From a virus, in the IMG/VR virus record IMGVR_UViG_3300035670_000197, positions 1-64,000 of that record: a stretch of DNA of 64,000 bases; one strand, given 5' to 3'. The position numbers and the translations under genes are program-made. Below the pieces are notes generated by a model. That model did no database searches and was not told where the DNA came from. It saw only the letters and a program-made list of their open reading frames with translations. Below, in pieces: positions 1 to 64,000 of the stretch. Position 1 is the stretch's first letter; the number at the start of each line of letters is the position of its first letter.

Positions 1-1616
1 CCAGTAAGTCGTTCGACCCACTCACCAAACTGTTTGATGACTGGCTCGGCTGCGTCAAGAAGAATGAGAAATAGCGTGTAAAGATTTCCTGCCGCTTTGC
101 CTAGATTCTTTAGAAGACCGTCGTTTGTCTTCCAAACTCTCTGAAGTCTGTCTAGATTGTCTGTTTCCGTAACTACATTTGCAATATCAATTGCAATATC
201 GCCTAGTACGCTTCCAGTTTCTTGAATAAGAGGCTTTAGAGTTGGGAAAAGGTCATCTTTGATTGTTGTTAGGGCAGTGATTAGCTTGGGGAAGAACTCT
301 TTACCCGCAGCATCACGAAGTTCATCAACTGCTGGCTTAAACTCATTGAGAATAAACTTGACAAACTCTTGAGCTTCAGGTGAAAGCTTAGCTAGAGCCT
401 GTTGGAATGCATTTGGACCGCCTCCAGCACCATCTTCAAGGTCTTTTAGGTCCTTCTTTGCTTCCTTAATCGCATCTTTTAGTGCTTGCTCCTCTTTTTG
501 AAGCTGCTTGTCTAATCCACCGCCAGGTGCAGCAAACTCTTCTGCTGCAGCAGTATCTTGTCTAGTCTTCGCAAGGTCTCTGTTGGTACGAGCAAGGTCA
601 ACAGAAGCATCTTCTTCTGCTTGTAGAGCTTCAGCTCTTGCGTAAATAGCATCTTGAACTCGCTTAGAACCTTCAACTCCTGCCTTAGTAGCAGCAGCTT
701 CTTCTTTCTTTAGGTCAGAGTTGCGGTCAATAGCTTTACGAAGGTTTAGCTCTGCTTCAGCAAATGCGAGCTCTGCTTCTTGACGAGCACGAGAGTTTGG
801 AGGAAGGTCTTGAACACGCTGGAGAGCATCGCGAGCTTTCTCAAACTCAAGTCGTGCCTTCTTTTCAGAGATAGCACCGCCCTCAAGCTCGAAACGAAGC
901 TGTTGGATGGCTTCACGAGCTTCTTCACGAGCTTTTGTAACATCTTCTAGAGCATCACGAGCTGCTTTTTGAGCTCTAAAGTAACTTCTTTCAGTTCTTT
1001 CAGCGCCAATGATTGCGTCGGCAAGATTGTCTTGAGCATCTTGACTTCTTCGAGTTGCCTCGATTCGTCTTTGGTCTGCTTCTTCGTAAAACTCATCTAG
1101 TGCTTTTTTAGATTCTAATAATCTTTTTTGTGCAGCTTCGAGCTGCCGTGTGTTATTTGCTGCACCACCAGTTGCTCTTGAGCCAGCTGAGATAGCGTTT
1201 CCAACTCCACCAAAGGCAAGACGAAGAACACCTGCTCCTTGAATTAATGCAGCAAACGCACCTCCAAGAGCAATAAGAGATGGCGCTGCAGCACCTGCAA
1301 TAGTGGTTAGGGTCGCCAATCCAGCACCCAAAGAGCCCACTGCCCCCACAAGACCAGAAATTGCTGGCCCTAGGAAGAAACCTGTTTGAATAAGTCTGTT
1401 TAATGTTTTTCGTGCGGTTTCAGCTTCTCTTGCAAATTTACTATCAAAGAGCCCTCTAGAAGTTGCTCTTTGAAATCCACGAGAAAAGCTATTTCCGACA
1501 TCATTACCAGCCCTATCGGCATCTCCAGAGACACCGTTGAGCTCTTTTTGGATATCGTCACGAACGCGGTTGGTGATGGCGCGGACGACAATATAAGCAT
1601 CACCTACAACTGCCAC
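1..1616 (-). CDS. Tape measure protein, N-terminal part (runs off left edge)
   Basis: An uninterrupted minus-strand frame runs from a GTG at 1616 off the window edge (about 538 codons seen). A strong AAGGAGG precedes the GTG by about 9 nt; the nearer ATG at 1623 opens a frame that stops after seven codons. The visible part has an N-terminal basic segment, an Ala/Gly/Leu-rich hydrophobic stretch at about residues 70-140, then a long region rich in Glu, Arg, Lys, Ala and Gln that reads as coiled coil. This is the usual make-up of a siphovirus tape measure protein, which sets tail length and leaves the tail during DNA ejection. Its place directly after two overlapping chaperone genes supports the call. 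Confidence 0.85.
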   Translation of the reverse strand, partial: MAVVGDAYIVVRAITNRVRDDIQKELNGVSGDADRAGNDVGNSFSRGFQRATSRGLFDSKFAREAETARKTLNRLIQTGFFLGPAISGLVGAVGSLGAGLATLTTIAGAAAPSLIALGGAFAALIQGAGVLRLAFGGVGNAISAGSRATGGAANNTRQLEAAQKRLLESKKALDEFYEEADQRRIEATRRSQDAQDNLADAIIGAERTERSYFRAQKAARDALEDVTKAREEAREAIQQLRFELEGGAISEKKARLEFEKARDALQRVQDLPPNSRARQEAELAFAEAELNLRKAIDRNSDLKKEEAAATKAGVEGSKRVQDAIYARAEALQAEEDASVDLARTNRDLAKTRQDTAAAEEFAAPGGGLDKQLQKEEQALKDAIKEAKKDLKDLEDGAGGGPNAFQQALAKLSPEAQEFVKFILNEFKPAVDELRDAAGKEFFPKLITALTTIKDDLFPTLKPLIQETGSVLGDIAIDIANVVTETDNLDRLQRVWKTNDGLLKNLGKAAGNLYTLFLILLDAAEPVIKQFGEWVERLT

Positions 1617-1636
1617 GCGCCATCACCTCCTTTCGT

Positions 1637-2098
1637 TTAGCCCAAAGGGGCGTCTAGTGTTCTTCCAAATGGCATTGGACTGTCGGGATTAAACTCGGTC
1701 GGAGGAACGTAGGGTTTTGTAACTTTCTTTACGGGGTCAGGGTCAAATTCATTGATTTCCTGTTCTCCGTAAAACCCTTCGTCTGGCAGCTTTCCTCCTC
1801 CAGCATTATAGTTTTTGCTGGAAGTAGTGAGTTTGTATTTGAACCGTACTCCGTATAGGTCTTCGTAAATGGTTGTTCGGACTGTCGATTTTGCTTCGAC
1901 TTCCTCTGCTGTAGAGACGAGAAGGTCATCTTCGAAGAAGTAATGGATTACATCCAACATCTCCGTACCTTCCATCTCAGCAATCTTCATCCCATGTACC
2001 AAGCCTTTTCCGTTAACGTAAGGCCAGAGGTCTACTGCCCACTCGATGAGACTTCTGGCTGCTGCGTAGGGCGGCTTGAATACTCCTCCACGAGCCAT
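1637..2098 (-). CDS. Tail assembly chaperone, second frame (G-T type)
   Basis: A 153-residue frame that overlaps the upstream 116-residue gene by 67 nt and sits immediately before the tape measure gene, the usual place of the frameshifted tail assembly chaperone. It lies in the -1 register relative to the upstream gene, so a -1 ribosomal frameshift would fuse the two. Its own ATG at 2098 has only a weak GGTGA upstream, which favours frameshifting, but I found no canonical slippery heptamer in the overlap. The C-terminal third is rich in Pro, Asp and Lys. Independent initiation cannot be excluded. Confidence 0.7.
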   Translation of the reverse strand: MARGGVFKPPYAAARSLIEWAVDLWPYVNGKGLVHGMKIAEMEGTEMLDVIHYFFEDDLLVSTAEEVEAKSTVRTTIYEDLYGVRFKYKLTTSSKNYNAGGGKLPDEGFYGEQEINEFDPDPVKKVTKPYVPPTEFNPDSPMPFGRTLDAPLG

Positions 2099-2382
2099 GC
2101 GGTGATTTCACCGAGGGTCTCGACCGTGACAATCTTGTCAGGATTTTCTAGAAGGGCATTAAACCGAACATAGCTCTCCTCTACGAGGCAAGCCTTAAAG
2201 AATTCTGTAATCGACTTGGCTACTCCAGCGCCGTCTTCACCCGTCGAATTAGCGACGATTGAAAGCAGGGTCTTTCCCTGAATAGTTGGGCGGCATTGGA
2301 ATTCCTCATCGTGAATCTTGAAAGAGAGAGGAGTCTTATCGACCGCTCCACCGCTTCCAAAGTCCTTGAATCGGTTTGTCAT
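2032..2382 (-). CDS. Tail assembly chaperone, first frame (G type)
   Basis: A 116-residue protein starting at ATG 2382 behind AAGGATGG. Size, acidity and position (after the neck genes, before the tape measure) match the first of the two tail assembly chaperones, which coat the tape measure protein before the tail tube polymerises. The 3' end overlaps the next frame by 67 nt in a -1 register. The C-terminus (Arg-Pro-Thr-Gln-Gln-Pro then Ser-rich) looks like a dispensable tail, as expected if a fraction of ribosomes shift frame before it. Assignment rests on synteny rather than on a recognised motif. Confidence 0.7.
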   Translation of the reverse strand: MTNRFKDFGSGGAVDKTPLSFKIHDEEFQCRPTIQGKTLLSIVANSTGEDGAGVAKSITEFFKACLVEESYVRFNALLENPDKIVTVETLGEITAWLVEEYSSRPTQQPEVSSSGQ

Positions 2383-2439
2383 GGGGTTTCCATCCTTATC
2401 TGTGTGTCGTTGACTGTTCTTTATAGAACAACCATGTTG

Positions 2440-2835
2440 CTATTTTATCAATCTGAGGTTGTCTGTGAGATAGCGATTTGGTCTCGTGCCTGGGTGTCTT
2501 ACCAAGTGCGCGAAGACAATTTGCCCTCTCGTTTCGAACCTCAGAACTCCACCAACCCGATTTGGTCTAATTAGGTGTGGTCGAGTTCCTTCATGGTGCG
2601 CCCTTGCGTATGGCAAAGGCGAGCCAACCTTTATGTACTGCCCTCGGGGGTCACGGAAGTGGCGCATGTGAATTGATGACCGAAGTGCACCAGTTTGAAC
2701 ACCAACCTGCCTTTTCGCGGCTGCCTTGATAAGAGAGCCTTTTTTACTCAGGTAGCGTCCAACCTCACCGTTTGGGTTGTTGAGATAAAAATCAAGTCTT
2801 TTTTCTCGAAACTTGACTATGACATTGCGAGCCAT
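2440..2835 (-). CDS. HK97 gp10-like head-tail/tail completion protein
   Basis: A 131-residue basic protein. Residues around 40-65 carry the pattern of the HK97-gp10 family, where a conserved Thr-Gly-x-Leu-Arg-x-Ser-Ile follows a helical Lys/Arg-rich segment, and later a Tyr-Ala-x-x-His-x-Glu-Gly-Thr stretch close to the family's YA..vEfGT signature. The family sits at the head-tail interface or tail completion ring. It starts at an ATG overlapping the stop of the tail-terminator-like gene (TAATG), so the two are probably translationally coupled. The role is inferred from family and order. Confidence 0.75.
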   Translation of the reverse strand: MARNVIVKFREKRLDFYLNNPNGEVGRYLSKKGSLIKAAAKRQVGVQTGALRSSIHMRHFRDPRGQYIKVGSPLPYARAHHEGTRPHLIRPNRVGGVLRFETRGQIVFAHLVRHPGTRPNRYLTDNLRLIK

Positions 2836-3341
2836 TACGGCACCGCCATAGTGATAGTCATGCGGACATTTTGAAAGCCACCTTCTGGACCTTCAGCATC
2901 TACAGTTGCGATTACACCAAGACCAAAAGCTCCGTTTCCAGCCCAAGAGTCGAAGTTGTTTACACTTTCCATCAAAATCCATGCGTCGTAGGCAGCAACC
3001 TTTGCGGCATCTTCAATAGCCTGAGCACTAGGTGGTTGACCATTCGGCCCAACAATAGGAACTGCGCGAGAAACAGTGATGTTGAGTGTTGCGCTTCGTG
3101 GGTCGTGGCAACGACGAGGCTCTGTTGCCTCATCACCTGGAACCCCGATATACATCTGAATAAGAGAAACAACTAGCTGTTCGCAGTCCACTGCTGGGGG
3201 AGCAAAGTTCCAGTACCGCTTTGATGGAAGCGGCATGTTGTACGAGTTGTAAGTTTGCTCAACCCTATCTAGAACGTCTTGGAGGAAGACAGCCAAGTTT
3301 TTGGCATCATCTGATACGTTCCTTACGTCTGCTAGTCCCAT
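2835..3341 (-). CDS. Tail terminator-like protein
   Basis: A 168-residue protein between the adaptor and the gp10-like protein. It begins with a helical segment, continues with a region holding Cys-Glu-Gln-Leu-Val-Val-Ser, and ends with beta-rich sequence including a hydrophobic Thr-Ile-Thr-Met-Ala-Val-Pro terminus. This layout and position fit the tail terminator that caps the tail tube and joins it to the neck. No sequence motif is decisive, so the call is mostly from synteny. Translation of the next gene overlaps its stop codon. Confidence 0.55.
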   Translation of the reverse strand: MGLADVRNVSDDAKNLAVFLQDVLDRVEQTYNSYNMPLPSKRYWNFAPPAVDCEQLVVSLIQMYIGVPGDEATEPRRCHDPRSATLNITVSRAVPIVGPNGQPPSAQAIEDAAKVAAYDAWILMESVNNFDSWAGNGAFGLGVIATVDAEGPEGGFQNVRMTITMAVP

Positions 3342-3362
3342 GTCATTTACCTCTCTAGTCTC

Positions 3363-4502
3363 TTACACAATCGCAATCGGTGTTACTCGTTCTCCAAGTT
3401 GGTAGATGACATTTGCTGTCAAGAGGTTAATTACCTCGTCTACCTCTGGGTTACCAAGACTTGGCCTGCTTGCGTACAAGTCAATTGTGCCAGGGTCACG
3501 GGGGCCTAATACGGAGAGAATCTCCGAGTATGAAAGGCTAAGTCTGATTGTTCCTTCAACTCTGTCAAGAACTGCAGCGGTTTCATATTGCTTTGAAACG
3601 GTGTTGAGGTAGTTATTTACTACTGCATAGACGGTCCAAGCAGAGTCGTTCTGTAGGAAGTCCCCACCAAACTCGCTGAGATAATAAACGTTTGTTCCAC
3701 CATTTGCGTTGAAATACAAGTCGTATGCACTTAGCTCAAACATTGGGCTGTGGCCTTGAATACGACGAGCCCTATTTGAATCAGGGGAAAATACGCGAGC
3801 GCGGGCACGAGCTTTATCTGGGTTCGCTGTCTTAAGAAACAGGTCAACTGCGTAGATGCCTGTACGAAGCTCGTCAACAAAGTCTTGGTTGTCGAGGATT
3901 GTGTATGTAACACCTTGACGAACTACAGAAGTGACACGCTGGGGTAGAGCACAGGTGTCATCATTTTCAAAAAGTTTTACTAGCTCAGTGGCTAGAATAC
4001 GAGCGGCAGCTTTACCAGCCTCTGGTGGCGGAGAGCCATAAGTGTAGGTAACTTCTACGTTTGAAGCATTCCAGTTGGCGTTGGATGTTCCGTAGATTGT
4101 TGAGTGGTCTGCTAAATAGTAAGTAGACGGGTCAATAATGTTCCCGTCGCTATCACGAAGAGTGTGAACAGCAACAACTTTGCGCCCACGCAAGCGAACT
4201 CTTGTAGATGAGTTCGTACCGTCACCGAGGAAGTCGTGGTTCGAGTAACGACCGAACCCTCCAGAAGCGACGTTTTCGACTTGTCCATCAATAAGTTGCG
4301 GCGTGTAGGTAAGCCGAGCTGCTCCTGCTCGTAGATAGGGGTCGTATGCTGAGACATAACGCTCTGTAACTCTTGTGATACCAGAGAACTTTCGTCCTGA
4401 CATTCCCCACAAAAGATATGAAGCTGTTTTTACGGCGTCGTAGGCGTAGTCAGAATCCGCATAAACACCCAACTCCTCGGTGTCTGTCCACAGATTGCTC
4501 AT
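3363..4502 (-). CDS. Head-to-tail adaptor-like protein with C-terminal extension
   Basis: A 379-residue protein. Residues 1-190 have the feel of a head-to-tail adaptor (gp6/gp15-like): an early Asp-Tyr-Ala-Tyr-Asp-Ala-Val, a Trp-Gly-Met-Ser-Gly-Arg stretch, then beta strands with Arg/Lys and a Tyr-Gly-Ser-Pro-Pro-Pro turn before an Ala-rich helix. Adaptors are usually 100-200 residues, so the C-terminal half is an extension of unknown role. A strong hairpin separates it from the upstream major tail protein gene. The start ATG at 4502 has a weak GAGAGG upstream. Confidence 0.6.
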   Translation of the reverse strand: MSNLWTDTEELGVYADSDYAYDAVKTASYLLWGMSGRKFSGITRVTERYVSAYDPYLRAGAARLTYTPQLIDGQVENVASGGFGRYSNHDFLGDGTNSSTRVRLRGRKVVAVHTLRDSDGNIIDPSTYYLADHSTIYGTSNANWNASNVEVTYTYGSPPPEAGKAAARILATELVKLFENDDTCALPQRVTSVVRQGVTYTILDNQDFVDELRTGIYAVDLFLKTANPDKARARARVFSPDSNRARRIQGHSPMFELSAYDLYFNANGGTNVYYLSEFGGDFLQNDSAWTVYAVVNNYLNTVSKQYETAAVLDRVEGTIRLSLSYSEILSVLGPRDPGTIDLYASRPSLGNPEVDEVINLLTANVIYQLGERVTPIAIV

Positions 4503-4541
4503 TACGTCGCCTCTCTTTATCTAACTCCTAAAACTAATTGA

Positions 4542-4587
4542 GGCGGGCAGGGCCAGAGTGCAGGACACCCGTGGCACTCTGCCCGCC
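4542..4587 (-). terminator. Strong hairpin between major tail protein and adaptor genes
   Basis: The arm GCACTCTGCCCGCC at 4574-4587 pairs with 4542-4561, with a small bulge. The hairpin lies just downstream of the major tail protein stop. No long T-tract follows, so it may be a partial terminator or mRNA-stabilising hairpin that uncouples the highly expressed tail protein from the neck genes. Confidence 0.55.
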
Positions 4588-4598
4588 CCTCTTAGCTA

Positions 4599-5645
4599 CT
4601 AGGAAGTTGGGTCCTCAGACGATGCGATGATGAAATCAATCGGTAGGTCTGGGTTGTAGTCATCCGCACCTGGGACGTTGTAGCTGCTTGTTGAGCCTTG
4701 GCTGTCGAAGTCAGACACTGAGAGGTATCCACGGTTGCGGATTACGTCTCCAGCAGGGGTAACTGGTGTGCTTGCAACATCAGCCGCTGTCTTAGAGAAG
4801 CGGAATGAAGTTGTGCTTGGTACTGCCGTGATTGTGTAGGTTCCGTTGAATGTTGCGTCAACGCCAGCGATTGTCACGCTCTGACCCACCTCGAATCCAT
4901 GTGCTGTACCTGTAGTAACTGTTGCAACGTTAGAGGTAAGGCTCTTGTTGGTCACAGTGTTGCTAGCAACATCGAACCAGCGGTAGAAGCCCTTGAGCCC
5001 CTCAGGAGCCCATGTACCACGGGCGTAGCTGTAAGGACGCTCTGTTGCAATTGGGTACTCCCAGCGACCGTCAAGGCCAGAAGCGAACTGAACGTTTCCA
5101 AGGCCATAGCCTTCGAAGGTGTTCGCAAGCAGACCGTTTTCAATAACACGGTCACCGCTCTGACGTAGCTTGGCGTATGGGAAAACCCAGTAGAAATATG
5201 GGAGTGAAGTATCGCGCTTGCCATCCTTTACGGCGAAGGACCAAACTTCGATAGAGACTCCATTGCCTGAAGGGTCGTCACCTACGTTAGGTGCAGCCCA
5301 ACCAATGCTCTTGTTGTCTGGGGAAGCGAATGAACCGAAGTTCTTGCGAAGTAGCAAGCCACCTGACATAAGAGCAGTTAGCTCAGGGTCAGGCTCGCAA
5401 ATCGCGACCTCCATGGTAATTCGCTTGAGGGTGTCAGGTGCTTTGTAAGACACGCAAATGGTGCCGTCAGCTGACTTCTCAACAATTTCGTCACCCTCTT
5501 CATATTCAGGGGTGAATGATGCGCGTAGAAACGCCGAGGTGGTGTAGCTGTCGCCTGGTCCGTTGAGCAGGTTACCAGCGGCGTCCAGTCGAGTGACTCG
5601 AATCGCCACACCTTGGACGCTAGCCGCATAGTCTTGTGTAGCCAT
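4599..5645 (-). CDS. Major tail protein with Ig-like C-terminal domain
   Basis: A 348-residue protein. Residues 1-220 are beta-rich with the low-complexity turn pattern of tail tube subunits. Residues about 235-290 form a separate domain with alternating Val/Thr strands and the words Gly-Thr-Ala-His-Gly-Phe, Val-Gly-Gln-Ser-Val-Thr-Ile-Ala-Gly and Phe-Asn-Gly-Thr-Tyr, typical of surface Ig-like modules on phage tail tubes and capsids. The Ig-like insert appears to be followed by a short return to the parent domain. The gene lies before, not after, the neck genes, which is an unusual order. A decoration protein is the main alternative. Confidence 0.65.
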   Translation of the reverse strand: MATQDYAASVQGVAIRVTRLDAAGNLLNGPGDSYTTSAFLRASFTPEYEEGDEIVEKSADGTICVSYKAPDTLKRITMEVAICEPDPELTALMSGGLLLRKNFGSFASPDNKSIGWAAPNVGDDPSGNGVSIEVWSFAVKDGKRDTSLPYFYWVFPYAKLRQSGDRVIENGLLANTFEGYGLGNVQFASGLDGRWEYPIATERPYSYARGTWAPEGLKGFYRWFDVASNTVTNKSLTSNVATVTTGTAHGFEVGQSVTIAGVDATFNGTYTITAVPSTTSFRFSKTAADVASTPVTPAGDVIRNRGYLSVSDFDSQGSTSSYNVPGADDYNPDLPIDFIIASSEDPTS

Positions 5646-5677
5646 TCCAGTGTGCTCCTTAGTTTTGGTAGTGGGGC

Positions 5678-6568
5678 TTAGTCGCTAGGAAGTGTCACTC
5701 GCATTGCGAAATGCATCGAGGGGTCTGCATAAACCGCAGCGGGGCGGAATGCTTTAATCCTCATGTTGTTTATTGTAACATCTGCGCCTTGTGCCAAGTT
5801 CTCGTTTACAATCTCGACTTTGCCGAGGTGCACATCTACTTGACCTGTTGCATACATCCACTTGTTAGTGGCTGATGCAGCTGCGTTCGTGTCTCCAATA
5901 GGGCCGTTGCCTGTGTATCCAGAACCAATAACAACATCTGTTCCTAGACGAGTCATTGCTCGACCAAAACTTTCGTCGTCACCCTTCTTATACACAAGAC
6001 GAGAGCCAAGAATTGAGGCTACGTCTCGTGTCATGTGAATGACCCCCTTCTCACCTGTAGGTGATTCGGAGATTGCTTGTTCTAGAATCATCAGGGCGTT
6101 CTCTGGCTTTTTAGCACCAGAAACAGGGACAGTCACGGTGGACGCCTTACGCAGATACATGTTGGATGTATCTGGGTCAGGAGCTTGAGCGGCTAGCCCT
6201 TCCCAAAATTCTCGTTCAACTGCCTTTTGTGTGGCTGCCTCTAGCGCGGCAACCACTTGAGCAAATCGGTCTTCACCAGGAAGACTGAAAGTTGAATCAA
6301 AAAGCTCTGCGTCAACGTAGAAGGGAGTGTACTCAAGATAAGTCTGGTCGCCCTGATTATCTGAGAGTGTTCCGTTTGTAACTACTTCATCGTTGACAGT
6401 TAGTAGACGAATGTATGACGGAAGAGAGTTTGTCTCCTGTGATAGGTGACGAATCCACCTCTCGTCATATTCCCGTCCAGTGTGTTTCATCACACGAGCG
6501 ACGCTCAGGATGCCGCAGGGTGCTGGAACTAACTCGTTCGCTGGATAAACTCCTTTGAATGTTGCCAT
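5678..6568 (-). CDS. Second capsid-like structural protein
   Basis: A 296-residue protein directly downstream of the major capsid gene. The likely start is ATG 6568, nine bases after AAGGAG; a TTG six bases earlier is in frame but badly spaced. An acidic helical segment (about residues 105-125) followed by strands, a Val-Ile-Gly-Ser-Gly-Tyr-Thr-Gly-Asn-Gly-Pro loop and a Tyr-Ala-Thr-Gly-Gln-Val-Asp-Val word resemble proteins annotated as second capsid or pentamer proteins in actinophages. It could form vertices or another shell component. A minor head protein is an alternative. Confidence 0.55.
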   Translation of the reverse strand: MATFKGVYPANELVPAPCGILSVARVMKHTGREYDERWIRHLSQETNSLPSYIRLLTVNDEVVTNGTLSDNQGDQTYLEYTPFYVDAELFDSTFSLPGEDRFAQVVAALEAATQKAVEREFWEGLAAQAPDPDTSNMYLRKASTVTVPVSGAKKPENALMILEQAISESPTGEKGVIHMTRDVASILGSRLVYKKGDDESFGRAMTRLGTDVVIGSGYTGNGPIGDTNAAASATNKWMYATGQVDVHLGKVEIVNENLAQGADVTINNMRIKAFRPAAVYADPSMHFAMRVTLPSD

Positions 6569-6629
6569 TTCCAATATCTCCTTAGCTTCTCTGAGCGTCG
6601 CCCGTTGTGACTACTTGTTGACTATCGGC

Positions 6630-8795
6630 TTAGTACTCGATAGCGGCTGCGGTTGCGCCACCAGTGGTGTCACGCAGTGCGGCTGCAACACCGTTGACCG
6701 AGATGGTCGAGGTGATTGCGAGGCCCTCAACGCCGACCTTGGCAACACCCTCGAAGGTCTCAACGAACATCTTGTAGTCGTTGGTACCAACAAGGCTGGA
6801 GTCACGGATGATACCGAGGTCCAGAGTGCCACCGTCTAGGAAGAGGAAGGTGCCCTCAGCGAACAGATACCAAGTGAAGGAATCTGCGAACTCGTTGAGT
6901 GCGCCAGTGCTCTGTGCACCGTAGACGTTTTGGTCAAGGCTGTAGCTGGCAACTACACCGCGTGAAGCGAGGTAGCCATCAATTTCAGCGTATGCATTGA
7001 GTGTGTTGTCACCAGGCATTGCGAGAGCAAGGTCAGCAGCCATTGCATCCTTCACCCAAGCTGGGAGAATCATGCGAAGTGGTGCGTCTGCCTCAAGGCG
7101 GTGACGGGAGCGGTACGCAGCAGCAGCGCGACCAACCTGAACGAGCATGTCGCGACCGAAGCCGATAAGGCTTGTGGTGGTCACGGCTGTCGAACCAGCT
7201 GCAATCTTGCTGAGTAGGTACTGCTCGGCCTCACGAGCGTGCTGAATCAGACCAAGCTCGTTGTGGCGAGCGATTAGTTCTGGGTATGCACGGGTTGCAA
7301 GGTTACCGAACTGCATTTGGAGAGTCACAGCGTCGGTAGCGACGGTGTTCTCCGCTGCAGCAGCCACTGTCAGGCTTGTCTTCGAAGCTGGGCTTGGTGT
7401 CTCAGCTGCATCGTTAGCAGCTGTCCAAACACCAACAGCGTCGGCGTAGTCTGAAAGGACTGGGGGTGTTACGAAGCGGATACCGCCACGGTCAGCTTGG
7501 AAACGGGGCAGCGCGTCACGAACTGGACGAGCTGTTGTTCCGAATCCGAAGATGTCGTAACGTGCTTCGAAAGGAGCAACGTGTCCACCAGCAGCGGTAA
7601 TGGCTGCAGGTGAAACAAGGTTCTGAATCTTCTCCCAGTTGCTCTGTGCATCTTGGGTGAGGGTTCGCTCCTCTGGGAATGAAGTGGTGACTGAAGCAAC
7701 AATGTGCTGTTCACCATCTCCACCATTCACACGACGTAGCGCGTGAATGCGCTTTGCCATAGCCTCAGCTACGGCGTTCATGTCTTCTAGAGGGCTGCCT
7801 GCTGTGTAACCAGGGATATCAGCACCTGCCGTGATAGCCACGGGCGCGGCTGACTCCTTGACTTCCAGACGGCGGTCCTCCGGGACCTCGATGTCGAGGT
7901 TATCTGCGTTTGCAGCGGCGGTCACGGGTGCCTCCATGGTTTCTTGAGCGGGTTGCTCAGTTGATGTTTCTTTAATTGCAGCCTCTGCATCTTCAGAAAC
8001 TTCAGCAGCAGCATCCTCTTCAGAGTCGGAAGCTTCAGCAGCCTCGTCCTCCTCGGAAGAAGCCTCAGCTGTGGCCTCTTTTTCTACAGAAGCTTCTGCT
8101 ACTGCATCGTCGTCCACAGAAGCTTCGGCTTCAACAGCCTCGTCCTCAGGGTCGTCTTCAACAGAAGCGGTGATTGCTTCCTCGGCAACTTGTGCCTCGG
8201 TTGGCGTATCTTCGGCGGAAGCCTCAGAAACGGTGTCAGTCTCAGTCGAGAGTTCAGCGGATTTCTCCACTTCAGCAGACGCTTCAGACATTTTCTTCTT
8301 CTCCTCTTCGTCCTCGGCTTTAGGGGCTTCGGCATCGGGTGCGGGCTCGGCTGGGGCCTCAGAATCGGCGGGAGCCTCTTCCTTGTCCTCTGCCATTGGA
8401 GTTGCAGGAGCTTCTGCCTCAGGCTTCATTTCCTCATCGTCCTTTGCCATAGCGGCTTCGGATTCTGGGGCTTCTTCAGCCATTGGCTTCTTTTCCTCAT
8501 CGGACTCCATGCCCTCTGAAGATTCATCTGACTTTTCGCCATCTTGCCCATAAACACGAGACGCGGCCTCAGCGGCCCGCTGGGCGAGCTCCTCGACTGC
8601 GGCTTCGCGCTGCTTGAGTTCCGAACGAACGGAGTCAAGCATGTCGGCAAGCGACGTCATAGCATCAACTGTTTCAGGAGAGGGGTCTTCCTTCTCGACC
8701 GATTCAAATTCGCTGATGATAGCTGTCTGAAGCTCGGCAACTTGTGCGTCGTCAAGCTGAGACAACTGGTCCATCATCTCCTTAATACGGTCCAC
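6630..8795 (-). CDS. Major capsid protein with acidic scaffold-like N-terminal half
   Basis: A 721-residue protein starting at GTG 8795, preceded by AAGGAGGG. Residues 1-80 are helical. About 80-300 are very acidic low-complexity repeats of Glu-Ala-Ser and Asp/Glu. About 345-721 form the HK97-like capsid core, with helix-rich sequence, a conserved Arg-Phe-Val-Thr-Pro-Pro segment, and a C-terminal Glu-Gly-Thr-Phe-Leu-Phe-Leu-Asp-Gly-Gly strand. HK97 itself carries its scaffold as an N-terminal delta domain of about 100 residues; here the pre-domain is three times longer. The upstream protease-like protein probably removes it. Cleavage site unknown. Confidence 0.85.
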   Translation of the reverse strand: MDRIKEMMDQLSQLDDAQVAELQTAIISEFESVEKEDPSPETVDAMTSLADMLDSVRSELKQREAAVEELAQRAAEAASRVYGQDGEKSDESSEGMESDEEKKPMAEEAPESEAAMAKDDEEMKPEAEAPATPMAEDKEEAPADSEAPAEPAPDAEAPKAEDEEEKKKMSEASAEVEKSAELSTETDTVSEASAEDTPTEAQVAEEAITASVEDDPEDEAVEAEASVDDDAVAEASVEKEATAEASSEEDEAAEASDSEEDAAAEVSEDAEAAIKETSTEQPAQETMEAPVTAAANADNLDIEVPEDRRLEVKESAAPVAITAGADIPGYTAGSPLEDMNAVAEAMAKRIHALRRVNGGDGEQHIVASVTTSFPEERTLTQDAQSNWEKIQNLVSPAAITAAGGHVAPFEARYDIFGFGTTARPVRDALPRFQADRGGIRFVTPPVLSDYADAVGVWTAANDAAETPSPASKTSLTVAAAAENTVATDAVTLQMQFGNLATRAYPELIARHNELGLIQHAREAEQYLLSKIAAGSTAVTTTSLIGFGRDMLVQVGRAAAAYRSRHRLEADAPLRMILPAWVKDAMAADLALAMPGDNTLNAYAEIDGYLASRGVVASYSLDQNVYGAQSTGALNEFADSFTWYLFAEGTFLFLDGGTLDLGIIRDSSLVGTNDYKMFVETFEGVAKVGVEGLAITSTISVNGVAAALRDTTGGATAAAIEY

Positions 8796-8966
8796 TGTCC
8801 CTCCTTAGGGCAGTTAGGTAAGAACACGAATGTTCTATGTTCTTTCGCTGATGAGTCGAGGCCGAGGGACTCCGATACGCATGGTGCGTGGAGGCACTCC
8901 ACCTAGATAGAATGTTACATAATCCCCGGAAGGGTGATTGTACGATTTTGATGCTCTTTCTGGTTC

Positions 8967-11900
8967 TTAGGTCAGAAGCCTGAGGAGCTTCGCCATCTGG
9001 GAAGAAATCTCAGATTGGTTGTAGTAATCGCCACCAGACATGAACTTCTTCAAATCGGCTGTGGCCTCATCGGCATCTTCTTTTCCGATTTTGTCCTCAA
9101 CCCTTTTAATCATATCTTCCATGAGCTTTTTCAGGGCAGGGGGAACATCGGAGAAACGAATCTTTTCTGCCTGCTCACCGAAGGCAAAAGGCAGGTTGGC
9201 AATGACCTTTCCAAGCTCTGCTGAGCTGGCTCGGACGTTCTCTAAAGATTCAGGATTTAGCGCTTTTGCGTCCAATCGGTCGATAATTCCAATCAAATCG
9301 CCCGCTGCTTTAGCTGCATTGCCGTAATCTCCAGCGTTATCGAGGTTTTCGACCTCTTCTACTTTTTCGATTACTCGGTCCAGACCAGCCACTCCTAGGT
9401 CTGACTTCAAACGAGCCAGTACCTTACGGAACTTTCCTGCAGCATCCCGAGGTTGGGTCTGGGGGGTGTACTTGCCTCGGGTCTCATCTTTTTTTGCGCG
9501 GTTCATTCTTTCTACTTTTAGAGCTTCGATTTCCTCTTCGGTGAGGTCATCGACATCTGCAAAAGTCGCTGAAGCGGTTACAGAACCATTTTCAAAAAGT
9601 GCTCCTAAATTTGCTGACTGGGCAGACAATTCAGCACGAAGGCGAAGGTCATCTACCATCGAGTCAATTGTGGAAGCCGCTTTCCAGTTTTCTGGAACAA
9701 GCTCTTCCTTGCCTAGGGCACGGGCACGCTTGCGAATGTGAGTGCGAACCTTTGCGCGGTCTTCTGGGTTGGAGCGACCATAAGCCGAAATTGCGTTCTT
9801 TAGGTCTGACTCGTTGCGGATGGGATATGAACCATCAGGAAGGGCTTGGCCCTTCTTCGCCAAAATCTTGCGCTCTTCCTCAGTGAATTGCTTGAACTCA
9901 GTCACTGCGGATGCAGCAAGAGCACGCTCTTGGATTGTGGCTTCGGCACCGTCTGAAATGAACTCGCCAAAGTCCTCCATTGATGCGCTCTTCCACTTCT
10001 CTGGGATGAGGTCTACTCGGCGGAGGGCACGAGCACGACGCATAATGTGCTTGCGAACCTTGCCGCGAGCGCCGGGCTTAGAGCGACCATAAGCTTGGAT
10101 TGCATTCTTTAGGTCGTCAGAGTTTCGAATTGGGAAAGAGCCGTCGTCAAGAGCCTTACCTTCCTTGGCAAGACGCATACGAAGACGACGAGAGATGACA
10201 GCCATTTCGGATTCTGGATTGTCATCCAGCATCTGAATCATGTATTCCCAACCGTTTTCGTCTGCCTTGTCTTCTTCCTTAACTTTCTTGACCTTGGCAG
10301 CAAGCTCTGCGTGCTTACTTGCAACAAGTGGCTTCTGTAGACGGTCAATTTTTTTGTTAATTTCTGCAAGAGGGTCGTGCTTCATTTGAGCCAAAACATT
10401 GGCACCAGCAGCAACAAGAGCCATAACTTGACCTGATGCAACACGAGCACGAGCAATCGGGAAGCCTGGAACGTTTACTTGGCATACTGCAACAAGCTCA
10501 AGGTGACCCTTGATTGGACGCCAGTCTCCCGATGGTGCTGAGGCACGGGCAGCGCGGATTTGCTCGGGGGTTGTGCCAGGGCGTAGTGCGCCTGAAACCC
10601 AGATTCCGTAAGCATCCTCTCCTGCGTGCACATCTGCGAAAGCTGATGCAGTGTCGTCGTAGTGACGAACTGCTTCCTCTGCAGAAGCTTCTAAACCAGC
10701 GTGACCGCCAGCCAAAGTGAGTTGACCAACTGGGACATCTTCACCGTCAGCGGTTCGGATTACACCAGTGTGGAAATATGAATACTTAGAGCGGCTGCGT
10801 GGGGGACGAGTCCCAAAAGCCATTCCGATGTGGTCTACATGCCAAGCAGCAATGTGACCGAATACGCGACCCTCGTCTGTGATTGTGAGTGGTGTCGCTT
10901 TTGTAAGTTTGGGGTTGTCGAACCATTCCTTTGGTGGCTCAACAGGGATAGCACCAGCAACCATTCCGCAGGCAACAAGCGCCGAAGCGTCTAGCGGGTC
11001 AACTCCCTCCACATATACGCCGTCTGGTAGCACTTCGCCCTCCTGAGCTTTTGTGTCTTCTACTAACTGAATAAAGCACTCTTGAAACGCAGGTTTCGGG
11101 ACGATGGTTACAGCCATGACCCGTGCGCTCGTGATATTTATTCTACCTGACTCGATTTTCTTCGAGTCTCCAGAATCGTCGTCGGCAGCCATCTCTGGCT
11201 CCTCAGCAACGAACTGGTCCATATCGGCTGATACGCCACGGATAAAACCGTTGCGAACCAGTCTTTCGGCTTCTTTACCGAAATCTCCTTGGTCGAAAAC
11301 GCCATAGGCGTTGCCAATTCCTTGGTCTGTGCGCTCCATGTGGGTGATTTGACCGACCACAACTGAGCCGTCGTGACCTTGACCTGTCTTAATTTGCCAG
11401 AGCAGTGGAATAGGAAGTTCGCGCATACTAATTGCGCCCTTCTCAAAAATTCGACCGTCTCCAGACTCAAGTCCCTCTGGGATTACCAAAGGAATAATGA
11501 ACTTGGAGCCATGCTCTGTTGGCTTGGCAGATTCTCTTCCCAAGAGGCGAGACTTAGCTGAGTAAGCGCGAGCTCGAAGTGTCAACTCCCCAATAACTTT
11601 TTCTTCTGGCTTAAGAGTTTCGATATCAGCTGAACCACGAATACCCTTTCTCTTCTTACCAACATTGAACTTGGAACCAGGCCATACGCCAGTCATTTCC
11701 TTGTGGCGAAGAGCGCAGTAACCCTTTGCTCGTGGGCCCATGTACTTAGCTAACTGCTTGTAGCAACGAGTCCAGTCACCTGGGGTGTTCCAACGAATCT
11801 TGAGGCCACCCTTACCGATTGTCCAGTAACGGCGAAGTTTTTCGGCATTGCCTCGGTTTCGGTCTAAACCACCAGCAGCTTGTACTGAAGCGATGATTGC

Positions 11901-14015
11901 ATTGTTAGACAGAGCAAAGTGGCTAGGTACTCGAAGAGAGGCAGTTACTGAAACATTTCCGTCAATCTGTTCTGTGACGATTGAAAGAGTTTCAGCATCA
12001 AGAAGAACGACTGGAGGGGGGGTTGGGCTGTTTAGGTCACGAGCAATTTGGTCGTTGCGCTCCCACTTTTTGTTGCGACGAACGAAAGTAGCAGGGGTAC
12101 GAGTCTTCTTGCTTGCTGGGATTAAGCAAACAAGTTCCATCACAGCTTGTGGGTCATCCTCGGCAACAATTGCCATGTAGAGAGGAGCAACGTCTGCTGT
12201 TTCTGGTGTCAGGTCTGTATCGCCAGTACCAGCAGCAACTACACCTTCATATCTACTATTTTTATTATCTTTTTTCTCGAACTTAGGGTTGTATGGATGC
12301 CAACCAGTAAATCTTTCCCGAGCAAGGTCACCAGCGGTTTTTGTTCCAGCGTTCTTGTACCAGTCGCGTAGGAATGGACTTAGGTCCATAAGGTTGGGAG
12401 CAGTTGCAGGGTTCCACTCTTGCTTAGTTGTTCCGTCTGGGTTCTTGCTTCCTTCGTAATAGCGACCAAGAGCAGTGTTTACATCTGGAGCAGTTTTGTA
12501 CTGCATAGGTGGAACTGGGTCCCCGCTGTATTCAGGGGCGAGACGCTGTTCTGCAACCCAAGAGCCCCAGTCATTAATCAAAAGGTTGACACTAGGAGCA
12601 GTTAGAGGAGGAAGGCGACCAGGCAACTGCGCTGTTGGCTGGTCAATCGGTACACGAGGCTCTCCGAGGATGCCTGTGAAATCTAGGTTATTGGCAGGGA
12701 AGTTTGCAGTTGATACTGGCTCAAAAGTGCTGACTTCTTGAATTGTGTTGCTAGGAACAGTAACAGTGTTTCCGTTATCTAGCTCAACACTCACTTCTTG
12801 AGTCTCTGGGTTTAAGGCTGTGATGTTTCCTTGGTAGTTGTAGTCCCCACCAATGACAACACGCTCTCCCATAACAGCAAAGCGACCAAGTTTGTCTCGT
12901 ACCTGTGAAGAAGCTGCTTCTGAACGCTCTTCTTCTGTGTAAACACCTGGAGTTACATCTGCCTCAGCAAATTCTGTAATAGAAGCTAGCAAACCGCCAA
13001 AGTCATCTTCCCAGTCTTCCGACTCAATAACTGTGTCATCACTGAGCTGGTCTAGGAACTCCCAATCAAGTTCTGGAATTGAGTTCTCGAAAACTTCTGA
13101 CTCGTCAAAGTCAATCATTTGGAGATGAATTTTCTCCATTGGATTGTTGTCGAGCATTGCAGAAATCTTGACTGCTGACTCCCTGTCACAGGGTGTGTGA
13201 ATCTTTTGTGTCTGGTCGTATGGGTCATCGAGAGTCTTGTCGTAAGTCTCAAAGTCGTGCTCGATGTTTCCTAGGTCGTCCCAAGCTCCGTCGTCCCAAA
13301 CAAACACTGAGCCGTCTTCGTCAACCTTATAAAGACGGTCAATGCCTGAGCCGTCTAGACGAATACGAATAAAGAAATCTGGTTCTATTTCTGATGGACG
13401 GAAGGAGTCATAATCAACTCGTTCGGCTCTGCTGTAGTCATCAAAACCGTAAGAAGCGACCATTGGCCCCTTCTTCTTTTTGTTTTCACGCTCAACGATG
13501 GCAGAGGCCCAACGCTGTGCAGCGTCACCGCCCCAAAGTGCCCAAGCGATACGACCGTTGGATGGGTAGTTGTCTTGGCCTGGCTTGTAGCCCTTGCCCT
13601 TCTTGTCTACTTCGTGGCGTGGGAAATATTTAGCAATGTGGCGAACCTTCTTGATACCAATCTGACCACCGCGAGCAAGAGTGCGAGCAGTATTAAGACC
13701 AACTGGTGTACCACCTCGCTTTTCTTCCTTACGCCAAGCAAGACCACGCTTTGCCTCAGCAATAACGGCGTCTGGAATCGTGTACATGCGGTCGTTATCC
13801 GCAAAAACTCTAATGTCAAGGTCTGTCAAGGCAGCGTTGGCTAGTTCATAGGTAGTGCCTTCTGGGCGTGCCCCAAAGGCGTTCCACTGGGAGGCTTCAA
13901 GCAAGGAATCTGCATCTCCAAGCTCAACGAGGGTCTTGGTTGATTCATCAATAATTGCGCCAATGCCAGCAGATGCGAAAAGCGCCTTAGAACCAACCCT
14001 GCCTAGGTAATCCAT
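8967..14015 (-). CDS. Giant capsid maturation protease-like protein
   Basis: A 1,682-residue multidomain protein upstream of the capsid gene. Residues about 75-170 hold an Arg/Lys/Gly-rich module ending in a Trp-Ala-Leu-Trp-Gly-Gly-Asp word. About 735-790 are a Trp/Cys-containing basic module. About 815-980 resemble an HK97-type prohead serine protease, with His881 in Gly-His-Asp-Gly-Ser and Ser929 in Gly-Val-Ser-Ala-Asp as candidate catalytic residues. About 1285-1350 and 1390-1455 are two copies of one module (Asp-Gly-Ser-Phe/Tyr-Pro-Ile-Arg-Asn then Leu-Lys-Asn-Ala-Ile). The C-terminus is helical. Prohead proteases are normally about 200 residues. It starts at a TAATG overlap with the preceding gene. 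Confidence 0.7.
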   Translation of the reverse strand: MDYLGRVGSKALFASAGIGAIIDESTKTLVELGDADSLLEASQWNAFGARPEGTTYELANAALTDLDIRVFADNDRMYTIPDAVIAEAKRGLAWRKEEKRGGTPVGLNTARTLARGGQIGIKKVRHIAKYFPRHEVDKKGKGYKPGQDNYPSNGRIAWALWGGDAAQRWASAIVERENKKKKGPMVASYGFDDYSRAERVDYDSFRPSEIEPDFFIRIRLDGSGIDRLYKVDEDGSVFVWDDGAWDDLGNIEHDFETYDKTLDDPYDQTQKIHTPCDRESAVKISAMLDNNPMEKIHLQMIDFDESEVFENSIPELDWEFLDQLSDDTVIESEDWEDDFGGLLASITEFAEADVTPGVYTEEERSEAASSQVRDKLGRFAVMGERVVIGGDYNYQGNITALNPETQEVSVELDNGNTVTVPSNTIQEVSTFEPVSTANFPANNLDFTGILGEPRVPIDQPTAQLPGRLPPLTAPSVNLLINDWGSWVAEQRLAPEYSGDPVPPMQYKTAPDVNTALGRYYEGSKNPDGTTKQEWNPATAPNLMDLSPFLRDWYKNAGTKTAGDLARERFTGWHPYNPKFEKKDNKNSRYEGVVAAGTGDTDLTPETADVAPLYMAIVAEDDPQAVMELVCLIPASKKTRTPATFVRRNKKWERNDQIARDLNSPTPPPVVLLDAETLSIVTEQIDGNVSVTASLRVPSHFALSNNAIIASVQAAGGLDRNRGNAEKLRRYWTIGKGGLKIRWNTPGDWTRCYKQLAKYMGPRAKGYCALRHKEMTGVWPGSKFNVGKKRKGIRGSADIETLKPEEKVIGELTLRARAYSAKSRLLGRESAKPTEHGSKFIIPLVIPEGLESGDGRIFEKGAISMRELPIPLLWQIKTGQGHDGSVVVGQITHMERTDQGIGNAYGVFDQGDFGKEAERLVRNGFIRGVSADMDQFVAEEPEMAADDDSGDSKKIESGRINITSARVMAVTIVPKPAFQECFIQLVEDTKAQEGEVLPDGVYVEGVDPLDASALVACGMVAGAIPVEPPKEWFDNPKLTKATPLTITDEGRVFGHIAAWHVDHIGMAFGTRPPRSRSKYSYFHTGVIRTADGEDVPVGQLTLAGGHAGLEASAEEAVRHYDDTASAFADVHAGEDAYGIWVSGALRPGTTPEQIRAARASAPSGDWRPIKGHLELVAVCQVNVPGFPIARARVASGQVMALVAAGANVLAQMKHDPLAEINKKIDRLQKPLVASKHAELAAKVKKVKEEDKADENGWEYMIQMLDDNPESEMAVISRRLRMRLAKEGKALDDGSFPIRNSDDLKNAIQAYGRSKPGARGKVRKHIMRRARALRRVDLIPEKWKSASMEDFGEFISDGAEATIQERALAASAVTEFKQFTEEERKILAKKGQALPDGSYPIRNESDLKNAISAYGRSNPEDRAKVRTHIRKRARALGKEELVPENWKAASTIDSMVDDLRLRAELSAQSANLGALFENGSVTASATFADVDDLTEEEIEALKVERMNRAKKDETRGKYTPQTQPRDAAGKFRKVLARLKSDLGVAGLDRVIEKVEEVENLDNAGDYGNAAKAAGDLIGIIDRLDAKALNPESLENVRASSAELGKVIANLPFAFGEQAEKIRFSDVPPALKKLMEDMIKRVEDKIGKEDADEATADLKKFMSGGDYYNQSEISSQMAKLLRLLT

Positions 14016-14266
14016 TATTTGCTCTCCACCCTGTAGGGCTCTACATCTTCTCTAGTAGGCGTGCCTTTTTCAGCCTGAATTTCATCATAGACTGAAATAA
14101 AATCTTCCTTAATTGTAGCTACAATAAGACCATCTAATGCCTCGATTTGGTCCTCTGTAGGGTCAGTCCACTCACCGTTCATACGGATTTGCTCGATGCC
14201 ATCTGAGACTTTGAAAAGAGCAGGGACCTCATCTCCATCAGAGATAAGAACGTAAAGTTCGTCCAT
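14015..14266 (-). CDS. Small acidic protein of unknown function in head operon
   Basis: An 83-residue acidic protein, with no motif recognised, overlapping both neighbours by TAATG-type junctions. The N-terminal half (Leu-Tyr-Val-Leu-Ile-Ser-Asp-Gly-Asp, then Pro-Ala-Leu-Phe-Lys-Val) reads as a small beta unit and the rest as a helix. Tight coupling to the two giant proteins suggests co-expression with head proteins, perhaps as a chaperone or minor head component. Confidence 0.6.
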   Translation of the reverse strand: MDELYVLISDGDEVPALFKVSDGIEQIRMNGEWTDPTEDQIEALDGLIVATIKEDFISVYDEIQAEKGTPTREDVEPYRVESK

Positions 14267-14670
14267 TATTCCTCTTCCTCCTCATCGTCTTCGTCCACCA
14301 TGAGCTCGTTATCGTCTGCATCGGCTAGGTAGTCCTGCTTAATCAAGAAAGCTTCGTTTGCGAACTCTGCTTCCCCTTCTTTTGCAGCTTCCACTGACTC
14401 ATACTCTTCTTCGACTAGAAAGATTGAGCCATAAACCCTGTCAACAGCGACATCAGCCCAGTCTTCAGCAGTCTCTGGCTTTTCTTCGTCTTGGTAATTC
14501 CGAGCAACACTGGCTTCAATGCGGTCTGCATCTAAGCCATCGCCATTTGCCCAATCTGGGATTAGATACTCGGCACCTTCTTCTGTGGCAACGACTGAAA
14601 AGGAGTAATCCTCAAGGTCATTGACATCTGTTGCATCAATGTCATACACGCGATAAACAACTACAGCCAT
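14266..14670 (-). CDS. Acidic protein of unknown function in head operon
   Basis: A 134-residue acidic protein ending in a run of Glu/Asp. The start is placed at ATG 14670 because GGAGG lies six bases upstream; an ATG five codons earlier (14685) would put this Shine-Dalgarno inside the gene. Predicted strands near the start (Val-Val-Val-Tyr-Arg-Val-Tyr) are followed by acidic helices. No family is recognised. It begins just after the stop of the 2,598-residue gene and is coupled to the next gene by a TAATG overlap. Confidence 0.6.
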   Translation of the reverse strand: MAVVVYRVYDIDATDVNDLEDYSFSVVATEEGAEYLIPDWANGDGLDADRIEASVARNYQDEEKPETAEDWADVAVDRVYGSIFLVEEEYESVEAAKEGEAEFANEAFLIKQDYLADADDNELMVDEDDEEEEE

Positions 14671-14672
14671 TT

Positions 14673-17600
14673 TTAGCCTCCCCATTCACTAATGTCAGCG
14701 TTCTTTAGTCTCTCTAATCTAGAGACAAGCTTATCCATATCTGGGTTAGCGCCAGCTGGATACATTCTCCGTAGCTCTTGTATAGCCTGCTGGGTTGTGA
14801 GCTGCATCAACTCATAGACACCCTTTGGACCAAGAGCCCGAACAACGTAGTTGTGGATGTTTGCTGCTCTGTTTCGACCAGGCGGGTTCATAATGTATTC
14901 AACTGGGTCTACTGGCTTACCGTAATAGTTCTCTTCTTTGGTAGCAATTACCTGACCAAGACCGTTGTCAATCATTAGAGGCATATTCGCAATGTCTCTA
15001 TAGCCAGCTCCTCTGTCTTGGGGCTTAGCCACGAGGAAGTTCTGTCCATGTCGGTCGTTGTTATGCATTACAGCATCCAAGACCATCATCTGGAATACTT
15101 GATTTACTGGACCGTTGTCTACTAGCTCGCGAGGACCAACGTTTTCTTGAGCAAAGACTTTCGGTCCCTTCTTCATCTTCAAGTTCTGACCAGCTTGACC
15201 AAGAACAATTACATTGCTCTCTTTTGGATGAGCCTCTGCTGGGTACACACCATGCATACCAAGAGCACGAGCTAGGTCCACCGCAGCAAGTTCTGCGTCG
15301 ATGTTTTCTTTGTCCGTGTCAATCTTGTAGAAGTAGACCTTTCCAGTCTGCTCATCAATGATTCGGTATGTCTTGTTTGCTCCGCGACGGCCTCCACCCA
15401 TGCCAGTGGCTTCGACTCTGAACCCGAGGTCCTGACCGTTTCTTGTTAGACGGCCTCCACCTCTCTTTGCAGAAGCAATTTGACTTGGGCTGAACTCAAG
15501 GAGCATTGCCCCACGAGCGTCAAGTTTGTTGCCATCATTTGGCTCAAAGGCAAGACGCTCTTTGTGCAAGGCGTCTGCAAGCTCAACTAGATTACGAAGG
15601 TTGTTTTTCTCTTCCGTAGTCTTGTTTTGCTTCACAAGATTTCTTTGCACGATTGCTTGTAGAGCAAATCTTGCATTCTCTGGGAGAGATGCCAAAGGCT
15701 TTGGCTCACCATCAAAGAACCTACGAATTTCGTCCTTGTGCTGACGAATGTCTAGACCCTGCTGAGCAAGCTCATCGAGCTTAAGGTTGCCAAACATTTC
15801 TGCTTTCCAGAAATCATTTAGCTGAGCCTTGTTCTCTCCATCCGCAATTCTCTTATCGCGAACTGCAATTGGGTCAAACTCTTCTAGTGGAAGTCCATCG
15901 AAGTTGAGCTTTGGACCAGCAGATTGCTGATTGTCGGCATTTCTGAAGATGACTTCCATGTTTTGCAGACGGTCGCGGTAGCGGTCCTGCATGTCCTGTG
16001 GAAGTTGGTCGAGACGACGCTGGGCTCGTCCAAGGTAGTACTTGCCCATTCGCAAGTCGCCACTCTTTATCTTCCTATCAACTTCTTGAATGTTCTTAAT
16101 GAAGCGCTGTTCCGCGTATGTTCTAGCCCTGTTCTGAGGACCAATTTCTTTCTTGATGGCCTTCAGGTCCTTAAGAGCATCTTGCTCTTGCTTAAGAACT
16201 GCGGCATCGTCTGGGGAAACGGGCTTTGGAGCAGCAATTCTTGGGACAGGAACATTTCTATCAGCAGCGTCTTGAGCTACGACTTCAGGCTTAGGCCGAG
16301 CAGCTTGAGGTACCTCTGGTGCTTCAACCTGAGGAGTCTGTGGAGCTGCTGGAGCCTCTCCTTGTGGTGCTTGTTCTCCATCAATTCGGTACAAACCACT
16401 GATTGGTCCATTGAGTCTGTATGGTCTGTACTCGTATTCGCCACCGTTTGGATACTCAACTTTGATAGCAACTCTGTCGCCTACCTGATTAAGCCCAATT
16501 ACTCGTCCAAAGTTTCCTCGTCTTGTCTGAACGTAGTCTCCTACTTTCACATCACGAACTTTGGCATTCTCAACTAACTGACCATTTCTACGAACATGCT
16601 CGTCACCAATTAGTTTGAACATGTCTTGTTCTTGGGCAGCAGGAGCTTCAGGAGCTTCAGGAGCTTCTTCTGGCTCTGGAGCAGCTGGTTGACCGACAGC
16701 TTCGTCCACTTGCTCGACTACCTGCTCTACTGCATCGTCAGCAGCATCCTGCTCTGCGTTTCCACCCTTGCGTGGCTTCTTACGACGCTCTGCAAGAGCA
16801 ATGTCCATTTCATCTTGGTTCATCCAGTTGATGCGAGGCTCTGCGTCGAAACGCTCCTTCGCAACTGCTGGGTCAACGTGACGCTGGAATCGTGAAACGT
16901 ACTTGCGGATTTCACCGTTGGGGTATTGAACGCGAACATAGTCAACGTATACAACGCCCTTGCGTTGTAGTCCACCAATCTTTCCTTGGACTTTGCCAAC
17001 TACGACACCTTCGCCGTACTTCTCTCGAATCTTTGGATTCTCGTGGACAACCTTGTCGCCAATTGCGAGTGGGTTTCCGTCTGCGTCTGCGTAGAGACCA
17101 GCAAGAAGTCGGATGTAAACCTGACGACGGTACTTCTCAGGGATTGGTGGCAAGTTGCGACGACCACGGCCTTCTGTGCGGAGAAGCATTCCTTCTCGCT
17201 GGCGTGCGATTTCATCAGCAAGAGCTTCTGCAGCTCGCTTGATGTTCTCCTCACCGCCATCACTTGCAGCCTTGCGGTCTGGGAAGTCTTCTTCGACCTG
17301 AGCGATAACTTCGCCTTCGTCGTCAATGACCTTACCCTTGGAGTTGTAAACAACTTCTTCGCCTTCGGCGCGGGGAGTGATTTCGTTTTCACCACGACCA
17401 ACTGGCAAATCGTCAACGTGCTCAACCTGAGGAATCTCGTTGATGTTTGCTGGCTCATTACCAACAGCAAGAGACTTGTCTTTCTCTTCGCCTCGTGCTG
17501 CTTTCATATCACTATGTGCTTGAGCAGATGCACGCTTGACGTATTCTTCTGCTGCTTCACGACTTGGGAGAACTCCGTCGAACTTGACTTCGTTTCCGTT

Positions 17601-20600
17601 GTCATCTGCACCGTTGACTTCAGCAACATAGTTGTCGCCGTCGCGAGTGATTTTTGCCTTGACATCTGAAAGGTTTGTAGGAACTGCCTTGACTTCGCCA
17701 TCTTTCATCTCTGGCTTAGCAGCTTCGAGGGCACCAGCCTCTTCAAGGGCATCCTTATCTTCTGGGCCAGCAGCGAGAACACGACGGTCTTTAGGACGAC
17801 GAACTTCATCAAGGAATGCGTTCTGGTTCCAGAACACAACCTTCTGGTCGCCTTCCTTGTTCTGAACTAGAACACGGCGCTTGAACTCTTCAACACCAAA
17901 CTCATCACCACCACGGATGGCTACAACTTGGTAGAAGTCATCCTTGTCGCGGTTTGGTCGAACAAAGTCACCAGGACGAAGGTTCTCAACCTTGATTTCG
18001 CCTCGCATAAGCGCATCGACGTTCTCTGGGTTGTTAACAAAGTCTGGGTCAGCAATTCTCATGCGACCATCTGGGAATGCAGAGTCTGCGTCTACATCAA
18101 CAAGGTCAGCGACTGGCTCTGGTAGTTGCTCTGGTGCACCAATTCGACCAATCTCATTGACTGGACCTTCTGGGATTCCACCAACTCCTGCTTGCTTCTC
18201 AAGGTCTGCAAGGTTGACTTCCTTACCCTCAAGAGCATTACGGAGTGCTTGTCGAGCGAGATAGTCGGCAAGTTGCTGCTTGTACTCGTCAATCTTTGGC
18301 TTAAGCTCTGCCATCTTGGCGTCGTACTCTGCCTGACGAGCATCTGCATCTAGAGCTGCGTTTCCAAAGTTATTGTCTTCTGCCTTCTTAAGAAGAGCGT
18401 TCCACAGTTCAGCAGTTGCAAGAGCGTCGAACTCGGCGTTGTGCCAGTTCTCAAGCTTTACGCCAGCGTACTGAGCGAGTGCCTCAAGGTTCTTACGACC
18501 TGGGTTGTTTGGGTCATCCTTGAACATCTCGGCTGCAAGCCCCATCGTGTCACCGAGTCCACCCGGTGCGTAGTTGAGACCGAGCTCTTCTGCCTTACGA
18601 CGGAATACCTCGTCATCGAACTTGATGTTCTGTGCAACGAGAAGAGGATTCTCGCCAGCCCATTCAAGGAACTGTGCAAGAACTTCTTGCTGACTTTGCT
18701 TGTCGTCAAAGAAGTTTTCTGGGAGTGGGCCACCATCAGGTCCAACTGCGTTCTTCTCTGCGTATGTACCCTTGAGCGGACGCCCTGGGTTCATGTACAT
18801 GACGAACTTGTCTACGATTTCGCCATTTCGAATCTTGTATGCAGCAATCTGGTATGGCTCGTTGCCATCCTTCGGGTCAATACCAGTTGTCTCGAAGTCG
18901 AACACAACGATTTCTTCATCGTTAAGTAGCTCGCGGAACTTCTTCCAGTCTCCGTTTGCTTCCATTGCAAGTTCGGCAAACCGACCTTGGAATGCTGGGA
19001 ATCCAAGCTCTCGTGGTGCACGAGGTGGCTTTTCGTTTTCTACAAGCTGGTTCTCTCCCTTTGCATCTGCAGCGGAGATAACTGGAAGGTTTGCTGGAGG
19101 ATTCCAACGTGCCTTAACTTCTTCAATTCTCTTTTGGTGAGCTTCGTTTGCTGCTGGGTCATCATCTGGGAACCATCCACCCTTGGGTCCACGACCTGCT
19201 GGGCGGTGCAGTGAGCCTTCACCTAGTTCTGGGCCTTCGCCTTCTGGAATACCGCGAATGACCTCAATAGGTGTGTCTTTCTTCCACTGCTTTTCTTGTA
19301 GGCCCATGCCTGGGTAGTGACCAACAATAACCATCTTGCCCTTTTCGCCTTCGCGAACTTCGACAACTTTGAAGTGGTTATCAAATGCAATGTCACCTGG
19401 TTGTAGGTCTTCTGCGCGGAACTTGGCAACGAAAGGACCACCAGCAGGCTTGTCATCTGCAACAGCATTGACTTTGGCTTCTTCAGCCTGTGCCTTAGTC
19501 GGGTCTACAAAGTCAGCACCAGCAGCTTTAACTGCTGCTTTGTGGGCTGCCATGTCTGCGTCATAACGTGCCTGAGCCTCTGGGTCACGAAGACCCCACT
19601 CACCATCTTTCTTCATCATCTTGCCGTAGTCGGCAAGCTCTGGCTTGTCTAGTGGGTCTTTGTCTCCCTTTTCTGGAGGAGCAACGTTGCGGATTACTTC
19701 AATCTCGCCGTTAGCAAACCAGTTTCGGTCTTGAGTCTTGTGGCCTGGGTAGTAACCCTTGACATTAACTCGATTAAGTTTCTTGTTTCCTTGCTTGCCT
19801 GCGCTGAGGTCTGGCAGTTCACCAACTTCTTCAATAACGAAGTACTCATCGTCACGAACTGCGATATCGCCGGGCTGCAGGTCACGAGCAGCAACCATTG
19901 CACGGTGGGGTTCACCAATTGCTAGGTCAGCTTCTTGTCCTCCTGCTCCTGCGTCTCCATCTCCATCTGCGGCAGGGGCTTCGGGTCCCGCTTCGTCCTC
20001 TGCAGGTGGTTGCGGGGCTTCGGGAGCCTCTTCTTGACGGGAACGAACTGGGGCTTCGGCTTCTTCGACATTTTCTCCTTCCAGAGCGTCTTGAACTTCC
20101 TGAGCATCAGGTTCACCCTGACCCTCACGGCCTTCTCGATAAATGTCGTCAATGAGTCGATTTGTGTCTTCACCTTGGAGCTGTAGTGCATCACGAATCG
20201 CTTCGCCAGGAACTCGTGCAACATAAGGCTCCCCTTCAGGAGTCTCTTGTCCAAGAGCACCAAACCCAGGCATTTCGTTACCTGGTTCAAGTGAACGACG
20301 AAGCTCATTCTTTAGTGCTTCGTTGTCATACTTGCGTGCAATATCAACTGGATTAAAGTTGAAATCTTCTGGAGCCTCTTCTGGGATTGCCATGTCCTCA
20401 GGATTGAATGGCTCTTTGTCTAGTTCTGCGTAACCTTCTGGAACTTCAAAATCTTCGTTCTTTGGAAGGAACTCTGCTGGGTCTTGCTCAGCACGAGCAC
20501 GCTCGTCTTCATTCAGACCCTCAAGGAGTGGGAGTTCCTTCATCTCGGGAACTGCGTCCTCGGGTGTTGGTACTTCTGCAACCTTTTCTAGGTCTTCTGC

Positions 20601-22469
20601 TTCTGCTGGCTTGTCTTCTGGGGCGCGATAGATGTCGTCAAGAATCTTGTCAGCGTCAGAGCCCTTTTCTTTTAGAGCTTCGTAGATTGCTTCTGCTGGG
20701 ACAACTTCGTCGCCCTCTTCGAACTCAAGGGGTCCGTAACCAGTAGCTGGGTTCTCATCGTTACCAACAACTGATTGACGAAGAGCGTCCTTGAGCTCCC
20801 CCTCTTCAAACTTCTGAGCAAGTTCTGCTGGGTCATCTGTAAAGTCTGGAGACTCTTGACCTTGCACTGGGCCTTCTGGCTCGTACTTTTCTTTACGGTC
20901 AAAATCGTAGAAATTCTTTGGGGCTTGGTCTGGAGCCAAGCGAACCTTTGCACGACGGGGGCGTGGGTCAAAGAGAACTTCGCCATTCTCAAGGTCGATA
21001 ACTCGACCATCGTCTGCAACGAGGTGGTCCTTGCGTGGGTCAAGTGGGAAAAGCCCCTTACCCTTTTCGAACTGCTTCATACGACGCTCGAAATCACGAA
21101 TGTCGCGACGGGTTGGCTTACGAAGCTTAGGAATTACTTCGCCTTCAACCTCTTCGCCCTCTGGTGTTTGGATGGTCTCTTCCTTGTTAGGAATACGAGC
21201 ACCTTCATCTCCACCACCCTGATTTGGGTTAGGACGCTCTCCCTTTTGGTAGCGAGGCTCGTCGTCGCGCATAAGAGCCTGAGCATCTGCCCAAGACTGA
21301 ACTGCAGCGAATGGACGCTCATCTCCACCACGGCGGTTGACGAAATAAACGGGAAGGTCTGGGTCTAGTGCGCCATCCTTGCCCTTACCAACAGCAATAA
21401 CGTTTTGGCCTTCGCCTTCACGCTGCTCTGCAATCTCAAACTTGTCTTTTGCTGGAGCGTTTGGCTTGTCAAACTTGACGATATCGTATGCATCGTCTGT
21501 GTATTTCTTACCGAGGTCAACATTGTCACCGTAATAGTCGCGGTCGCCCTCGTCTGGCTGCCAAGCAGTGTCCTCGCGGAAACCGTCTGGTGCATCAATT
21601 ACTTCGAGGTCTGCCTCGTTAATGATTGGGTCTTTTGCAGAAACCTTTGCTGGGCTTGGGCTGTATCCATCGCGGTTTCCCTTTTGTGGGATGTACGCCT
21701 TTACTGCCTCAGCGTTTTGTGCAGGGATTCGAACAAGCTTTCCATCTGGAAGCTCCATGTCGAATGTGTCCCGACCAATACCTTCTGCAACTACTCGACC
21801 GTTGAGGTTGAAAATCCCAGCGGCACGACGAATAAGCGCACGAAGACCGCCACCCATTTCTGCGAAGCGACCCTTGCGGTCACGACGCTGGAGCATCGCA
21901 CGGGCACGACGGGCAGCAGATGAGTTTCCATCACCGAAAGCTGCAACGAGTGCGTACTTAGGAACGCTCCCCTGTGGAAGGTTTGCAAGACGAGTAATTG
22001 CGTACTCGTGCTCTGGAGAAGCAGGATGTGCTGTTAGAGCAGATGCAATAAGAGTCTTTACTGACTCGTCACGAATCTCTGGGTCATCTGTGTACCAACG
22101 AGCCTGACGCTCAAGAAGTTGGGCAAGAGAAAGGTTGTGCTTCTTGGAAGAACGAGGATGCGCTAGAGGAAGAAGGTCTGTGTTCTGTGCGCTAAGTGTC
22201 ATCACTCGGTTGCGCTGAGCAAGAGCGATGTAATGAGAAATATCAGTAAGAGCTTGGTGCTTGCGAACAGAGAATGGCTGACCATCTGTCTTTTCTAGAG
22301 AGCGCTCGACTACCGTCTTGGCTGCTCCCTTTGTGACGGTGCGAGTTCCAGTGAAGTCAAGATTGGCAGCTTCAACAAACGAGTACGCCTCGTCAAGAAT
22401 CTTTTGATTCTGCTCGGCTGCGCTCGTGTATCGCTTTGCTTTTGCTACTGGGTAATCATGCTTCTTCAT
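14673..22469 (-). CDS. 2,598-residue head-operon protein with DEDDh exonuclease and kinase-like domains
   Basis: Starts at an ATGA overlap with the upstream gene, two genes after the portal. In order: a Leu-Leu-Pro-x-x-His-Pro-Arg-Ser motif near residue 97; two related helical repeats at about 560 and 723; repeated Gly-Asp beta modules at about 865, 1022, 1500, 1800 and 1975; a DnaQ-like 3'-5' exonuclease at about 1180-1365 with all five expected residues (Asp1191, Glu1193, Asp1285, His1343, Asp1348); Pro/Glu/Ala linkers; a coiled coil near 2080-2180; and a C-terminal PI3K/HipA-like kinase fold with Lys2382, catalytic Asp2472 in Asn-Asp-Arg-His-Gly-Gln-Asn and metal-binding Asp2501 in Ile-Asp-Asn-Gly. 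The position suggests a virion protein, possibly ejected into the host; this is inference. Confidence 0.7.
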   Translation of the reverse strand: MKKHDYPVAKAKRYTSAAEQNQKILDEAYSFVEAANLDFTGTRTVTKGAAKTVVERSLEKTDGQPFSVRKHQALTDISHYIALAQRNRVMTLSAQNTDLLPLAHPRSSKKHNLSLAQLLERQARWYTDDPEIRDESVKTLIASALTAHPASPEHEYAITRLANLPQGSVPKYALVAAFGDGNSSAARRARAMLQRRDRKGRFAEMGGGLRALIRRAAGIFNLNGRVVAEGIGRDTFDMELPDGKLVRIPAQNAEAVKAYIPQKGNRDGYSPSPAKVSAKDPIINEADLEVIDAPDGFREDTAWQPDEGDRDYYGDNVDLGKKYTDDAYDIVKFDKPNAPAKDKFEIAEQREGEGQNVIAVGKGKDGALDPDLPVYFVNRRGGDERPFAAVQSWADAQALMRDDEPRYQKGERPNPNQGGGDEGARIPNKEETIQTPEGEEVEGEVIPKLRKPTRRDIRDFERRMKQFEKGKGLFPLDPRKDHLVADDGRVIDLENGEVLFDPRPRRAKVRLAPDQAPKNFYDFDRKEKYEPEGPVQGQESPDFTDDPAELAQKFEEGELKDALRQSVVGNDENPATGYGPLEFEEGDEVVPAEAIYEALKEKGSDADKILDDIYRAPEDKPAEAEDLEKVAEVPTPEDAVPEMKELPLLEGLNEDERARAEQDPAEFLPKNEDFEVPEGYAELDKEPFNPEDMAIPEEAPEDFNFNPVDIARKYDNEALKNELRRSLEPGNEMPGFGALGQETPEGEPYVARVPGEAIRDALQLQGEDTNRLIDDIYREGREGQGEPDAQEVQDALEGENVEEAEAPVRSRQEEAPEAPQPPAEDEAGPEAPAADGDGDAGAGGQEADLAIGEPHRAMVAARDLQPGDIAVRDDEYFVIEEVGELPDLSAGKQGNKKLNRVNVKGYYPGHKTQDRNWFANGEIEVIRNVAPPEKGDKDPLDKPELADYGKMMKKDGEWGLRDPEAQARYDADMAAHKAAVKAAGADFVDPTKAQAEEAKVNAVADDKPAGGPFVAKFRAEDLQPGDIAFDNHFKVVEVREGEKGKMVIVGHYPGMGLQEKQWKKDTPIEVIRGIPEGEGPELGEGSLHRPAGRGPKGGWFPDDDPAANEAHQKRIEEVKARWNPPANLPVISAADAKGENQLVENEKPPRAPRELGFPAFQGRFAELAMEANGDWKKFRELLNDEEIVVFDFETTGIDPKDGNEPYQIAAYKIRNGEIVDKFVMYMNPGRPLKGTYAEKNAVGPDGGPLPENFFDDKQSQQEVLAQFLEWAGENPLLVAQNIKFDDEVFRRKAEELGLNYAPGGLGDTMGLAAEMFKDDPNNPGRKNLEALAQYAGVKLENWHNAEFDALATAELWNALLKKAEDNNFGNAALDADARQAEYDAKMAELKPKIDEYKQQLADYLARQALRNALEGKEVNLADLEKQAGVGGIPEGPVNEIGRIGAPEQLPEPVADLVDVDADSAFPDGRMRIADPDFVNNPENVDALMRGEIKVENLRPGDFVRPNRDKDDFYQVVAIRGGDEFGVEEFKRRVLVQNKEGDQKVVFWNQNAFLDEVRRPKDRRVLAAGPEDKDALEEAGALEAAKPEMKDGEVKAVPTNLSDVKAKITRDGDNYVAEVNGADDNGNEVKFDGVLPSREAAEEYVKRASAQAHSDMKAARGEEKDKSLAVGNEPANINEIPQVEHVDDLPVGRGENEITPRAEGEEVVYNSKGKVIDDEGEVIAQVEEDFPDRKAASDGGEENIKRAAEALADEIARQREGMLLRTEGRGRRNLPPIPEKYRRQVYIRLLAGLYADADGNPLAIGDKVVHENPKIREKYGEGVVVGKVQGKIGGLQRKGVVYVDYVRVQYPNGEIRKYVSRFQRHVDPAVAKERFDAEPRINWMNQDEMDIALAERRKKPRKGGNAEQDAADDAVEQVVEQVDEAVGQPAAPEPEEAPEAPEAPAAQEQDMFKLIGDEHVRRNGQLVENAKVRDVKVGDYVQTRRGNFGRVIGLNQVGDRVAIKVEYPNGGEYEYRPYRLNGPISGLYRIDGEQAPQGEAPAAPQTPQVEAPEVPQAARPKPEVVAQDAADRNVPVPRIAAPKPVSPDDAAVLKQEQDALKDLKAIKKEIGPQNRARTYAEQRFIKNIQEVDRKIKSGDLRMGKYYLGRAQRRLDQLPQDMQDRYRDRLQNMEVIFRNADNQQSAGPKLNFDGLPLEEFDPIAVRDKRIADGENKAQLNDFWKAEMFGNLKLDELAQQGLDIRQHKDEIRRFFDGEPKPLASLPENARFALQAIVQRNLVKQNKTTEEKNNLRNLVELADALHKERLAFEPNDGNKLDARGAMLLEFSPSQIASAKRGGGRLTRNGQDLGFRVEATGMGGGRRGANKTYRIIDEQTGKVYFYKIDTDKENIDAELAAVDLARALGMHGVYPAEAHPKESNVIVLGQAGQNLKMKKGPKVFAQENVGPRELVDNGPVNQVFQMMVLDAVMHNNDRHGQNFLVAKPQDRGAGYRDIANMPLMIDNGLGQVIATKEENYYGKPVDPVEYIMNPPGRNRAANIHNYVVRALGPKGVYELMQLTTQQAIQELRRMYPAGANPDMDKLVSRLERLKNADISEWGG

Positions 22470-23935
22470 TTGGCTACCGTCCGTGTTGGCAGGAGGTCGG
22501 AATCAACACTGTCGTATGTCATCGTTGCTAGACCGAAAGCTCTCTTGAATGGATTTTCATTGTTCCTTACGGCACGCATCCAACTTGCACGAATGGCGTG
22601 TTCTGCTTCGTAACCCAAACCAGAAAGCTCTGTGAGAACGAGAATCGCCTCTTCAGGAGACTCATACTCCCCTGATTCATTGACCTCGACACTCAACTGA
22701 GTTTCGGCATAAGCAGAAGCAATAAGAAGCTCTAGGCTCTCTGGGTCCCGAACTGGGACTTGGGTAACATCAACAACACCTTCAGGAATAACGGCAAAAC
22801 GACACTTACCGAGGTCTTCGACCTCAAGAGCAATAATCTTGCAGGTGTCGCGGCCTTCTTCATCGTGTGAGTAGAAGACACAGTTCATGCATGAGACGCC
22901 AATTTTTGCGTCTTCGTTTTCTGCAGCAGGTGTGTAACCTGCCCAAACGCCGTCACCGTCTTGGTCGAACTTTCCGTACTTCTCTGTGATGTAAACGAGT
23001 GCTTCAGCAAGAGCCTGCTCTTCTGGAATAAGACCAGATGCAACAAGGGCTTCACTCGCTGAGCTTGCCTTCTTCTTGGTTGAGCGTGGGTGACTTGCAG
23101 GAAGCAAGTCGTTATCTGTTGTGTAGGAAGACTTAGAAGGCTTACCAGACTTCAGTAAACGAAGGAACGCATTGACGCGACCCATTGCCCACTGATTGCG
23201 AGTCATTCCGGGTCGGTGTGAAACAGAATAAGCACCAGCACCGCGACGATAAACTGCTTTGAGCATAGAAAGAGAGGCTCGTCGCCCCTTCGGCGCAGTT
23301 TTGTTATGTTCTTCGACCTTATTGCGTAAAGAGGCTTCGACGGATTTACTAAATGCGATTTTCTTTCCACCAGAGGCCGAACCTTTCGTGTTTTTTGAAG
23401 AACCCTTGATTCGGTCTTTCTTTGGAGCGGGTGTTTGAGAAATGGTGCGCTTTTTCTTAGCAGCAGCCGTTACCGACTCCTCCATCTCCTCGGTTGTCGC
23501 TTCGGTGGGGGAGGCTGGTTCTTTTTCTTCCGCGATTGGGCCGCCTGATACCCAAGCCCTGCAAGTACGAGCGCTGGCGCACTTAAAGTCAAAAGCCTCG
23601 CAATAGCCGAGTTCTCCTGCGGCGTCGATTGCGTCGAACTCATCAGAACTGCGGTTGCCAGTAAGTCCTGTAGCAATGCACTCCTTCATGGATGGTGTGA
23701 TAACGAATACGGCGCAGTTACCACAGCGTTGCTTCTTTGCGGTCTCAATATCAACGGACCACTCGTCAGCAAGTTCTTGCCAATACTCTTCGTTTGGCTC
23801 TTCTGGGTTTAGAGGCCCGTACTTTGCTGTGTCAATTGCGTTCTTACGATTCTCAAGGTTGACAGCAATGTCTTGAGTTGCCTCAGGACACTTCGGACCA
23901 TTAATGTCGTATGCCACGGCTAGCTCTTCGCTCAT
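22466..23935 (-). CDS. Cys-rich head-operon protein
   Basis: A 489-residue protein coupled to the portal gene by an ATGA overlap. It has two separate cysteine clusters: one near residues 70-115 with a Cys-Gly-Asn-Cys, and another near 350-380 with Cys-Met-Asn-Cys and later Cys residues, suggesting metal or iron-sulfur sites. Between them lies a basic module with Arg-Arg-Gly-Ala-Gly-Ala-Tyr and Asn-Gln-Trp-Ala-Met-Gly-Arg-Val-Asn, seen in many phage proteins of unknown role. A Leu-Leu-Pro-x-x-His-Pro-Arg-Ser motif near 276 is shared with the 2,598-residue neighbour, and another Asp-Leu-Leu-Pro lies near the C-terminus. Confidence 0.55.
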   Translation of the reverse strand: MSEELAVAYDINGPKCPEATQDIAVNLENRKNAIDTAKYGPLNPEEPNEEYWQELADEWSVDIETAKKQRCGNCAVFVITPSMKECIATGLTGNRSSDEFDAIDAAGELGYCEAFDFKCASARTCRAWVSGGPIAEEKEPASPTEATTEEMEESVTAAAKKKRTISQTPAPKKDRIKGSSKNTKGSASGGKKIAFSKSVEASLRNKVEEHNKTAPKGRRASLSMLKAVYRRGAGAYSVSHRPGMTRNQWAMGRVNAFLRLLKSGKPSKSSYTTDNDLLPASHPRSTKKKASSASEALVASGLIPEEQALAEALVYITEKYGKFDQDGDGVWAGYTPAAENEDAKIGVSCMNCVFYSHDEEGRDTCKIIALEVEDLGKCRFAVIPEGVVDVTQVPVRDPESLELLIASAYAETQLSVEVNESGEYESPEEAILVLTELSGLGYEAEHAIRASWMRAVRNNENPFKRAFGLATMTYDSVDSDLLPTRTVAK

Positions 23936-25701
23936 TGCTCTGGGCTTTCCTGTGGGGCTTCCTCAGCTGGAGGCGCTTCTTCAGTAGGAGCTGTTTCTCC
24001 TGCTGCTTGTTGAAGAACTTTCTCAACTTCTGGAGGAAGCGGAGCGACCGAAGCTGACTGTTGTGCGTCTCGCACTGCAGTCATCATGTCTGGAGCAACG
24101 GCTCCAAGCATTGCTTCTGTAAGTTCTGGAGTGAATGCGCCCTTTTCGGTAAGCATTCGGAGAGCAACCTCTGTTGGTGTAGGTGCATCTTGGTCTGAGA
24201 ATCCATGAGCACGACGCCATGTGTCAGAGGAAACTGCCATGCGGTCGTAACCAGCATCTGCATCTGCAGCACGGTCGTTGCGAGTCGAGACTGCTGATGG
24301 GTCGTACCAAATGGTGATGCGGTTGACATCTGCTTCTGAGTAACCAGTTGCGACCAAGTACGGACGCAGGTACATAACAGTGAGCGCATCAACGATGAGA
24401 AGCATCAAAGGTTCAATGTGCGCCTTGTAAAGTGCTTCATCAATTTGAAGAGCGTTTGAATATTTCACATTGGCAAGACCAGTGACTACATCCTTCGGAA
24501 CGTCTAGACCCTGAAGGATTCTTTCAAGTACTCGGTCTGCACGTTGAGCCAATGCAGGGTCGAACGAACGCTCAAACTTAAACTGCTTAATCTTGTCGCC
24601 AAGTTCTGCAGGACCACGAATGATGAGCGGAACAACCGCGCTCGCAGACTCTTCATCGCGAATCGGAGTTGTCATCGCGTCGATGAGTTGCTCTTCGAAC
24701 TCGTCTTCTGCTTCCTCAGGTGTGAAGCCAGCACCAATGCCGTCTTCTGAGTCGTATGGGTAGTTCGGGTCTGCTTGTGCAGCAACAGAAAGTCCGTCTG
24801 GAAGATAAAGAGCACCAGCGTTGAGGCGAGAGCGTGCAGTTGCACGGAATGTGCGGTTCAAAAGTAGAAGCTCAGCACAGAGGTCAAGAAGGCCGCGCAG
24901 AGATGAATCGGCTTCATCAGAGTAACGAGGGTGTGAACGCCAAATGCGTCCTACGAATGCCTTGTTGCCAAGCTTTGTAACACGGCCTGCCATTCCAGAA
25001 CCGCCACCACTTGATTGCTCACGACGACCAATGACGTTGTAGCCACCTTTGGCGTCAGTCATAACTTCGTCAACGGAACGGATGTCCCAAGACTCTGGGT
25101 CTCCAGAACCAAAGCGTGCTGGCATTTGAACGAGGTAGCACTCACCAGCAACTGCCAAGTTAAGAGCAGCATCCTTAAGAAGACCTGGCTGACCGCCGTA
25201 GGCAGAGTTCAGTCGGTTAAGAGCACGCTCAGCTGCAGCAGCAAGTTGTGGGTCGATGCTGTTTGAGTTAGAGACAGCGATAGGAGACTGAGATGGGTCA
25301 TCAATCGCAGCTGCGAAAATTCGGATTCGGGATACAACGCTGGCAACGAGGTTGAAGGCGTACTTGATTTCGCCAATTGCGTCGTAGTACTCCCAAGCCT
25401 CTGCCTGCCATGCGCTGGAAGAAGCAGAGCGACGAGCTTTGAACTGCTCGAATTCTCCCTTGTCGTTGACCTTTACCTGTACTGCTGCAGCGGTAAGGGT
25501 TCGAGGGAAGTCGTAAGGAACTGGAGAAGGGCTGTTTGAATTGATAAAGACAGAGTTACGAGGAGCCGTTTGGGGTCTTGTGTTGAGAACTACTTGAGTA
25601 GAACGAGTAGTCGAGGGCTTACGCTTGGCGCGTGGCTTAGCAGCGGGTGCGCTTTGAACCTCAGGGGTTTCGCCCTTACTATCTCTTTTGAATACGCTCA
25701 C
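23932..25701 (-). CDS. Portal protein
   Basis: A 589-residue protein starting at GTG 25701 behind AGGAGA. The pattern is a basic disordered N-terminus (about 1-60), a helical wing with Trp-Glu-Tyr-Tyr-Asp, a beta core with Gly-Glu-Cys-Tyr-Leu-Val, a long helical stem region with Gly-Leu-Asp-Val-Pro-Lys-Asp-Val and Lys-Tyr-Ser-Asn-Ala, and a Pro/Glu-rich C-terminal tail. This matches phage portal proteins, which form the dodecameric DNA channel at one capsid vertex. Position at the head of the structural operon agrees. The large terminase is not next to it. Confidence 0.85.
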   Translation of the reverse strand: MSVFKRDSKGETPEVQSAPAAKPRAKRKPSTTRSTQVVLNTRPQTAPRNSVFINSNSPSPVPYDFPRTLTAAAVQVKVNDKGEFEQFKARRSASSSAWQAEAWEYYDAIGEIKYAFNLVASVVSRIRIFAAAIDDPSQSPIAVSNSNSIDPQLAAAAERALNRLNSAYGGQPGLLKDAALNLAVAGECYLVQMPARFGSGDPESWDIRSVDEVMTDAKGGYNVIGRREQSSGGGSGMAGRVTKLGNKAFVGRIWRSHPRYSDEADSSLRGLLDLCAELLLLNRTFRATARSRLNAGALYLPDGLSVAAQADPNYPYDSEDGIGAGFTPEEAEDEFEEQLIDAMTTPIRDEESASAVVPLIIRGPAELGDKIKQFKFERSFDPALAQRADRVLERILQGLDVPKDVVTGLANVKYSNALQIDEALYKAHIEPLMLLIVDALTVMYLRPYLVATGYSEADVNRITIWYDPSAVSTRNDRAADADAGYDRMAVSSDTWRRAHGFSDQDAPTPTEVALRMLTEKGAFTPELTEAMLGAVAPDMMTAVRDAQQSASVAPLPPEVEKVLQQAAGETAPTEEAPPAEEAPQESPEQ

Positions 25702-25744
25702 TAGCGATTCTCCTCGTCAATTGTTGCGGAGTAAGAAGACAATT

Positions 25745-26029
25745 TCACTTGTCCTCATACGCGGTCAACAGACCTGCTATTGCAGAGAGGGCAAGAACCC
25801 ACGCTGCGATATCAGTTATGTCTGTAATGATACTAGAAACCACAAGTATTGATGCTGTCCAAATAGACATGCACCATTCGCATGTGAATAGGTAGCCAAT
25901 CTTAGAACTTTCTGGTGGTTTCTTGGACCACACCCAGTCCCTCAGCTTGGCGGTAATAACGTCTCGCGTTATTAGTCGGGTTAGGCGATAAGTCGCCAAA
26001 CCGTAAACAATCAGGTCAATTGCTGTCAT
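25745..26029 (-). CDS. DUF1360-family membrane protein
   Basis: A 94-residue protein with the DUF1360 signature: an N-terminal Ala-Thr-Tyr-Arg-Leu-Thr-Arg-Leu-Ile-Thr-Arg-Asp segment, then a Cys-Glu-Trp-Cys-Met-Ser-Ile-Trp motif leading into a transmembrane helix, and a second hydrophobic helix near the C-terminus. The family is common in actinobacteria and their phages and has no established function. The ATG overlaps the stop of the upstream gene (ATGA). Confidence 0.8.
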   Translation of the reverse strand: MTAIDLIVYGLATYRLTRLITRDVITAKLRDWVWSKKPPESSKIGYLFTCEWCMSIWTASILVVSSIITDITDIAAWVLALSAIAGLLTAYEDK

Positions 26030-26388
26030 TGGGGGTCTTCTGACGAACTAATCGAGTTTCCAAATGGATTCCAGTTCCTCAAGCGAGAGCCACAACCGCA
26101 GTTATTGTCCTTTTCGAATACCAAAATCTTGCCAGATTCGGTGACAACCCAGTGGGTTTTGTTTTTGCTCTGTCTTTCAGAAATCTGCTCTTGAAATACG
26201 AGAGACGGCCCTTCTGGAGAATCCACGGCAATCCGAATCATGGTGTCCACTACCGCTACCCGACACCTATCCAACCTTCTGGTCTGCTGTGGAGCATCTC
26301 CTCTAACTCCGAAGCTGGTGATGTCGGAAAGGGAGCCCGGAGGAGCGATTCTCACAAGGGCAGGGAAAACATCTATTAGTACTCGCAT
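26026..26388 (-). CDS. Conserved small phage protein with Cys-Gly-Cys-Gly motif
   Basis: A 120-residue protein. The start is placed at ATG 26388, just after the stop of the preceding gene; a longer frame to 26442 would overlap that gene by about 50 nt. The C-terminus carries Cys-Gly-Cys-Gly-Ser-Arg-Leu-Arg-Asn-Trp-Asn-Pro-Phe-Gly, a motif I associate with small proteins near actinophage portal genes. The function is unknown; the cysteines could bind a metal. It overlaps the DUF1360 gene by ATGA. Confidence 0.65.
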   Translation of the reverse strand: MRVLIDVFPALVRIAPPGSLSDITSFGVRGDAPQQTRRLDRCRVAVVDTMIRIAVDSPEGPSLVFQEQISERQSKNKTHWVVTESGKILVFEKDNNCGCGSRLRNWNPFGNSISSSEDPQ

Positions 26389-26392
26389 GTGT

Positions 26393-26728
26393 CTACTTCG
26401 GGGTTGTGTATTCGGTTGGGATATAAAAGTTTTCCCAACCAAACGCTTGAGTGGCTACGGACAGAGGAACCAAAAGGGGCTTGTTCCTGCGGGAATCGTG
26501 CAGGGAGGAAAACACAGCATCTGGGGTACTAGCAAGAATTGCTGCCCTCCAAGACCTATGAGTTGTCAGCTCTCGCAGGGGGAAAGCAATTGGGAAGCTT
26601 GAATTCTCTGAAGTCATGGTTTCAAGAAACCGAGCCTGTTTTGATTCCTTGTGTTTAGGGTTAACCCAAACCACCACGGCAAGGTCATTCTCGCTATAAA
26701 CACCTGTGGATGTTCGATACTGCCTCAC
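26393..26728 (-). CDS. Small phage protein of unknown function
   Basis: A 111-residue protein. A GTG at 26728 forms a GTGA overlap with the upstream HTH gene, so this start is preferred over a TTG at 26770 that would overlap that gene by 46 nt. It has a beta-rich N-terminus (Leu-Ala-Val-Val-Val-Trp-Val) and otherwise mixed sequence. No family recognised. It lies in the short operon that leads into the portal. Confidence 0.55.
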   Translation of the reverse strand: MRQYRTSTGVYSENDLAVVVWVNPKHKESKQARFLETMTSENSSFPIAFPLRELTTHRSWRAAILASTPDAVFSSLHDSRRNKPLLVPLSVATQAFGWENFYIPTEYTTPK

Positions 26729-27225
26729 TGGCTCAACCTCCGTGCCATTGCTCGATATGAAATACCGCAAGCCTCAGCGATAGCTGCTGTAGGGACTCCC
26801 ATCATCTTTAGATACTGGGCTCTTTCAGTCAGCTTCTCGTTTGCAATTGCGTAGGGGCTTGATGGTGAGCATTTGGCTCTGTACTTTCTCGCTAGAGCAG
26901 AAAGCTCTCGAAGCTCGCTTCTCATAGCGGGAGGGACGCCCGGAGAAATGGACCTCAGACGGGGGGCTGACTTCAGTGGAACCGAAGTTGTTAGAGACTT
27001 CGGCGGGGGTGGTGGAATCTCCCGAAACTGCTTCTGGTTCTCTGCTCTCTTCACCCAAAAATGAATAGTTGTCTTAGGGCGAGGAGGCTGTAGAGAGTCT
27101 CCAAGTGTCTGTAGAGACCAACCAGCCTCCCAGAGGGCGCGTAGGCGCGACTCAGAGGCTTCGCGGGGCAGGCTTGCTAGGAACTCCACTTCTTCCCTAG
27201 GTAACTGCGTCTTCTCGGTCGTCAT
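26725..27225 (-). CDS. Helix-turn-helix DNA-binding protein at head of structural block
   Basis: A 166-residue basic protein. A first HTH-like segment lies near residues 28-58 (Leu-Arg-Ala-Leu-Trp-Glu-Ala-Gly-Trp-Ser-Leu), then a Pro-rich linker, and a second HTH near the C-terminus with Gly-Val-Pro-Thr-Ala-Ala-Ile-Ala-Glu-Ala-Cys-Gly-Ile-Ser. It is the first gene of the leftward structural block, so it could regulate that block or act in packaging. A TACGAT box six bases before the ATG and no Shine-Dalgarno suggest a leaderless transcript. Confidence 0.7.
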   Translation of the reverse strand: MTTEKTQLPREEVEFLASLPREASESRLRALWEAGWSLQTLGDSLQPPRPKTTIHFWVKRAENQKQFREIPPPPPKSLTTSVPLKSAPRLRSISPGVPPAMRSELRELSALARKYRAKCSPSSPYAIANEKLTERAQYLKMMGVPTAAIAEACGISYRAMARRLSQ

Positions 27226-27981
27226 TGTTCTATCGTACAGGACTTTTCTGATGGCGTTCAGAGCCTGAAGGGGCTAAGTCATTGTACGAAACGGTCGAAA
27301 TTATGAACGTTTACGATTTTTGACTTTGGCCTGTGAGTCGGCTGCGCTTTATACGGGAGCCTTTCCAAATCGTTCCGGGCTTTTCGAGGGGACATTTTTA
27401 CCTTTTCGTTTTCGCTGCTAGGGGTGGGGGGAGGGGGGGTCTTTTTGTTTCGAGGGGTCATCTTTTTTCTCTCTTCTCTCTGGGACATACGAGGCAGGGG
27501 GTGCATGTGTCTTACTTGTCATGTGTGAGGTCATGTCATGTCTTGTCAATGACTAGACAAGCAAGCAAGCAAGGCAGACATGTGTGCATGTTGTCTAGGT
27601 GGACTAGACAAGCAAGGCAGACATGTGTGCATGTGTGCAAGCAAGGCAGACATGTGTGCAAGCAAGGCAGGGGGGAGGGGGTAGGTGGGCTACAAGCAAG
27701 GCAGGGGGGAGGGGGGTCTCTCTTGTTGCAGGCTCTGGTTCTGAGGCTGGCTCTGACTCTGGCGACTACCTACCTAGAGGGGAGGGGGGTATGGGGGTCA
27801 TCATGTGGGCTAGTGCAGACAGCCAGGCGTCTAGGCCCTGGCAGGTGCAAACAACTTAGGCACTAGACATGCAAGCACGACATGCAAGGCAGGGGGGAGC
27901 AAACCCAATGCAGGCAAGGGCTAGAAAGAAATCTGCCCTAGAGGCTTGCAATAGTGCAGGAAGGTTGCTAACCTGCACCGC
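27226..27981. repeat. Gene-free divergent region with GCAAGGCAG repeats and G-runs
   Basis: About 750 bases lie between the leftward structural genes and the rightward small genes with no convincing gene. It holds at least six copies of GCAAGGCAG (starting 27569, 27612, 27641, 27662, 27696, 27884; a seventh at 28037 inside the next gene). Three are followed by ACATGTGTGC. Two are followed by long G-runs, so 27668-27716 has potential for a G-quadruplex. Such a region could be a replication origin or a regulatory switch; nothing decides between them. Confidence 0.6.
27946..27974 (+). promoter_or_regulatory. Promoter TTGCAA-N17-TAACCT with spacer motif
   Basis: The spacer contains GTGCAGGAAGGT. 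The next ATG is only 7 nt after the -10 box, so the transcript of the 27982 gene is probably leaderless. Confidence 0.7.
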
Positions 27982-28203
27982 ATGTTCCAAGTGACCAACC
28001 CCAAGACAGGCAAGACCTACAAATACAGCACCGCACGCAAGGCAGACGCATACGCTCTCGCAGAGAGGCTAGGCGTGGAGGTGCAGGTAGTGCAGGCGAC
28101 CTACCGCAAGACCTACGGCAAGACCTGCATCTGTGGGCGACCTGAGGACACGCACGAGTCCTACGACTGCTACAAGGACTACAAACTGCAAGGGGGGTGG
28201 TGA
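27982..28203 (+). CDS. Small basic protein of unknown function
   Basis: A 73-residue protein starting at the ATG just downstream of a promoter. Residues 1-45 are rich in Lys, Tyr, Ala and Thr. The C-terminal part has Cys-Ile-Cys-Gly-Arg with a later Cys and His residues, a possible small metal site. It is the first gene of a rightward cluster whose members have separate promoters. Start choice is uncertain because a leaderless start is implied. Confidence 0.6.
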   Translation: MFQVTNPKTGKTYKYSTARKADAYALAERLGVEVQVVQATYRKTYGKTCICGRPEDTHESYDCYKDYKLQGGW

Positions 28204-28223
28204 CAAGAGACACACCGCATGAC

Positions 28224-28252
28224 TTGACAGACTGCAGGAAGGTCTGTAGTCT
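28224..28252 (+). promoter_or_regulatory. Promoter TTGACA-N17-TAGTCT with spacer motif
   Basis: The spacer reads CTGCAGGAAGGTC in the same position as in its sister promoters. The flanking CAGAC and GTCTG form a small inverted repeat across the spacer. It drives the gene at 28313 through a leader of about 55 nt. Confidence 0.8.
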
Positions 28253-28312
28253 TACTCAGGTAAGGCGAAAGCCAAGCACAACAAACACAACGACGAAGGG
28301 ACACCGCAAGAC

Positions 28313-28555
28313 ATGAAGACTTACTCAGTAGCCATCACCGCAAAGGGAGTGACCTATCACTTCCATGTGGACACCATCAACAAGGTCAGGGAGTTGTTCG
28401 CTGGCTCATGTGACATCACCGTATTCGATGTGTGGTCACAGACTGACCGCATCAACGAGCGACCCATCATCGAGCGTCTGACTGAGGCTCAGGTCAATGA
28501 CATCATCTGGGGTCGCACCGCACAGGTGCAAATCCTGCAGGGCGCAGTCGCCTAA
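28313..28555 (+). CDS. Small protein of unknown function
   Basis: An 80-residue protein from ATG 28313, downstream of a conserved leader (AACGACGAAGGGAC). Sequence: beta-like N-terminus (Thr-Tyr-Ser-Val-Ala-Ile-Thr), a His-Phe-His-Val strand, then helix and strands. No family recognised. Its own promoter and terminator make it a single-gene unit. Confidence 0.7.
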   Translation: MKTYSVAITAKGVTYHFHVDTINKVRELFAGSCDITVFDVWSQTDRINERPIIERLTEAQVNDIIWGRTAQVQILQGAVA

Positions 28556-28574
28556 TCCGCACAGCACACAGTCT

Positions 28575-28626
28575 CCCCCTCTGGATGGTCACCCCCCGAC
28601 TATCTGGAGGGGGTTCTACTTTTTTC
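28575..28626 (+). terminator. Rho-independent-type terminator after the 28313 gene
   Basis: A C-rich arm (28575-28586) pairs with a G-rich arm (28602-28613) with two mismatches, followed by a run of six T at 28619-28625. Confidence 0.65.
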
Positions 28627-28647
28627 TGAGAAAGTTCACCGCAATAC

Positions 28648-28676
28648 TTGACAGAGTGCAGGAAGGTTGCTAATCT
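28648..28676 (+). promoter_or_regulatory. Promoter TTGACA-N17-TAATCT with spacer motif
   Basis: Near-consensus -35 and -10 boxes with the full GTGCAGGAAGGT word in the spacer; the best example of this promoter family. It drives the DUF3846-like gene at 28711. Confidence 0.85.
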
Positions 28677-28710
28677 TTCTACTGTCAGCAAACAACGACG
28701 AAAGGACATC

Positions 28711-29091
28711 ATGTCAAACAAGTACCTAGCAGTCACGACTGAGGGAGTCATCTCAGTCATCACCGCAACGAACGAGGACAGCCTCAGCAAGTTGCAGGAG
28801 GCAGTAGGGGGCTGGGTTCAGGTTATTGACCTCAGCGACACCCTCAGCCTCTGGTGCAACGAGGAGGGCAAACTCATCAACCTTCCGCACAATCCTTACG
28901 CTCAGGTCATCTGGGATGAGGTGTTCGGAGCACACACCGACTACATCGTGGGCGATGTTGTGTTCACAGGTGGCACAGACGACGAGGGCTACACGCTGGG
29001 CATCTCTGAGGAGCAGGAACAGCGAGTGCGTCAGGCAGTCGCAAAGGCTCAGCAGTTCGTGCTTCCACGAGTGGTCATCACGAGCAACTAA
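28711..29091 (+). CDS. DUF3846-like protein
   Basis: A 126-residue protein from ATG 28711, 6 nt after AAAGGA in the conserved leader; an in-frame upstream TTG would lie inside the promoter. The order of features fits DUF3846: an N-terminal strand, Gly-Gly-Trp-Val-Gln-Val-Ile, a central Asn-Glu-Glu-Gly-Lys-Leu-Ile-Asn-Leu-Pro-x-Asn, and Ile-Val-Gly-Asp-Val-Val-Phe-Thr-Gly-Gly. The family is widespread in phages and actinobacterial plasmids; function unknown. Confidence 0.75.
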   Translation: MSNKYLAVTTEGVISVITATNEDSLSKLQEAVGGWVQVIDLSDTLSLWCNEEGKLINLPHNPYAQVIWDEVFGAHTDYIVGDVVFTGGTDDEGYTLGISEEQEQRVRQAVAKAQQFVLPRVVITSN

Positions 29092-29100
29092 TCAAAGTGC

Positions 29101-29136
29101 AGAAGACCCCTCACCCAATGGGTGGGGGGTTCTTCT
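29101..29136 (+). terminator. Hairpin terminator after DUF3846-like gene
   Basis: Arms 29101-29116 and 29121-29136 (AGAAGACCCC against GGGGTTCTTCT, one bulge) around AATG. The stem is long and G:C rich; the T-tract is mixed (TTCTTCTGT). Confidence 0.6.
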
Positions 29137-29176
29137 GTAGATACGCACAGGTAAAAAATACGAAAGGACACAAGAA

Positions 29177-29476
29177 GTGGACATCACGAAGGTTCGACAA
29201 GAAGGGCTGGGAGACGGGTTCTCAGTTCTCAATCCGCACGATGGGTTCCGACAGGACAACAGGCTCTGGTTCGGGACATGCTCAAAGTGTGGGGAGATGG
29301 TCACCAACAGCACCCTGCATGGCTACTGGGAGCACACCATCTACACACGCAAGGAGTATTGGAGCCAGAAAGGCTACGAGTCAGGCATCTGCAACAGTTC
29401 GACATCTCACAATGTCGCCTACTGCCCAACCGCACGAGGCGAGACTCATCAGACCGAAGTTGTTCTGAAGTTCTAA
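29177..29476 (+). CDS. Small zinc-ribbon-like protein
   Basis: A 99-residue protein starting at GTG 29177 behind the conserved GAAAGGACA leader. Cys-Ser-Lys-Cys-Gly near residue 35, a His/Trp/Tyr-rich middle and two later Cys residues suggest a zinc ribbon. It follows a terminator, and no clear promoter is visible, so expression may come from read-through. Function unknown. Confidence 0.65.
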   Translation: MDITKVRQEGLGDGFSVLNPHDGFRQDNRLWFGTCSKCGEMVTNSTLHGYWEHTIYTRKEYWSQKGYESGICNSSTSHNVAYCPTARGETHQTEVVLKF

Positions 29477-29503
29477 AACTCTGACACACCCCTCTGCCAT
29501 ACT

Positions 29504-29532
29504 TGACAGAGTGCAGGAAGGTGTGAGATGAT
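29504..29532 (+). promoter_or_regulatory. Promoter TTGACA-N17-AGATGA with spacer motif
   Basis: Perfect -35 and full GTGCAGGAAGGT spacer word, but a poor -10 at the expected spacing. The conserved spacer with a degenerate -10 suggests the word is kept for its own sake. Confidence 0.65.
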
Positions 29533-29561
29533 TACATCAACAACGACGAAAGGAAGTCCCA

Positions 29562-29819
29562 ATGGGCTGGAACCTACCCCCCGGAGTAACAGGCAACGAG
29601 TACGAAATCGCCGGGCCAGACAGAGAGTGGAGCGACACACGAGAGGTGTCATGCTCTAACGACGAGTGCACCGCATACGAGCAGGAAATCGAAGTAGATG
29701 TGGACATACAGTCCTACCGAGGCGAGGCTTGGTTCTCATGGACATGCACCGCATGTGGTCACGAGGATGAAGTCACCTACGACCTAGACGACGAAAGAGA
29801 TTACGACCCTTACGACTAA
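29562..29819 (+). CDS. Small acidic zinc-ribbon-like protein
   Basis: An 85-residue protein from ATG 29562 with the conserved AACGACGAAAGGA leader. It has Cys-Ser-Asn-Asp-Glu-Cys and Cys-Thr-Ala-Cys-Gly-His pairs, as in zinc ribbons, and a C-terminus of alternating Asp/Tyr. No function known; such proteins are common in actinophages. A bidirectional-looking terminator follows. Confidence 0.7.
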   Translation: MGWNLPPGVTGNEYEIAGPDREWSDTREVSCSNDECTAYEQEIEVDVDIQSYRGEAWFSWTCTACGHEDEVTYDLDDERDYDPYD

Positions 29820-29836
29820 GGGCTACAAAGAAAGAA

Positions 29837-29871
29837 CCCCCGAAGGTAAAAAATACCGACGGGGGCTTTTT
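29837..29871 (+). terminator. Rho-independent terminator between convergent genes
   Basis: CCCCCG (29837-29842) pairs with CGGGGG (29860-29865), with inner GGTA/TACC pairing around an A-run, followed by CTTTTT. It separates the rightward 29562 gene from the leftward holin-like gene and holds one copy of the GGTAAAAAAT word. Confidence 0.8.
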
Positions 29872-29881
29872 CGTTTCTAAG

Positions 29882-30145
29882 TTATTTGCGTTTGGACCTG
29901 GAGCTGGACTCCGCAGCAGCGAACACTTGCTCAATCTCCGCATGAGTTAGGTCGCCATCTTTCAGATACGCACGACTCAGAGCCTCAATCACAGAGGCAG
30001 CACCGCCAATGCCTGCCATCAAAGCAGCCTGCCAAATCTCAACTCCTACAAGCGCACCAGCACCAATAACTGACAAAGCAGAGACGGCGAAGGTGGCGAG
30101 GACACGACCAACAATGGTTTTGGCTTTTGCTGGGCTTATTGCCAT
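29882..30145 (-). CDS. Holin-like membrane protein
   Basis: An 87-residue protein. The start is set at ATG 30145 because AGGAGGGG lies 7-8 nt upstream. One long hydrophobic region near residues 12-50 can form two membrane helices, followed by Leu-Ser-Arg-Ala-Tyr-Leu-Lys-Asp-Gly-Asp-Leu-Thr, a word close to the C-terminal part of many actinophage holins, and a basic tail. Convergent with the rightward cluster. A second, r1t-type holin lies at 51557. Whether one is an antiholin is unknown. Confidence 0.6.
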   Translation of the reverse strand: MAISPAKAKTIVGRVLATFAVSALSVIGAGALVGVEIWQAALMAGIGGAASVIEALSRAYLKDGDLTHAEIEQVFAAAESSSRSKRK

Positions 30146-30229
30146 AAATCCCCTCCTAAAAACAATCAACGCCCGACAAATCCATCATAGAGGACTTGAC
30201 GAGCGTTGATTATAGAGATTAGGGCAGGT

Positions 30230-30715
30230 CTAAGGCAGAACCTTGACTGTTGTCCTCTCAAATAGAGCCTCGATGACTGCTTGGTCGTTACATGTAACTG
30301 CCTCAATGCCTTTTTCTTTTTGGAAAGCACACAAAGCCGCACAAGTTCCATCACCAATGTCACCGCGCTTATCAGAACCTGCTTCATAGTGACCCAACTC
30401 AATGAGTCGAGTCTGAACAGCAGCAACTGACGCAGAGTTTCGAGCGAGACTTCTGAAATCAACAGCAGACATGTAAACAACTACATCGTTTTTGAGGTTG
30501 GTCTTCACGGCTGCCACATTTTTTACCTTTTTGGCAGCAGGCTCTGGTTCAGCAACCACTTCTGGTTCTGGAGCCTGGATTTCCTCAACCGCAACAACTT
30601 CAGCGACTTCGAGTGCACGTTCGTGGATGGTTCCATCCTGAACAAGCCCATCAGCATCGCCATCTACCGCATCTGCTTTGTATTCAGCATCACGCAGGTA
30701 CTTTTCTTCACCCAT
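30230..30715 (-). CDS. Peptidoglycan-binding-domain protein
   Basis: A 161-residue protein. Residues 1-60 are acidic, rich in Glu, Ala, Val and Pro. A Lys-Lys-Val-Lys-Asn linker follows, and residues about 85-160 resemble a PG_binding_1 domain (Ala-Val-Gln-Thr-Arg-Leu, then Gly-Asp-Gly-Thr-Cys-Ala-Ala-Leu and Phe-Gln-Lys). No catalytic domain is present. It lies immediately downstream of a transglycosylase gene, so the two may act together on the cell wall. A GGTAAAAAAT word lies at the linker. Confidence 0.65.
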   Translation of the reverse strand: MGEEKYLRDAEYKADAVDGDADGLVQDGTIHERALEVAEVVAVEEIQAPEPEVVAEPEPAAKKVKNVAAVKTNLKNDVVVYMSAVDFRSLARNSASVAAVQTRLIELGHYEAGSDKRGDIGDGTCAALCAFQKEKGIEAVTCNDQAVIEALFERTTVKVLP

Positions 30716-30722
30716 TGCATCC

Positions 30723-31427
30723 TCACTTTTCTGGGTACTGGGTTAGCCAATACGGTATGTCGCCAACCTTTCCTCCATTATACGCATTGGGTCCAACCCC
30801 CCATGCCCCGAAATCAGTACCTTTACTTGACATCTTGTAGGCAATACCCGCATTGACAAGCGGGTCGAACAAGTCTTCGTAACTGCTCAGGTTGTATCGC
30901 TCCATCCTGTCTTTACCGAGGTTCCCAATCATGTTGATTTGGAACAAACCGTAGGAGTTATCACCTGTATTGGAGTTCCCATTGTGAGCCACTGGTCTTC
31001 CTCTGGACTCACGCATAACAATCGCCCAAGCCATCCGCAAAGATTCTCCCTCAAAACCAACATGGGCAAGAAGGTCACGCAAAACTTTTGGTTCGAGGAC
31101 TTCTGCTTCGAGCGATGCAACAAGTTGTTGAGACTTCAGCGCAGCTGTTGGTTGTGTTGTCGAGGTGGTAGGGGCATTTTTTACCTTTTCCATCCTCAGC
31201 AGTTCCATCTCGTAGGTGTAGTGCTTCTTTTTCATGGAGTCTTCTAACTCCAAAGAGAAAACTTTCTCCTCCGCATACTTAGGTGTACTTGTCGTTGTTG
31301 TCGCTTCTTCCACTAGGTCACTTGCGTATGCGACTTTGACCACGAGGGTCACAAGGAGCAAGCCCATCACTCCTGCTACTAGTACTGCTCTATTTCTGGT
31401 TTTGTCCTTGGTTGGATACAAAAGCAT
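30723..31427 (-). CDS. Membrane-anchored lytic transglycosylase (SLT-like)
   Basis: A 234-residue protein. Residues about 12-35 are a transmembrane or uncleaved signal segment. A Thr/Ser/Pro-containing stalk follows to about 120. The C-terminal domain has Met-Arg-Glu-Ser-Arg-Gly, with the likely catalytic Glu, and Asn-Ser-Tyr-Gly-Leu-Phe-Gln-Ile, the classical SLT signature. It would cleave peptidoglycan glycan strands. The ATG at 31427 directly abuts AGGAG, so an in-frame TTG six bases later (31421) has better spacing and may be the true start. Confidence 0.75.
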   Translation of the reverse strand: MLLYPTKDKTRNRAVLVAGVMGLLLVTLVVKVAYASDLVEEATTTTSTPKYAEEKVFSLELEDSMKKKHYTYEMELLRMEKVKNAPTTSTTQPTAALKSQQLVASLEAEVLEPKVLRDLLAHVGFEGESLRMAWAIVMRESRGRPVAHNGNSNTGDNSYGLFQINMIGNLGKDRMERYNLSSYEDLFDPLVNAGIAYKMSSKGTDFGAWGVGPNAYNGGKVGDIPYWLTQYPEK

Positions 31428-31570
31428 CTCCTAACTGTTGGGGACACGACAACCGCACTCACGGGGGCGGTAGACATCGCTCAGTCGTATGTCTTTAGGT
31501 CTCTACAAGCATAGCACAATGCAGGAAAGTCCCCCCTGTTTTTTGCAGGGAGGACTATCCGCAAAGGTAC

Positions 31571-32167
31571 TTAGACCCCGAAAGCCTTTCGACAATCCGG
31601 GCCAAGTCGCAACTGACGAGACACCTCGTCTGTCAGTTCTGCTCCGCAACGACCACAGCATTGGTAGTGGTCAGCGAACAACTTTGTGTAGTTGTAGGGG
31701 TCACGCTTGATGATGCGTGCAAACACGAGTGCATCTGCCATCGGCATCATTGAGCGCATGAAAGAGCCGGGTGCTCCGTGTAACTGCTTGATGTATGTCT
31801 TGCCCTGATACTTGCGGATTTCGACAAACACCATGTCATTGTTGATTGGCTTCTCTAGCAAGTCCATCATCACTTCACCAGCAGGGATTGCGTACTTCGC
31901 AGTAGGCATCGCCTCAATCTCTTGCTTCAGTTCGAGGTACAACTTCTGCTTCTCGTTGAGGTTGTCCGCAGGTGCATCTGCCTTGATTTCCGCATTGGGG
32001 AGACCGAGGAAGATAGTGATGAACGAGGATGCAATCTTCTTCGTCATCGTTTCCTTGTTCACGAGGTACTGCATCTTGATTGCTTCAGGCACAGCCTTCT
32101 GCACGAGCAAGTCCTCAATGAACTTCAGTTGCTTTTCTGTTGCTTGGTCTGCTGTCATTATCGTCAT
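31571..32167 (-). CDS. Phage protein with C-terminal zinc motif
   Basis: A 198-residue protein from ATG 32167, 9 nt after AGGAGG. The N-terminus (Ala-Thr-Glu-Lys-Gln-Leu-Lys-Phe-Ile) is typical of a family in actinobacteria and phages. The C-terminus has Cys-Cys-Gly-Arg-Cys-Gly-Ala-Glu-Leu-Thr-Asp, then Leu-Gly-Pro-Asp-Cys, a treble-clef-like zinc site I associate with DUF6011-type proteins. Function unknown. It has its own spacer-motif promoter. Confidence 0.65.
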   Translation of the reverse strand: MTIMTADQATEKQLKFIEDLLVQKAVPEAIKMQYLVNKETMTKKIASSFITIFLGLPNAEIKADAPADNLNEKQKLYLELKQEIEAMPTAKYAIPAGEVMMDLLEKPINNDMVFVEIRKYQGKTYIKQLHGAPGSFMRSMMPMADALVFARIIKRDPYNYTKLFADHYQCCGRCGAELTDEVSRQLRLGPDCRKAFGV

Positions 32168-32191
32168 TTTGTATGACCTCCTATGAATACC

Positions 32192-32220
32192 AATCTACCT
32201 GACTTTTGCAGGAAAGTCAA
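32192..32220 (-). promoter_or_regulatory. Promoter TTGACT-N17-TAGATT, spacer motif in reverse orientation
   Basis: Reading the minus strand, the spacer starts TTCCTGCA, the reverse complement of the TGCAGGAA core. GACTTT and AAAGTC flank it as an inverted repeat. Drives the gene at 32167. Confidence 0.75.
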
Positions 32221-32221
32221 G

Positions 32222-32389
32222 TCACTTGTCTCTAGAGGCAAGGGTGGCACTTGTCACACCGCACAGACCAAAGGCGACGACCCAAGCCATCTCCCCCAGA
32301 CCAGCAGACACAAGAGCACCCAGACCGCAAGCAGTTGCGATGACAGATGTCCAGACTAAGTTCCGAACAAGTTCCCGAAGTTGCTTCAT
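32222..32389 (-). CDS. Small membrane protein
   Basis: A 55-residue protein with ATG 32389 overlapping the stop of the upstream HTH gene (ATGA) and AGGAGA six bases before it. Residues about 10-50 are hydrophobic (Val-Trp-Thr-Ser-Val-Ile-Ala-Thr-Ala, then Met-Ala-Trp-Val-Val-Ala-Phe-Gly-Leu), room for one or two membrane helices, with charged ends. Function unknown. Confidence 0.6.
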   Translation of the reverse strand: MKQLRELVRNLVWTSVIATACGLGALVSAGLGEMAWVVAFGLCGVTSATLASRDK

Positions 32390-32598
32390 CGAGTCTCCTC
32401 GATGGGCTGGCTCAGAGTCTTGTCGGGGCGAGTTCGACCTACCAAGCGTGCGCTTGGGTCACGGAACTCAACTCCTTGTGCCCAGATTGCCTTGCGTGCA
32501 GTTCGATAAGCCACCCCCAGTTGAGATGCGACTGCCTCTACTGACATGCCATTGGAGTACAACTCGGCAGCCTGCTCAGCGATGCGCTGATGCTTCAT
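32386..32598 (-). CDS. Small helix-turn-helix protein
   Basis: A 70-residue basic protein. Residues 5-45 read as a helix-turn-helix of the recombinase/psq type (Ala-Ala-Glu-Leu-Tyr-Ser-Asn-Gly-Met-Ser-Val-Glu-Ala-Val-Ala then Leu-Gly-Val-Ala-Tyr-Arg-Thr). AAAGGAAAAG lies upstream of ATG 32598. It is a candidate regulator, possibly of the promoter family in this region, but nothing links it directly. Confidence 0.65.
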   Translation of the reverse strand: MKHQRIAEQAAELYSNGMSVEAVASQLGVAYRTARKAIWAQGVEFRDPSARLVGRTRPDKTLSQPIEETR

Positions 32599-32617
32599 TT
32601 TTTACTTTTCCTTTCGT

Positions 32618-32803
32618 CTAGTTGGTTTCTTGGTTTCTCCGCATTTCAGCAGAAGATTTCAGTTCTCCAGAGCAGAACCTACAAACAACTTGATGTTCTG
32701 GCGTGGTTTGTCCAGACCAGAACCTTGTTCCGCACTCTCGAATAACGAGGCACATGAACTCTTGGTCATTGAGGTCTATCTCTTGGTTTTTTACCTCACT
32801 CAC
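32618..32803 (-). CDS. Small zinc-ribbon-like protein
   Basis: A 61-residue protein from GTG 32803 behind GAGGAG. It has Cys residues in Phe-Met-Cys-Leu-Val-Ile-Arg-Glu-Cys and Cys-Arg-Phe-Cys-Ser-Gly-Glu-Leu, which may form a zinc site. The first codons overlap a GGTAAAAAA word. Function unknown. Confidence 0.55.
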   Translation of the reverse strand: MSEVKNQEIDLNDQEFMCLVIRECGTRFWSGQTTPEHQVVCRFCSGELKSSAEMRRNQETN

Positions 32804-32805
32804 GA

Positions 32806-33306
32806 TTACTCCTCAACAGGTCTCTGAACCGCATGTTCTGCGATTTCATCTGCTGGTTGTCCCATGCTTGCGACCCAATCTTTGATGTGGTCGTCAGTTG
32901 GCATACCAACATGTCTACCTTCCTTCCATGTGAAAGGCGTTGTCTGACCTTTCGGTAACACAAACAGGTGGTACTGATTTGCTGTGTCAATGAGTTGGTC
33001 GTCTGGTGGGAAGATTTCGATTGCTTCTCTGTCCAGACCTGCAAGTTCGTTCTTGATGCGTTGGAGATGTCTCCAGTCACGCACCGCACGACGCTTGTGG
33101 TCTCGGATGCTCAGATGGATTGCTCCATCTTCTTTACCTTCCAACAGATGTCGGTGCACGACATAGTGAGAGTTCACCCAGAGAGTTTCGTTCTCAACGA
33201 GTGCGTCTTCTCGCACAACTCCATTTCGCATCGGCGTTGCCTCCGCAAAGCGAGTCCACTCTCTTGGTGGCGTTGCACCTCCTCGGTGCTTTCCCTTCTT
33301 AGCCAT
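32806..33306 (-). CDS. DUF7694-like phage protein
   Basis: A 166-residue protein. The frame opens earlier, but ATG 33306 (Met-Ala-Lys-Lys-Gly-Lys) overlaps the end of the upstream membrane protein gene and begins the conserved part. Words such as Ser-Ile-Arg-Asp-His-Lys-Arg-Arg, Arg-Asp-Trp-Arg-His-Leu-Gln-Arg-Ile-Lys-Asn-Glu-Leu and Leu-Ile-Asp-Thr-Ala-Asn-Gln-Tyr-His-Leu are typical of a phage family I recall as DUF7694. Function unknown. Confidence 0.65.
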   Translation of the reverse strand: MAKKGKHRGGATPPREWTRFAEATPMRNGVVREDALVENETLWVNSHYVVHRHLLEGKEDGAIHLSIRDHKRRAVRDWRHLQRIKNELAGLDREAIEIFPPDDQLIDTANQYHLFVLPKGQTTPFTWKEGRHVGMPTDDHIKDWVASMGQPADEIAEHAVQRPVEE

Positions 33307-33520
33307 TGGTGCTTCTTTCGATGTCCTTCTCAAGACACTCAAGCATGTCGCCCCAGCAATAACCATCTGAAGTCCACCACAGGTTTCCAATCACTTGGAA
33401 CATGATGAACAGAAACAGAGCAACAATCGCTGTGAAAAACCAGCGACGGCGTATTACATACTTGCGTTCCATGTTCCATTTAGAAGTGTCGAACAGTTCA
33501 CTTAGAACTAACTCAAACAT
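33299..33520 (-). CDS. Small membrane protein
   Basis: A 73-residue protein from ATG 33520, which follows the conserved AACGACGAAAGGAC leader. One strongly hydrophobic segment (Trp-Phe-Phe-Thr-Ala-Ile-Val-Ala-Leu-Phe-Leu-Phe) at about residues 27-48, basic before it, so the N-terminus is probably cytoplasmic. Its promoter (33565-33593) is the best palindromic case of the spacer-motif family. Function unknown. Confidence 0.6.
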   Translation of the reverse strand: MFELVLSELFDTSKWNMERKYVIRRRWFFTAIVALFLFIMFQVIGNLWWTSDGYCWGDMLECLEKDIERSTNG

Positions 33521-33554
33521 TTGCTGTCCTTTCGTCGTTTCGGTGTAACTAACC

Positions 33555-33592
33555 TGACAAGTACAGGATAGTAGACCTTCCTGCACTTGTCA
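33555..33592 (-). promoter_or_regulatory. Palindromic operator overlapping a promoter
   Basis: Arms TGACAAGTACAGGA (33555-33568) and TCCTGCACTTGTCA (33579-33592) form a 14-bp inverted repeat with one mismatch and a 10-nt centre. It spans the promoter TTGACA-N17-TATCCT (33565-33593), so a dimeric regulator bound here would cover -35, spacer and -10. Confidence 0.75.
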
Positions 33593-33596
33593 AGCA

Positions 33597-34220
33597 TTAG
33601 TTCTTCAGCGTGTTGCCACGCCAAGCATCTGGGTCTTGTGAAAGCAAGAACTTCTCAAACTGCCTGTTGCACAGAGCGTATGAACTCCTCTTCTTTCGGA
33701 TGAGGTCAATCGCATCTCGTGCAGACATCCCATCTCGGATGAGCACGAGGGCTGTAATGAGTCCAGACCTGTTCCAACCTGCTTGGCATCGGATGAGAAC
33801 CTTCTTGCCCTTCTTCCAGTCCGCATGTGCGCTCCGCACGATGTCAAACAGGTCTTCGGCATCGAAGTCACTCATCACGCTGTCCCAAACTCCATAACGA
33901 AGTTCTTTGACATGCCAATCCACAGGATTTGCATCCGCATACATCGTGACAACTGTGTCGAACTGCTTTGTTGTGATGAAAGGCTTTTCGAGTTGGTGCA
34001 TGACATCATTGTCATCCGTACCACCCTGCCACAGACCCTTCACGATTTCTGACCAAAGCGGTTGCGCTAGGTACGAGTCGTACTTGCTGTAATCAGGTCT
34101 TTCGAGTTCTTCGAGAGACATCTCTTCCTCCGCATCTTCTAATAGGTTTGCGATGTCGGAGTGTTCTGTCCAGTACTCCCACTCTTCGTTTGTCATTTCG
34201 TTTATTCTCTTGACTTCCAT
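33597..34220 (-). CDS. Dual-specificity protein phosphatase
   Basis: A 207-residue protein with the CX5R signature Cys-Gln-Ala-Gly-Trp-Asn-Arg-Ser-Gly (Cys145, Arg151), preceded by Val-Leu-Ile-Arg in place of the usual Val-His. An upstream Asp-Ser-Val-Met-Ser-Asp-Phe-Asp segment could supply the general acid. A helical N-terminus of about 60 residues precedes the domain. It would dephosphorylate phosphotyrosine or phosphoserine/threonine; the target is unknown. It has its own spacer-motif promoter. Confidence 0.8.
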   Translation of the reverse strand: MEVKRINEMTNEEWEYWTEHSDIANLLEDAEEEMSLEELERPDYSKYDSYLAQPLWSEIVKGLWQGGTDDNDVMHQLEKPFITTKQFDTVVTMYADANPVDWHVKELRYGVWDSVMSDFDAEDLFDIVRSAHADWKKGKKVLIRCQAGWNRSGLITALVLIRDGMSARDAIDLIRKKRSSYALCNRQFEKFLLSQDPDAWRGNTLKN

Positions 34221-34253
34221 TTGTGTCCTTTCGTCGTTTGGTTGTCTAGGTCA

Positions 34254-34282
34254 AGTGTATCAGACCTACCTGCATTTTGCAA
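34254..34282 (-). promoter_or_regulatory. Promoter TTGCAA-N17-TACACT with spacer motif
   Basis: Spacer word ATGCAGGTAGGT, one of the more diverged copies. Drives the phosphatase gene at 34220 through the conserved AACGACGAAAGGAC leader. Confidence 0.75.
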
Positions 34283-34298
34283 CTTGGGTGTTTTGGGC

Positions 34299-34499
34299 TT
34301 ACTTGACCCAATACCTCCAACTGCTCCACCAGCGAGGGATTTCCTTACCCCTCCCCTTCACGAGGTAGACAAGGCTCCAAAACAAGTATCCGAGCAACTT
34401 GATGAACAGCCCATCGTTTGGGCTTACATAGTTGCGACGGCGACCCCCACGCAACCTCTTGTAGGTTCCGTAGACTGCGCTATCTGGTAATCCGTACAT
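34299..34499 (-). CDS. Small basic Trp-rich protein
   Basis: A 66-residue protein, basic at the start (Arg-Leu-Arg-Gly-Gly-Arg-Arg-Arg), with a hydrophobic stretch at about residues 31-48 and Trp-rich end. It could be membrane-associated. It has its own promoter, and the gene before it is far upstream, which supports that it is real. Function unknown. Confidence 0.5.
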   Translation of the reverse strand: MYGLPDSAVYGTYKRLRGGRRRNYVSPNDGLFIKLLGYLFWSLVYLVKGRGKEIPRWWSSWRYWVK

Positions 34500-34542
34500 C
34501 TTTCGTCGTTTCCTTTTCTGAACCTATTTGGTTCATAACTAC

Positions 34543-34572
34543 ATAGTAGCAGAAAGTGCAGGAAGATGTCAA
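34543..34572 (-). promoter_or_regulatory. Promoter TTGACA-N18-TACTAT, spacer motif reversed
   Basis: The spacer carries TCTTCCTGCAC, the reverse complement of the shared word. Drives the gene at 34499. Confidence 0.75.
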
Positions 34573-34790
34573 GTCCATTTGCAAAAGATTTTTAGACCTG
34601 CCTATGCTGTGGGACTACCTCCCCAACAGGGGGGTGGCTTTTTAGGATAGAAAAACTATCGAGGGTCGGCACAGACTTAGGCAAAGTGTCCTGTGCATCT
34701 AGACGGCAAGCCCTCCGCAGACCATCTGGTTTGCACCGCAAAGAGATTTGCCTCACCTGAGCAAGTGTCAAAACTGCTTCCCTTATGGGG

Positions 34791-35363
34791 CTAGGACTCT
34801 TCTTTCTTCTGAACAAGAAGATGCACAGGCTCTGCTGAGTTCGAGTCAAAACGGCACGCAATCGAGACCGCACTCTTCACCATGTTCCTCGCTGAGGTCA
34901 CGCTGCGTTTTTTACCTTCGAGGGTTGCTTGCAGCGCACCAAGCGCATAGCCAGCACCAGTTCCTGCTGCGTAGATGCCATCCGCATCTCGACACCAGTC
35001 GTAGTTCGAGCCAATGTCATAGATGACTCCATTGACAACGCAAATGATGTGCGAGTCGTGTTCTCCCTTTTCACCGTACTGAGCGTCATCAAAGCAGGAC
35101 TTCAGAGCAGGTATGAACTTCGAGGAGATAAACCTATCTAACCTGACGCCCTCATCCCGAGGGTTTGGTGGAGGTGGCTTCAGCACATGACCAAGCAAGT
35201 TGATTGCCCGCATATCCCCCGCTGCGCCAAGAAGGTAATCGCCATTTTTTACCACCTTGCCAGCATTAAATGGCAGCAAGTACACACGCTCATCATCAAC
35301 GACTCTTGAGTCGAAACCAACAACAGCCCAACCACTTCCCTGTACCGCAGCAATCGTGGTCAT
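34791..35363 (-). CDS. Proteasome/HslV-like Ntn hydrolase
   Basis: A 190-residue protein starting Met-Thr-Thr-Ile-Ala-Ala-Val. Removal of Met would leave an N-terminal Thr nucleophile as in HslV and proteasome beta subunits. Asp17 (in Gly-Phe-Asp-Ser-Arg) falls at the canonical Asp17 position, and a Lys at 35 is close to the canonical Lys33. Gly-Ala-Ala-Gly-Asp and a later Gly-Thr-Gly-Ala-Gly-Tyr-Ala-Leu-Gly-Ala support the fold. HslV is about 175 residues, so length fits. No unfoldase such as HslU is seen. A peptidase or another Ntn amidohydrolase are both possible. Confidence 0.7.
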   Translation of the reverse strand: MTTIAAVQGSGWAVVGFDSRVVDDERVYLLPFNAGKVVKNGDYLLGAAGDMRAINLLGHVLKPPPPNPRDEGVRLDRFISSKFIPALKSCFDDAQYGEKGEHDSHIICVVNGVIYDIGSNYDWCRDADGIYAAGTGAGYALGALQATLEGKKRSVTSARNMVKSAVSIACRFDSNSAEPVHLLVQKKEES

Positions 35364-35430
35364 CTCAGCTCACCTCCTCCCTAAGTTGTTTGCATCTCCA
35401 GCAGCCGCAGCTGCCGCATCAACGAAATTT

Positions 35431-35682
35431 TTACTTTTCTCCGTAGGAGTCCCAAAGCACATCACGAAGTTGTTCTTCATACTCCGCTGCTGGTGTGGAG
35501 TTCGAGATGTCCTCTTCCTCAATCAGGCTGTCAAGCGAAAGAACAGCCGTGCACCCTTCCTCTTGGAACATGATGACCAACTTGGTCTTTCCATCATTTG
35601 GGTCATCAACAATCGAGGCGACATACGGCGCAGACCCGAGGTTTTCATGCAGAACTCTGTCCACGATGCTTAGGTTTTCCAT
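35431..35682 (-). CDS. Small acidic protein of unknown function
   Basis: An 83-residue acidic protein just upstream of the Ntn hydrolase gene. It has a beta-rich middle (Lys-Leu-Val-Ile-Met-Phe) and an acidic helical end. No family recognised. No strong Shine-Dalgarno precedes ATG 35682. The 190 bases upstream hold no gene I can see. Confidence 0.5.
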   Translation of the reverse strand: MENLSIVDRVLHENLGSAPYVASIVDDPNDGKTKLVIMFQEEGCTAVLSLDSLIEEEDISNSTPAAEYEEQLRDVLWDSYGEK

Positions 35683-35870
35683 GCCTCAACTTTACAATGG
35701 CCTGTCCGCATCGTTTGGGAGGCGACACGACTTCCCTCCCCCTCAGGGAGTAGGAGGAGAGAAGCGGTGGCGATAGCGAACCACCTCATCGTTGGGTGGC
35801 GAGTGAACTCAAGCCAGCCCCAACGGTAGTTCTAGGATAGAACAGCCGAAGGGGGGTGATTTTTACCTAT

Positions 35871-36092
35871 TTAGTCCTCTACAAGACCTATTTCATGGGA
35901 AACCTTCTCCAAGTCCCAGCCGTAATACTCCTGCATCCAGACCTGAGCCAGCCGTATCGCAAACTGCTCGTCATCTTCTTCGGGGAGCCTGAGTTTCTCA
36001 TCCAGAACCACCGTGGTCATCAGGCTGAAGTACTCGCCCACGAACATCACGGTCTTTGACAAGGAGATGTCGTCAATCGCTTCAGCCGACAT
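35871..36092 (-). CDS. Small protein of unknown function
   Basis: A 73-residue acidic protein from ATG 36092, in an AGGTAAAAATG start context. It overlaps the end of the DUF4314-like gene. Helical in feel (Glu-Glu-Asp-Asp-Glu-Gln-Phe-Ala-Ile-Arg-Leu-Ala). No family recognised. Confidence 0.55.
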   Translation of the reverse strand: MSAEAIDDISLSKTVMFVGEYFSLMTTVVLDEKLRLPEEDDEQFAIRLAQVWMQEYYGWDLEKVSHEIGLVED

Positions 36093-36270
36093 TTTTACCT
36101 ACGACCTCCCACCTGTCTTCACCTTCGATAAGACCGAGCGATGAACCCGAGTCCCATTTGACATGCACCGTGCCCATGTCATCAACAAGAGTCACCGTGC
36201 CCTCCTCTCCGTACTTCAGTCGTGTGTACGGGTCGCTCGTTGATACGAGCCGAACTCTCTGTCCTTTCAT
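36082..36270 (-). CDS. DUF4314-like protein
   Basis: A 62-residue protein: Gly-Gln-Arg-Val-Arg-Leu, then Asp-Pro-Tyr-Thr-Arg-Leu-Lys-Tyr-Gly-Glu-Glu-Gly-Thr-Val, and Val-His-Val-Lys-Trp-Asp-Ser-Gly followed by Leu-Gly-Leu-Ile. This matches the DUF4314 pattern, a small SH3-like beta barrel found in phages and mobile elements. Function unknown. The ATG overlaps the upstream stop (ATGA-like). Confidence 0.8.
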   Translation of the reverse strand: MKGQRVRLVSTSDPYTRLKYGEEGTVTLVDDMGTVHVKWDSGSSLGLIEGEDRWEVVGKNVG

Positions 36271-36512
36271 CGGTCTTGCTCCTGAAGGTACATCGCAATC
36301 TCTTCCTGAGTTGCGCCTTGATGCTTCTGCAAGCGAACCCAGAGGTCGCCTGTCCGTGCGTACATGTCCATCAGCGCAAACAACTTGTCCATGCTGTAAT
36401 CCTTGTGGTTGCGGTGTCTCTCAATGTTCTCTTCGATGAACCGCATGAACATCGAAACAGAAAGCGTGAGTATCTCCGCATCTGCTTCGCTCGTGTGAAA
36501 TGGCTCTGTCAT
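36267..36512 (-). CDS. Small helical protein of unknown function
   Basis: An 81-residue protein from ATG 36512, 9 nt after AAGGA in the conserved leader. Helical throughout with a Met/Phe-rich core. First gene of a three-gene unit with the DUF4314-like and the 35871 genes. No family recognised. Confidence 0.6.
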   Translation of the reverse strand: MTEPFHTSEADAEILTLSVSMFMRFIEENIERHRNHKDYSMDKLFALMDMYARTGDLWVRLQKHQGATQEEIAMYLQEQDR

Positions 36513-36551
36513 TTGTCCTTCATCCTTTCGTCGTTTTACTTGGACAAGTCC

Positions 36552-36580
36552 ATCGTACTACTTCTCTGCACTTCAGTCAA
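36552..36580 (-). promoter_or_regulatory. Promoter TTGACT-N17-TACGAT with diverged spacer motif
   Basis: Spacer word GTGCAGAGAAGT, one inserted base relative to the consensus. Drives the gene at 36512. Confidence 0.7.
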
Positions 36581-36748
36581 GTCTTTCCGTAGATTTCTTT
36601 TTTCGTGTGTCCGCACGAAATCATCAAAACCTGCACCAGGTCGAAACAACTTTCTTACCTCTGACCAGCCATTGACCGAACTGAACGACTTGACCATAAA
36701 AATAAGAAAGCCCCCCACCCTTCCGAATGAGGAGCTTTTTTCTTCGTT

Positions 36749-37063
36749 CTATTTCTTTTTTGATTTTTTACTTTTGTAAGTTTTTCTGATGCCTGATTTT
36801 TCGGCTTTCAGTTTCCCAATCTGCTTTCGCAAGACTTCTATGTGTTCCTGAAGAACTCCAATCTCAAAGTCAATACCTTCTTGCAATAAAAGAAATCCTT
36901 TTTCTCCAAGAATACCGCGCTCATACTTTCGCCTCATGGCTCGGTAGTTTTCGCAGTCTAGGCAATACCTATCTTTGCCTCGAACATAACCCCATCGGTT
37001 GTGGCCTCGCTGACAATGGTCAGTTCCTCGTATTCTTTTCACCTTTGTAGAGACTTCTAACAT
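36749..37063 (-). CDS. Basic zinc-finger-like protein
   Basis: A 104-residue basic protein. Residues 15-45 have Cys-Gln-Arg-Gly-His-Asn and Tyr-Cys-Leu-Asp-Cys-Glu, like the zinc knuckle of HNH-type or recombination-directionality proteins but lacking a clear HNH. The rest is coiled coil ending in a Lys-rich tail. ATG 37063 lies two bases after the upstream TAA, so expression is probably coupled. Confidence 0.6.
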   Translation of the reverse strand: MLEVSTKVKRIRGTDHCQRGHNRWGYVRGKDRYCLDCENYRAMRRKYERGILGEKGFLLLQEGIDFEIGVLQEHIEVLRKQIGKLKAEKSGIRKTYKSKKSKKK

Positions 37064-37065
37064 TT

Positions 37066-37266
37066 TTACTCGTCAATGTTTTCTGGAGTCTCATACTCGA
37101 ACTCGCCACTTCCCTTGATATTCTGCTCGAACTTCGGCAAGTCGGTCATTTTCATTTCGCCATTTTTCACTTTTTCCAGTAGTTCGACGGCGTGCTCTTC
37201 AGAGTCTGCCTCTAGCCACAGTTTTCCGTATTCGCCTGTCGAATACCAAACCTCAAAGGTTGCCAT
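37066..37266 (-). CDS. Small protein of unknown function
   Basis: A 66-residue protein. The start is placed at ATG 37266, behind AGGAAAG; the longer frame would run through the hairpin at 37310-37342. It has a beta-hairpin-like start (Phe-Glu-Val-Trp-Tyr-Ser-Thr-Gly-Glu-Tyr-Gly-Lys-Leu-Trp-Leu) and an acidic end. No family recognised. Confidence 0.6.
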   Translation of the reverse strand: MATFEVWYSTGEYGKLWLEADSEEHAVELLEKVKNGEMKMTDLPKFEQNIKGSGEFEYETPENIDE

Positions 37267-37309
37267 TTTTACTTTCCTATCATTTCGTCGTTCTGATTTT
37301 TTACACCAA

Positions 37310-37342
37310 GAAACCCCCCACCCCTGAGGGGTGAGGGGCTTC
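37310..37342 (-). terminator. Hairpin terminator after the 37353 gene
   Basis: A G-rich and a C-rich 15-nt arm around TGA (37325-37327). On the minus strand it is followed by TTTCTTGG. Probably works in both directions. Confidence 0.65.
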
Positions 37343-37352
37343 TCTCGGTGGA

Positions 37353-37682
37353 TTACTTGACTACAAGAACCGTGAACTCGGTCTTGGTCTGGCAAGCCTC
37401 GAAAGCCTCGGGGAAAGCCTCGGCAAGTGCCTTGCTGTCAATGCCCTTGCGCTCACGCTTGGACACCTCAATACGGAGAGCCTCGTTCACGAGACCAACC
37501 TCGGCATCACCGAGAGCCTCCTTGATTTGAGCCTCAAGAGCCTTCTTGCTCTTTTCCAGCGTGTTGAGCATGTCACGAGTCGTAACGAACTCGTTGATGA
37601 CATTTGCAAGAGCAGTAAGGTCTACTGCCTTTCGCTCTGTCGCAACCTCAGTCACGACCTTACGGATTACCTTTGTTTCCAT
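37353..37682 (-). CDS. Helical protein of unknown function
   Basis: A 109-residue protein, largely helical with a coiled-coil-like Leu-Glu-Lys-Ser-Lys-Lys-Ala-Leu-Glu-Ala segment, then Val-Glu-Val-Ser-Lys-Arg-type strands. The layout (helical hairpin followed by a small beta part) occurs in several phage recombination-associated proteins, but that is only a hint. Own promoter upstream (37764-37792) and terminator downstream make it a single-gene unit. Confidence 0.6.
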   Translation of the reverse strand: METKVIRKVVTEVATERKAVDLTALANVINEFVTTRDMLNTLEKSKKALEAQIKEALGDAEVGLVNEALRIEVSKRERKGIDSKALAEAFPEAFEACQTKTEFTVLVVK

Positions 37683-37763
37683 TTGGAAACTCCTTCTTTG
37701 TGTCGCTTCACTCCGAACCCTTTGTTGGGAGTGGTTGGGGAGTCCTGCTCACCAACAACTATG

Positions 37764-37792
37764 AGATTACACCATCTCCCTGACATTTGCAA
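37764..37792 (-). promoter_or_regulatory. Promoter TTGCAA-N17-TAATCT without spacer motif
   Basis: Good -10 and 17-nt spacing, but the spacer lacks the TGCAGGAA core. Drives the gene at 37682. Confidence 0.65.
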
Positions 37793-37949
37793 CTTCAGGT
37801 GGTGTGACTTTTGTAACAGTTTGATTACGAGGTTTTGGGGCAGGGACATGCTCGTCGTCTCCTCCTGTGCAGAAGGTGAACCCGAACCTGTCCTCCCAAG
37901 TCCAGAGGACTTGCTCAATCTCCCATCCGCAGTTCTTACAAACTCTCAT
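37767..37949 (-). CDS. Small zinc-ribbon-like protein
   Basis: A 60-residue protein from ATG 37949 behind GGAAG; the longer open frame upstream overlaps the preceding gene. It has Cys-Lys-Asn-Cys-Gly near the start, an aromatic middle (Trp-Thr-Trp-Glu-Asp-Arg-Phe-Gly-Phe-Thr-Phe-Cys), and a Pro-rich tail. Its 3' end overlaps the promoter at 37764. Function unknown. Confidence 0.55.
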   Translation of the reverse strand: MRVCKNCGWEIEQVLWTWEDRFGFTFCTGGDDEHVPAPKPRNQTVTKVTPPEVANVREMV

Positions 37950-38160
37950 GGGAATACTTCCAACTCTTCCTGTCGTCGTATTCGAGGAGTCCGAGCATGT
38001 CTCGGAGTGCTTCGTCTGTTCCGCATGGGGAGCAGATGTTCGTCTTGTTGTCGAGTCGGGATAGAGCAGGGTAGCCCTCATACCCAAGACCACATCGTGG
38101 GCAGGTGTTTGGCATCCGCTTCGAGTCACGGTGGGAGATGTAGGTAGAGCGTCGCTTCAT
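37936..38160 (-). CDS. Small zinc-ribbon protein
   Basis: A 74-residue protein from ATG 38160, with AAGGGA upstream. Pro-Arg-Cys-Gly, Tyr-Pro-Ala-Leu-Ser-Arg, Asp-Asn-Lys-Thr and a second Cys-Ser-Pro-Cys-Gly form a zinc ribbon. The Gly-Tyr-Pro-Ala-Leu-Ser-Arg word is common in actinophage and actinobacterial small proteins. Function unknown. Confidence 0.7.
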   Translation of the reverse strand: MKRRSTYISHRDSKRMPNTCPRCGLGYEGYPALSRLDNKTNICSPCGTDEALRDMLGLLEYDDRKSWKYSHESL

Positions 38161-38163
38161 TTT

Positions 38164-38400
38164 TTACTTCCCTTCGTTCGAGTGGGCGAGCGCACCGGGT
38201 CCATTACCTTCGTCATCCTGCATCGGGATGATGTACGAACCATCGGTGAAGAAGATGACGAAAGGAACTTCCGAGCCTTCGTACCAGCCGAACTGCTCAA
38301 CTTCTTCTCTCTTCATCGGTCGAACTAACTCAACAGTTTTACCCACGAGCCAGCCGTACTCTTTCTTGATGTAGTTCTCAGTCTGAGTCAAGGTTGTCAT
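38164..38400 (-). CDS. Small protein of unknown function
   Basis: A 78-residue protein. A helical start, then Glu-Leu-Val-Arg-Pro-Met-Lys-Arg-Glu-Glu-Val-Glu-Gln-Phe-Gly-Trp and strands (Pro-Phe-Val-Ile-Phe-Phe-Thr-Asp-Gly-Ser-Tyr-Ile-Ile-Pro). It looks like a small beta fold. Coupled to the upstream gene by overlap. No family recognised. Confidence 0.65.
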   Translation of the reverse strand: MTTLTQTENYIKKEYGWLVGKTVELVRPMKREEVEQFGWYEGSEVPFVIFFTDGSYIIPMQDDEGNGPGALAHSNEGK

Positions 38401-38570
38401 TACCGTACCTTCTTTCGAGGGTTGTCCATTTGGATTGCTCTCCGCAACGCCTTCTCACGAGTCGGATGTAGTTCGACTGTGCAGTAGCGATTTGCCGTGT
38501 CAATGACCCACCAGCCCTTGCCTTCGTAGTCGGGCTTGATGTCGTAGCGTTGGTAGTAGCGATTACTCAT
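38400..38570 (-). CDS. Small basic protein of unknown function
   Basis: A 56-residue protein from ATG 38570, which overlaps the end of the upstream gene. It reads as one strand-turn-strand unit (Gly-Trp-Trp-Val-Ile-Asp, Tyr-Cys-Thr-Val-Glu-Leu) followed by a basic helix (Ala-Leu-Arg-Arg-Ala-Ile). No family recognised. Confidence 0.55.
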   Translation of the reverse strand: MSNRYYQRYDIKPDYEGKGWWVIDTANRYCTVELHPTREKALRRAIQMDNPRKKVR

Positions 38571-38796
38571 CGTGACCACCACCGAACATCTCTTCCCAAC
38601 ACTCGGGGTGTGTTCCTGAAACGATTTGCTCTCGCTCAGGTCTGCTCAACTCAGGGAACGCATCTTGGATGAGTGCGCCTTGATTGCGAGCGAACAAGCC
38701 CTCGTTAGGAACTTCGAGTTCGCCTTTGTATCCGCACCAAGAACATCTCGGTGTCTCAATGCGTGTCCACATTTTTGCTTTGGTTTCCTGTGACAT
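38563..38796 (-). CDS. Small zinc-binding-like protein
   Basis: A 77-residue protein from ATG 38796, 6 nt after AAAGGACA of the conserved leader. Cys-Ser-Trp-Cys-Gly-Tyr-Lys-Gly at residue 17 and a late His-Pro-Glu-Cys could chelate zinc, with a helix between. The Pro-Glu-Leu-Ser-Arg-Pro-Glu-Arg-Glu segment recurs in phage proteins. First gene of a coupled run of five. Function unknown. Confidence 0.65.
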   Translation of the reverse strand: MSQETKAKMWTRIETPRCSWCGYKGELEVPNEGLFARNQGALIQDAFPELSRPEREQIVSGTHPECWEEMFGGGHDE

Positions 38797-38824
38797 TTCT
38801 GTCCTTTCGTCGTTTGGTGATTTC

Positions 38825-38853
38825 ATCGTAACACTTTCCTGCACGCAAGTCAA
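38825..38853 (-). promoter_or_regulatory. Promoter TTGACT-N17-TACGAT with spacer motif
   Basis: Spacer word GTGCAGGAAAGT. Drives the operon from 38796 to 37767. Confidence 0.8.
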
Positions 38854-38868
38854 GCATCTCGGCGTGTC

Positions 38869-39366
38869 TTAGAAATGAAAGTCCACGACGACGAGGTACT
38901 GCATCTCAGGTGCGATAGCAAGCCTCTCACGGAACGCCTTCAGATTTGGTGTGCCGTATTCGAGGTCGTACACACCTGACTCAGGAGTCCACGAGTCTTG
39001 GAGGTTCTTCGCCAACTTGTAGAGATAGTAAGTTTTCATCTCTTTGTAGTCGAGCGGTGCTTCGGGGTCGTATGCATCTAACTTCTCTGCGAGGTCGAAA
39101 TCTTTTACCTCTTCGAGGCAACGCTTCATTTCGTTGATGCGACCATCAACCCACTCTTTGATTTTCTCTTCAGCGAGTTTCTCGTTCTCGGTGTAACGCA
39201 AACAGTTCTTGCCACTACCAAACAGGTTTTCCCAACGCCCACCAATTTCGTGCCAATCAGACCACTCTGGGTAGGGAGTTTCTGAGTGCGTGACTTGACT
39301 CCTCACCTTGTCAATCGCCTCTTCGTGGCTCTCTGCTTCTACGAGCAAGATGTGTGCCGTATGCAT
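38869..39366 (-). CDS. Phage protein of unknown function
   Basis: A 165-residue protein from ATG 39366 behind a variant of the conserved leader (GACGAAAGGAC). It starts with a small alpha/beta segment (Ile-Leu-Leu-Val-Glu-Ala-Glu-Ser-His-Glu-Glu-Ala) followed by Trp-Ser-Asp-Trp-His-Glu-Ile-Gly-Gly-Arg-Trp, a word found in several phage and bacterial proteins of unknown role, then long acidic helices. Confidence 0.65.
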   Translation of the reverse strand: MHTAHILLVEAESHEEAIDKVRSQVTHSETPYPEWSDWHEIGGRWENLFGSGKNCLRYTENEKLAEEKIKEWVDGRINEMKRCLEEVKDFDLAEKLDAYDPEAPLDYKEMKTYYLYKLAKNLQDSWTPESGVYDLEYGTPNLKAFRERLAIAPEMQYLVVVDFHF

Positions 39367-39404
39367 TTGTCGTTTGTCCTTTCGTCGTTTTTACTTCTCC
39401 GTTC

Positions 39405-39433
39405 ATCATACCTTCAGAGTGCAGGTAAGTCAA
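39405..39433 (-). promoter_or_regulatory. Promoter TTGACT-N17-TATGAT, spacer motif reversed
   Basis: The minus-strand spacer carries ACCTGCACT, reverse complement of AGTGCAGGT. Drives the gene at 39366. Confidence 0.75.
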
Positions 39434-39878
39434 GCAACCCTTCTTCGATTTGATGAGCGTTTGCGATTTCCTCCGCAAGCCAAACCTTCGCTGAGTTGAG
39501 TGCTTCCACGATGTCGTGCGACACCGCATCGAGATGCTCGCCTCGAACATAGAGGTCGAACCACGGGTTCAGAGTCCAATCAAGTTCCTCGCCAGAGATG
39601 CTCGCATCCGTGTAACCAGCAGCGATGAGTTCGGAGCCGTATGAGTAACGAGCTTCATTTTTACCTCGCACCGACATCTCGCCGTCGCAGTAGATGTCCA
39701 CTTGGAAACCGTCTTTCGATACCGTGCAAATCCACGAACCGCTTGGGTCTTTGTAGAAAGCAGCGTCTTGTTGCGTGATAGGGAGAGGCAAGCCCGTTGC
39801 CCACTCAACCTTGTAATCATCAAGCCCGTACATCTGCTCGAACAACTCAGCCAACGGTGTTGGTGAGACTCTTCTCAT
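39414..39878 (-). CDS. Protein of unknown function
   Basis: A 154-residue acidic protein with ATG 39878 five bases after GGAGG. It has a strand-rich middle (Trp-Ile-Cys-Thr-Val-Ser, Phe-Gln-Val-Asp-Ile-Tyr-Cys) and a helical end. Its 3' end overlaps the promoter of the next gene. No family recognised. Confidence 0.6.
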   Translation of the reverse strand: MRRVSPTPLAELFEQMYGLDDYKVEWATGLPLPITQQDAAFYKDPSGSWICTVSKDGFQVDIYCDGEMSVRGKNEARYSYGSELIAAGYTDASISGEELDWTLNPWFDLYVRGEHLDAVSHDIVEALNSAKVWLAEEIANAHQIEEGLLDLPAL

Positions 39879-39904
39879 TTTTACCTCCTTTCGATTTGGG
39901 ATTT

Positions 39905-39993
39905 GGGGAGGCTCCCTGCCGTGTCTGACCGAGAGCCTCCCCGACCACCTCCGAGTTGGGACATGCGATGGAAGGGTCGCATCTCAGAGGTGG
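39905..39993 (-). other. Pair of strong hairpins downstream of the VWA gene
   Basis: Hairpin 1: GGGGAGGCTC (39905-39914) with GAGCCTCCCC (39933-39942), a perfect 10-bp stem. Hairpin 2: CCACCTCCGAG (39945-39955) with CTCAGAGGTGG (39983-39993), one mismatch, plus an inner ATGCGA/TCGCAT stem (39963-39968, 39977-39982). No T-tract follows, so an RNA-stabilising or processing element is as likely as a terminator. Confidence 0.6.
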
Positions 39994-39999
39994 AAACTT

Positions 40000-41832
40000 T
40001 TATCTCCTGCCGACCGCCTCCATCGCACGAGCAGCAGCCTTGCCGATTTCGAGAGCAGCATCTTCGGGCTTCATGGTGTTCGCCACGATTTGCATCATGT
40101 CCTTCGCATTGGCTCCGTATCGCCTTGCCCACATACCGCTATCGAAAGGGAGCCACAGCACGCCAACGCCAGCCTGAGCGCAACGAGTGACCCACTCCTG
40201 AGCCTTGTTCGCTTCTGTTCCTGTGTATTGACCATCGCTCACTACCACGAGCAATCGTGCGCCCTTTCCGTGCAACAGATTGAGTCCACCATCAAGCGCA
40301 CGAAATGCCGTGTCGAACTTTTCAGTTCCATCATTTGCAGCCCAAACCGCAACATCTTCGAGATGTTGTCCGGGCTTCAGCGTTGCGAACACAGAGTTGC
40401 CGAAGTAGACCATCGCAGACCTACCCTGCACTCGGCGCACAGCCTCAGACATGACCCACGCAGTAGTTGCCATTGGCTTCATCGCTTCGCCCATTGAGCC
40501 TGAGATGTCCACCATGACACCCACAGTCAGAGTGGGTTCGTCAGTTTGCTTACGAACAGTCTTGCGCCATGCTTCGACCTGCTCAACAACTCCACGCTGA
40601 GCCATAGCCTTGCCCTGAACGATTGCACGAGTGCGAAGTCGTCCCGGAGGAGTGAGACTTGCAATCTCCATCTCGTCACGCTCACGATACTTTGCACGCT
40701 CCAACATCTTTGCGATGGTGACAGCAGCGACTCGCTCAGCCTGCTCAGGCTTGCGCCTTTCTACGAGATAACTCGAAGTGCGCCCACCCTCTTCGTGAGT
40801 CCCCTTCGAGAAAACCTTCTGACCAACTTCTTGATTTGCCTTCTGCTCTTTCGCAGAGTTCTGCTTCTGCTTGACCTGCTCTTCCCAATCCTCCTGTTGC
40901 TCTTGGTCAGCGAGGTCGCCAGCATTTGCAATCGCAACCATCTCAGAGGCTTCTTGTAGTGCCTCCATCATCTCCTTGATGAAACCAGCACTAGAGGATG
41001 AAGATGAACCTTCGCCAGCCTCGCCAGCCTCTCCACCTTCGCCAGCCTCTCCATCTTCCTGAGGAGTTGCATCGCCCTTCTCTTCAGCGACTTCACGAAC
41101 AATCTTCGCCCACTCAATCGCAAGGTCATAGAGCATTGGGTCTGCAACAGCGTGCATCTTGTGCGCTCGAAACTCGTCAGCGATTGCTCGCAACTTCTCA
41201 ACAACTTCGATGCCTATGTAGTCATTGACCAACTCAACCAACTCTTCGACATCTTCGTAGTCAAGGATGCCAGCGTCAATGCGAGAGTGAACAGTTGCGA
41301 CAAAGAACGATGCTGAGTAAGTGTTGGAACACTCAGCGAACTTTTCCTTAGCATCGTTGATTACGATGTCAATCGCACACGCACGCAAGAAAGGTCGTGC
41401 GCTAGGCATCTGAGCAAGTCCCTGCGCTTCGATGCGTGACTCTTCGAGCCACATCAGAGCCATGAACTCGTCTTTCTTCAGAGCCTTCTGAGCATCAGGG
41501 ATACTCCATTGTGAAAACTTTGCGTGAAAGGCTTCGTGCATGATTGCACCTGTCGCCTTTGGAAACTCGTATTGCTGAGTGCGTGAGGTGAGGTCTCCCA
41601 CCATCTCAGGTGTGACCATCTTGCCAAAAGCAATCTGAGTGTCTACCTCAATCTCAGCGAGGTCAGGGTTGTAGCAAGCAGGTGCGCCATGCCCTGCATT
41701 AGTGCCAACATACCCAACAAGGTCGTGACGCTCGCTCCACTTGTTTGCGAGTTCGCCAATCTGACGACCAACGCCTAGCCACTCCACAGGAGTCGCTTGC
41801 GCTCTCGTCTTGTCTGTCTTGATGTGTCCCAT
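40000..41832 (-). CDS. VWA-domain protein with HExxH motif (CobT/MoxR-partner type)
   Basis: A 610-residue protein. The start is ATG 41832 behind GGAAGGAAAG. Residues 90-110 hold Met-His-Glu-Ala-Phe-His, a zinc metallopeptidase motif (His99, Glu100, His103). About 255-340 are acidic, Gly/Ser-rich linker and helices. The C-terminal VWA domain has the MIDAS signature Asp-Ile-Ser-Gly-Ser-Met-Gly (Asp442) and a later Val-Val-Ser-Asp-Gly. Downstream partner of the MoxR ATPase gene, as in bacterial MoxR-VWA pairs, where the ATPase remodels or loads metal through the VWA protein. Substrate unknown. Confidence 0.8.
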   Translation of the reverse strand: MGHIKTDKTRAQATPVEWLGVGRQIGELANKWSERHDLVGYVGTNAGHGAPACYNPDLAEIEVDTQIAFGKMVTPEMVGDLTSRTQQYEFPKATGAIMHEAFHAKFSQWSIPDAQKALKKDEFMALMWLEESRIEAQGLAQMPSARPFLRACAIDIVINDAKEKFAECSNTYSASFFVATVHSRIDAGILDYEDVEELVELVNDYIGIEVVEKLRAIADEFRAHKMHAVADPMLYDLAIEWAKIVREVAEEKGDATPQEDGEAGEGGEAGEAGEGSSSSSSAGFIKEMMEALQEASEMVAIANAGDLADQEQQEDWEEQVKQKQNSAKEQKANQEVGQKVFSKGTHEEGGRTSSYLVERRKPEQAERVAAVTIAKMLERAKYRERDEMEIASLTPPGRLRTRAIVQGKAMAQRGVVEQVEAWRKTVRKQTDEPTLTVGVMVDISGSMGEAMKPMATTAWVMSEAVRRVQGRSAMVYFGNSVFATLKPGQHLEDVAVWAANDGTEKFDTAFRALDGGLNLLHGKGARLLVVVSDGQYTGTEANKAQEWVTRCAQAGVGVLWLPFDSGMWARRYGANAKDMMQIVANTMKPEDAALEIGKAAARAMEAVGRR

Positions 41833-41881
41833 TGTCTTTCCTTCCATTTGTCGTTTGCCCCTGTCCCTGAGGCTTAGTTCT

Positions 41882-41910
41882 ATGATAACTCATCTCTAGG
41901 TGATTTGCAA
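41882..41910 (-). promoter_or_regulatory. Promoter TTGCAA-N17-TATCAT without spacer motif
   Basis: Correct spacing and a good -10, but the spacer has no TGCAGGAA core. It would give the VWA gene transcription independent of the ATPase gene. Confidence 0.65.
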
Positions 41911-41922
41911 CTCTTAGGTGAG

Positions 41923-41979
41923 AGGTGGGGGAGGGGGGACACCTAGCGACCCCTCCCCACACCTTTTTCGATGCGAAAA
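41923..41979 (-). terminator. G/C-rich hairpin between ATPase and VWA genes
   Basis: A G-rich arm at about 41923-41938 pairs with CCCCTCCCCACACCT at about 41950-41964 with one mismatch. A T-run follows on the plus strand only, so its effect on the leftward transcript is uncertain. Confidence 0.45.
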
Positions 41980-41993
41980 CCTAAACAGGGAGA

Positions 41994-43031
41994 TTAGATT
42001 TTCGCAGGCTTGCACTCCTCCCCATAGACCCTCGTCAGCACATCAGCGACGATTGCCCTGTCCATTTCGGGGGAAGCAGCGAGCAAGTTTGAGATTGCGA
42101 ACTGAGTTCCAAAAGTTTCTGAGATGTCTCGGAACGCAAGCATCTCTCGCATCTGAGGAGCCCATGAGACTTCCCCTGCAACCTGCTTCTTGCTCAGGTT
42201 CTGAGCAGCAGTCACGAGAGGAGTCGGAACTCCCATCTTTCGTGCGAGGTTCCAATCTGTCGTCATTTCAGCCTGAACTGTGAAACGAGAGAGCAGAGCC
42301 TCAGAGAGACGAACTCCCGGAGCGTTTGGGTTAGTTGCAGCGACCACATAGAAGTTTGGGTGCGCCTTGATTGTGCCACGCTCAGGATTAGCGTTGATGG
42401 TGAGTTCACGACGACCATCCATGAGTCCATAAACGATGGACAACACTTTGGGGTCAATCAGACCAATCTCGTCAATGAAGTAGACACCACCACGCTCAGC
42501 AGCCTTCACGAGGTCTCCATCCACCCACTCGAAACCACCAGCAGGAGTTTGGACATAACCACCCACCATGTCAGCGACTTCAGTATCGCCTGTTCCCATG
42601 AGTGTGTAGACATCCTCGAAAGCAGCCTCCACGAGTGCAGTCTTGCCACACCCCGGTGCGCCATAGAGCAAGGTGAACATCGCAGAGCCACCAGCACCAG
42701 CGAAAGCCTTTGCAGTCGCTTCACGAGCCTTGCGAAGTGCAATCACATCTGAGTGAGTTCCCCACTTGCGTGAGTAGTAGTTCTCACCATTTGGTCGGAG
42801 GTAAGCCTCTTCACCTTCCATCGTTTCGACTTCGTGAGCCACAGCGATGCGAGGCTTGCGAGGCTTGCGCTCAGCACCTGTCGCACGAGCGACATAGCGA
42901 CCCTGAGGTGTCACCTTTGCGTTGAGTGTTACAGAGGCATCCTCGTTCACTCCCTGAGCGAGAGTGTTCACGAGCATGTCCCAAAAGTCGCCTCCAATCT
43001 TGGAAGCATAAGTTTCTCTAAATGTCGTCAT
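41994..43031 (-). CDS. MoxR-family AAA+ ATPase
   Basis: A 345-residue protein. An N-terminal region of about 105 residues precedes the AAA+ core with Walker A Gly-Ala-Pro-Gly-Cys-Gly-Lys-Thr (Lys130), Walker B Val-Tyr-Phe-Ile-Asp-Glu (Asp187, Glu188), a sensor-like Ala-Ala-Thr-Asn-Pro-Asn and an arginine in Ser-Glu-Ala-Leu-Leu-Ser-Arg-Phe. This is the MoxR pattern. It lies directly upstream of a VWA/HExxH protein. MoxR-VWA pairs act as chaperones or metal chelatases; in a phage the role is unknown. Confidence 0.85.
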   Translation of the reverse strand: MTTFRETYASKIGGDFWDMLVNTLAQGVNEDASVTLNAKVTPQGRYVARATGAERKPRKPRIAVAHEVETMEGEEAYLRPNGENYYSRKWGTHSDVIALRKAREATAKAFAGAGGSAMFTLLYGAPGCGKTALVEAAFEDVYTLMGTGDTEVADMVGGYVQTPAGGFEWVDGDLVKAAERGGVYFIDEIGLIDPKVLSIVYGLMDGRRELTINANPERGTIKAHPNFYVVAATNPNAPGVRLSEALLSRFTVQAEMTTDWNLARKMGVPTPLVTAAQNLSKKQVAGEVSWAPQMREMLAFRDISETFGTQFAISNLLAASPEMDRAIVADVLTRVYGEECKPAKI

Positions 43032-43064
43032 TTTGTATTTTCTCCCTGTGAGGTGTTTGTTTGA

Positions 43065-43523
43065 TTAGGCGATTTCTTTGGGGAAGCCTTCGGCATCCTT
43101 AGTGAGTCCAACTCGGTACAACAACTTGTTTGGTGTCTTTCCAAGTTTGATGTCTGTCATGTCCTTCTTCGATGTCTCAATCAACAGAGGCTTGTTGGTG
43201 AGTGTCCATCCACCATTGACAATCCCATCGAAGAGTTGCGTTGCGAAAGCGAGTCGCTTGTCTGCGAACTCATCCTTCTTGTCGTTCTCTAGGAACACTC
43301 CCAACTCCTTCTGCTCACGCAGAGCGTTCTGAGAGATGTTCGATGAACGCCATTGTTTCTTTGGTGTGTGAGGTGTAAGCACTCTGCGATACAGAGCAGC
43401 AGGAACTTCTTTGCCCTCTTCGTTGTATCCATCAGGAGTGAACATGAGTTGCATCATGGCTCCCGGCTTACGAAACTCGGCGTACAAGGTGATGCCCTGC
43501 ACATCCTTTGTCATGTCTAGCAT
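43065..43523 (-). CDS. First gene of MoxR-VWA operon, unknown function
   Basis: A 152-residue basic protein from ATG 43523, behind the conserved leader. It is mixed alpha/beta with Thr-Leu-Tyr-Ala-Glu-Phe-Arg-Lys-Pro-Gly at the start and no recognised domain. It shares a promoter with the MoxR ATPase 34 nt downstream, so it is probably a third component of that system. Confidence 0.6.
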   Translation of the reverse strand: MLDMTKDVQGITLYAEFRKPGAMMQLMFTPDGYNEEGKEVPAALYRRVLTPHTPKKQWRSSNISQNALREQKELGVFLENDKKDEFADKRLAFATQLFDGIVNGGWTLTNKPLLIETSKKDMTDIKLGKTPNKLLYRVGLTKDAEGFPKEIA

Positions 43524-43563
43524 TTGGTGTCCTTTCGTCGTTGTTGTTTGCTAGGTGATGTTT

Positions 43564-43592
43564 ATTGTAGAGGGGACTTGCAGGAAAGTCAA
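43564..43592 (-). promoter_or_regulatory. Promoter TTGACT-N17-TACAAT, spacer motif reversed
   Basis: The spacer begins TTCCTGCA on the minus strand, flanked by GACTT and AAGTC. Drives the operon that includes the MoxR ATPase gene. Confidence 0.8.
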
Positions 43593-43614
43593 GCCCCCTC
43601 CACAACTTTTTTTC

Positions 43615-44067
43615 TTAGACCCTGCTCGCTCTTATGTCTGCGAGTTTGCGCTCCCACTCTTCAGCCTTTTGCTGACGAAACTCTAAGGTGCAGTTCGCCA
43701 CGCTGAGGATGGGGTCAGAGATGAACTCATCGAAAGAGATGCGAGCAACTTCGATGTCTGAGTTTGCATTGTCTGCAACGATGACCTCACGAGACTCCCA
43801 CTCCACGATGAGGATGTGGTCGTAGTCTGCGCCATGTGAGGTTCCACCTACATAAACGCCATACGAGAGTTCTTGGTTCCAATCTTCGCCAATCATCTGC
43901 GAGAGGCAAATGCGAGTTGCGTAGGAGTAATCACTCCAACGAACCTGCGCTCGTGATAGTGCGTCTGCGAGAACTTGCTCTTGCGCTCCACGCACCCAAT
44001 GTTGATAGAGGAAGATGGTGGGGTCTCCACTCTTCTCTCTAAATCCTGCTACTGCCCTGTCACCCAT
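43615..44067 (-). CDS. Protein of unknown function
   Basis: A 150-residue protein from ATG 44067 with the conserved AACGACGAAAGGAC leader. Helical start, then Gly-Thr-Ser-His-Gly-Ala-Asp-Tyr-Asp-His-Ile-Leu-Ile-Val-Glu-Trp and Val-Ile-Val-Ala-Asp-Asn-Ala strands. Could be a small enzyme-like fold, but no family recognised. Own spacer-motif promoter. Confidence 0.6.
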   Translation of the reverse strand: MGDRAVAGFREKSGDPTIFLYQHWVRGAQEQVLADALSRAQVRWSDYSYATRICLSQMIGEDWNQELSYGVYVGGTSHGADYDHILIVEWESREVIVADNANSDIEVARISFDEFISDPILSVANCTLEFRQQKAEEWERKLADIRASRV

Positions 44068-44115
44068 GTGGATGTCCTTTCGTCGTTTTGACCTGCTCTA
44101 TTGAGCATTGAGTTC

Positions 44116-44144
44116 ATCGTAGCACCTTCCTGTACTAGATGCAA
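44116..44144 (-). promoter_or_regulatory. Promoter TTGCAT-N17-TACGAT with spacer motif
   Basis: Spacer word GTACAGGAAGGT. Drives the gene at 44067. The tRNA gene lies immediately upstream of it. Confidence 0.75.
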
Positions 44145-44188
44145 CACGAAACACGAAAAAATCCAAAAAAGTTTTTGGAGGAGGAAAG

Positions 44189-44260
44189 TAGCCCTAGAGG
44201 GACTCGAACCCTCGCTTCCTGCGTGAGAGGCAGGTGTCCTAACCCCTAGACGATAGGGCC
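44189..44260 (-). tRNA. tRNA-Glu(CTC)
   Basis: A 72-nt cloverleaf: acceptor GGCCCTA/TAGGGCT with one G:T pair, a D-arm with TCTAGGGGTTAGGA, an anticodon stem CCTGC/GCAGG around a CTCTCAC loop giving anticodon CTC, and a T-arm with GGTTCGAGTCC. The 3' CCA is not encoded. It reads GAG codons, which are frequent in the Glu-rich virion proteins. No second tRNA was found. Confidence 0.9.
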
Positions 44261-44360
44261 GAGGTTGGAGTAAAGATTTGTGGTGAGCAGTTTGACAACT
44301 TGCTCAGGTTGCTGGGAGAAAACGACGAAGAAAACTCCCAGAGGTCATAAAAGTCGTTTT

Positions 44361-44657
44361 TTACTTTGTATCGTCAGACGATACAGGCTCAAGCGATGCT
44401 GGGTCAACTCCGTAGTCGATGAGCTTCTGCTTGATGAGTTCGTTATCTGCGTCTTCTTCGTAACTCTCTGTCAAGAGTCGAGCGACAACAGGTCGTGCGT
44501 AGTCACCAACTTGGTCGATGATTTCCCAGTCGAGTTCACTCCAATGAGTTGTTTCCATCACGGTGAGACCAGCAGCATCTCCGTAACTTCCATCCGCAGC
44601 GAAATACGAGATTGTCCTCGTGTTCTCGACTTCAGTAATACCGTTCTCTTCGGTCAT
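44361..44657 (-). CDS. Small acidic protein of unknown function
   Basis: A 98-residue acidic protein from ATG 44657 in an AGAGGTAAAAATG context. It has Thr-Thr-His-Trp-Ser-Glu-Leu-Asp-Trp-Glu-Ile-Ile and an Ala-Arg-Pro-Val-Val-Ala-Arg-Leu-Leu helix. No family recognised. Confidence 0.6.
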   Translation of the reverse strand: MTEENGITEVENTRTISYFAADGSYGDAAGLTVMETTHWSELDWEIIDQVGDYARPVVARLLTESYEEDADNELIKQKLIDYGVDPASLEPVSSDDTK

Positions 44658-44725
44658 TTTTACCTCTCTCGTTTTTGGGGCTTGCCGTTTATTTTACCGC
44701 GTGTCTTTACCACGCCGTGCGAGTG

Positions 44726-44755
44726 CGTGGGACAGGTGCTCGCCCATCCCACGCC
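44726..44755 (-). terminator. Hairpin after the Api92-like gene
   Basis: GCGTGGGA (from about 44726) pairs with TCCCACGC (to about 44755). It lies between two leftward genes; no T-tract follows, so terminator activity is uncertain. Confidence 0.45.
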
Positions 44756-44765
44756 TCGCCGTCGA

Positions 44766-45467
44766 TTAGATGGTTTCGAGGATGTCCTCTAACGCCTCAA
44801 TCTCTTCTGCCGTTGCCTTCGGCTTGTCGGGGCAGTCGTCGTAGAGGTCGTCATAGTTCTCGCCGTCAAACCACATACATCCTCGGCAGTCCTCGTCTAT
44901 CGCTACCCACGCCTCGTGTGACTCGGGGATGTCCCACTCGTTGGAGACTGACAACTCGCCGTCTTCACCGACATACTCCACGCCCCAGCCTTGCTCTTCT
45001 ACGCAACGGAAGTGGAAGTGAAGTTCTGGATGCTGTTCGACCATCTGTCGGTAAGCACCTTCCGCAGGTGACCAAGCCGTGTCGAAGTAATACATCAACT
45101 CGCCATCAGCAGGGTTCTCGCCGTTCATGCCAGCGTTGCAAGCATCCCACTTCGTGCCCCAGTTGCGAACATTCCAGTCATACCAGCCGTCGCTTGAGTG
45201 CATCATGGCATGTGCCATTCGCTCTTCCATGCTCATCTTGTCGTAGCCCTCGGGCTTGTAATCAGATGCGCCGTAGTAAGCATCAAGGTCTTCGGGAGAT
45301 GCGAAGTTCATAAAGGAAATGCAGTCTGAGTTCACCTGCTCCTTAGGCTCGCCTGTCTGCCAATCCTTGTGATAGGTGGTGTAAGGCTTGCCAGCCTTTT
45401 CCATAAATGTCTTTAGGTCTGCTTCCTTGCCAGAAACAGTCATTGTGTTATTCACCCAGTTGGGCAT
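44766..45467 (-). CDS. Api92-like (DUF1281-type) protein
   Basis: A 233-residue protein starting Met-Pro-Asn-Trp-Val-Asn-Asn-Thr, the hallmark of the Api92-like/DUF1281 family found in phages and plasmids. A ferredoxin-like fold is usual. Trp-Tyr-Asp-Trp-Asn, Trp-Gly-Thr-Lys-Trp-Asp and a later Tyr-Phe-Asp-Thr-Ala-Trp-Ser-Pro are family words. The function is unknown. The gene has its own promoter and a hairpin in its 5' leader. Confidence 0.8.
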   Translation of the reverse strand: MPNWVNNTMTVSGKEADLKTFMEKAGKPYTTYHKDWQTGEPKEQVNSDCISFMNFASPEDLDAYYGASDYKPEGYDKMSMEERMAHAMMHSSDGWYDWNVRNWGTKWDACNAGMNGENPADGELMYYFDTAWSPAEGAYRQMVEQHPELHFHFRCVEEQGWGVEYVGEDGELSVSNEWDIPESHEAWVAIDEDCRGCMWFDGENYDDLYDDCPDKPKATAEEIEALEDILETI

Positions 45468-45498
45468 GTCTTCCTCGTTTCGTCGTGTTTTTTATTTC

Positions 45499-45517
45499 CG
45501 TAAGGTTGAGCCTTACG
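45499..45517 (-). promoter_or_regulatory. Inverted repeat in 5' leader of the Api92-like gene
   Basis: CGTAAGG (45499-45505) and CCTTACG (45511-45517) around a 5-nt loop. It lies at the expected transcription start of the promoter at 45524-45552, so it may be an operator or a 5'-stabilising hairpin. Confidence 0.55.
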
Positions 45518-45523
45518 AGATTT

Positions 45524-45552
45524 ATCATAGAAGGGTTACTCGTCTTTGTCAA
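45524..45552 (-). promoter_or_regulatory. Promoter TTGACA-N17-TATGAT without spacer motif
   Basis: Near-consensus boxes inside the 3' end of the upstream gene. Drives the Api92-like gene at 45467. Confidence 0.7.
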
Positions 45553-45751
45553 GTCCCTCGTAGAAATCTTTTGCTCGTTGGATGTATTCCTCACCCAGCA
45601 GTTTGAGAAGTTCCTCTTCCGCATAGTTCGGAAGTTCGTCTCCATTCTCAGAGACATAAGAGTCGAACCACGCATTTGCGAGGTCTTCCTTCTTCTGTTC
45701 CCAAGCCTTGTTCTGTTCTGCTTCAGGGAGGGTTGCAAAGAACTGCATCAT
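45536..45751 (-). CDS. Small acidic helical protein
   Basis: A 71-residue acidic helical protein from tandem ATG codons at 45751. Trp and Tyr-rich with Ala-Asn-Ala-Trp-Phe-Asp-Ser-Tyr. No family recognised. The 3' end contains the promoter of the next gene. Third gene of a small coupled operon (46127 to 45536). Confidence 0.6.
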   Translation of the reverse strand: MMQFFATLPEAEQNKAWEQKKEDLANAWFDSYVSENGDELPNYAEEELLKLLGEEYIQRAKDFYEGLDKDE

Positions 45752-45753
45752 TT

Positions 45754-45909
45754 TTACTTCACCTCGAAATCCCAGCGAGCGCCGACTTCGTAGTTCTCGA
45801 AGTCGTCGGCAATCCAGTCATCTAGTTTCTGGATGGCTTCCATCTCGTTGTTCGCTTCGACATCAACTTCATAGTGCTTAGTGAGAGTTGCTTCTACTTT
45901 GTATTTCAT
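45754..45909 (-). CDS. Small protein of unknown function
   Basis: A 51-residue protein with ATG 45909 overlapping the upstream stop (ATGA). Strand-helix-strand feel: Tyr-Lys-Val-Glu-Ala-Thr-Leu, then Glu-Met-Glu-Ala-Ile-Gln-Lys-Leu-Asp, then Trp-Asp-Phe-Glu-Val-Lys. The pattern resembles small phage proteins of the ferredoxin-like hairpin type. Function unknown. Confidence 0.6.
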   Translation of the reverse strand: MKYKVEATLTKHYEVDVEANNEMEAIQKLDDWIADDFENYEVGARWDFEVK

Positions 45910-46127
45910 ACCAGCGATACCTCCCACGCTTGGAAGTCGAAGTCACTCGCATAGCGTGCTGAGTCTGACCACGCAGTTTCGCCCCAGAAATACTTTGGCT
46001 TCTTGCCAGAGGGGATTACTCGTCGGAACGCAGAGTCAATGTCTGCTTCCTGAACTACAACCTTTTCACTTGAGTAGAGAGTGAGCCACTCTTTGACTTC
46101 ACTCACCTTGGGTTTGGTGTCTCTCAT
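45906..46127 (-). CDS. Small protein of unknown function
   Basis: A 73-residue protein from ATG 46127 behind AAGGAAAAG; a longer upstream frame is not supported by a ribosome site. Helical start, then Lys-Tyr-Phe-Trp-Gly-Glu-Thr-Ala-Trp-Ser-Asp-Ser-Ala. First gene of the small operon. No family recognised. Confidence 0.55.
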   Translation of the reverse strand: MRDTKPKVSEVKEWLTLYSSEKVVVQEADIDSAFRRVIPSGKKPKYFWGETAWSDSARYASDFDFQAWEVSLV

Positions 46128-46240
46128 GTCTTTTCCTTGTCGTCGTTGTTTTAGGGTGGAAGTCAGGTGGGTGTGCCTAGGGGACTTTCGCAGACATGTC
46201 TGCCATGAACGCAAGGCTCCTGACCTGACCTCCACTGTCT

Positions 46241-46269
46241 ATCATAGAGGAGAAGAAGTTAGTTGTCAA
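46241..46269 (-). promoter_or_regulatory. Promoter TTGACA-N17-TATGAT without spacer motif
   Basis: Near-consensus; drives the operon beginning at 46127. A CTTCTTCTCCTC tract fills the spacer. Confidence 0.7.
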
Positions 46270-46654
46270 CCCCAGCGAGCAACTTTTCTTTTGTGATGCT
46301 GTCGTGCTCAATGATGGCTGTCGGCGGAATGTCTCCCAGGTGCACCCAGGCACTTCCAAAAAACATTGGGTTGTGGTCAGTCGAGACTTCGAGGTTTTTA
46401 CTTTCGAGTTCGGAAGTGTCAACAACCCAGATGTCGATTCTGTCGTGATGAGCCAACTCGATGCCAACGGGGGACTCAGGGTTGGGGTGGGTGTGGTCGA
46501 GAAGTCGGAACCACATGAAGCCCAATGCTTCCTCGACAGACGGAGATAGAAACACCGCACCGAAGTTCGCTTTGAGCCCCTGCTCCGAGATGCTTTCGTA
46601 GACGCACTCGGGAGAAACGTGATACAGAAGTTCTGGAATCTTTTCGTCGTTCAT
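46259..46654 (-). CDS. ADP-ribosyltransferase-like / KptA-like protein
   Basis: A 131-residue protein. Leu-Leu-Tyr-His-Val-Ser-Pro at the start, then Ser-Ile-Ser-Glu-Gln-Gly-Leu-Lys, and Val-Phe-Leu-Ser-Pro-Ser-Val-Glu-Glu-Ala follow the order seen in KptA/ART-fold proteins and DarT-like toxins (His-x-Ser/Thr, Gly-Leu, then a Leu-Ser-x-x-x-x-Ala strand-helix). The NAD-binding residues cannot be confirmed by eye. The transcript appears leaderless: -10 six bases before the ATG. Confidence 0.5.
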   Translation of the reverse strand: MNDEKIPELLYHVSPECVYESISEQGLKANFGAVFLSPSVEEALGFMWFRLLDHTHPNPESPVGIELAHHDRIDIWVVDTSELESKNLEVSTDHNPMFFGSAWVHLGDIPPTAIIEHDSITKEKLLAGVDN

Positions 46655-46660
46655 GTCATT

Positions 46661-46689
46661 ATCCTAAACTTTTTACTTTTCGGCGTCAA
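46661..46689 (-). promoter_or_regulatory. Promoter TTGACG-N17-TAGGAT, leaderless
   Basis: Exact 17-nt spacing; the ATG at 46654 begins 6 nt after the -10 box, so transcription would start at or next to the start codon. Confidence 0.7.
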
Positions 46690-46858
46690 GTTCTCTTTCG
46701 AGCGCATTGCGTTCGCGGTCGTGCCTGCTTCTGTCGCGGTTTGTTCTTCGGTCCTCGAACGTGGCGGCTTTGAAATTTAGGGACGACAAGTCACCAGCCA
46801 CACCTTTGGTGAGTCTGCGTATCCGTTCGCGTTCTTTTTTACGCTCTTGCCCGTTCAT
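46673..46858 (-). CDS. Small highly charged helical protein
   Basis: A 61-residue protein made almost wholly of Arg, Glu, Asp and Lys, predicted as a charged helix or coiled coil. A TATAAT box lies seven bases before ATG 46858, again suggesting a leaderless transcript. No family recognised. Low complexity makes the call less certain. Confidence 0.45.
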   Translation of the reverse strand: MNGQERKKERERIRRLTKGVAGDLSSLNFKAATFEDRRTNRDRSRHDRERNALERELDAEK

Positions 46859-46916
46859 GCCGTCTATTATACAGCGCTCGCCGTTATCAAACTGTTATGC
46901 CAGGCAGGCCGTAAAG

Positions 46917-47126
46917 TTATTTGGAACTTGCTAGCTCGCGAGCTGCACGTTCCGTCTCACGAAGTCGAGCCATCTTTACATCCATGTCTCGATACATCTC
47001 CGCGAGCCGCTTCTCATTCATCTTCGGGTAACGCGGGAAAGAGCGAGCCGCTTTGCGAACACGCATCTCCTGAACTACCACCGTCGCGGCAAGCACGCCG
47101 CATACCACTGCGAGAATCATTTCCAT
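46917..47126 (-). CDS. Small membrane-anchored protein
   Basis: A 69-residue protein with an N-terminal membrane helix (Met-Ile-Leu-Ala-Val-Val-Cys-Gly-Val-Leu-Ala) and a basic, helical rest (Met-Tyr-Arg-Asp-Met-Asp-Val-Lys). Upstream of ATG 47126 are AAGTAAAAA and a leader remnant. It lies in the stretch with GCCGC-rich words. Function unknown. Confidence 0.5.
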   Translation of the reverse strand: MEMILAVVCGVLAATVVVQEMRVRKAARSFPRYPKMNEKRLAEMYRDMDVKMARLRETERAARELASSK

Positions 47127-47163
47127 TTTTTACTTCGTCCTTTCGTCGCGGCAAGCACGCCGC
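47082..47163. repeat. 20-bp direct repeat flanking the 46917 gene start
   Basis: An identical 20-mer beginning CGTCGCGGCAAG lies at 47082-47101 (inside the gene) and 47144-47163 (where the usual GAAAGGAC leader would continue). It marks the left side of the region with unusual word usage. Confidence 0.7.
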
Positions 47164-47253
47164 TCAAAAAATAATAAGACATAAACCTGAAAATACAAAA
47201 CGGCACCACCCGTGTTGGGTGATGCCGCCTTGCCGTGAGGAAGTTGTTTTGTT

Positions 47254-47436
47254 TTAGCTAGCTAGCTCCAGCTCCTGGCCGTAACCCGTGCCGAGCTTGC
47301 CGCAGCCGTTGACATCCCAACAACTCGGACACATATAGGCCCACGGGCCGAACTTGGTCTTGCCGTCGTATGCCGCGTCGTTCTCCGTGCAGAAGTCGCA
47401 CTTTGGAATCGAAACCATCTTTACTTTTGTGCTCAC
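47254..47436 (-). CDS. Small zinc-binding protein
   Basis: A 60-residue protein from GTG 47436 behind GGAAAGGAA, overlapping the previous gene's stop (GTGA). Cys-Asp-Phe-Cys near residue 12, Gly-Pro-Trp-Ala-Tyr-Met-Cys-Pro-Ser-Cys, then Gly-Thr-Gly-Tyr-Gly-Gln. This set of words is common in actinophage small zinc proteins. Function unknown. Confidence 0.7.
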   Translation of the reverse strand: MSTKVKMVSIPKCDFCTENDAAYDGKTKFGPWAYMCPSCWDVNGCGKLGTGYGQELELAS

Positions 47437-47573
47437 GCCGTTTTCCTTTCCCTGATAATTCGGTAGCGCGTGCCGCTCCACGACAACGCCGCCATGACGT
47501 AATCGCGAGCCGCTTGTTCTGTTGGGAATTCGTATGGAAGAACTCCCTTAGGTGTCTCGATTTTGTAAACCAC
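47433..47573 (-). CDS. Small basic protein of unknown function
   Basis: A 46-residue protein from GTG 47573 to a TGA overlapping the next GTG. Tyr-Lys-Ile-Glu-Thr-Pro, then Glu-Phe-Pro-Thr-Glu-Gln-Ala-Ala-Arg-Asp-Tyr and Arg-Tyr-Arg-Ile-Ile-Arg: strand, helix, strand. Coupling at both ends supports it. Confidence 0.5.
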   Translation of the reverse strand: MVYKIETPKGVLPYEFPTEQAARDYVMAALSWSGTRYRIIRERKTA

Positions 47574-47575
47574 GA

Positions 47576-47785
47576 TTACGCCTTGGCGTCCATTGAGTGG
47601 AAGACAAACCCCTGAGGGTCTTCGAGAAAGATTTGACCATTAGCCCACGGGCCATCTTGGTCCTTGTGCGCCGCATCCATGATGTGCGCTATTGCTTGGA
47701 ATGTTGCATCCATCTTGCTATCTGCGTCGATGGTCTTAGTACGCATGTCGCGTCCTAAGTGTGCAGTGAGTTTGTAGTTTGCCAC
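47576..47785 (-). CDS. Small protein of unknown function
   Basis: A 69-residue protein. The start is GTG 47785, after GAAAGGACATCAG; the ATG 18 bases upstream would lie inside the leader word. It has a strand-helix-strand pattern and an Ile-Phe-Leu-Glu-Asp-Pro-Gln-Gly-Phe-Val-Phe end typical of small phage proteins. First of a coupled three-gene run. Confidence 0.6.
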   Translation of the reverse strand: MANYKLTAHLGRDMRTKTIDADSKMDATFQAIAHIMDAAHKDQDGPWANGQIFLEDPQGFVFHSMDAKA

Positions 47786-47820
47786 CTGATGTCCTTTCGT
47801 CATTTTGTGATGGTAGAACC

Positions 47821-47849
47821 ATCATAACACTTTCATGCAGAAATTGCAA
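47821..47849 (-). promoter_or_regulatory. Promoter TTGCAA-N17-TATGAT, diverged spacer
   Basis: Spacer CTGCATGAAAGTG is a weakened version of the shared word. Drives the genes from 47785 leftward. Confidence 0.65.
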
Positions 47850-47855
47850 CTCTTC

Positions 47856-48152
47856 TCAGAAATTATTTTTGAGAGCCTGATGCATGAGGTAGAGCGTGTA
47901 CCCAATGGCAACCAAACCTATGGCGAGATACAACCCAAGGTGAATCACGAATGAGATACACGCGATACCAACAGCGACACTCGCTGCCATGTACCAGTGT
48001 TCGCCGCGACTCTTCAATCTGATGAACAGCGCGATAGGCCAAAGCACCAGCATTGCGAGCGCACCAAAGTAAAGAGGGGCTAGGTCATCGTCATCTACGT
48101 CAATTGCGTCGTTGATGTCGAAGAGCTTCCAAAGAATGAAAAGTTCCAACAT
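47856..48152 (-). CDS. Multi-pass membrane protein
   Basis: A 98-residue protein with hydrophobic segments at about 28-46, 54-71 and 73-92, and charged loops with Asp-Asp-Asp-Asp near the start. It could be a small lysis-related or superinfection-exclusion protein, but that is guesswork. A TATGAT box six bases before ATG 48152 implies a leaderless transcript. Confidence 0.6.
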   Translation of the reverse strand: MLELFILWKLFDINDAIDVDDDDLAPLYFGALAMLVLWPIALFIRLKSRGEHWYMAASVAVGIACISFVIHLGLYLAIGLVAIGYTLYLMHQALKNNF

Positions 48153-48158
48153 GACTTC

Positions 48159-48187
48159 ATCATATCTTCAGTCTTCGGAATTTGCAA
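48159..48187 (-). promoter_or_regulatory. Promoter TTGCAA-N17-TATGAT, leaderless
   Basis: Exact spacing; ATG at 48152 follows the -10 box by six bases. Confidence 0.65.
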
Positions 48188-48294
48188 GCTTCGCGAGCTG
48201 CAGCGGCCCTGGAAGTGAAGAAGTTGTTCGAAACCCACCTGAGCGCGATAGCGCTCAGGCTACCAGGAGCGTCAACTTCAAAACAACTCCGTTC

Positions 48295-48717
48295 TTAAGC
48301 GGGCCAAACGTACTCAAGATTGTCGGGTACCTCGGGGAAGAACGGTCTGTAGTACTCGGGTAACTTGCGGACCAAGTTTGACTGATGGCTGAGGTGGAAC
48401 TGCGAGCTCCCCAGCCAAGCTGGTTTACTCAAGTTGTTCGAATCTCTATATAGCTCGACCAGCTTCTCGAACCTTTCGAGCATCGTGTCTTTGTATCCGC
48501 GACGAATCCACTCTCGTGTTACGACCAAGCCGTACACAGCGAGTTGATATTCGTAACCGTCCCACATCCGAGCCGCTGGGTGGTTAACCCAGCCTTTGGT
48601 CTCGCCGTTCAGTGCTCGCAGCAACTGGTATGTCTCAACCCGTTGTTTCCCGAGCCGCTTGTAGTCGAGTACCTCTGCTGACCGTTGGTAGTCCTCGAAT
48701 GGTAAAAACGTTTGCAT
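48295..48717 (-). CDS. MSMEG_6728-family protein
   Basis: A 140-residue protein. The start is ATG 48717 behind GGAGGGACA; an upstream extension to 48840 runs through repeats. Thr-Phe-Leu-Pro-Phe, Ser-Ala-Glu-Val-Leu-Asp, Arg-Leu-Gly-Lys-Gln-Arg-Val-Glu, His-Pro-Ala-Ala-Arg-Met-Trp and Tyr-Lys-Asp-Thr follow the actinobacterial MSMEG_6728 family, which is related to pyrimidine-dimer DNA glycosylases. DNA repair or modification is possible. This is one of the few clearly host-like genes here. Confidence 0.75.
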   Translation of the reverse strand: MQTFLPFEDYQRSAEVLDYKRLGKQRVETYQLLRALNGETKGWVNHPAARMWDGYEYQLAVYGLVVTREWIRRGYKDTMLERFEKLVELYRDSNNLSKPAWLGSSQFHLSHQSNLVRKLPEYYRPFFPEVPDNLEYVWPA

Positions 48718-49594
48718 TGTCCCTCCGTCTTTTATATCTAGTCCGTTCACGCTAGCCACATCGGCGCTCGCCGTCAATACCCCTCGCCGCAACTGTGAAT
48801 GTAAGCGAACGGTTACATTTGGCGGGCCGCCATCCGTCAAGTTGTTTGAATGTTGCGGTCTTCAGCAGCTGCCAGGAACCAAGCCGTTATCACATCCGAT
48901 AACAACTGGGCGGGACTTTATTATTTTTTACCTATTTTTTACCTCGCAGCGGTCGAGCCGCCAGAATCCGACGTAGCTGCGCGGGTAACTTCCAAACAAC
49001 TCAGGCCGCCAAACCTTAAGGGCCCTTCGGTCCCTTCGGTCCATTGGGTCCGTTCAGGCCGCTAGCTTGCGGCGGGCCGCAAAATAAAAGTTGTTTATAT
49101 CTTGACGCAGCGGCAAGAGCTTGCCGTTACGCGGGCCGCCCAGATATAAACAAGTTGTTGCTATGTTCCAGGTTAAGAGCTCGCCGCCACCGCCACCACC
49201 GCCACCACTTCCACCGTTAGTACCAGCAACAGCAGCAACAGCTACCGCGCCGCCATCCGAAAAGTTGTTTGGAAGTAATTTGGAAAACCAAGCTAAATTT
49301 CCAAAATTCATCTAGCAGGGGTTTTGCACTCGGAAATCGCGGGCCGCCAGCTGCCGACATCGCAACAACTCCGAACAACCCCGAAGGGGCGTCGCGGCGG
49401 GCCGTTTCAGTTATTTCAGTTATAAGTGCAACACCTAGCCGCTGGTGCAACACCGTTCAGACTTAGAATTAAGGTTGTACAAAGAGTTCTATGATGGCAA
49501 GCCGCCAGGAGCTCCAGGCAATATGCAACTTCCAAATAACTTGAACACGCAGCAGCTGCAGCTTAAGTTACCCGTCAGTAACTAGGATTTCATT
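48718..49594. repeat. Gene-free region with composite repeats
   Basis: About 880 bases with no convincing gene. It holds GCGGGCCG at 48822, 49072, 49131, 49339 and 49397 (and 50403, 50522 to the right), several followed after 7-12 nt by AAGTTGTT (48839, 49088, 49152, 49262; also 50540). CTTCGGTCC-type short tandem repeats lie near 49026, and two GGTAAAAAA words on the minus strand lie 11 bp apart at 48924-48943. The role is unknown; a packaging or replication site is possible because a small-terminase-like gene lies 0.9 kb away. Confidence 0.65.
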
Positions 49595-49780
49595 ATGGTT
49601 CTTGCACATCAGGTAGGAAGTGACCCGTTTGGGTTCCACGAGTTAGTGCTCATTACCCTCGCCGTTGGTTGGACTGGGTTGATGGCGGTTGGGCTGTATA
49701 CACGCCGCTATTACAAAGTTGTTAGGTTATTTGCCTTAAGAGCTCGCCGCTCAATCAAGCGGTTCAAGAAAGTGCGCTGA
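49595..49780 (+). CDS. Small membrane protein
   Basis: A 61-residue protein, the only plausible rightward gene in this part. Residues about 14-35 are a membrane helix (Leu-Val-Leu-Ile-Thr-Leu-Ala-Val-Gly-Trp-Thr-Gly-Leu-Met-Ala-Val), followed by a strongly basic tail. A TAGGAT box six bases upstream of the ATG would give a leaderless transcript, but no good -35 is seen. It overlaps a leftward gene by 30 nt at its 3' end. Confidence 0.45.
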   Translation: MVLAHQVGSDPFGFHELVLITLAVGWTGLMAVGLYTRRYYKVVRLFALRARRSIKRFKKVR

Positions 49781-49948
49781 GATATACCCAATCCACAGAT
49801 ACACCAGTGCTTTGCCCTGCGGTTTCGAGCCGACCGTCCTCAGGATTCGGGTGATGGTGGGAACCCGTTTAGTTGTTAACGCGACAATCTCGTAGGCGCA
49901 TCCAATGAGTAGCACCGTGTTCAGAGCTTTCTGGGTGCTCTCTTTCAT
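49751..49948 (-). CDS. Small membrane protein
   Basis: A 65-residue protein with two hydrophobic segments (Ala-Leu-Asn-Thr-Val-Leu-Leu-Ile-Gly-Cys-Ala-Tyr and Ala-Leu-Val-Tyr-Leu-Trp-Ile-Gly-Tyr-Ile) separated by a Lys/Arg-Val-Pro-Thr-Ile loop, a pattern common in actinophage small membrane proteins. ATG overlaps the upstream stop (TAATG). Confidence 0.6.
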   Translation of the reverse strand: MKESTQKALNTVLLIGCAYEIVALTTKRVPTITRILRTVGSKPQGKALVYLWIGYISAHFLEPLD

Positions 49949-50073
49949 TACACACCTCTACAGTTGATGTCCGTTCCACATTCAGGGCAGCGGTCATGGT
50001 CGTCTTGTAGCTCGTAAACCGCGCCGCACCAGAAACAATCAACTTGTTCGCTCTTGCCGCCGTCGTCCGACAT
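49948..50073 (-). CDS. Zinc-ribbon microprotein
   Basis: A 41-residue protein with Cys-Phe-Trp-Cys-Gly-Ala near residue 13 and Cys-Pro-Glu-Cys-Gly near 30, the two knuckles of a zinc ribbon. ATG 50073 follows the upstream stop in a TAGGTAAAAAATG context. The coupling to both neighbours supports that it is translated. Confidence 0.65.
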   Translation of the reverse strand: MSDDGGKSEQVDCFWCGAVYELQDDHDRCPECGTDINCRGV

Positions 50074-50080
50074 TTTTTAC

Positions 50081-50242
50081 CTACTGGCTGACCATCTGTC
50101 CAGCGCAGCCTTGGGTACTGCATTGCAGGCCGCCCTTCGAGAGGGACAAGTTCTTCTTAGTCATCAAGGCCCCGCAGAACTTGCATGGCTTCTGCTCTTC
50201 CTTTGGAACCTTACGGTTTGGGTTTACACCTGGTGTTGTCAT
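50081..50242 (-). CDS. Zinc-ribbon microprotein
   Basis: A 53-residue basic protein: Cys-Lys-Phe-Cys-Gly-Ala-Leu and Cys-Ser-Thr-Gln-Gly-Cys form a possible zinc site; Leu-Ser-Leu-Ser-Lys-Gly-Gly-Leu-Gln lies between. Starts at ATG 50242. Function unknown. Confidence 0.6.
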   Translation of the reverse strand: MTTPGVNPNRKVPKEEQKPCKFCGALMTKKNLSLSKGGLQCSTQGCAGQMVSQ

Positions 50243-50276
50243 GGTTTTATTTTACTCCCACTTGACAACTTGTTAA

Positions 50277-50459
50277 TTACTGACTACGCTGTAAAACAGC
50301 GTTGTCAGTTATTAACTTAAGCAGGTTAGCGGCTTCATTTGCGCGAGCCGTTACTCGGATGTGTTCATCGCGGGTTCTCGACAACGGGATATCTTCAGCA
50401 AGGCGGGCCGCCAGCTCTGTCGCGGCAGCAATAACTTCTTCATTAAACATCGAGCTCAT
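50277..50459 (-). CDS. Small helical protein
   Basis: A 60-residue helical protein (Ala-Ala-Ala-Thr-Glu-Leu-Ala-Ala-Arg-Leu-Ala-Glu) overlapping the 3' end of the small-terminase-like gene by 17 nt, so likely co-translated. The helix-only build would suit an accessory of the terminase or a small regulator, but no family is recognised. Confidence 0.55.
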   Translation of the reverse strand: MSSMFNEEVIAAATELAARLAEDIPLSRTRDEHIRVTARANEAANLLKLITDNAVLQRSQ

Positions 50460-51468
50460 CGGCGTCGAATCCTTCCGTCCGTTCTACCTCGCCGTCGTCG
50501 GAAGGTAAAATTTTGTCCGCAGCGGGCCGCGCTGCGTCTAAGTTGTTTGAATCTTGAGCCTGGGACGTCCGTACTGGAGCTTCCTCCTCGGAGTCCATAA
50601 CAACTTCGGCATCAGTGATATCCGTATCAGCTGGTAGAACTTCAATGATTCGAGATGCTCCTTGAGCGAGCCGTGCCAGTCTTTCCTGCACAATTTGTGC
50701 GGGGCTTCGCGTATCCGTTACCTGAACATCGAGTCCGATGTCCATGCCGCCGCGAACTCCTGCGCGGTCAAGGATTTCGGCGCTCGCCTTAAGACGAACG
50801 GGTTCAGAGATGGCTGACTCCATAAGTTCTTCGAGAACGTCCACCGCGTAAGGTGCAGATTGCATTAACTTCCTGCGGGCCCGCTCTACATCTTCGCCAG
50901 GTTTGCGTTGGGTTCGGAGGTGGACGCGGCACAAGCCGTCATCCTTAATCCGTCCTGAAGACCAGAGTTGGCAGCGGATTCCGTCAGACTTGATGATTCT
51001 GCAGCGATGTGGCAGCGCGAGGGGAGCTCGCCGTGGATTGCTGGGGCCGCCATTTTCCTGCTCTTTTAAATAAGCGCGTGTTGAAGCGACCACCCACGGT
51101 GGGGAGATGTTGCAAGCCGCTTCGTCAACGATGAGGTCGAGGCCCGTCAAGTACTCAGAGTTTTTGTCATCTGGGTCCGACAGCAGCGGGCGCTTTTCGT
51201 GGAGGCTGAGGATTCTCCGTTCCTTCATAGCCTCGGGGGAGCGTGCCGCGATGAGACCCGTTGGTTTTCCCTGCTGGTCGTAGACCGCATCCCAGTTGAA
51301 CTTGTTTGCTCGCAGAACCTGACGGTTTTCGAATGTGTCCTCGACAATGCCGCGTTCGTGTTCTTGCAGGCCGAGCGACGAAAGGTCAGGTCGGAAATCT
51401 ATTGGGGTTTCAACAATGGGTTCGGTGGACTCTTCGTCCGCTGGCCCGTCGAAAGGTACGAGACTCAA
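50443..51468 (-). CDS. Small-terminase-like protein
   Basis: A 341-residue protein from TTG 51468, six bases after GGAGG. The N-terminal half is unusual and includes Cys-Arg-Ile-Ile-Lys-Ser-Asp-Gly-Ile-Arg-Cys with a following His/Cys, a possible zinc site. Residues about 205-270 (Ala-Val-Asp-Val-Leu-Glu-Glu-Leu-Met, then Arg-Leu-Lys-Ala-Ser-Ala-Glu-Ile-Leu-Asp-Arg-Ala-Gly-Val) match a segment of many actinophage small terminases. The C-terminus is acidic. It would recognise packaging DNA; it lies beside a repeat-rich gene-free region. Confidence 0.6.
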   Translation of the reverse strand: MSLVPFDGPADEESTEPIVETPIDFRPDLSSLGLQEHERGIVEDTFENRQVLRANKFNWDAVYDQQGKPTGLIAARSPEAMKERRILSLHEKRPLLSDPDDKNSEYLTGLDLIVDEAACNISPPWVVASTRAYLKEQENGGPSNPRRAPLALPHRCRIIKSDGIRCQLWSSGRIKDDGLCRVHLRTQRKPGEDVERARRKLMQSAPYAVDVLEELMESAISEPVRLKASAEILDRAGVRGGMDIGLDVQVTDTRSPAQIVQERLARLAQGASRIIEVLPADTDITDAEVVMDSEEEAPVRTSQAQDSNNLDAARPAADKILPSDDGEVERTEGFDADELDV

Positions 51469-51556
51469 ATTTTACCTCCGCTCAAGAAGCGGTGGGCGGG
51501 ACCCGTAGACAACTACAGGAAGGGGGAACAGAACACGGGCCCCGCCGCACCAAATT

Positions 51557-51874
51557 TTACTTCTTGGCTGGAGCCTTCTTGGCTGGGGCCTTCTTTGCGG
51601 TTGCCTTCTTGGCAGGAGCCGCAACCTCGATAACGATGGTGTCGGGGTGAGTTGACTCGTCAACAAGTGATGGGCCGGGGTTCGGGCCGAAGTTGGCGGA
51701 GGCAAGGGAGGTCACGAGGGACAGGGCCGCCGCGAACAGGGCTGTCGAAAGGGACATACCCCAGTCGAATTCGTGGATACCCATGGCCTCTGTTCCCATG
51801 AGGGCAACGAGGGCTTGGGCAAAAGTCTTGACGGCTCGCTCGCCTGCGGCCTTCCAGAAATTGATGTCGTACAT
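51557..51874 (-). CDS. Holin, r1t-type
   Basis: A 105-residue protein from ATG 51874 behind AAGGAG. Phe-Trp-Lys-Ala-Ala-Gly-Glu-Arg-Ala-Val-Lys-Thr-Phe-Ala-Gln is the typical start of the r1t holin family; a second hydrophobic helix lies at about 40-62. The tail is three Ala-Pro-Ala-Lys-Lys-type repeats. It would make membrane lesions that let endolysins reach the wall. The lysis genes themselves are mostly 4-11 kb away on the other strand. Confidence 0.8.
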   Translation of the reverse strand: MYDINFWKAAGERAVKTFAQALVALMGTEAMGIHEFDWGMSLSTALFAAALSLVTSLASANFGPNPGPSLVDESTHPDTIVIEVAAPAKKATAKKAPAKKAPAKK

Positions 51875-52091
51875 GTGTGTCTTCGCTCCTTAGTTGAGGT
51901 TCGATTTTTTACCTCAGTACACCAAGTTACGGCACTGGGGCTCGGACGAATTTTTGGAAAAATTGAGAGATATACGTCCCCTTTTCATAAACAACGGTTC
52001 GCCTCGGTTGCATTTTCCCTCGTGAAATAAGGGTTTTGGAAAAAGTGCAGGGTTGTACGACAGGGAGAAAAAATGAACAGAAAAAGTGCTT

Positions 52092-52301
52092 CTAGAACTT
52101 GGCTAGAGCCTTCTCAAATCTCTTCAGAAGTTTGGAAGTTGTTCGTGTCATCTCGTTGGCAGCTTCAGCCATGTTGCTTGGATATTCTCTCATCCGATGA
52201 AATCCACCCATCCTCACGAGGAGGGTAAGTTGGGCAAGTTCATCTTTCGTGAACTCGACCGTTACCGTTTTCTCAGTCTTACTCTTCTTTTGAGTTGGCA
52301 T
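52092..52301 (-). CDS. Small basic helical protein
   Basis: A 69-residue basic protein: Val-Thr-Val-Glu-Phe-Thr-Lys-Asp-Glu-Leu-Ala-Gln-Leu strand then helices, resembling small ribbon-helix-helix proteins, which often act as repressors. The fit is weak. It overlaps the end of the upstream gene. Confidence 0.5.
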   Translation of the reverse strand: MPTQKKSKTEKTVTVEFTKDELAQLTLLVRMGGFHRMREYPSNMAEAANEMTRTTSKLLKRFEKALAKF

Positions 52302-52542
52302 CTTGGTTCAACCATTTCTTGTCAATAGCACTATCCGATTCCACAAGGTAATCCGTAAGTTTATCTAGAACCCCAAAAGCATTGGGCCCTGTTACTTCGA
52401 TATAACTTGCTTCAGTATGTGAGTCGTTGTAAACGAGTTCACCTTCCCAGTGGGAAAACTTCCCGACGAAGTAGACCTTCTTCAAAGTGAAGGTCAAAGT
52501 TTCTGAATCATCGAAAGGTGAGTTAGGGAATTCTTCCTGCAC
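52279..52542 (-). CDS. Small beta-rich protein
   Basis: An 87-residue protein from GTG 52542, where the first codons read GTGCAGGAAGA, the promoter-spacer word. A strand-rich middle (Leu-Thr-Phe-Thr-Leu-Lys-Lys-Val-Tyr-Phe-Val) precedes a helix. Overlaps both neighbours. No family recognised. Confidence 0.55.
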   Translation of the reverse strand: MQEEFPNSPFDDSETLTFTLKKVYFVGKFSHWEGELVYNDSHTEASYIEVTGPNAFGVLDKLTDYLVESDSAIDKKWLNQDANSKEE

Positions 52543-52765
52543 TTTTATCTTCTGCTTTCCATGCTCGGTACGACTTCAAGTACACAACCATGTATACCAG
52601 AGCAGCGAAGATAAATCCGTACTGCCTAGTGATGAGTGCGTATGAAATCCACAAACACTCGTTGACGCAAAGAACTAACCAACCCCAGAGAGTCTTTCGA
52701 CCCACGAAGTAGATACCTGAGACTCCGACCACGGCGAGAAGCCATGACCAGAGTTGCTCAATCAT
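52523..52765 (-). CDS. Small membrane protein (PnuC-like appearance)
   Basis: An 80-residue protein with three hydrophobic segments at about 5-20, 27-43 and 47-65 and Trp/Tyr-rich loops (Asn-Glu-Cys-Leu-Trp-Ile-Ser-Tyr-Ala). The spacing of Trp, Asn and Tyr resembles half of a PnuC/SWEET-like transporter, common as a tiny protein in actinophages. Function unknown. Confidence 0.6.
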   Translation of the reverse strand: MIEQLWSWLLAVVGVSGIYFVGRKTLWGWLVLCVNECLWISYALITRQYGFIFAALVYMVVYLKSYRAWKAEDKSAGRIP

Positions 52766-53060
52766 AGGGAGTTGGAGTGTCTTCAGTCTCCAAAACAGGA
52801 AGTTGCTCTAATGCTGGACTACCCGTAATCACATCTTGTGCTCGGCGCAGTCCCAGACTGTAGAAACTTTCATCGGTATCACCCATGGTGAGTTCCCAGT
52901 CCATAGCCATTTGTTTCAAGGTTCCAGCAATTTCTTCATTCCACTCACGGACAGCCGTCTCAAAAACTTTCACGACCTGAAGAAATTGTTCTGGAGTCAG
53001 CAATCCAGATTTGGTCAAGATGTTTAGTTCACTCTTGATTTTGTCTTCTAGCTTTTTCAT
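52758..53060 (-). CDS. Small helical protein
   Basis: A 100-residue acidic helical protein. ATG 53060 is preferred over an ATG six codons earlier because GGAAGAGG lies seven bases upstream of it and because it overlaps the preceding stop (ATGA-like). No family recognised. Confidence 0.55.
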   Translation of the reverse strand: MKKLEDKIKSELNILTKSGLLTPEQFLQVVKVFETAVREWNEEIAGTLKQMAMDWELTMGDTDESFYSLGLRRAQDVITGSPALEQLPVLETEDTPTPYD

Positions 53061-53527
53061 CGCACCTCTTCCAAACATGTGTTACATAGAAGCATGTTGA
53101 TAGCAGTTGCTTCTGAAGCGACTTTAAGATTCTTAGTCAATGGCACAGGTGAGATAGGACCCTCCTCGGTTCCGCACTTATCGCACTTGGGTGTTTCAAT
53201 CCATGAACACTCTTTGTCAGCTATAGCCAAAGCAGCCATACCTCGAATGAGTGCATGAAGAGATTTCGGTCCACTTGTCCCACGAAGGAATAACCGAGTG
53301 TCTTCAGCAATAAGAACTGCTCTTCCGTTCTGACATGGGCACCTCATTCGAGATGGAATACATTCGACTAACCCTGAGTAAGGGTCAACCTTGTGTCTGG
53401 ACATGGCATGACCACAGATACAAATTCGGTCATCCCTCGCAGACTTCTTAGTTTTTTCTTTGTCTGTCGCAATCGCTTCTTCAGGGTCAATCCCCAGAGC
53501 AGCGAGTGCATCTTTTGCAGATGTCAT
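53057..53527 (-). CDS. Zinc-binding protein with two Cys clusters
   Basis: A 156-residue protein: Cys-Ile-Cys-Gly-His with His-Lys and Cys-Pro-Cys near residues 36-68, and Cys-Asp-Lys-Cys-Gly with Cys-Asn-Thr-Cys near the end, so probably two zinc sites joined by a helix. Overlaps both neighbours by four bases, so part of one operon (53951 to 52092). Function unknown. Confidence 0.65.
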   Translation of the reverse strand: MTSAKDALAALGIDPEEAIATDKEKTKKSARDDRICICGHAMSRHKVDPYSGLVECIPSRMRCPCQNGRAVLIAEDTRLFLRGTSGPKSLHALIRGMAALAIADKECSWIETPKCDKCGTEEGPISPVPLTKNLKVASEATAINMLLCNTCLEEVR

Positions 53528-53730
53528 TCGTTCTCTCCGTCTTTCTGGAAATTACGTTGCATGATGTCTTGAAAGTCAATATCTGTCTTGACCGCCTCGA
53601 ACACATGCTCAGCAATCATCTCCATTTTCTTCTTTGTCTGTCTCGCTGATACCCACGAGAAAATCCCGAAGGTCACCACGATAGAGACAAAGTTTGTAAA
53701 AATTAGTAACAGGTACTGCCACCAACTCAT
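53524..53730 (-). CDS. Small membrane-anchored protein
   Basis: A 68-residue protein from ATG 53730 behind AAGGAGAG. One N-terminal membrane helix (Tyr-Leu-Leu-Leu-Ile-Phe-Thr-Asn-Phe-Val-Ser-Ile-Val-Val) is followed by a charged helix. Function unknown. Confidence 0.6.
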   Translation of the reverse strand: MSWWQYLLLIFTNFVSIVVTFGIFSWVSARQTKKKMEMIAEHVFEAVKTDIDFQDIMQRNFQKDGENE

Positions 53731-53951
53731 TCCGTCTCTCCTTCTCGTGAACCGCCAATCCAACTCAGAGAATCAACAGGAGTACACGCGGTCACTAAAG
53801 CTCCGCAACCAAAACACGAAGCTTCAAGACCCCACGCAATAATCTCGTAAGTCTCTGGGTCGAACTGCAAGGGAACATTCAGCCATGCACAACCGCAGCT
53901 TGGACACACAGGCGTTGGTATGCCACGAGCGTCTAATTTTGGTTTAGGCAT
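53727..53951 (-). CDS. Zinc-ribbon protein
   Basis: A 74-residue protein. The start is ATG 53951 behind AAGGAGTG. Cys-Pro-Ser-Cys-Gly-Cys near residue 16 and Cys-Phe-Gly-Cys-Gly near 46 make a zinc ribbon; a beta middle lies between. First gene of the leftward operon that leads away from the AT-rich region. Confidence 0.65.
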   Translation of the reverse strand: MPKPKLDARGIPTPVCPSCGCAWLNVPLQFDPETYEIIAWGLEASCFGCGALVTACTPVDSLSWIGGSREGETE

Positions 53952-54420
53952 TGCGTCACTCCTTGTCACTCTGTCCAAGGTTACTCCCTTCTTCCAGAAC
54001 TTGTCAACTAGAAAACTAAAAACCATAAACCATTATGGCCCCTCGAATCTCCCTGCAGAAAAACTATTAAACTATACGACTATACGACTAGTTTTAAATT
54101 TGGAAAGTTACAACCATTTTTCCCTTACGCGCATGTGTATGCATACGGTTCTATGGGAAATATAGTTACATCTTTACATATTAAAACATGGTTTTATAGT
54201 TTCCCTAACAGCATTTGTCGAAAAAAACTTTAGCATTTGATGTTAGGTGTTGCAACTTCTCTGCAGTTTTATCCCTAACAGATTTTTTAAAAAAACTTCG
54301 GAATTGCTGTTAGGTGTTTAGTGCAGGAAGGTCCTAAAACAAAGAGAAAATGCAGGAAGCTAAAAAGTGTTTCAAAAGTTTTTTCGATGTTAGGGAAACT
54401 AAATAACTAAACTCAACCAT
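53952..54420. repeat. AT-rich gene-free region with TGTTAGG repeats
   Basis: About 470 bases without a gene. Words related to CCCTAACA/TGTTAGG occur five times: CCCTAACA near 54203 and 54273, TGTTAGG near 54241, 54308 and 54389. ACTATACG is tandemly repeated at 54071-54086, and two TGCAGGAAG words lie at about 54322 and 54351. A-runs and T-runs are frequent. The AT bias, the repeats and the divergence of neighbouring operons fit a replication origin or a control region. Confidence 0.55.
53978..54007 (-). promoter_or_regulatory. Promoter TTGACA-N18-TAACCT
   Basis: Located at the right spacing upstream of ATG 53951; spacer GGAAGAAGGGAG is only loosely like the shared word. Confidence 0.6.
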
Positions 54421-55125
54421 TCATCGAATCTGTACAAAGACCTGCTTGATATGCCACACCTGTACAGTAGGGTCTACCCAAATTTCGAACCCAGCCTTTT
54501 CGGCTTTCATGCAAAAACTGTAGTCTTCACTCAGATTGACAGGGAAGTCTGCCCCCTCAACAGGAACCTTCAGAATCTCAAACCAAGGGCGAGGGACTTT
54601 TTCAAAGACCCCCTGCTTCATGCAGACAAAGCCAAAACCCACACCGTTTACTCGGACCAATCCATCAGCCAACTCAAAAGTCATGGAATCCATGACCGTT
54701 GGTTTTCCCTCCACAAATCTGGTGGCGCAGACTCGTCCAGCACCCCCAACGGCGTAAAGTCCCGAAATTATATCTTTGTCGCTATAAAACAGCGTCTTGA
54801 ACTCCTCAACCCCCCAAGCGATGTCGGAGTCAATCCAGAACACCTTGTCATAGGTGAACTGCCCTCCCCCAAGTTCCACAGCCGACCAGTTCTGACCCTC
54901 AGACCCAGTTGCAGTCATTTCGCGGGCACTCGACACGAAGGACGAGTAGTTGTTGAGAAGTGTGTAGCTCAGCCCCTGCTTACCCAGCCAGTGAAGAGTT
55001 TTCACCAAGGACTCCACATACCCAGCAGACATGGCGTTACCAGGGGTAGCGAAAACCACGTTGTAATGGGGTTTTTCCCCGATTTCGATTCCCGCCATAC
55101 GAGCCATAATCTTTGGATTCATCAT
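54421..55125 (-). CDS. Glycosyltransferase (GT-A type)
   Basis: A 234-residue protein. Asn-Val-Val-Phe-Ala-Thr-Pro-Gly-Asn at the start and Val-Phe-Trp-Ile-Asp-Ser-Asp-Ile near residue 95 (the DxD metal/nucleotide-sugar motif) give the GT-A fold; later Gly-Val-Gly-Phe-Gly-Phe, Ser-Glu-Asp-Tyr-Ser-Phe-Cys, and Trp-His residues are as in small actinophage glycosyltransferases. Starts at the first of two ATG codons, after GGAGGG. Could modify phage DNA, capsid or host surface sugars. Lone leftward gene next to the AT-rich region. Confidence 0.75.
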   Translation of the reverse strand: MMNPKIMARMAGIEIGEKPHYNVVFATPGNAMSAGYVESLVKTLHWLGKQGLSYTLLNNYSSFVSSAREMTATGSEGQNWSAVELGGGQFTYDKVFWIDSDIAWGVEEFKTLFYSDKDIISGLYAVGGAGRVCATRFVEGKPTVMDSMTFELADGLVRVNGVGFGFVCMKQGVFEKVPRPWFEILKVPVEGADFPVNLSEDYSFCMKAEKAGFEIWVDPTVQVWHIKQVFVQIR

Positions 55126-55184
55126 TTGAGTCCCTCCATCAAGGCATCATACTCCTCATTTCTGGAGCACTTTTATCTAGAATC

Positions 55185-55204
55185 TTGTCAAGAAACCTTG
55201 ACAA
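55185..55204. promoter_or_regulatory. Perfect inverted repeat in divergent promoter region
   Basis: TTGTCAAG (55185-55192), AAAC, CTTGACAA (55197-55204). The right arm is the -35 of the amidase promoter. One dimeric protein bound here could control both the glycosyltransferase and the rightward block. Confidence 0.65.
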
Positions 55205-55226
55205 AGTGTCTAAAAATATGATATAT
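55198..55226 (+). promoter_or_regulatory. Promoter of rightward lysis block
   Basis: TTGACA with an AT-rich -10 region: ATATAT at 17-nt spacing, or TATGAT at 13. No spacer motif. Upstream of the amidase gene. Confidence 0.55.
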
Positions 55227-55282
55227 CGGACATACCAGCATGGTACGGTGGTGCTTTGTCTAGAACAAAGGAGGGTGTACTG

Positions 55283-56182
55283 GTGGTCTGGAAACCAGAA
55301 AGCCTCATCACCGCCGCCAAAAAGGCAGGCGTTAGTTACGAAGTTGATAAGACTTGGCTAAGTGTTGACCCCTACGGCAAGGGCTTCCAACCTGTAGGAG
55401 TTGTTTGGCATCACACAGCGACATCGAATTTCGCACAAGGTGATGCACCTTCTCTTAACTGGTGTCGCTTCCCAGGACCATACGCAGGAGAGGCTCGTGC
55501 TTGTCATGTAGTTGTTGGTCGTTCGGGAAAGCTCTACATCATCGCTGGCTCAGGTGCGTATCACGCAGGTGCTGGTGGTCCTATGAAGGTCAATGGAACA
55601 AACATTCCTAAGGACCTCGGCAATCGCTATCTCATTGGAATCGAAATCGAAGCGTCCTCGACAACTAAGGTCAACTCCAAAAATTTGACAACACCAAAAT
55701 CTGGACTCAATCCAATTCAGCTAGAAACAACTGCAAAGTTTTGTGCAGCACTATTTGATGAACTTGGTTGGCCTACCGATGCAGCCATCCGTCATAGAGA
55801 TTGGGCACCTGGTAGAAAAGTGGATGTGGGTATTCCTCTAGAACAAATCCGAAAAGAAATAAACAAGTATCGGAAGAAGACCAATCCCACCCCGAATACC
55901 ACCCCGAATCCCACCCCAATCCCGAACAACGAAATAACTTCTGTTCGTCTTGAAGACCTCAGACTCGGCAAGCGCAACAACTCAGTTCTGATTGTCAAGC
56001 GTGCACTCAATAAGCAACTCAAAACAAATCTTCCACTCACCAATGAGTGGAATGCCTCTACCACTCGTCTCTATAAAAGGTGGCAGAAGCGGCAAGGGTA
56101 CTATGGTAAGGATGCTGACGGCCTCCCCGGAAGAGCATCTCTATCAGCACTTGGAAAACTGCATGGTTTCAAAGTAATCTAG
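55283..56182 (+). CDS. N-acetylmuramoyl-L-alanine amidase with C-terminal wall-binding domain
   Basis: A 299-residue protein. GTG 55283, eight bases after GGAGG, is preferred to the in-frame TTG at 55256 that lies before that site. Residues about 35-185 are an amidase_2/PGRP domain: Val-Val-Trp-His-His-Thr-Ala (His43), Ala-Tyr-His-Ala-Gly, and His-Arg-Asp-Trp-Ala-Pro-Gly-Arg-Lys-Val-Asp. A Pro/Thr/Asn repeat linker (about 195-215) joins a C-terminal module resembling a peptidoglycan-binding domain. It cleaves the bond between muramic acid and the peptide, probably as an endolysin. Followed by a terminator. Confidence 0.85.
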   Translation: MVWKPESLITAAKKAGVSYEVDKTWLSVDPYGKGFQPVGVVWHHTATSNFAQGDAPSLNWCRFPGPYAGEARACHVVVGRSGKLYIIAGSGAYHAGAGGPMKVNGTNIPKDLGNRYLIGIEIEASSTTKVNSKNLTTPKSGLNPIQLETTAKFCAALFDELGWPTDAAIRHRDWAPGRKVDVGIPLEQIRKEINKYRKKTNPTPNTTPNPTPIPNNEITSVRLEDLRLGKRNNSVLIVKRALNKQLKTNLPLTNEWNASTTRLYKRWQKRQGYYGKDADGLPGRASLSALGKLHGFKVI

Positions 56183-56193
56183 TAACAAGGCAA

Positions 56194-56233
56194 AACCCCC
56201 TCCTTGCGCCAACAAGAAGGGGGTTTCGCTTTT
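56194..56233 (+). terminator. Rho-independent-type terminator after the amidase gene
   Basis: AACCCCCTCCTTG (56194-56206) pairs with CAAGAAGGGGGTT (56213-56225), one mismatch, 6-nt loop, then TCGCTTTTATT. Confidence 0.75.
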
Positions 56234-56285
56234 ATTCGCCTATCCAACCTGTCCCATGGCAAACAGTTCAAGGAGGAAGCGCAAT

Positions 56286-56807
56286 ATGAAGGCCGTAACA
56301 ACCGCTATTGCATTCGGAATCGTATCACTGCTGGCATTCACGAATCCAGCTTTTGCAGACGGAATTTCGTCAGCACCTACCCCCAGTTCACTACAAGATT
56401 TCAAACCTCGGGTTATCTACGGCTACTCCCACCCCGACATGCAAGGATGGAAGAGAAGTCAGTACCGAGGAAAGTTTTATTATAAAAGTCAAGAGCGTTG
56501 GAGGAAGTGCATCCAGTTCCGAGAATCAAGACACCACTATGGTGCAGCGAATAGTCGCTCGACAGCACGAGGTGCGTATCAGTTCCTTGACTCAAAGTGG
56601 AGACAACCTCTCACTCACATGATTTATCCAGAGCTTCGAAGGATGCATGGTCAAGATGTCGCGAAGTCAATGCAGAAGACTCTCCAGCAGAACCCCATCC
56701 ACAAGTGGTCACGAGAAATTCAGGACATGGCCTTCTTCACCGTTCTCAATTATGAAGACATGTGGTCAGGTAAGAAGCACTGGTACCTCTACAACAGTTC
56801 TTGCTAA
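56286..56807 (+). CDS. Secreted lysozyme/transglycosylase-like protein
   Basis: A 173-residue protein. ATG 56286 follows AAGGAGGA; an earlier in-frame ATG lacks a site. Residues 1-24 are a signal peptide (Lys, hydrophobic core, Pro-Ala-Phe-Ala). The mature part has Cys-Ile-Gln-Phe-Arg-Glu-Ser-Arg, where Glu is the probable catalytic acid, then Ser-Thr-Ala-Arg-Gly-Ala-Tyr-Gln-Phe-Leu, as in resuscitation-promoting-factor and transglycosylase folds. A signal peptide would let it reach the wall without the holin. Two late Cys residues may form a disulfide. Confidence 0.75.
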   Translation: MKAVTTAIAFGIVSLLAFTNPAFADGISSAPTPSSLQDFKPRVIYGYSHPDMQGWKRSQYRGKFYYKSQERWRKCIQFRESRHHYGAANSRSTARGAYQFLDSKWRQPLTHMIYPELRRMHGQDVAKSMQKTLQQNPIHKWSREIQDMAFFTVLNYEDMWSGKKHWYLYNSSC

Positions 56808-56846
56808 CATCTGGTCTTTTCTACAGCAAGGTGTTAGGTTTTATCC

Positions 56847-57158
56847 ATGGACGAAACAGAGTATGAAGTAGTCACTCTCGTTGGTGGTATGAACCTCGCG
56901 GTTCACCCAAAAACTAAGTGTGCTGGTGAATGGTGTTGCATTCACAACCCCTCCAACCACCACATGAGGGAGTGGACGCAGTGGTGGCGTGGTGACCGTA
57001 AGTTGATGGAGCGTGTCTGTCCCCACGGCGTTGGTCACCCAGACCCAGACGACCCACAAAGTAAAGGTTATGGAGCGGTTCATGGGTGCGATGGGTGTTG
57101 TATACCCCCAGAAGGGTTTGAACAAGACATAATTGAATTAACAACCGATTACACCTAA
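56847..57158 (+). CDS. Small Cys/His/Trp-rich phage protein
   Basis: A 103-residue protein. Cys-Ala-Gly-Glu-Trp-Cys-Cys-Ile-His near residue 28, then Trp-Trp-Arg-Gly-Asp-Arg and Val-Cys-Pro-His-Gly-Val-Gly-His-Pro-Asp-Pro-Asp-Asp and Cys-Asp-Gly-Cys-Cys. This set of words occurs in many actinophage proteins of unknown role. The many Cys/His suggest metal binding. Confidence 0.75.
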   Translation: MDETEYEVVTLVGGMNLAVHPKTKCAGEWCCIHNPSNHHMREWTQWWRGDRKLMERVCPHGVGHPDPDDPQSKGYGAVHGCDGCCIPPEGFEQDIIELTTDYT

Positions 57159-57167
57159 GGACTCAAG

Positions 57168-57755
57168 ATGGACTTCGTAGAAGAAATAATTGACAAGCTT
57201 TCTCGTCAAATGATGCTTGATAACGGATACAACGAAACAGACAACCCCACCGAGTGGGACCTAGATATAAAAGACAGCCAGCATTCAATCGTGCGCGAGA
57301 TGGTTGGGTTTGTTGTTACCAACACCATCGAGGCAATCCAGTGTCTGCAACCAGAGGATGGAGAATCTGACGAGGCGTCAGAAGAGACTTCCGAACAAGA
57401 TATTGATGAAGCGGTTCGAATCGAAATTGACCGCTACGGCAAGCGTTTGATGGAAATGCAGGATGGTGCAGTTCGTCAGCACGCAAACTTTTTTATCTTT
57501 TTAGATGCAGGCGCAGGCAATCCCCACTATGTTTCAGATGTACGAAAGTTCCTCGATGCTGTAGACCGTTTGGGCATCCCAGACGACACAGAAATCGAAG
57601 GCTCTTTGTATTTGAATTTTGATTACGACAGTACGCAAATCGAAAAAATTGAATGTGGGGAGTGCGGACAAGATGACGTCATCGTTACTGCTCACAAGTG
57701 CGACGGTCGTTGGTTAGAGCGTTATCGAAAGTCCAAAGAGCAACAGGAGACGTAA
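57168..57755 (+). CDS. Protein of unknown function with zinc-ribbon end
   Basis: A 195-residue acidic protein from ATG 57168 behind AAGGACTC. The N-terminal 120 residues are helical, and Glu-Cys-Gly-Glu-Cys-Gly near residue 165 with a later Cys makes a half or full zinc ribbon. Overlaps the DUF4406 gene (TAATG). No family recognised. Confidence 0.6.
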   Translation: MDFVEEIIDKLSRQMMLDNGYNETDNPTEWDLDIKDSQHSIVREMVGFVVTNTIEAIQCLQPEDGESDEASEETSEQDIDEAVRIEIDRYGKRLMEMQDGAVRQHANFFIFLDAGAGNPHYVSDVRKFLDAVDRLGIPDDTEIEGSLYLNFDYDSTQIEKIECGECGQDDVIVTAHKCDGRWLERYRKSKEQQET

Positions 57756-58111
57756 TGATTTATATCTCTGGTCCAATGACTGGATACCCAGACTGGAACT
57801 ACCCAGCTTTTAATGAAGCAGCAGAGTTTCTCAAAAGCAAAGGGTACGAGGTATTTAACCCCGCAGAGATTTTTGAAGGTAGAACTGACCTTCCTCGTCA
57901 TGTTTACATGAAGGAAGACATCAAAGCACTTCTTGAGTGCGACACCGTTATGTTGCTTAAAGGGTGGGAGGAATCTCAAGGCGCTTTGCTTGAGGTAGAC
58001 ATCGCTTTCGAAATTGGTCTACCAGTTCTTGAACTAGATTTGACGGCAGTTGGCGACCAAAAAGTGAAGGTGGTTGAAAATGTGCGACGACGTAGCGGTT
58101 CGATGGTCTGA
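57755..58111 (+). CDS. DUF4406-like protein
   Basis: A 118-residue protein beginning Met-Ile-Tyr-Ile-Ser-Gly-Pro-Met-Thr-Gly with Asn-Tyr-Pro-Ala-Phe-Asn and Asn-Pro-Ala-Glu; later Cys-Asp-Thr-Val-Met-Leu-Leu-Lys-Gly-Trp-Glu-Glu-Ser and Gly-Ala. This is the DUF4406 pattern, related to nucleoside 2-deoxyribosyltransferases. It may act on nucleotides, which would suit its place near nrdJ. The start overlaps the upstream stop and follows AGGAGA. Confidence 0.8.
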   Translation: MIYISGPMTGYPDWNYPAFNEAAEFLKSKGYEVFNPAEIFEGRTDLPRHVYMKEDIKALLECDTVMLLKGWEESQGALLEVDIAFEIGLPVLELDLTAVGDQKVKVVENVRRRSGSMV

Positions 58112-58310
58112 GTTTGAGGCAACTAGACGCAATATTCAGGACGAAGAACGAAACAATATCTGCCGAGCTATTGACAGCTACATTGAGCAGTGCAAGGCTA
58201 ACCCCTCAGTAAACAATTACTTTTTGGCTGGTTTAGAAGTGGCCCTAGACATCGCCAGCGATGTGGATAGGCATACCCCTCCCCGTTTGAACCAGCCCAC
58301 GCTTTTCTAG
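58080..58310 (+). CDS. Small helical protein
   Basis: A 76-residue protein from ATG 58080, six bases after GGTGG and inside the end of the DUF4406-like gene. Helical (Ile-Cys-Arg-Ala-Ile-Asp-Ser-Tyr-Ile-Glu), with no recognised family. Confidence 0.5.
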   Translation: MCDDVAVRWSEFEATRRNIQDEERNNICRAIDSYIEQCKANPSVNNYFLAGLEVALDIASDVDRHTPPRLNQPTLF

Positions 58311-58330
58311 AAACTTAGGGGCTGTAGTAC

Positions 58331-58351
58331 GCTCAGACCACTGAGCTTTTT
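58331..58351 (+). terminator. Small hairpin terminator before nrdJ
   Basis: GCTCAG (58331-58336), ACCA, CTGAGC (58341-58346), TTTTT. Short stem, but the T-run fits a terminator. Confidence 0.6.
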
Positions 58352-58384
58352 ACGGCTTGACGACTACTACAAACGGAGTGAACT

Positions 58385-60430
58385 GTGGCTATTTCTTTTT
58401 CTTTTCGCATCTCTGAAGACTTTGTTTCTTCATACAAAGATAAGCAAGCACCGTTTGGTTATCGAGATGCGGGAGGAAACTCCGTTGGGGAAATTACTTT
58501 TCTTCGCACTTACTCACGACTAAAGGAAGATGGCACCAAAGAGACTTGGGTAGATGTTTGCGAGCGCGTTATCAATGGCATGTACTCACTTCAGAAGGAC
58601 CACTGCAAAACAAGTCGTCTTCCGTGGAACGACGCAAAGGCTCAGTCGTCAGCTAAAGAAGCATTTGACCGTCTCTTTAATTTGAAGTGGACACCACCTG
58701 GGCGTGGTCTTTGGGTTATGGGAACTTCAATCGTTAACGAGCAGCGCAACTCTGCTGCTTTGCAAAACTGTGCATTTGTTTCTACATCAGAGATGAATAA
58801 GAACAACCCAGCTAAGCCATTTGGTTTTCTCATGGAAGCATCAATGCTTGGCGTTGGTGTTGGTTTTGACGACAAGGGCGCAGACAAAGATTTCACTATT
58901 TATAAGCCACAAGGGGAAGAACATGTCACGATTCCCGACACTCGTGAAGGATGGGTTGAATCAACTTGTCTTCTCATCAACTCTTATCTCAAAGAAAGTC
59001 AGAAGGCTCCTATCTTCGACTACTCAGAGATTCGTCCACTTGGTGCTCCCATCAAGACCTTTGGTGGAACAGCAGCAGGACCAGACCCGCTCATCAAACT
59101 TCACGACTACATTCGTAAACTATTTTCCAAGCGTGCAGGCAAGAAGCTCACTCGCGTTGACATCGCAGATATCGGCAACCTCATCGGAGTCTGTGTCGTA
59201 TCGGGTAACGTCCGCCGTTCCGCAGAACTTCTCATTGGTCGCATTGACGACGACGAGTTCCTCAATCTCAAGAATAAGGACAAGTTCCCCGAACGTAATT
59301 CTTACGACCCAGATGCACCCGGTTGGGGATGGATGTCAAACAACTCTGTCGAAGTCTCTGTTGGACAAGACCTATCACCAATTGTCGAAGGCATCTCACG
59401 CAATGGTGAACCTGGTGTTATTTGGCTCGATGTGTCTCGCAAATATGGTCGTCTCGCGGATGGACAAAACGACAAGGACTGGCGAGTAGCTGGCTACAAC
59501 CCTTGCGCTGAACAGTCGCTTGAGTCATATGAAATGTGCACTCTTGTCGAGACTTACCTCAACCGCCACGACTCACTTGAGGATTACAAGCGCACACTGA
59601 AGTTCGCGTATCTTTACGCAAAGACCGTCACTCTTCTCCCAACCCACTGGGAAGAGACAAACGCAATCATGCAGCGTAACCGTCGCATTGGTACATCAAT
59701 GTCAGGTGTTGCAAACTTCGCAGACCGAAAGGGTCTCCCAGTTCTTCGTAACTGGATGGACGAAGGCTATGAGAATGTAAAGAGGTACGATACGGTCTAC
59801 TCAGAGTGGCTTGGAGTTCGTGAGTCAATTAAGACCACAACCGTTAAGCCTTCTGGCACCGTCTCCATCCTCGCAGGAGAGTCACCCGGAGTTCACTGGA
59901 CACCAGGTGGTAAGTACTTCCTTCGCACTATTCGTTTCTCAAACACTGACCCGATGCTTCCACTTTTCAAGATGGCGAACTACAAGATTGAAAAGGCAAG
60001 CGAGTCACCAGACACAACTTCTGTTGTCTACTTCCCAATAAAGTCAGATGCAGAGCGTGCAGAGCGAGACGTTTCTATCTACGAGAAGATGTCACTCGCA
60101 GCAGTTGCTCAGCGTTATTGGTCTGACAACTCTGTCTCTGTAACTATCTCTTTTGACCCAGAAACAGAGTCAAAGGATATTGGCACAGTTCTTCACATGT
60201 ACGACGGTCAGCTCAAGACTGTCTCATTCCTTCCGTCAGGCAATCACACATACCCACAGATGCCTTACACACAAATCACGGAGAAGGAATACGAGAAATA
60301 CACGATGAAGCTCTTCCCAATTGACTTCTCTGGGGTTTATGCTGGTATGGCAGCCGATGCTATTGGCGAGGCATACTGCACCACAGATGCATGTGAGATT
60401 AAGTTCGTCAAGGAAAACACGAAGGAATAA
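58385..60430 (+). CDS. nrdJ: Class II (B12-dependent) ribonucleoside-triphosphate reductase, monomeric
   Basis: A 681-residue protein from GTG 58385 behind CGGAGTG. It makes deoxyribonucleotides with adenosylcobalamin as radical source. Features of the monomeric type: Asn-Pro-Cys-Ala-Glu-Gln (Cys374 as thiyl-radical site, Glu376), an Asn-Cys-Ala-Phe word near residue 125, Gly-Ser/Thr-Ser-Val loops, and a C-terminal Cys-Thr-Thr-Asp-Ala-Cys (Cys665, Cys670) redox pair. Length is close to the Lactobacillus-type enzyme (about 740), slightly short. A redoxin gene (nrdH-like) lies 3.3 kb downstream. No B12 riboswitch is visible in the 74-nt leader. Confidence 0.9.
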   Translation: MAISFSFRISEDFVSSYKDKQAPFGYRDAGGNSVGEITFLRTYSRLKEDGTKETWVDVCERVINGMYSLQKDHCKTSRLPWNDAKAQSSAKEAFDRLFNLKWTPPGRGLWVMGTSIVNEQRNSAALQNCAFVSTSEMNKNNPAKPFGFLMEASMLGVGVGFDDKGADKDFTIYKPQGEEHVTIPDTREGWVESTCLLINSYLKESQKAPIFDYSEIRPLGAPIKTFGGTAAGPDPLIKLHDYIRKLFSKRAGKKLTRVDIADIGNLIGVCVVSGNVRRSAELLIGRIDDDEFLNLKNKDKFPERNSYDPDAPGWGWMSNNSVEVSVGQDLSPIVEGISRNGEPGVIWLDVSRKYGRLADGQNDKDWRVAGYNPCAEQSLESYEMCTLVETYLNRHDSLEDYKRTLKFAYLYAKTVTLLPTHWEETNAIMQRNRRIGTSMSGVANFADRKGLPVLRNWMDEGYENVKRYDTVYSEWLGVRESIKTTTVKPSGTVSILAGESPGVHWTPGGKYFLRTIRFSNTDPMLPLFKMANYKIEKASESPDTTSVVYFPIKSDAERAERDVSIYEKMSLAAVAQRYWSDNSVSVTISFDPETESKDIGTVLHMYDGQLKTVSFLPSGNHTYPQMPYTQITEKEYEKYTMKLFPIDFSGVYAGMAADAIGEAYCTTDACEIKFVKENTKE

Positions 60431-60432
60431 CT

Positions 60433-60876
60433 TTGGACCTCAACGAGCACCACCTACCAGAAGACGCTGGAGAGTATGCGGAGGGATTGTCCAAGATTAT
60501 GGACAGAATTCCAGACGGCTGGGGTCGATGGATTTCGCATGGTAAGGGTTGGTACAAAATCATCTGTGAAACAGACGAGATGCTTTCGTACATTGACCCT
60601 GATTACGAAATTCATCAGGTCAAGGAAAAGTTTGGAACTCTTCGTTTCTACTACCAATCTAATACTTACTCATACGACAGCATCCAAGTAAAGGTTATGG
60701 ATGCATTAGTTGGAAGAGCAGAACAGCGTTCATCCATGACCTGTGAGAGCTGCGGAGCTTGGCAAGGAATGGAAGACACAGTAAAACTGCAAACAAGCAG
60801 GTACTACGTCAGAACTTTGTGCTCAACATGCGCTATTGCAAATGGGTACACCCCCACCGAAGACCCCGAGGATTAA
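60433..60876 (+). CDS. Zinc-ribbon protein
   Basis: A 147-residue protein from TTG 60433 behind AAGGA, three bases after nrdJ. Residues about 53-75 contain Gln-Val-Lys-Glu-Lys-Phe-Gly-Thr-Leu-Arg-Phe-Tyr-Tyr, a word typical of a widespread small bacterial/phage family, followed by Cys-Glu-Ser-Cys-Gly and Cys-Ser-Thr-Cys. Function unknown. Likely cotranscribed with nrdJ. Confidence 0.7.
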   Translation: MDLNEHHLPEDAGEYAEGLSKIMDRIPDGWGRWISHGKGWYKIICETDEMLSYIDPDYEIHQVKEKFGTLRFYYQSNTYSYDSIQVKVMDALVGRAEQRSSMTCESCGAWQGMEDTVKLQTSRYYVRTLCSTCAIANGYTPTEDPED

Positions 60877-60904
60877 CTACTTTTAGATGGTCTAAACTCT
60901 GGCA

Positions 60905-61768
60905 ATGACCAGATATCCAGTAAAGAAAGTCGTTCTCCCCTCAGACATGAAGGGTTTGACGAACGGAAAACTTCCGTCTTCCCTTTTAAAAGCAATTGGG
61001 CCATACGGGAAGATGCATCACCTAGCTTCCGATGCTTGGGAAGCCCTACGCGCTCGCGCTAAGCAAGACGGTATCGAACTTGTACATGTTGGCGACTATC
61101 GCTCATACGAGTCCCAACTTGCGATGTTCATGGACCGCTATGTCAAGGGAGATTCTGGCGACCCCCGACGCATCACAAGAACTTTCCAAGGTCAGCGTTG
61201 GATGCTCAAGAAGGGCAAAGCGCCAAGTGCCTCGCCCGGTACATCTAACCACGGGTGGGGTTTGGCGATTGACGCAGCTCTAAAAGTAAATGGAAAAGTT
61301 GTTTCTATCACCAGCCATCCAAAAGGCAGAACTTCTCACAAGTCTGGCGTTGACTGGTTGATGCAACATGCAGATACTTTTGGCTTCTCTTGGGAAGTCG
61401 AGTCAGGTTCTCAAGCAGAAGCGTGGCATATTCGTTATTACGCAGGGGACAATGTTCCTCAAGCAGTTCGTGACTACATTTTTGGTACAGCCCCAACACC
61501 ACCGAAACCAGCTGAAACACCAGTAAGCGAAGACCACCCAGCACCACCAAAAATTATTGTGAAGAAGCCTTTCCCAGGAGAAATCCGTCGCGGCTCGAAG
61601 AACAAGAGGGCGGTCAAAGAAATACAAACTCGACTTGGTATTAAAGTGGATGGTGACTTCGGTCCAAAGACAGAAGCGGCTGTTCGCGCTTTCCAAAAGC
61701 AAAACCCATCTTGCGGGCGACCAGACGGTGTAGTTGGACCCCGAACTTGGAAGGCGATGTTTGGATGA
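60905..61768 (+). CDS. M15-type D-Ala-D-Ala carboxypeptidase/L-Ala-D-Glu peptidase endolysin
   Basis: A 287-residue protein. Residues about 50-190 are a VanY/M15 domain: Tyr-Arg-Ser-Tyr, Ser-Asn-His-Gly-Trp-Gly-Leu-Ala-Ile-Asp (zinc ligands His and Asp) and Glu-Ala-Trp-His (catalytic Glu and third ligand His). A Pro-rich linker joins a PG_binding_1 domain (Val-Lys-Glu-Ile-Gln-Thr-Arg-Leu, Gly-Asp-Phe-Gly-Pro-Lys-Thr). It would cleave the peptide stems. The stop overlaps the GNAT gene. Confidence 0.85.
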   Translation: MTRYPVKKVVLPSDMKGLTNGKLPSSLLKAIGPYGKMHHLASDAWEALRARAKQDGIELVHVGDYRSYESQLAMFMDRYVKGDSGDPRRITRTFQGQRWMLKKGKAPSASPGTSNHGWGLAIDAALKVNGKVVSITSHPKGRTSHKSGVDWLMQHADTFGFSWEVESGSQAEAWHIRYYAGDNVPQAVRDYIFGTAPTPPKPAETPVSEDHPAPPKIIVKKPFPGEIRRGSKNKRAVKEIQTRLGIKVDGDFGPKTEAAVRAFQKQNPSCGRPDGVVGPRTWKAMFG

Positions 61769-62265
61769 GATTCAAGGACTTCGGTTGTGAGTCTCCCTTT
61801 GTAAAGATTTACAAGGATGACATTTCTATTAGAACCACGACCTATGACGACCTTGAGCCAATCTCAAAACTTCGTTCTGAAAACAAAGACCACCTTTCCC
61901 CGTGGACCTCTTTTCCAGATGTTCCCTCCGACTCTGAAGAAGGTTATGCGTTTACTATCCGTTACAAGGATGAGATAGTTGGTGAAGTTGTTTTGTGGTA
62001 TTTCACCTATAAGAGCTGCTTTATCAGTTACTGGGTAGATAAAAACCACTGCAATCAAGGAATCGGAACAACTGCCGTTTCTATGGCGACTCTTTATGCT
62101 TTAGACAACTATGACGTAGATTCAGTAAAAGCGTCTATACAACCAAGCAATTTAGTAAGTATTCGACTAGCAGAGAAGCTCGGCTTTAAAAGCCTCGGAG
62201 TTTCGGACTACTTGCGAGTGCAGGACGGCTACGAGAAGCACGACCTCTACGCTTTTGAGAGGTAA
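61765..62265 (+). CDS. GNAT-family acetyltransferase (RimJ/RimL-like)
   Basis: A 166-residue protein. ATG 61765 overlaps the upstream TGA. Residues about 20-60 and the later Val-Asp-Lys-Asn-His-Cys-Asn-Gln-Gly-Ile-Gly-Thr-Thr-Ala (acetyl-CoA loop Q/G-x-G-x-G/T) and Asn-Leu-Val-Ser-Ile-Arg-Leu-Ala-Glu-Lys-Leu-Gly-Phe are classic for RimJ/L-type enzymes that acetylate protein N-termini or small substrates. Target unknown. Confidence 0.85.
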   Translation: MRFKDFGCESPFVKIYKDDISIRTTTYDDLEPISKLRSENKDHLSPWTSFPDVPSDSEEGYAFTIRYKDEIVGEVVLWYFTYKSCFISYWVDKNHCNQGIGTTAVSMATLYALDNYDVDSVKASIQPSNLVSIRLAEKLGFKSLGVSDYLRVQDGYEKHDLYAFER

Positions 62266-62286
62266 CAACTCTTCCACTTAGTTTTA

Positions 62287-62312
62287 TTATGGAATTATCC
62301 CTTATTCCATAA
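62287..62312 (+). other. AT-rich perfect inverted repeat before the M23 gene
   Basis: TTATGGAAT (62287-62295), 8-nt loop, ATTCCATAA (62304-62312). No T-tract. It may be a weak hairpin or an operator. Confidence 0.5.
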
Positions 62313-62326
62313 AAGTTAGGAAGAAA

Positions 62327-63058
62327 TTGTCATTAGTTAGATGGCCCATAGATGGTGTCTATGGGAAGCATTTCAAAACCACATCCTCCTTCGGTTGGAG
62401 GATTCACCCCATCGAAAAAACAAAAAAGCACCACAATGGCGAGGACCTTTGGGCAGCTCCCAAAGAAGTCCTCATTAAGGCATTTGCTGATGGAAAAGTT
62501 CTCAAAGCAAAAAAGTCTGGTGCTCCAGGTGGAGGTTACGGTTGGTTCGTCCAGATTCGACACAAAATTGACGGACAGTATTACACCTCGTGTTACGCAC
62601 ACATGGTTGAAGGCTCTCTCGCTGTAAAAGAGGGACAGAATGTCACTGCTGGAACTGTCATCGGTTTGATGGGTTCCACTGGAGCGTCAACTGGAAAGCA
62701 CCTTCACTTTGAAATCTGGAAAGGCAAGACACACGGTTGGTCTGCTGACGGTTCTGGATTCGTAGACCCAGTTCTTTTTGTAGAGGGTCTCATCAAGAAA
62801 CAAACAGCAATTGCCAATGCTCCTCTGCCCACCCCCGCAGATGCGCCAGTTGCTCCTGCACCTGTTCACGGTCCTAAACCAGCAGCTCCTGCTAAGCCAG
62901 CAGCTCCTGCTAAGCCAAAGACTTACACAGTCAAACGAGGAGACACGCTGACCAAGATTGCAAAAGAGAACAAAACAACCGTTAAGGCACTCCAAGAACT
63001 AAACAAAATAAAGAATGCCAACCTCATCAGAGTTGGACAAGTCATTAAACTTGGCTAG
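62327..63058 (+). CDS. M23 endopeptidase with LysM domain
   Basis: A 243-residue protein from TTG 62327 after TTAGGA. Residues about 25-145 are a peptidase M23 domain: His-Asn-Gly-Glu-Asp-Leu (zinc ligands), Cys-Tyr-Ala-His-Met and His-Leu-His-Phe-Glu-Ile. An Ala/Pro/Lys-rich repeat linker (about 165-195) precedes a LysM domain (Tyr-Thr-Val-Lys-Arg-Gly-Asp-Thr-Leu). It would cut peptide crosslinks. Fifth wall-active enzyme in this window. Confidence 0.85.
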   Translation: MSLVRWPIDGVYGKHFKTTSSFGWRIHPIEKTKKHHNGEDLWAAPKEVLIKAFADGKVLKAKKSGAPGGGYGWFVQIRHKIDGQYYTSCYAHMVEGSLAVKEGQNVTAGTVIGLMGSTGASTGKHLHFEIWKGKTHGWSADGSGFVDPVLFVEGLIKKQTAIANAPLPTPADAPVAPAPVHGPKPAAPAKPAAPAKPKTYTVKRGDTLTKIAKENKTTVKALQELNKIKNANLIRVGQVIKLG

Positions 63059-63231
63059 TGCCTACTTACGAATATAAGTGCGATGAGGGGCACTTGTACA
63101 TCGAAGAGCGTCTCATGTCTGAGGACCAAAAGGTGTATGAGTGCCCCCAATGCTCTGCGCCACTAAAACGTATTTTTAGCCCTTCTGGTATAACATTTAA
63201 GGGCAGGGGCTTCTACTCAACAGGAGGATAG
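63058..63231 (+). CDS. FmdB-like zinc-ribbon protein
   Basis: A 57-residue protein from GTG 63058, overlapping the M23 stop by one base. Pro-Thr-Tyr-Glu-Tyr-Lys-Cys at the start, Cys-Pro-Gln-Cys-Ser-Ala-Pro-Leu-Lys-Arg near 29-38 and Lys-Gly-Arg-Gly-Phe-Tyr-Ser-Thr at the end match the FmdB/regulatory zinc-ribbon family. Function unknown. It is too short for a default ORF cut-off, so it is easy to miss. Confidence 0.8.
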   Translation: MPTYEYKCDEGHLYIEERLMSEDQKVYECPQCSAPLKRIFSPSGITFKGRGFYSTGG

Positions 63232-63233
63232 TG

Positions 63234-63566
63234 ATGGCTAACGAAGAGATTATCGACGCCGAGGTAGTCGAAGACGAAGGCGAACTTATTACTGAGATTT
63301 ATTATATGTTGTGCTACCACGTTCAAAGTAAGAGGTGGTACGCAGCCCCCCACATGATTCAGGTATTCACTCAAGGCGCTGGGGAAGTCCTCGAAGGAAA
63401 TGGGCTTTCAGGCAAGTGGAGGCCCCTCGAAGATGGTCTTGAAAAAGACATCGACTTTGACAACATTGAGCTAATCTCTGCTTTCCTACGGAAAGCGAAC
63501 AACTTAGATGGAACGAATCAAGAAAGCCCTCAGCAGATACTTGGACAGGAAGTTGATGCGGAATGA
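63234..63566 (+). CDS. Small acidic protein
   Basis: A 110-residue protein from ATG 63234, seven bases after AGGAGGA. Acidic start (Glu-Glu-Ile-Ile-Asp-Ala-Glu-Val-Val) and a central aromatic segment (Tyr-Tyr-Met-Leu-Cys-Tyr-His). No family recognised. Overlaps the next gene (ATGA). Confidence 0.6.
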   Translation: MANEEIIDAEVVEDEGELITEIYYMLCYHVQSKRWYAAPHMIQVFTQGAGEVLEGNGLSGKWRPLEDGLEKDIDFDNIELISAFLRKANNLDGTNQESPQQILGQEVDAE

Positions 63567-63712
63567 GTACTCCGTTAGATGGGCGTTCACTAACCCTTAC
63601 TCCCGTAGATTTTCCAGAGTGGAAGCACAAAGTCTTAAAGTTCGTCGCCTCCCTATTGCTGATTAAAAGAGCAAATTACATCCTTGTAATTCATTCACTT
63701 GAGAAAAACTAA
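63563..63712 (+). CDS. Small protein of unknown function
   Basis: A 49-residue frame with ATG 63563 in an ATGA overlap. It has a hydrophobic stretch near residues 25-34 and a mixed rest. No strong site upstream other than coupling, so the call is weak. Confidence 0.4.
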   Translation: MSTPLDGRSLTLTPVDFPEWKHKVLKFVASLLLIKRANYILVIHSLEKN

Positions 63713-63723
63713 TTGATGTTTGC

Positions 63724-63751
63724 TTGACTTTCTATCTTTTTGTCATAGAGT
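63724..63751 (+). promoter_or_regulatory. Promoter TTGACT-N16-TAGAGT before nrdH-like gene
   Basis: Reasonable boxes in the only gap between the small genes and the redoxin gene; no spacer motif. Confidence 0.5.
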
Positions 63752-63776
63752 TTTATTAATGACAAAAGGAGAATGA

Positions 63777-64000
63777 TTGCTAGTAACGGTTTACACAACG
63801 CCGAACTGTGTGGCGTGTAATTCTACGAAGAGACAGTTTCAGAAACTAGGCGTTCGTTATGACGAAGTTGCCTTAGAGAATCACCCCGAACTGATTGACC
63901 AATTCAAAGAGAAGGGTCATATTCAGGCACCCATCGTTGTTGCTGGGGAGAGTATCTGGTCAGGGTACCGACACGAAAAGATACAAAACTTGGCAGCAAA
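63777..64000 (+). CDS. nrdH: NrdH-like glutaredoxin (partial, runs off right edge)
   Basis: An open frame from TTG 63777, behind AAAGGAG. It begins with a strand then Thr-Thr-Pro-Asn-Cys-Val-Ala-Cys-Asn, giving the CxxC redox centre, and shows Gln-Phe-Gln-Lys-Leu-Gly-Val-Arg-Tyr-Asp and Ala-Pro-Ile-Val-Val-Ala-Gly; Trp-Ser-Gly-Tyr-Arg near the end is diagnostic for NrdH. It would reduce the disulfide of the upstream RNR. 74 codons are visible. Confidence 0.85.
   Translation, partial: MLVTVYTTPNCVACNSTKRQFQKLGVRYDEVALENHPELIDQFKEKGHIQAPIVVAGESIWSGYRHEKIQNLAA

Follow-up and report, generated by a model that had tools for sequence, protein, structure and literature searches.

Many early promoters in the large group of lake-water actinobacterial phages represented by the window (the whole 64,000-nucleotide stretch of viral DNA analysed here) carry a short asymmetric word inside the spacer between the -35 and -10 boxes. 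On balance, this word is probably an operator of early promoters read by the 70-residue helix-turn-helix (HTH) protein P0001, which would repress the early genes together with its own. Judged from sequence comparison, the arrangement looks like a genome-wide phage switch that has not been described before, and a search of open-licence papers for spacer operators returned none.

The window covers nearly the whole of a 64,317-base IMG/VR virus record. Its portal protein shares 73% identity with that of Actinomycetia phage DSL-LC01 and ~60% identity with the portals of the Microbacterium phages Pumpernickel, Cece, Big4, Zooman and A3Wally; the window is assigned to uncultivated freshwater actinophages, distant kin of Microbacterium phages such as Pumpernickel. 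The contigs used for comparison are fragments, the window's own genome is incomplete, and promoters were predicted by consensus.

Spacer-word promoters in the window

All 13 promoters listed in the original prediction were located, with -35 and -10 boxes as it described, although the -35 box of the fourth plus-strand promoter, itself real, begins at 29503 rather than 29504. The 17-nt spacing was likewise borne out, with the difference that an 18-nt spacer is needed in two promoters (29503 and 34572) and not in one. Beyond that list, we found a promoter with a reversed word at 31520 and promoters at 37764–37792 and 47821–47849, giving a total of ~15–16 promoters of this kind in the window, nearly all preceding small genes; two more words are at 54322 and 54351.

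On the plus strand, the promoter TTGCAA-17-TAACCT (27946..27974; forward word 27955–27965) lies upstream of a 73-aa ORF at 27982–28203. TTGACA-17-TAGTCT (28224..28252; forward word 28233–28243) precedes the gene at 28313–28555, whose counterparts in 14 relatives likewise lie behind word promoters. It is followed by TTGACA-17-TAATCT (28648..28676; forward word 28657–28667) before a DUF3846 gene at 28711–29091, and by TTGACA-18-GATGAT (29503..29532; forward word 29512–29522) before the gene at 29562–29819. Farther along this strand, two words (TGCAGGAAGGT and TGCAGGAAGCT, at 54322 and 54351) form a putative site at 54322..54361 in an AT-rich non-coding region. That region also contains TTAGG/CCTAA inverted repeats and lies between divergent gene arms.

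The remaining promoters are on the minus strand, and four of the listed ones (32192, 34543, 39405 and 43564) carry the word in reverse, the number given in the original prediction. The lysis-type gene at 30723–31421 is preceded by an extended -10 element, TGCTATGCT, and a reversed word at 31520–31530 (+ strand), together spanning 31490..31530; orthologous promoters in six relatives have the reversed word too. TTGACT-17-TAGATT (32192..32220; reversed word 32207–32217) serves a DUF6011 gene at 31571–32167. TTGACA-17-TATCCT (33565..33593; forward word 33575–33585) heads a run of genes at 33299–33520, 32806–33231, 32618–32803, 32386–32598 (P0001) and 32222–32389. A dual-specificity phosphatase gene at 33597–34220 has TTGCAA-17-TACACT (34254..34282) with a variant forward word at 34264–34274 (TGCAGGTAGGT), and the gene at 34299–34499 has TTGACA-18-TACTAT (34543..34572; reversed word 34557–34567). 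The promoter TTGACT-17-TACGAT at 36552..36580, before the gene at 36267–36512, was confirmed, its word being a two-mismatch variant, TGCAGAGAAGT (36560–36570). A second form of the word, TGTCAGGGAGAT, occurs in TTGCAA-17-TAATCT (37764..37792), upstream of the gene at 37353–37682, for which seven relatives have word promoters.

Farther on, TTGACT-17-TACGAT (38825..38853; forward word 38833–38843, TGCAGGAAAGT) precedes the gene at 38563–38796, TTGACT-17-TATGAT (39405..39433; reversed variant word 39420–39430) the gene at 38869–39366, and TTGACT-17-TACAAT (43564..43592; reversed word 43579–43589) the gene at 43065–43523. Variant words are found in TTGCAT-17-TACGAT (44116..44144; TACAGGAAGGT at 44124–44134), before the gene at 43615–44067, and in TTGCAA-17-TATGAT (47821..47849; TGCATGAAAGT at 47829–47839), before the gene at 47576–47785. 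Several TTGACA promoters of the window, such as those at 45552 and 46269, lack the word; these had gone unmentioned in the original prediction.

Confinement, orientation and spelling of the word

Exact copies of TGCAGGAAGGT number 6 in the window against 0.07 expected from dinucleotide-model shuffles, and copies with at most one mismatch number 18 against 1.4. The strict promoter pattern is present in 73 viral contig stretches, and word counts in most relatives are far above the controls. For a comparison independent of the word, promoters were chosen from 24 word-bearing records, window included, by their -35 box, -10 box and ribosome-binding site only, and the word was scored as a 9-mer with ≤2 mismatches on either strand. 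It fell inside the spacer of 46 of the 86 non-redundant promoters and in only 1–6 of the 86 in each of seven equal-sized flanking intervals, so by this check it is far commoner in promoter spacers than elsewhere. Relatives with similar promoters and other spacers, the observation that would have spoken against a conserved operator, do exist as separate lineages: across eight such distant relatives, the spacer word was seen in 1 of 66 promoters, which shows that host-like promoters do not generally have it. An RNA-level role in the transcript made from its promoter is ruled out by the word's position upstream of the -10 box.

A scan of 84,980 prokaryote genomes, among which the true host may not be represented, gave 10 scattered matches where ~7–8 would be expected by chance (estimated from the collection size), and thus no excess of the word. 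Nor was the word found in the complete sister genome DSL-LC01, in which another uniform promoter, GATTCTAAAGATGTTATAATAGAATC, is repeated ~30 times: an extended -10 preceded by a different conserved word, with no clearly recognisable -35 box. Conserved words adjoining the -10 box may be a general trait of a wider phage group that includes DSL-LC01. In the SYRCAR phages no conserved spacer word was recognised, though P0001 is present.

In the clade of the window, the asymmetric word reads AAAGTGCAGGAAGGT, with the core CAGGAAGGT; a second form, TGTCAGGWAGGT, has the core CAGGWAGGT in common with the main one. Forward sites outnumber reversed ones, and the extended form with its AAAG extension is retained in reversed non-redundant sites. 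Orientation can also change at a single gene: seven phages, the window included, have the word reversed at the promoter of gene 34299 and two (G040 and G042) have it forward, and genes 43065 and 45906 likewise differ in orientation between lineages. Between the word and the -10 box, one clade mostly has 2 nt and another mostly 4 nt, within spacers that are 16–18 nt long. The two orientations and the shifting register fit a phage-specific operator better than an element of RNA polymerase recognition.

An inverted partner (at least 8 of 11 matches) stands at a spacing of 3 bp in 11 of 201 non-redundant sites, forming ACCTTCYTGCA-NNN-TGCAGGAAGGT pairs, and hardly ever at other spacings. With a partner in so few sites, a fully palindromic operator as the rule is ruled out. 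The site pattern suggests that a second protein copy can probably bind head to head at the paired sites, single sites being the rule.

The spelling of the word varies together with one residue of P0001. All word-rich phages have Ala at residue 30, where the recognition helix begins, and word-poor phages have Ser, Cys or Asp there. Across 13 proteins with 1,259 variable columns, and with groups set by word counts alone, no other column was invariant among the word-rich phages and different in all the rest; a few more columns separate the groups, but these are hypervariable. Most word-poor phages do have a word, in altered form in the S30, C30 and D30 types: the dominant spelling is TGCAGGAAGGT with A30, TGCAGGGAAGT with S30, TGTCAGGAAGGT with C30 and TACAGGAAGGT with D30, the C30 and D30 forms being based on one to three promoters each. 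All 14 counted copies of TGCAGGGAAGT in S30 phages (on partly redundant contigs) lie within promoter spacers, and in D30 phages TACAGGAAGGT precedes the P0001 gene itself. A30 phages make use of a TGTCAGG form and some S forms as well. On the portal tree, which is possibly at odds with the history of the early region, there are three state changes, and residue 30 tracks each of them; so small a number of independent events (sign test, p = 0.25) makes the covariation suggestive and not significant. Several unrelated promoters of one phage change jointly, as expected if a DNA-binding protein common to them had altered.

The candidate binder P0001 and competing explanations

P0001 (32386..32598, minus strand) is a 70-aa single-HTH protein of the HTH_23/Cbp1-like kind, in which A30 starts the recognition helix, and it is the only HTH protein among the early genes common to all 24 word-bearing records. 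Its structural model has three helices at moderate confidence (mean pLDDT 75). It matches the first HTH of Cbp1 (NCBIfam NF040595) with E = 4.7e-7, far below the curated NCBIfam cut-off at 29.8 against 140 bits. Its fold resembles those of the CRISPR repeat-binding protein Cbp1 and of DeoR/IstA-type HTH proteins; in addition to the low score, P0001 differs from Cbp1 in its single HTH and its phage promoter context. A same-strand word promoter lies ≤2.5 kb upstream of almost every distinct A30 variant of the P0001 gene. It stands immediately 5' of the gene in five phages. In the window, three other genes lie between the word promoter (33565..33593) and P0001.

Two HTH proteins, encoded at 32386 and 26725, had been named as possible binders by their location; covariation and an autoregulation-type placement support the former, and the latter is unsupported. 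The 26725 protein lies in the terminase-portal cluster, in a position like that of Pumpernickel gp76, and none of its columns is invariant in the word-rich phages but altered in the rest. For the broader proposal of a protein bound at the spacer word the comparison gives good support, depicting a site that is spacer-confined, orientation-independent, phage-specific and drifting with one HTH protein.

Early-gene repression is the leading idea for the mechanism. Upon DNA entry, host RNA polymerase would fire the strong spacer-word promoters; P0001, expressed from an operon with the same kind of promoter, would then accumulate and occupy the spacer words whichever way they face. RNA polymerase should be kept off a strong promoter whose spacer is covered by a protein, and such occlusion would turn down the early genes and, by autoregulation, P0001 itself, a negative feedback suggested by the placement of its own gene. 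Binding would probably be monomeric, as most sites are single. Binding by P0001, repression as its outcome and the timing are what we infer from the patterns above. Against this account stand the SYRCAR phages with P0001 and no recognised word, the mixed spellings of the A30 phages and, in the window, the distance of P0001 from its word promoter. A more far-reaching version, which we put forward tentatively, is that a protein of 70 residues with one HTH reads an asymmetric spacer word across the whole early regulon, in either orientation and in phages with no detectable lysogeny genes, and that the spelling tracks the recognition helix, chiefly its first residue, so that proteins and operators of the group have co-evolved into a natural set of matching specificities.

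The word could instead be an activator or co-activator site, at which a phage protein sitting in the spacer beside an extended -10 aids RNA polymerase and replaces a weak -35 box. A clade of five records (G022, G027, G036, G040 and G042) would suit this, with word and extended -10 kept at a gap of 4 nt in 19 of 20 sites and -35 boxes that are mostly TTGCAA or worse, as would the -35-poor promoters of DSL-LC01. Elsewhere, however, most word promoters combine TTGACA or TTGACT with a good -10 box and need no activator, and the word is reversible at orthologous promoters. Extended -10 promoters, moreover, function without a -35 box. We consider activation unlikely. A comparably low probability attaches to a real operator with another phage binder, such as a WhiB-like or an unrecognised DNA-binding protein encoded outside the window. 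The longer related genomes encode two to three WhiB-like proteins, the window covers no more than 64 kb, and many of the small early proteins have no known family; but WhiB-like proteins are equally present in the word-poor G047 and in DSL-LC01, and the spelling follows the recognition helix of P0001, whose gene lies downstream of word promoters.

That host RNA polymerase or a host factor, rather than a phage protein, reads the word as a promoter element is very improbable. Its near-fixed position in otherwise host-like promoters would agree with such a role, whereas the chance-level matches in the prokaryote scan (with its caveat about the true host), the two orientations with their shifting register and the similar promoters of sister phages without the word speak against it. 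Recent promoter duplication, leaving a spacer shared by descent, is scarcely credible. The three plus-strand promoters at 28.2–29.5 kb do have longer stretches in common, but the word is kept while flanks differ, occurs reversed among unrelated flanks and in non-homologous promoters, and changes spelling jointly at several promoters of the S30 phages; by this comparison of flanks and spellings, duplication is already contradicted.

Known systems and biological meaning

Many operators of phage P1 overlap the -35 region, and its c1 gene has a bivalent operator, which the inverted pairs described above resemble. P1 C1 acts at 22 dispersed asymmetric operators, each a 17-bp ATTGCTCTAATAAATTT, and represses its own promoters (PMC8546580). 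As in P1, asymmetric operators here would be scattered over the genome at promoters; the word is unlike ATTGCTCTAATAAATTT, however, and its sites are spacer-confined. P1 is also temperate. The candidate here is a 70-residue HTH protein without a C1 family match in Pfam, PHROGs or NCBIfam.

The repressor of cluster A mycobacteriophages binds as a monomer to short asymmetric dispersed sites whose motif drifts between subclusters, and with ~180 residues (~23 kDa) it combines an N-terminal HTH with a second DNA-binding domain (PMC9283540, PMC6550527). Its sites are 13 bp long, lie mostly outside promoters and have predominantly one orientation (PMC6550527). Short, asymmetric, dispersed actinophage sites that drift with a regulator are common to both systems, P0001 binding being predicted. 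The claimed difference from these stoperators nevertheless holds, as the sites here are in promoter spacers and in both orientations; P0001, moreover, has 70 residues and one HTH instead of two DNA-binding domains, and a tblastn search with it matched no cluster A phage record. Cluster A phages are temperate, with an integrase or parABS, whereas no tyrosine integrase, ParA-type ATPase or ParB domain was found in 10–11 long relatives of the window, so that a lysogeny repressor is not indicated and a P1-like plasmid prophage is ruled out. One small serine recombinase is present in 10 of 11 long relatives, and phage DSL-LC01 is listed as lysogenic by its authors on the basis of a classifier (PMC10611076). 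Differing in site position, orientation, protein and lifestyle markers, the predicted system works like the P1 C1 or cluster A operators and is a member of neither.

Cluster K SAS/ESAS sequences, with the SAS 3–7 bp 5' of start codons (PMC3203893), are likewise repeated, asymmetric and phage-specific upstream of many non-structural genes. The word differs in lying upstream of the -10 box; a AACGACGAAAGGACA element of these phages is closer to SAS than the word is. MerR-type activators do act from the spacer, at a palindromic site within an over-long spacer of 19–20 nt. In contrast, the spacers here have 16–18 nt, and the word is asymmetric and seldom has an inverted partner.

Knowledge of how phages of freshwater actinobacteria regulate their genes is scant, and the literature searched contained no promoter study on this group. 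If the proposed reading is true, it would provide a defined early regulon with a very small regulator, and the A30, S30, C30 and D30 types would offer a ready-made series of operators and proteins for tests of how recognition helix and site change together. It would also suggest a genome-wide early switch in phages without detectable lysogeny genes, which perhaps serves timing or the exclusion of superinfecting relatives.

Genes of note in the window

A gene adjoining the portal gene (the former at window 14673-22469) encodes a protein that is 2,598 residues long, includes a DNA-polymerase-exonuclease-like domain and is kept in relatives. The early region includes an HslV/proteasome-like peptidase gene (34791-35363), and a dual-specificity phosphatase gene (33597-34220) lies downstream of a promoter carrying the conserved word. 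Element AACGACGAAAGG is start-associated and precedes small genes both in the window (15 copies, 28289-51374) and in the sister phage DSL-LC01 (22 copies, L247-L249); it was absent from the first 50 kb of the distantly related Microbacterium phage Pumpernickel.

AT-rich region and hairpins of relatives

Divergent gene arms lie on the two sides of a non-coding, AT-rich stretch (window 54020-54420) that contains repeated inverted repeats, CCCTAACAG/CTGTTAGG, as well as two words, and that is possibly an origin or control region. Words are also flanked by GATAGTA/TACTATC-type arms in stretches of related phages (L159, L161, L169 and L181), and three others (L101, L103 and L123; e.g., L103 near 5380) carry a terminator-type hairpin built of word-like arms and followed by TTTTTT. 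The record G008 (IMGVR_UViG_3300047564_003843, 160704 bases) holds two portal genes and is possibly an assembly joining two phages.

Promoters of the sister phage

DSL-LC01 (L247, OQ999401.1) carries approximately 30 near-identical extended -10 promoters, GATTCTAAAGATGTTATAATAGAATC, at 22608-43304, accompanied by GATTC/GAATC arms. This uniform promoter family of the sister phage is different from the word promoters of the window.
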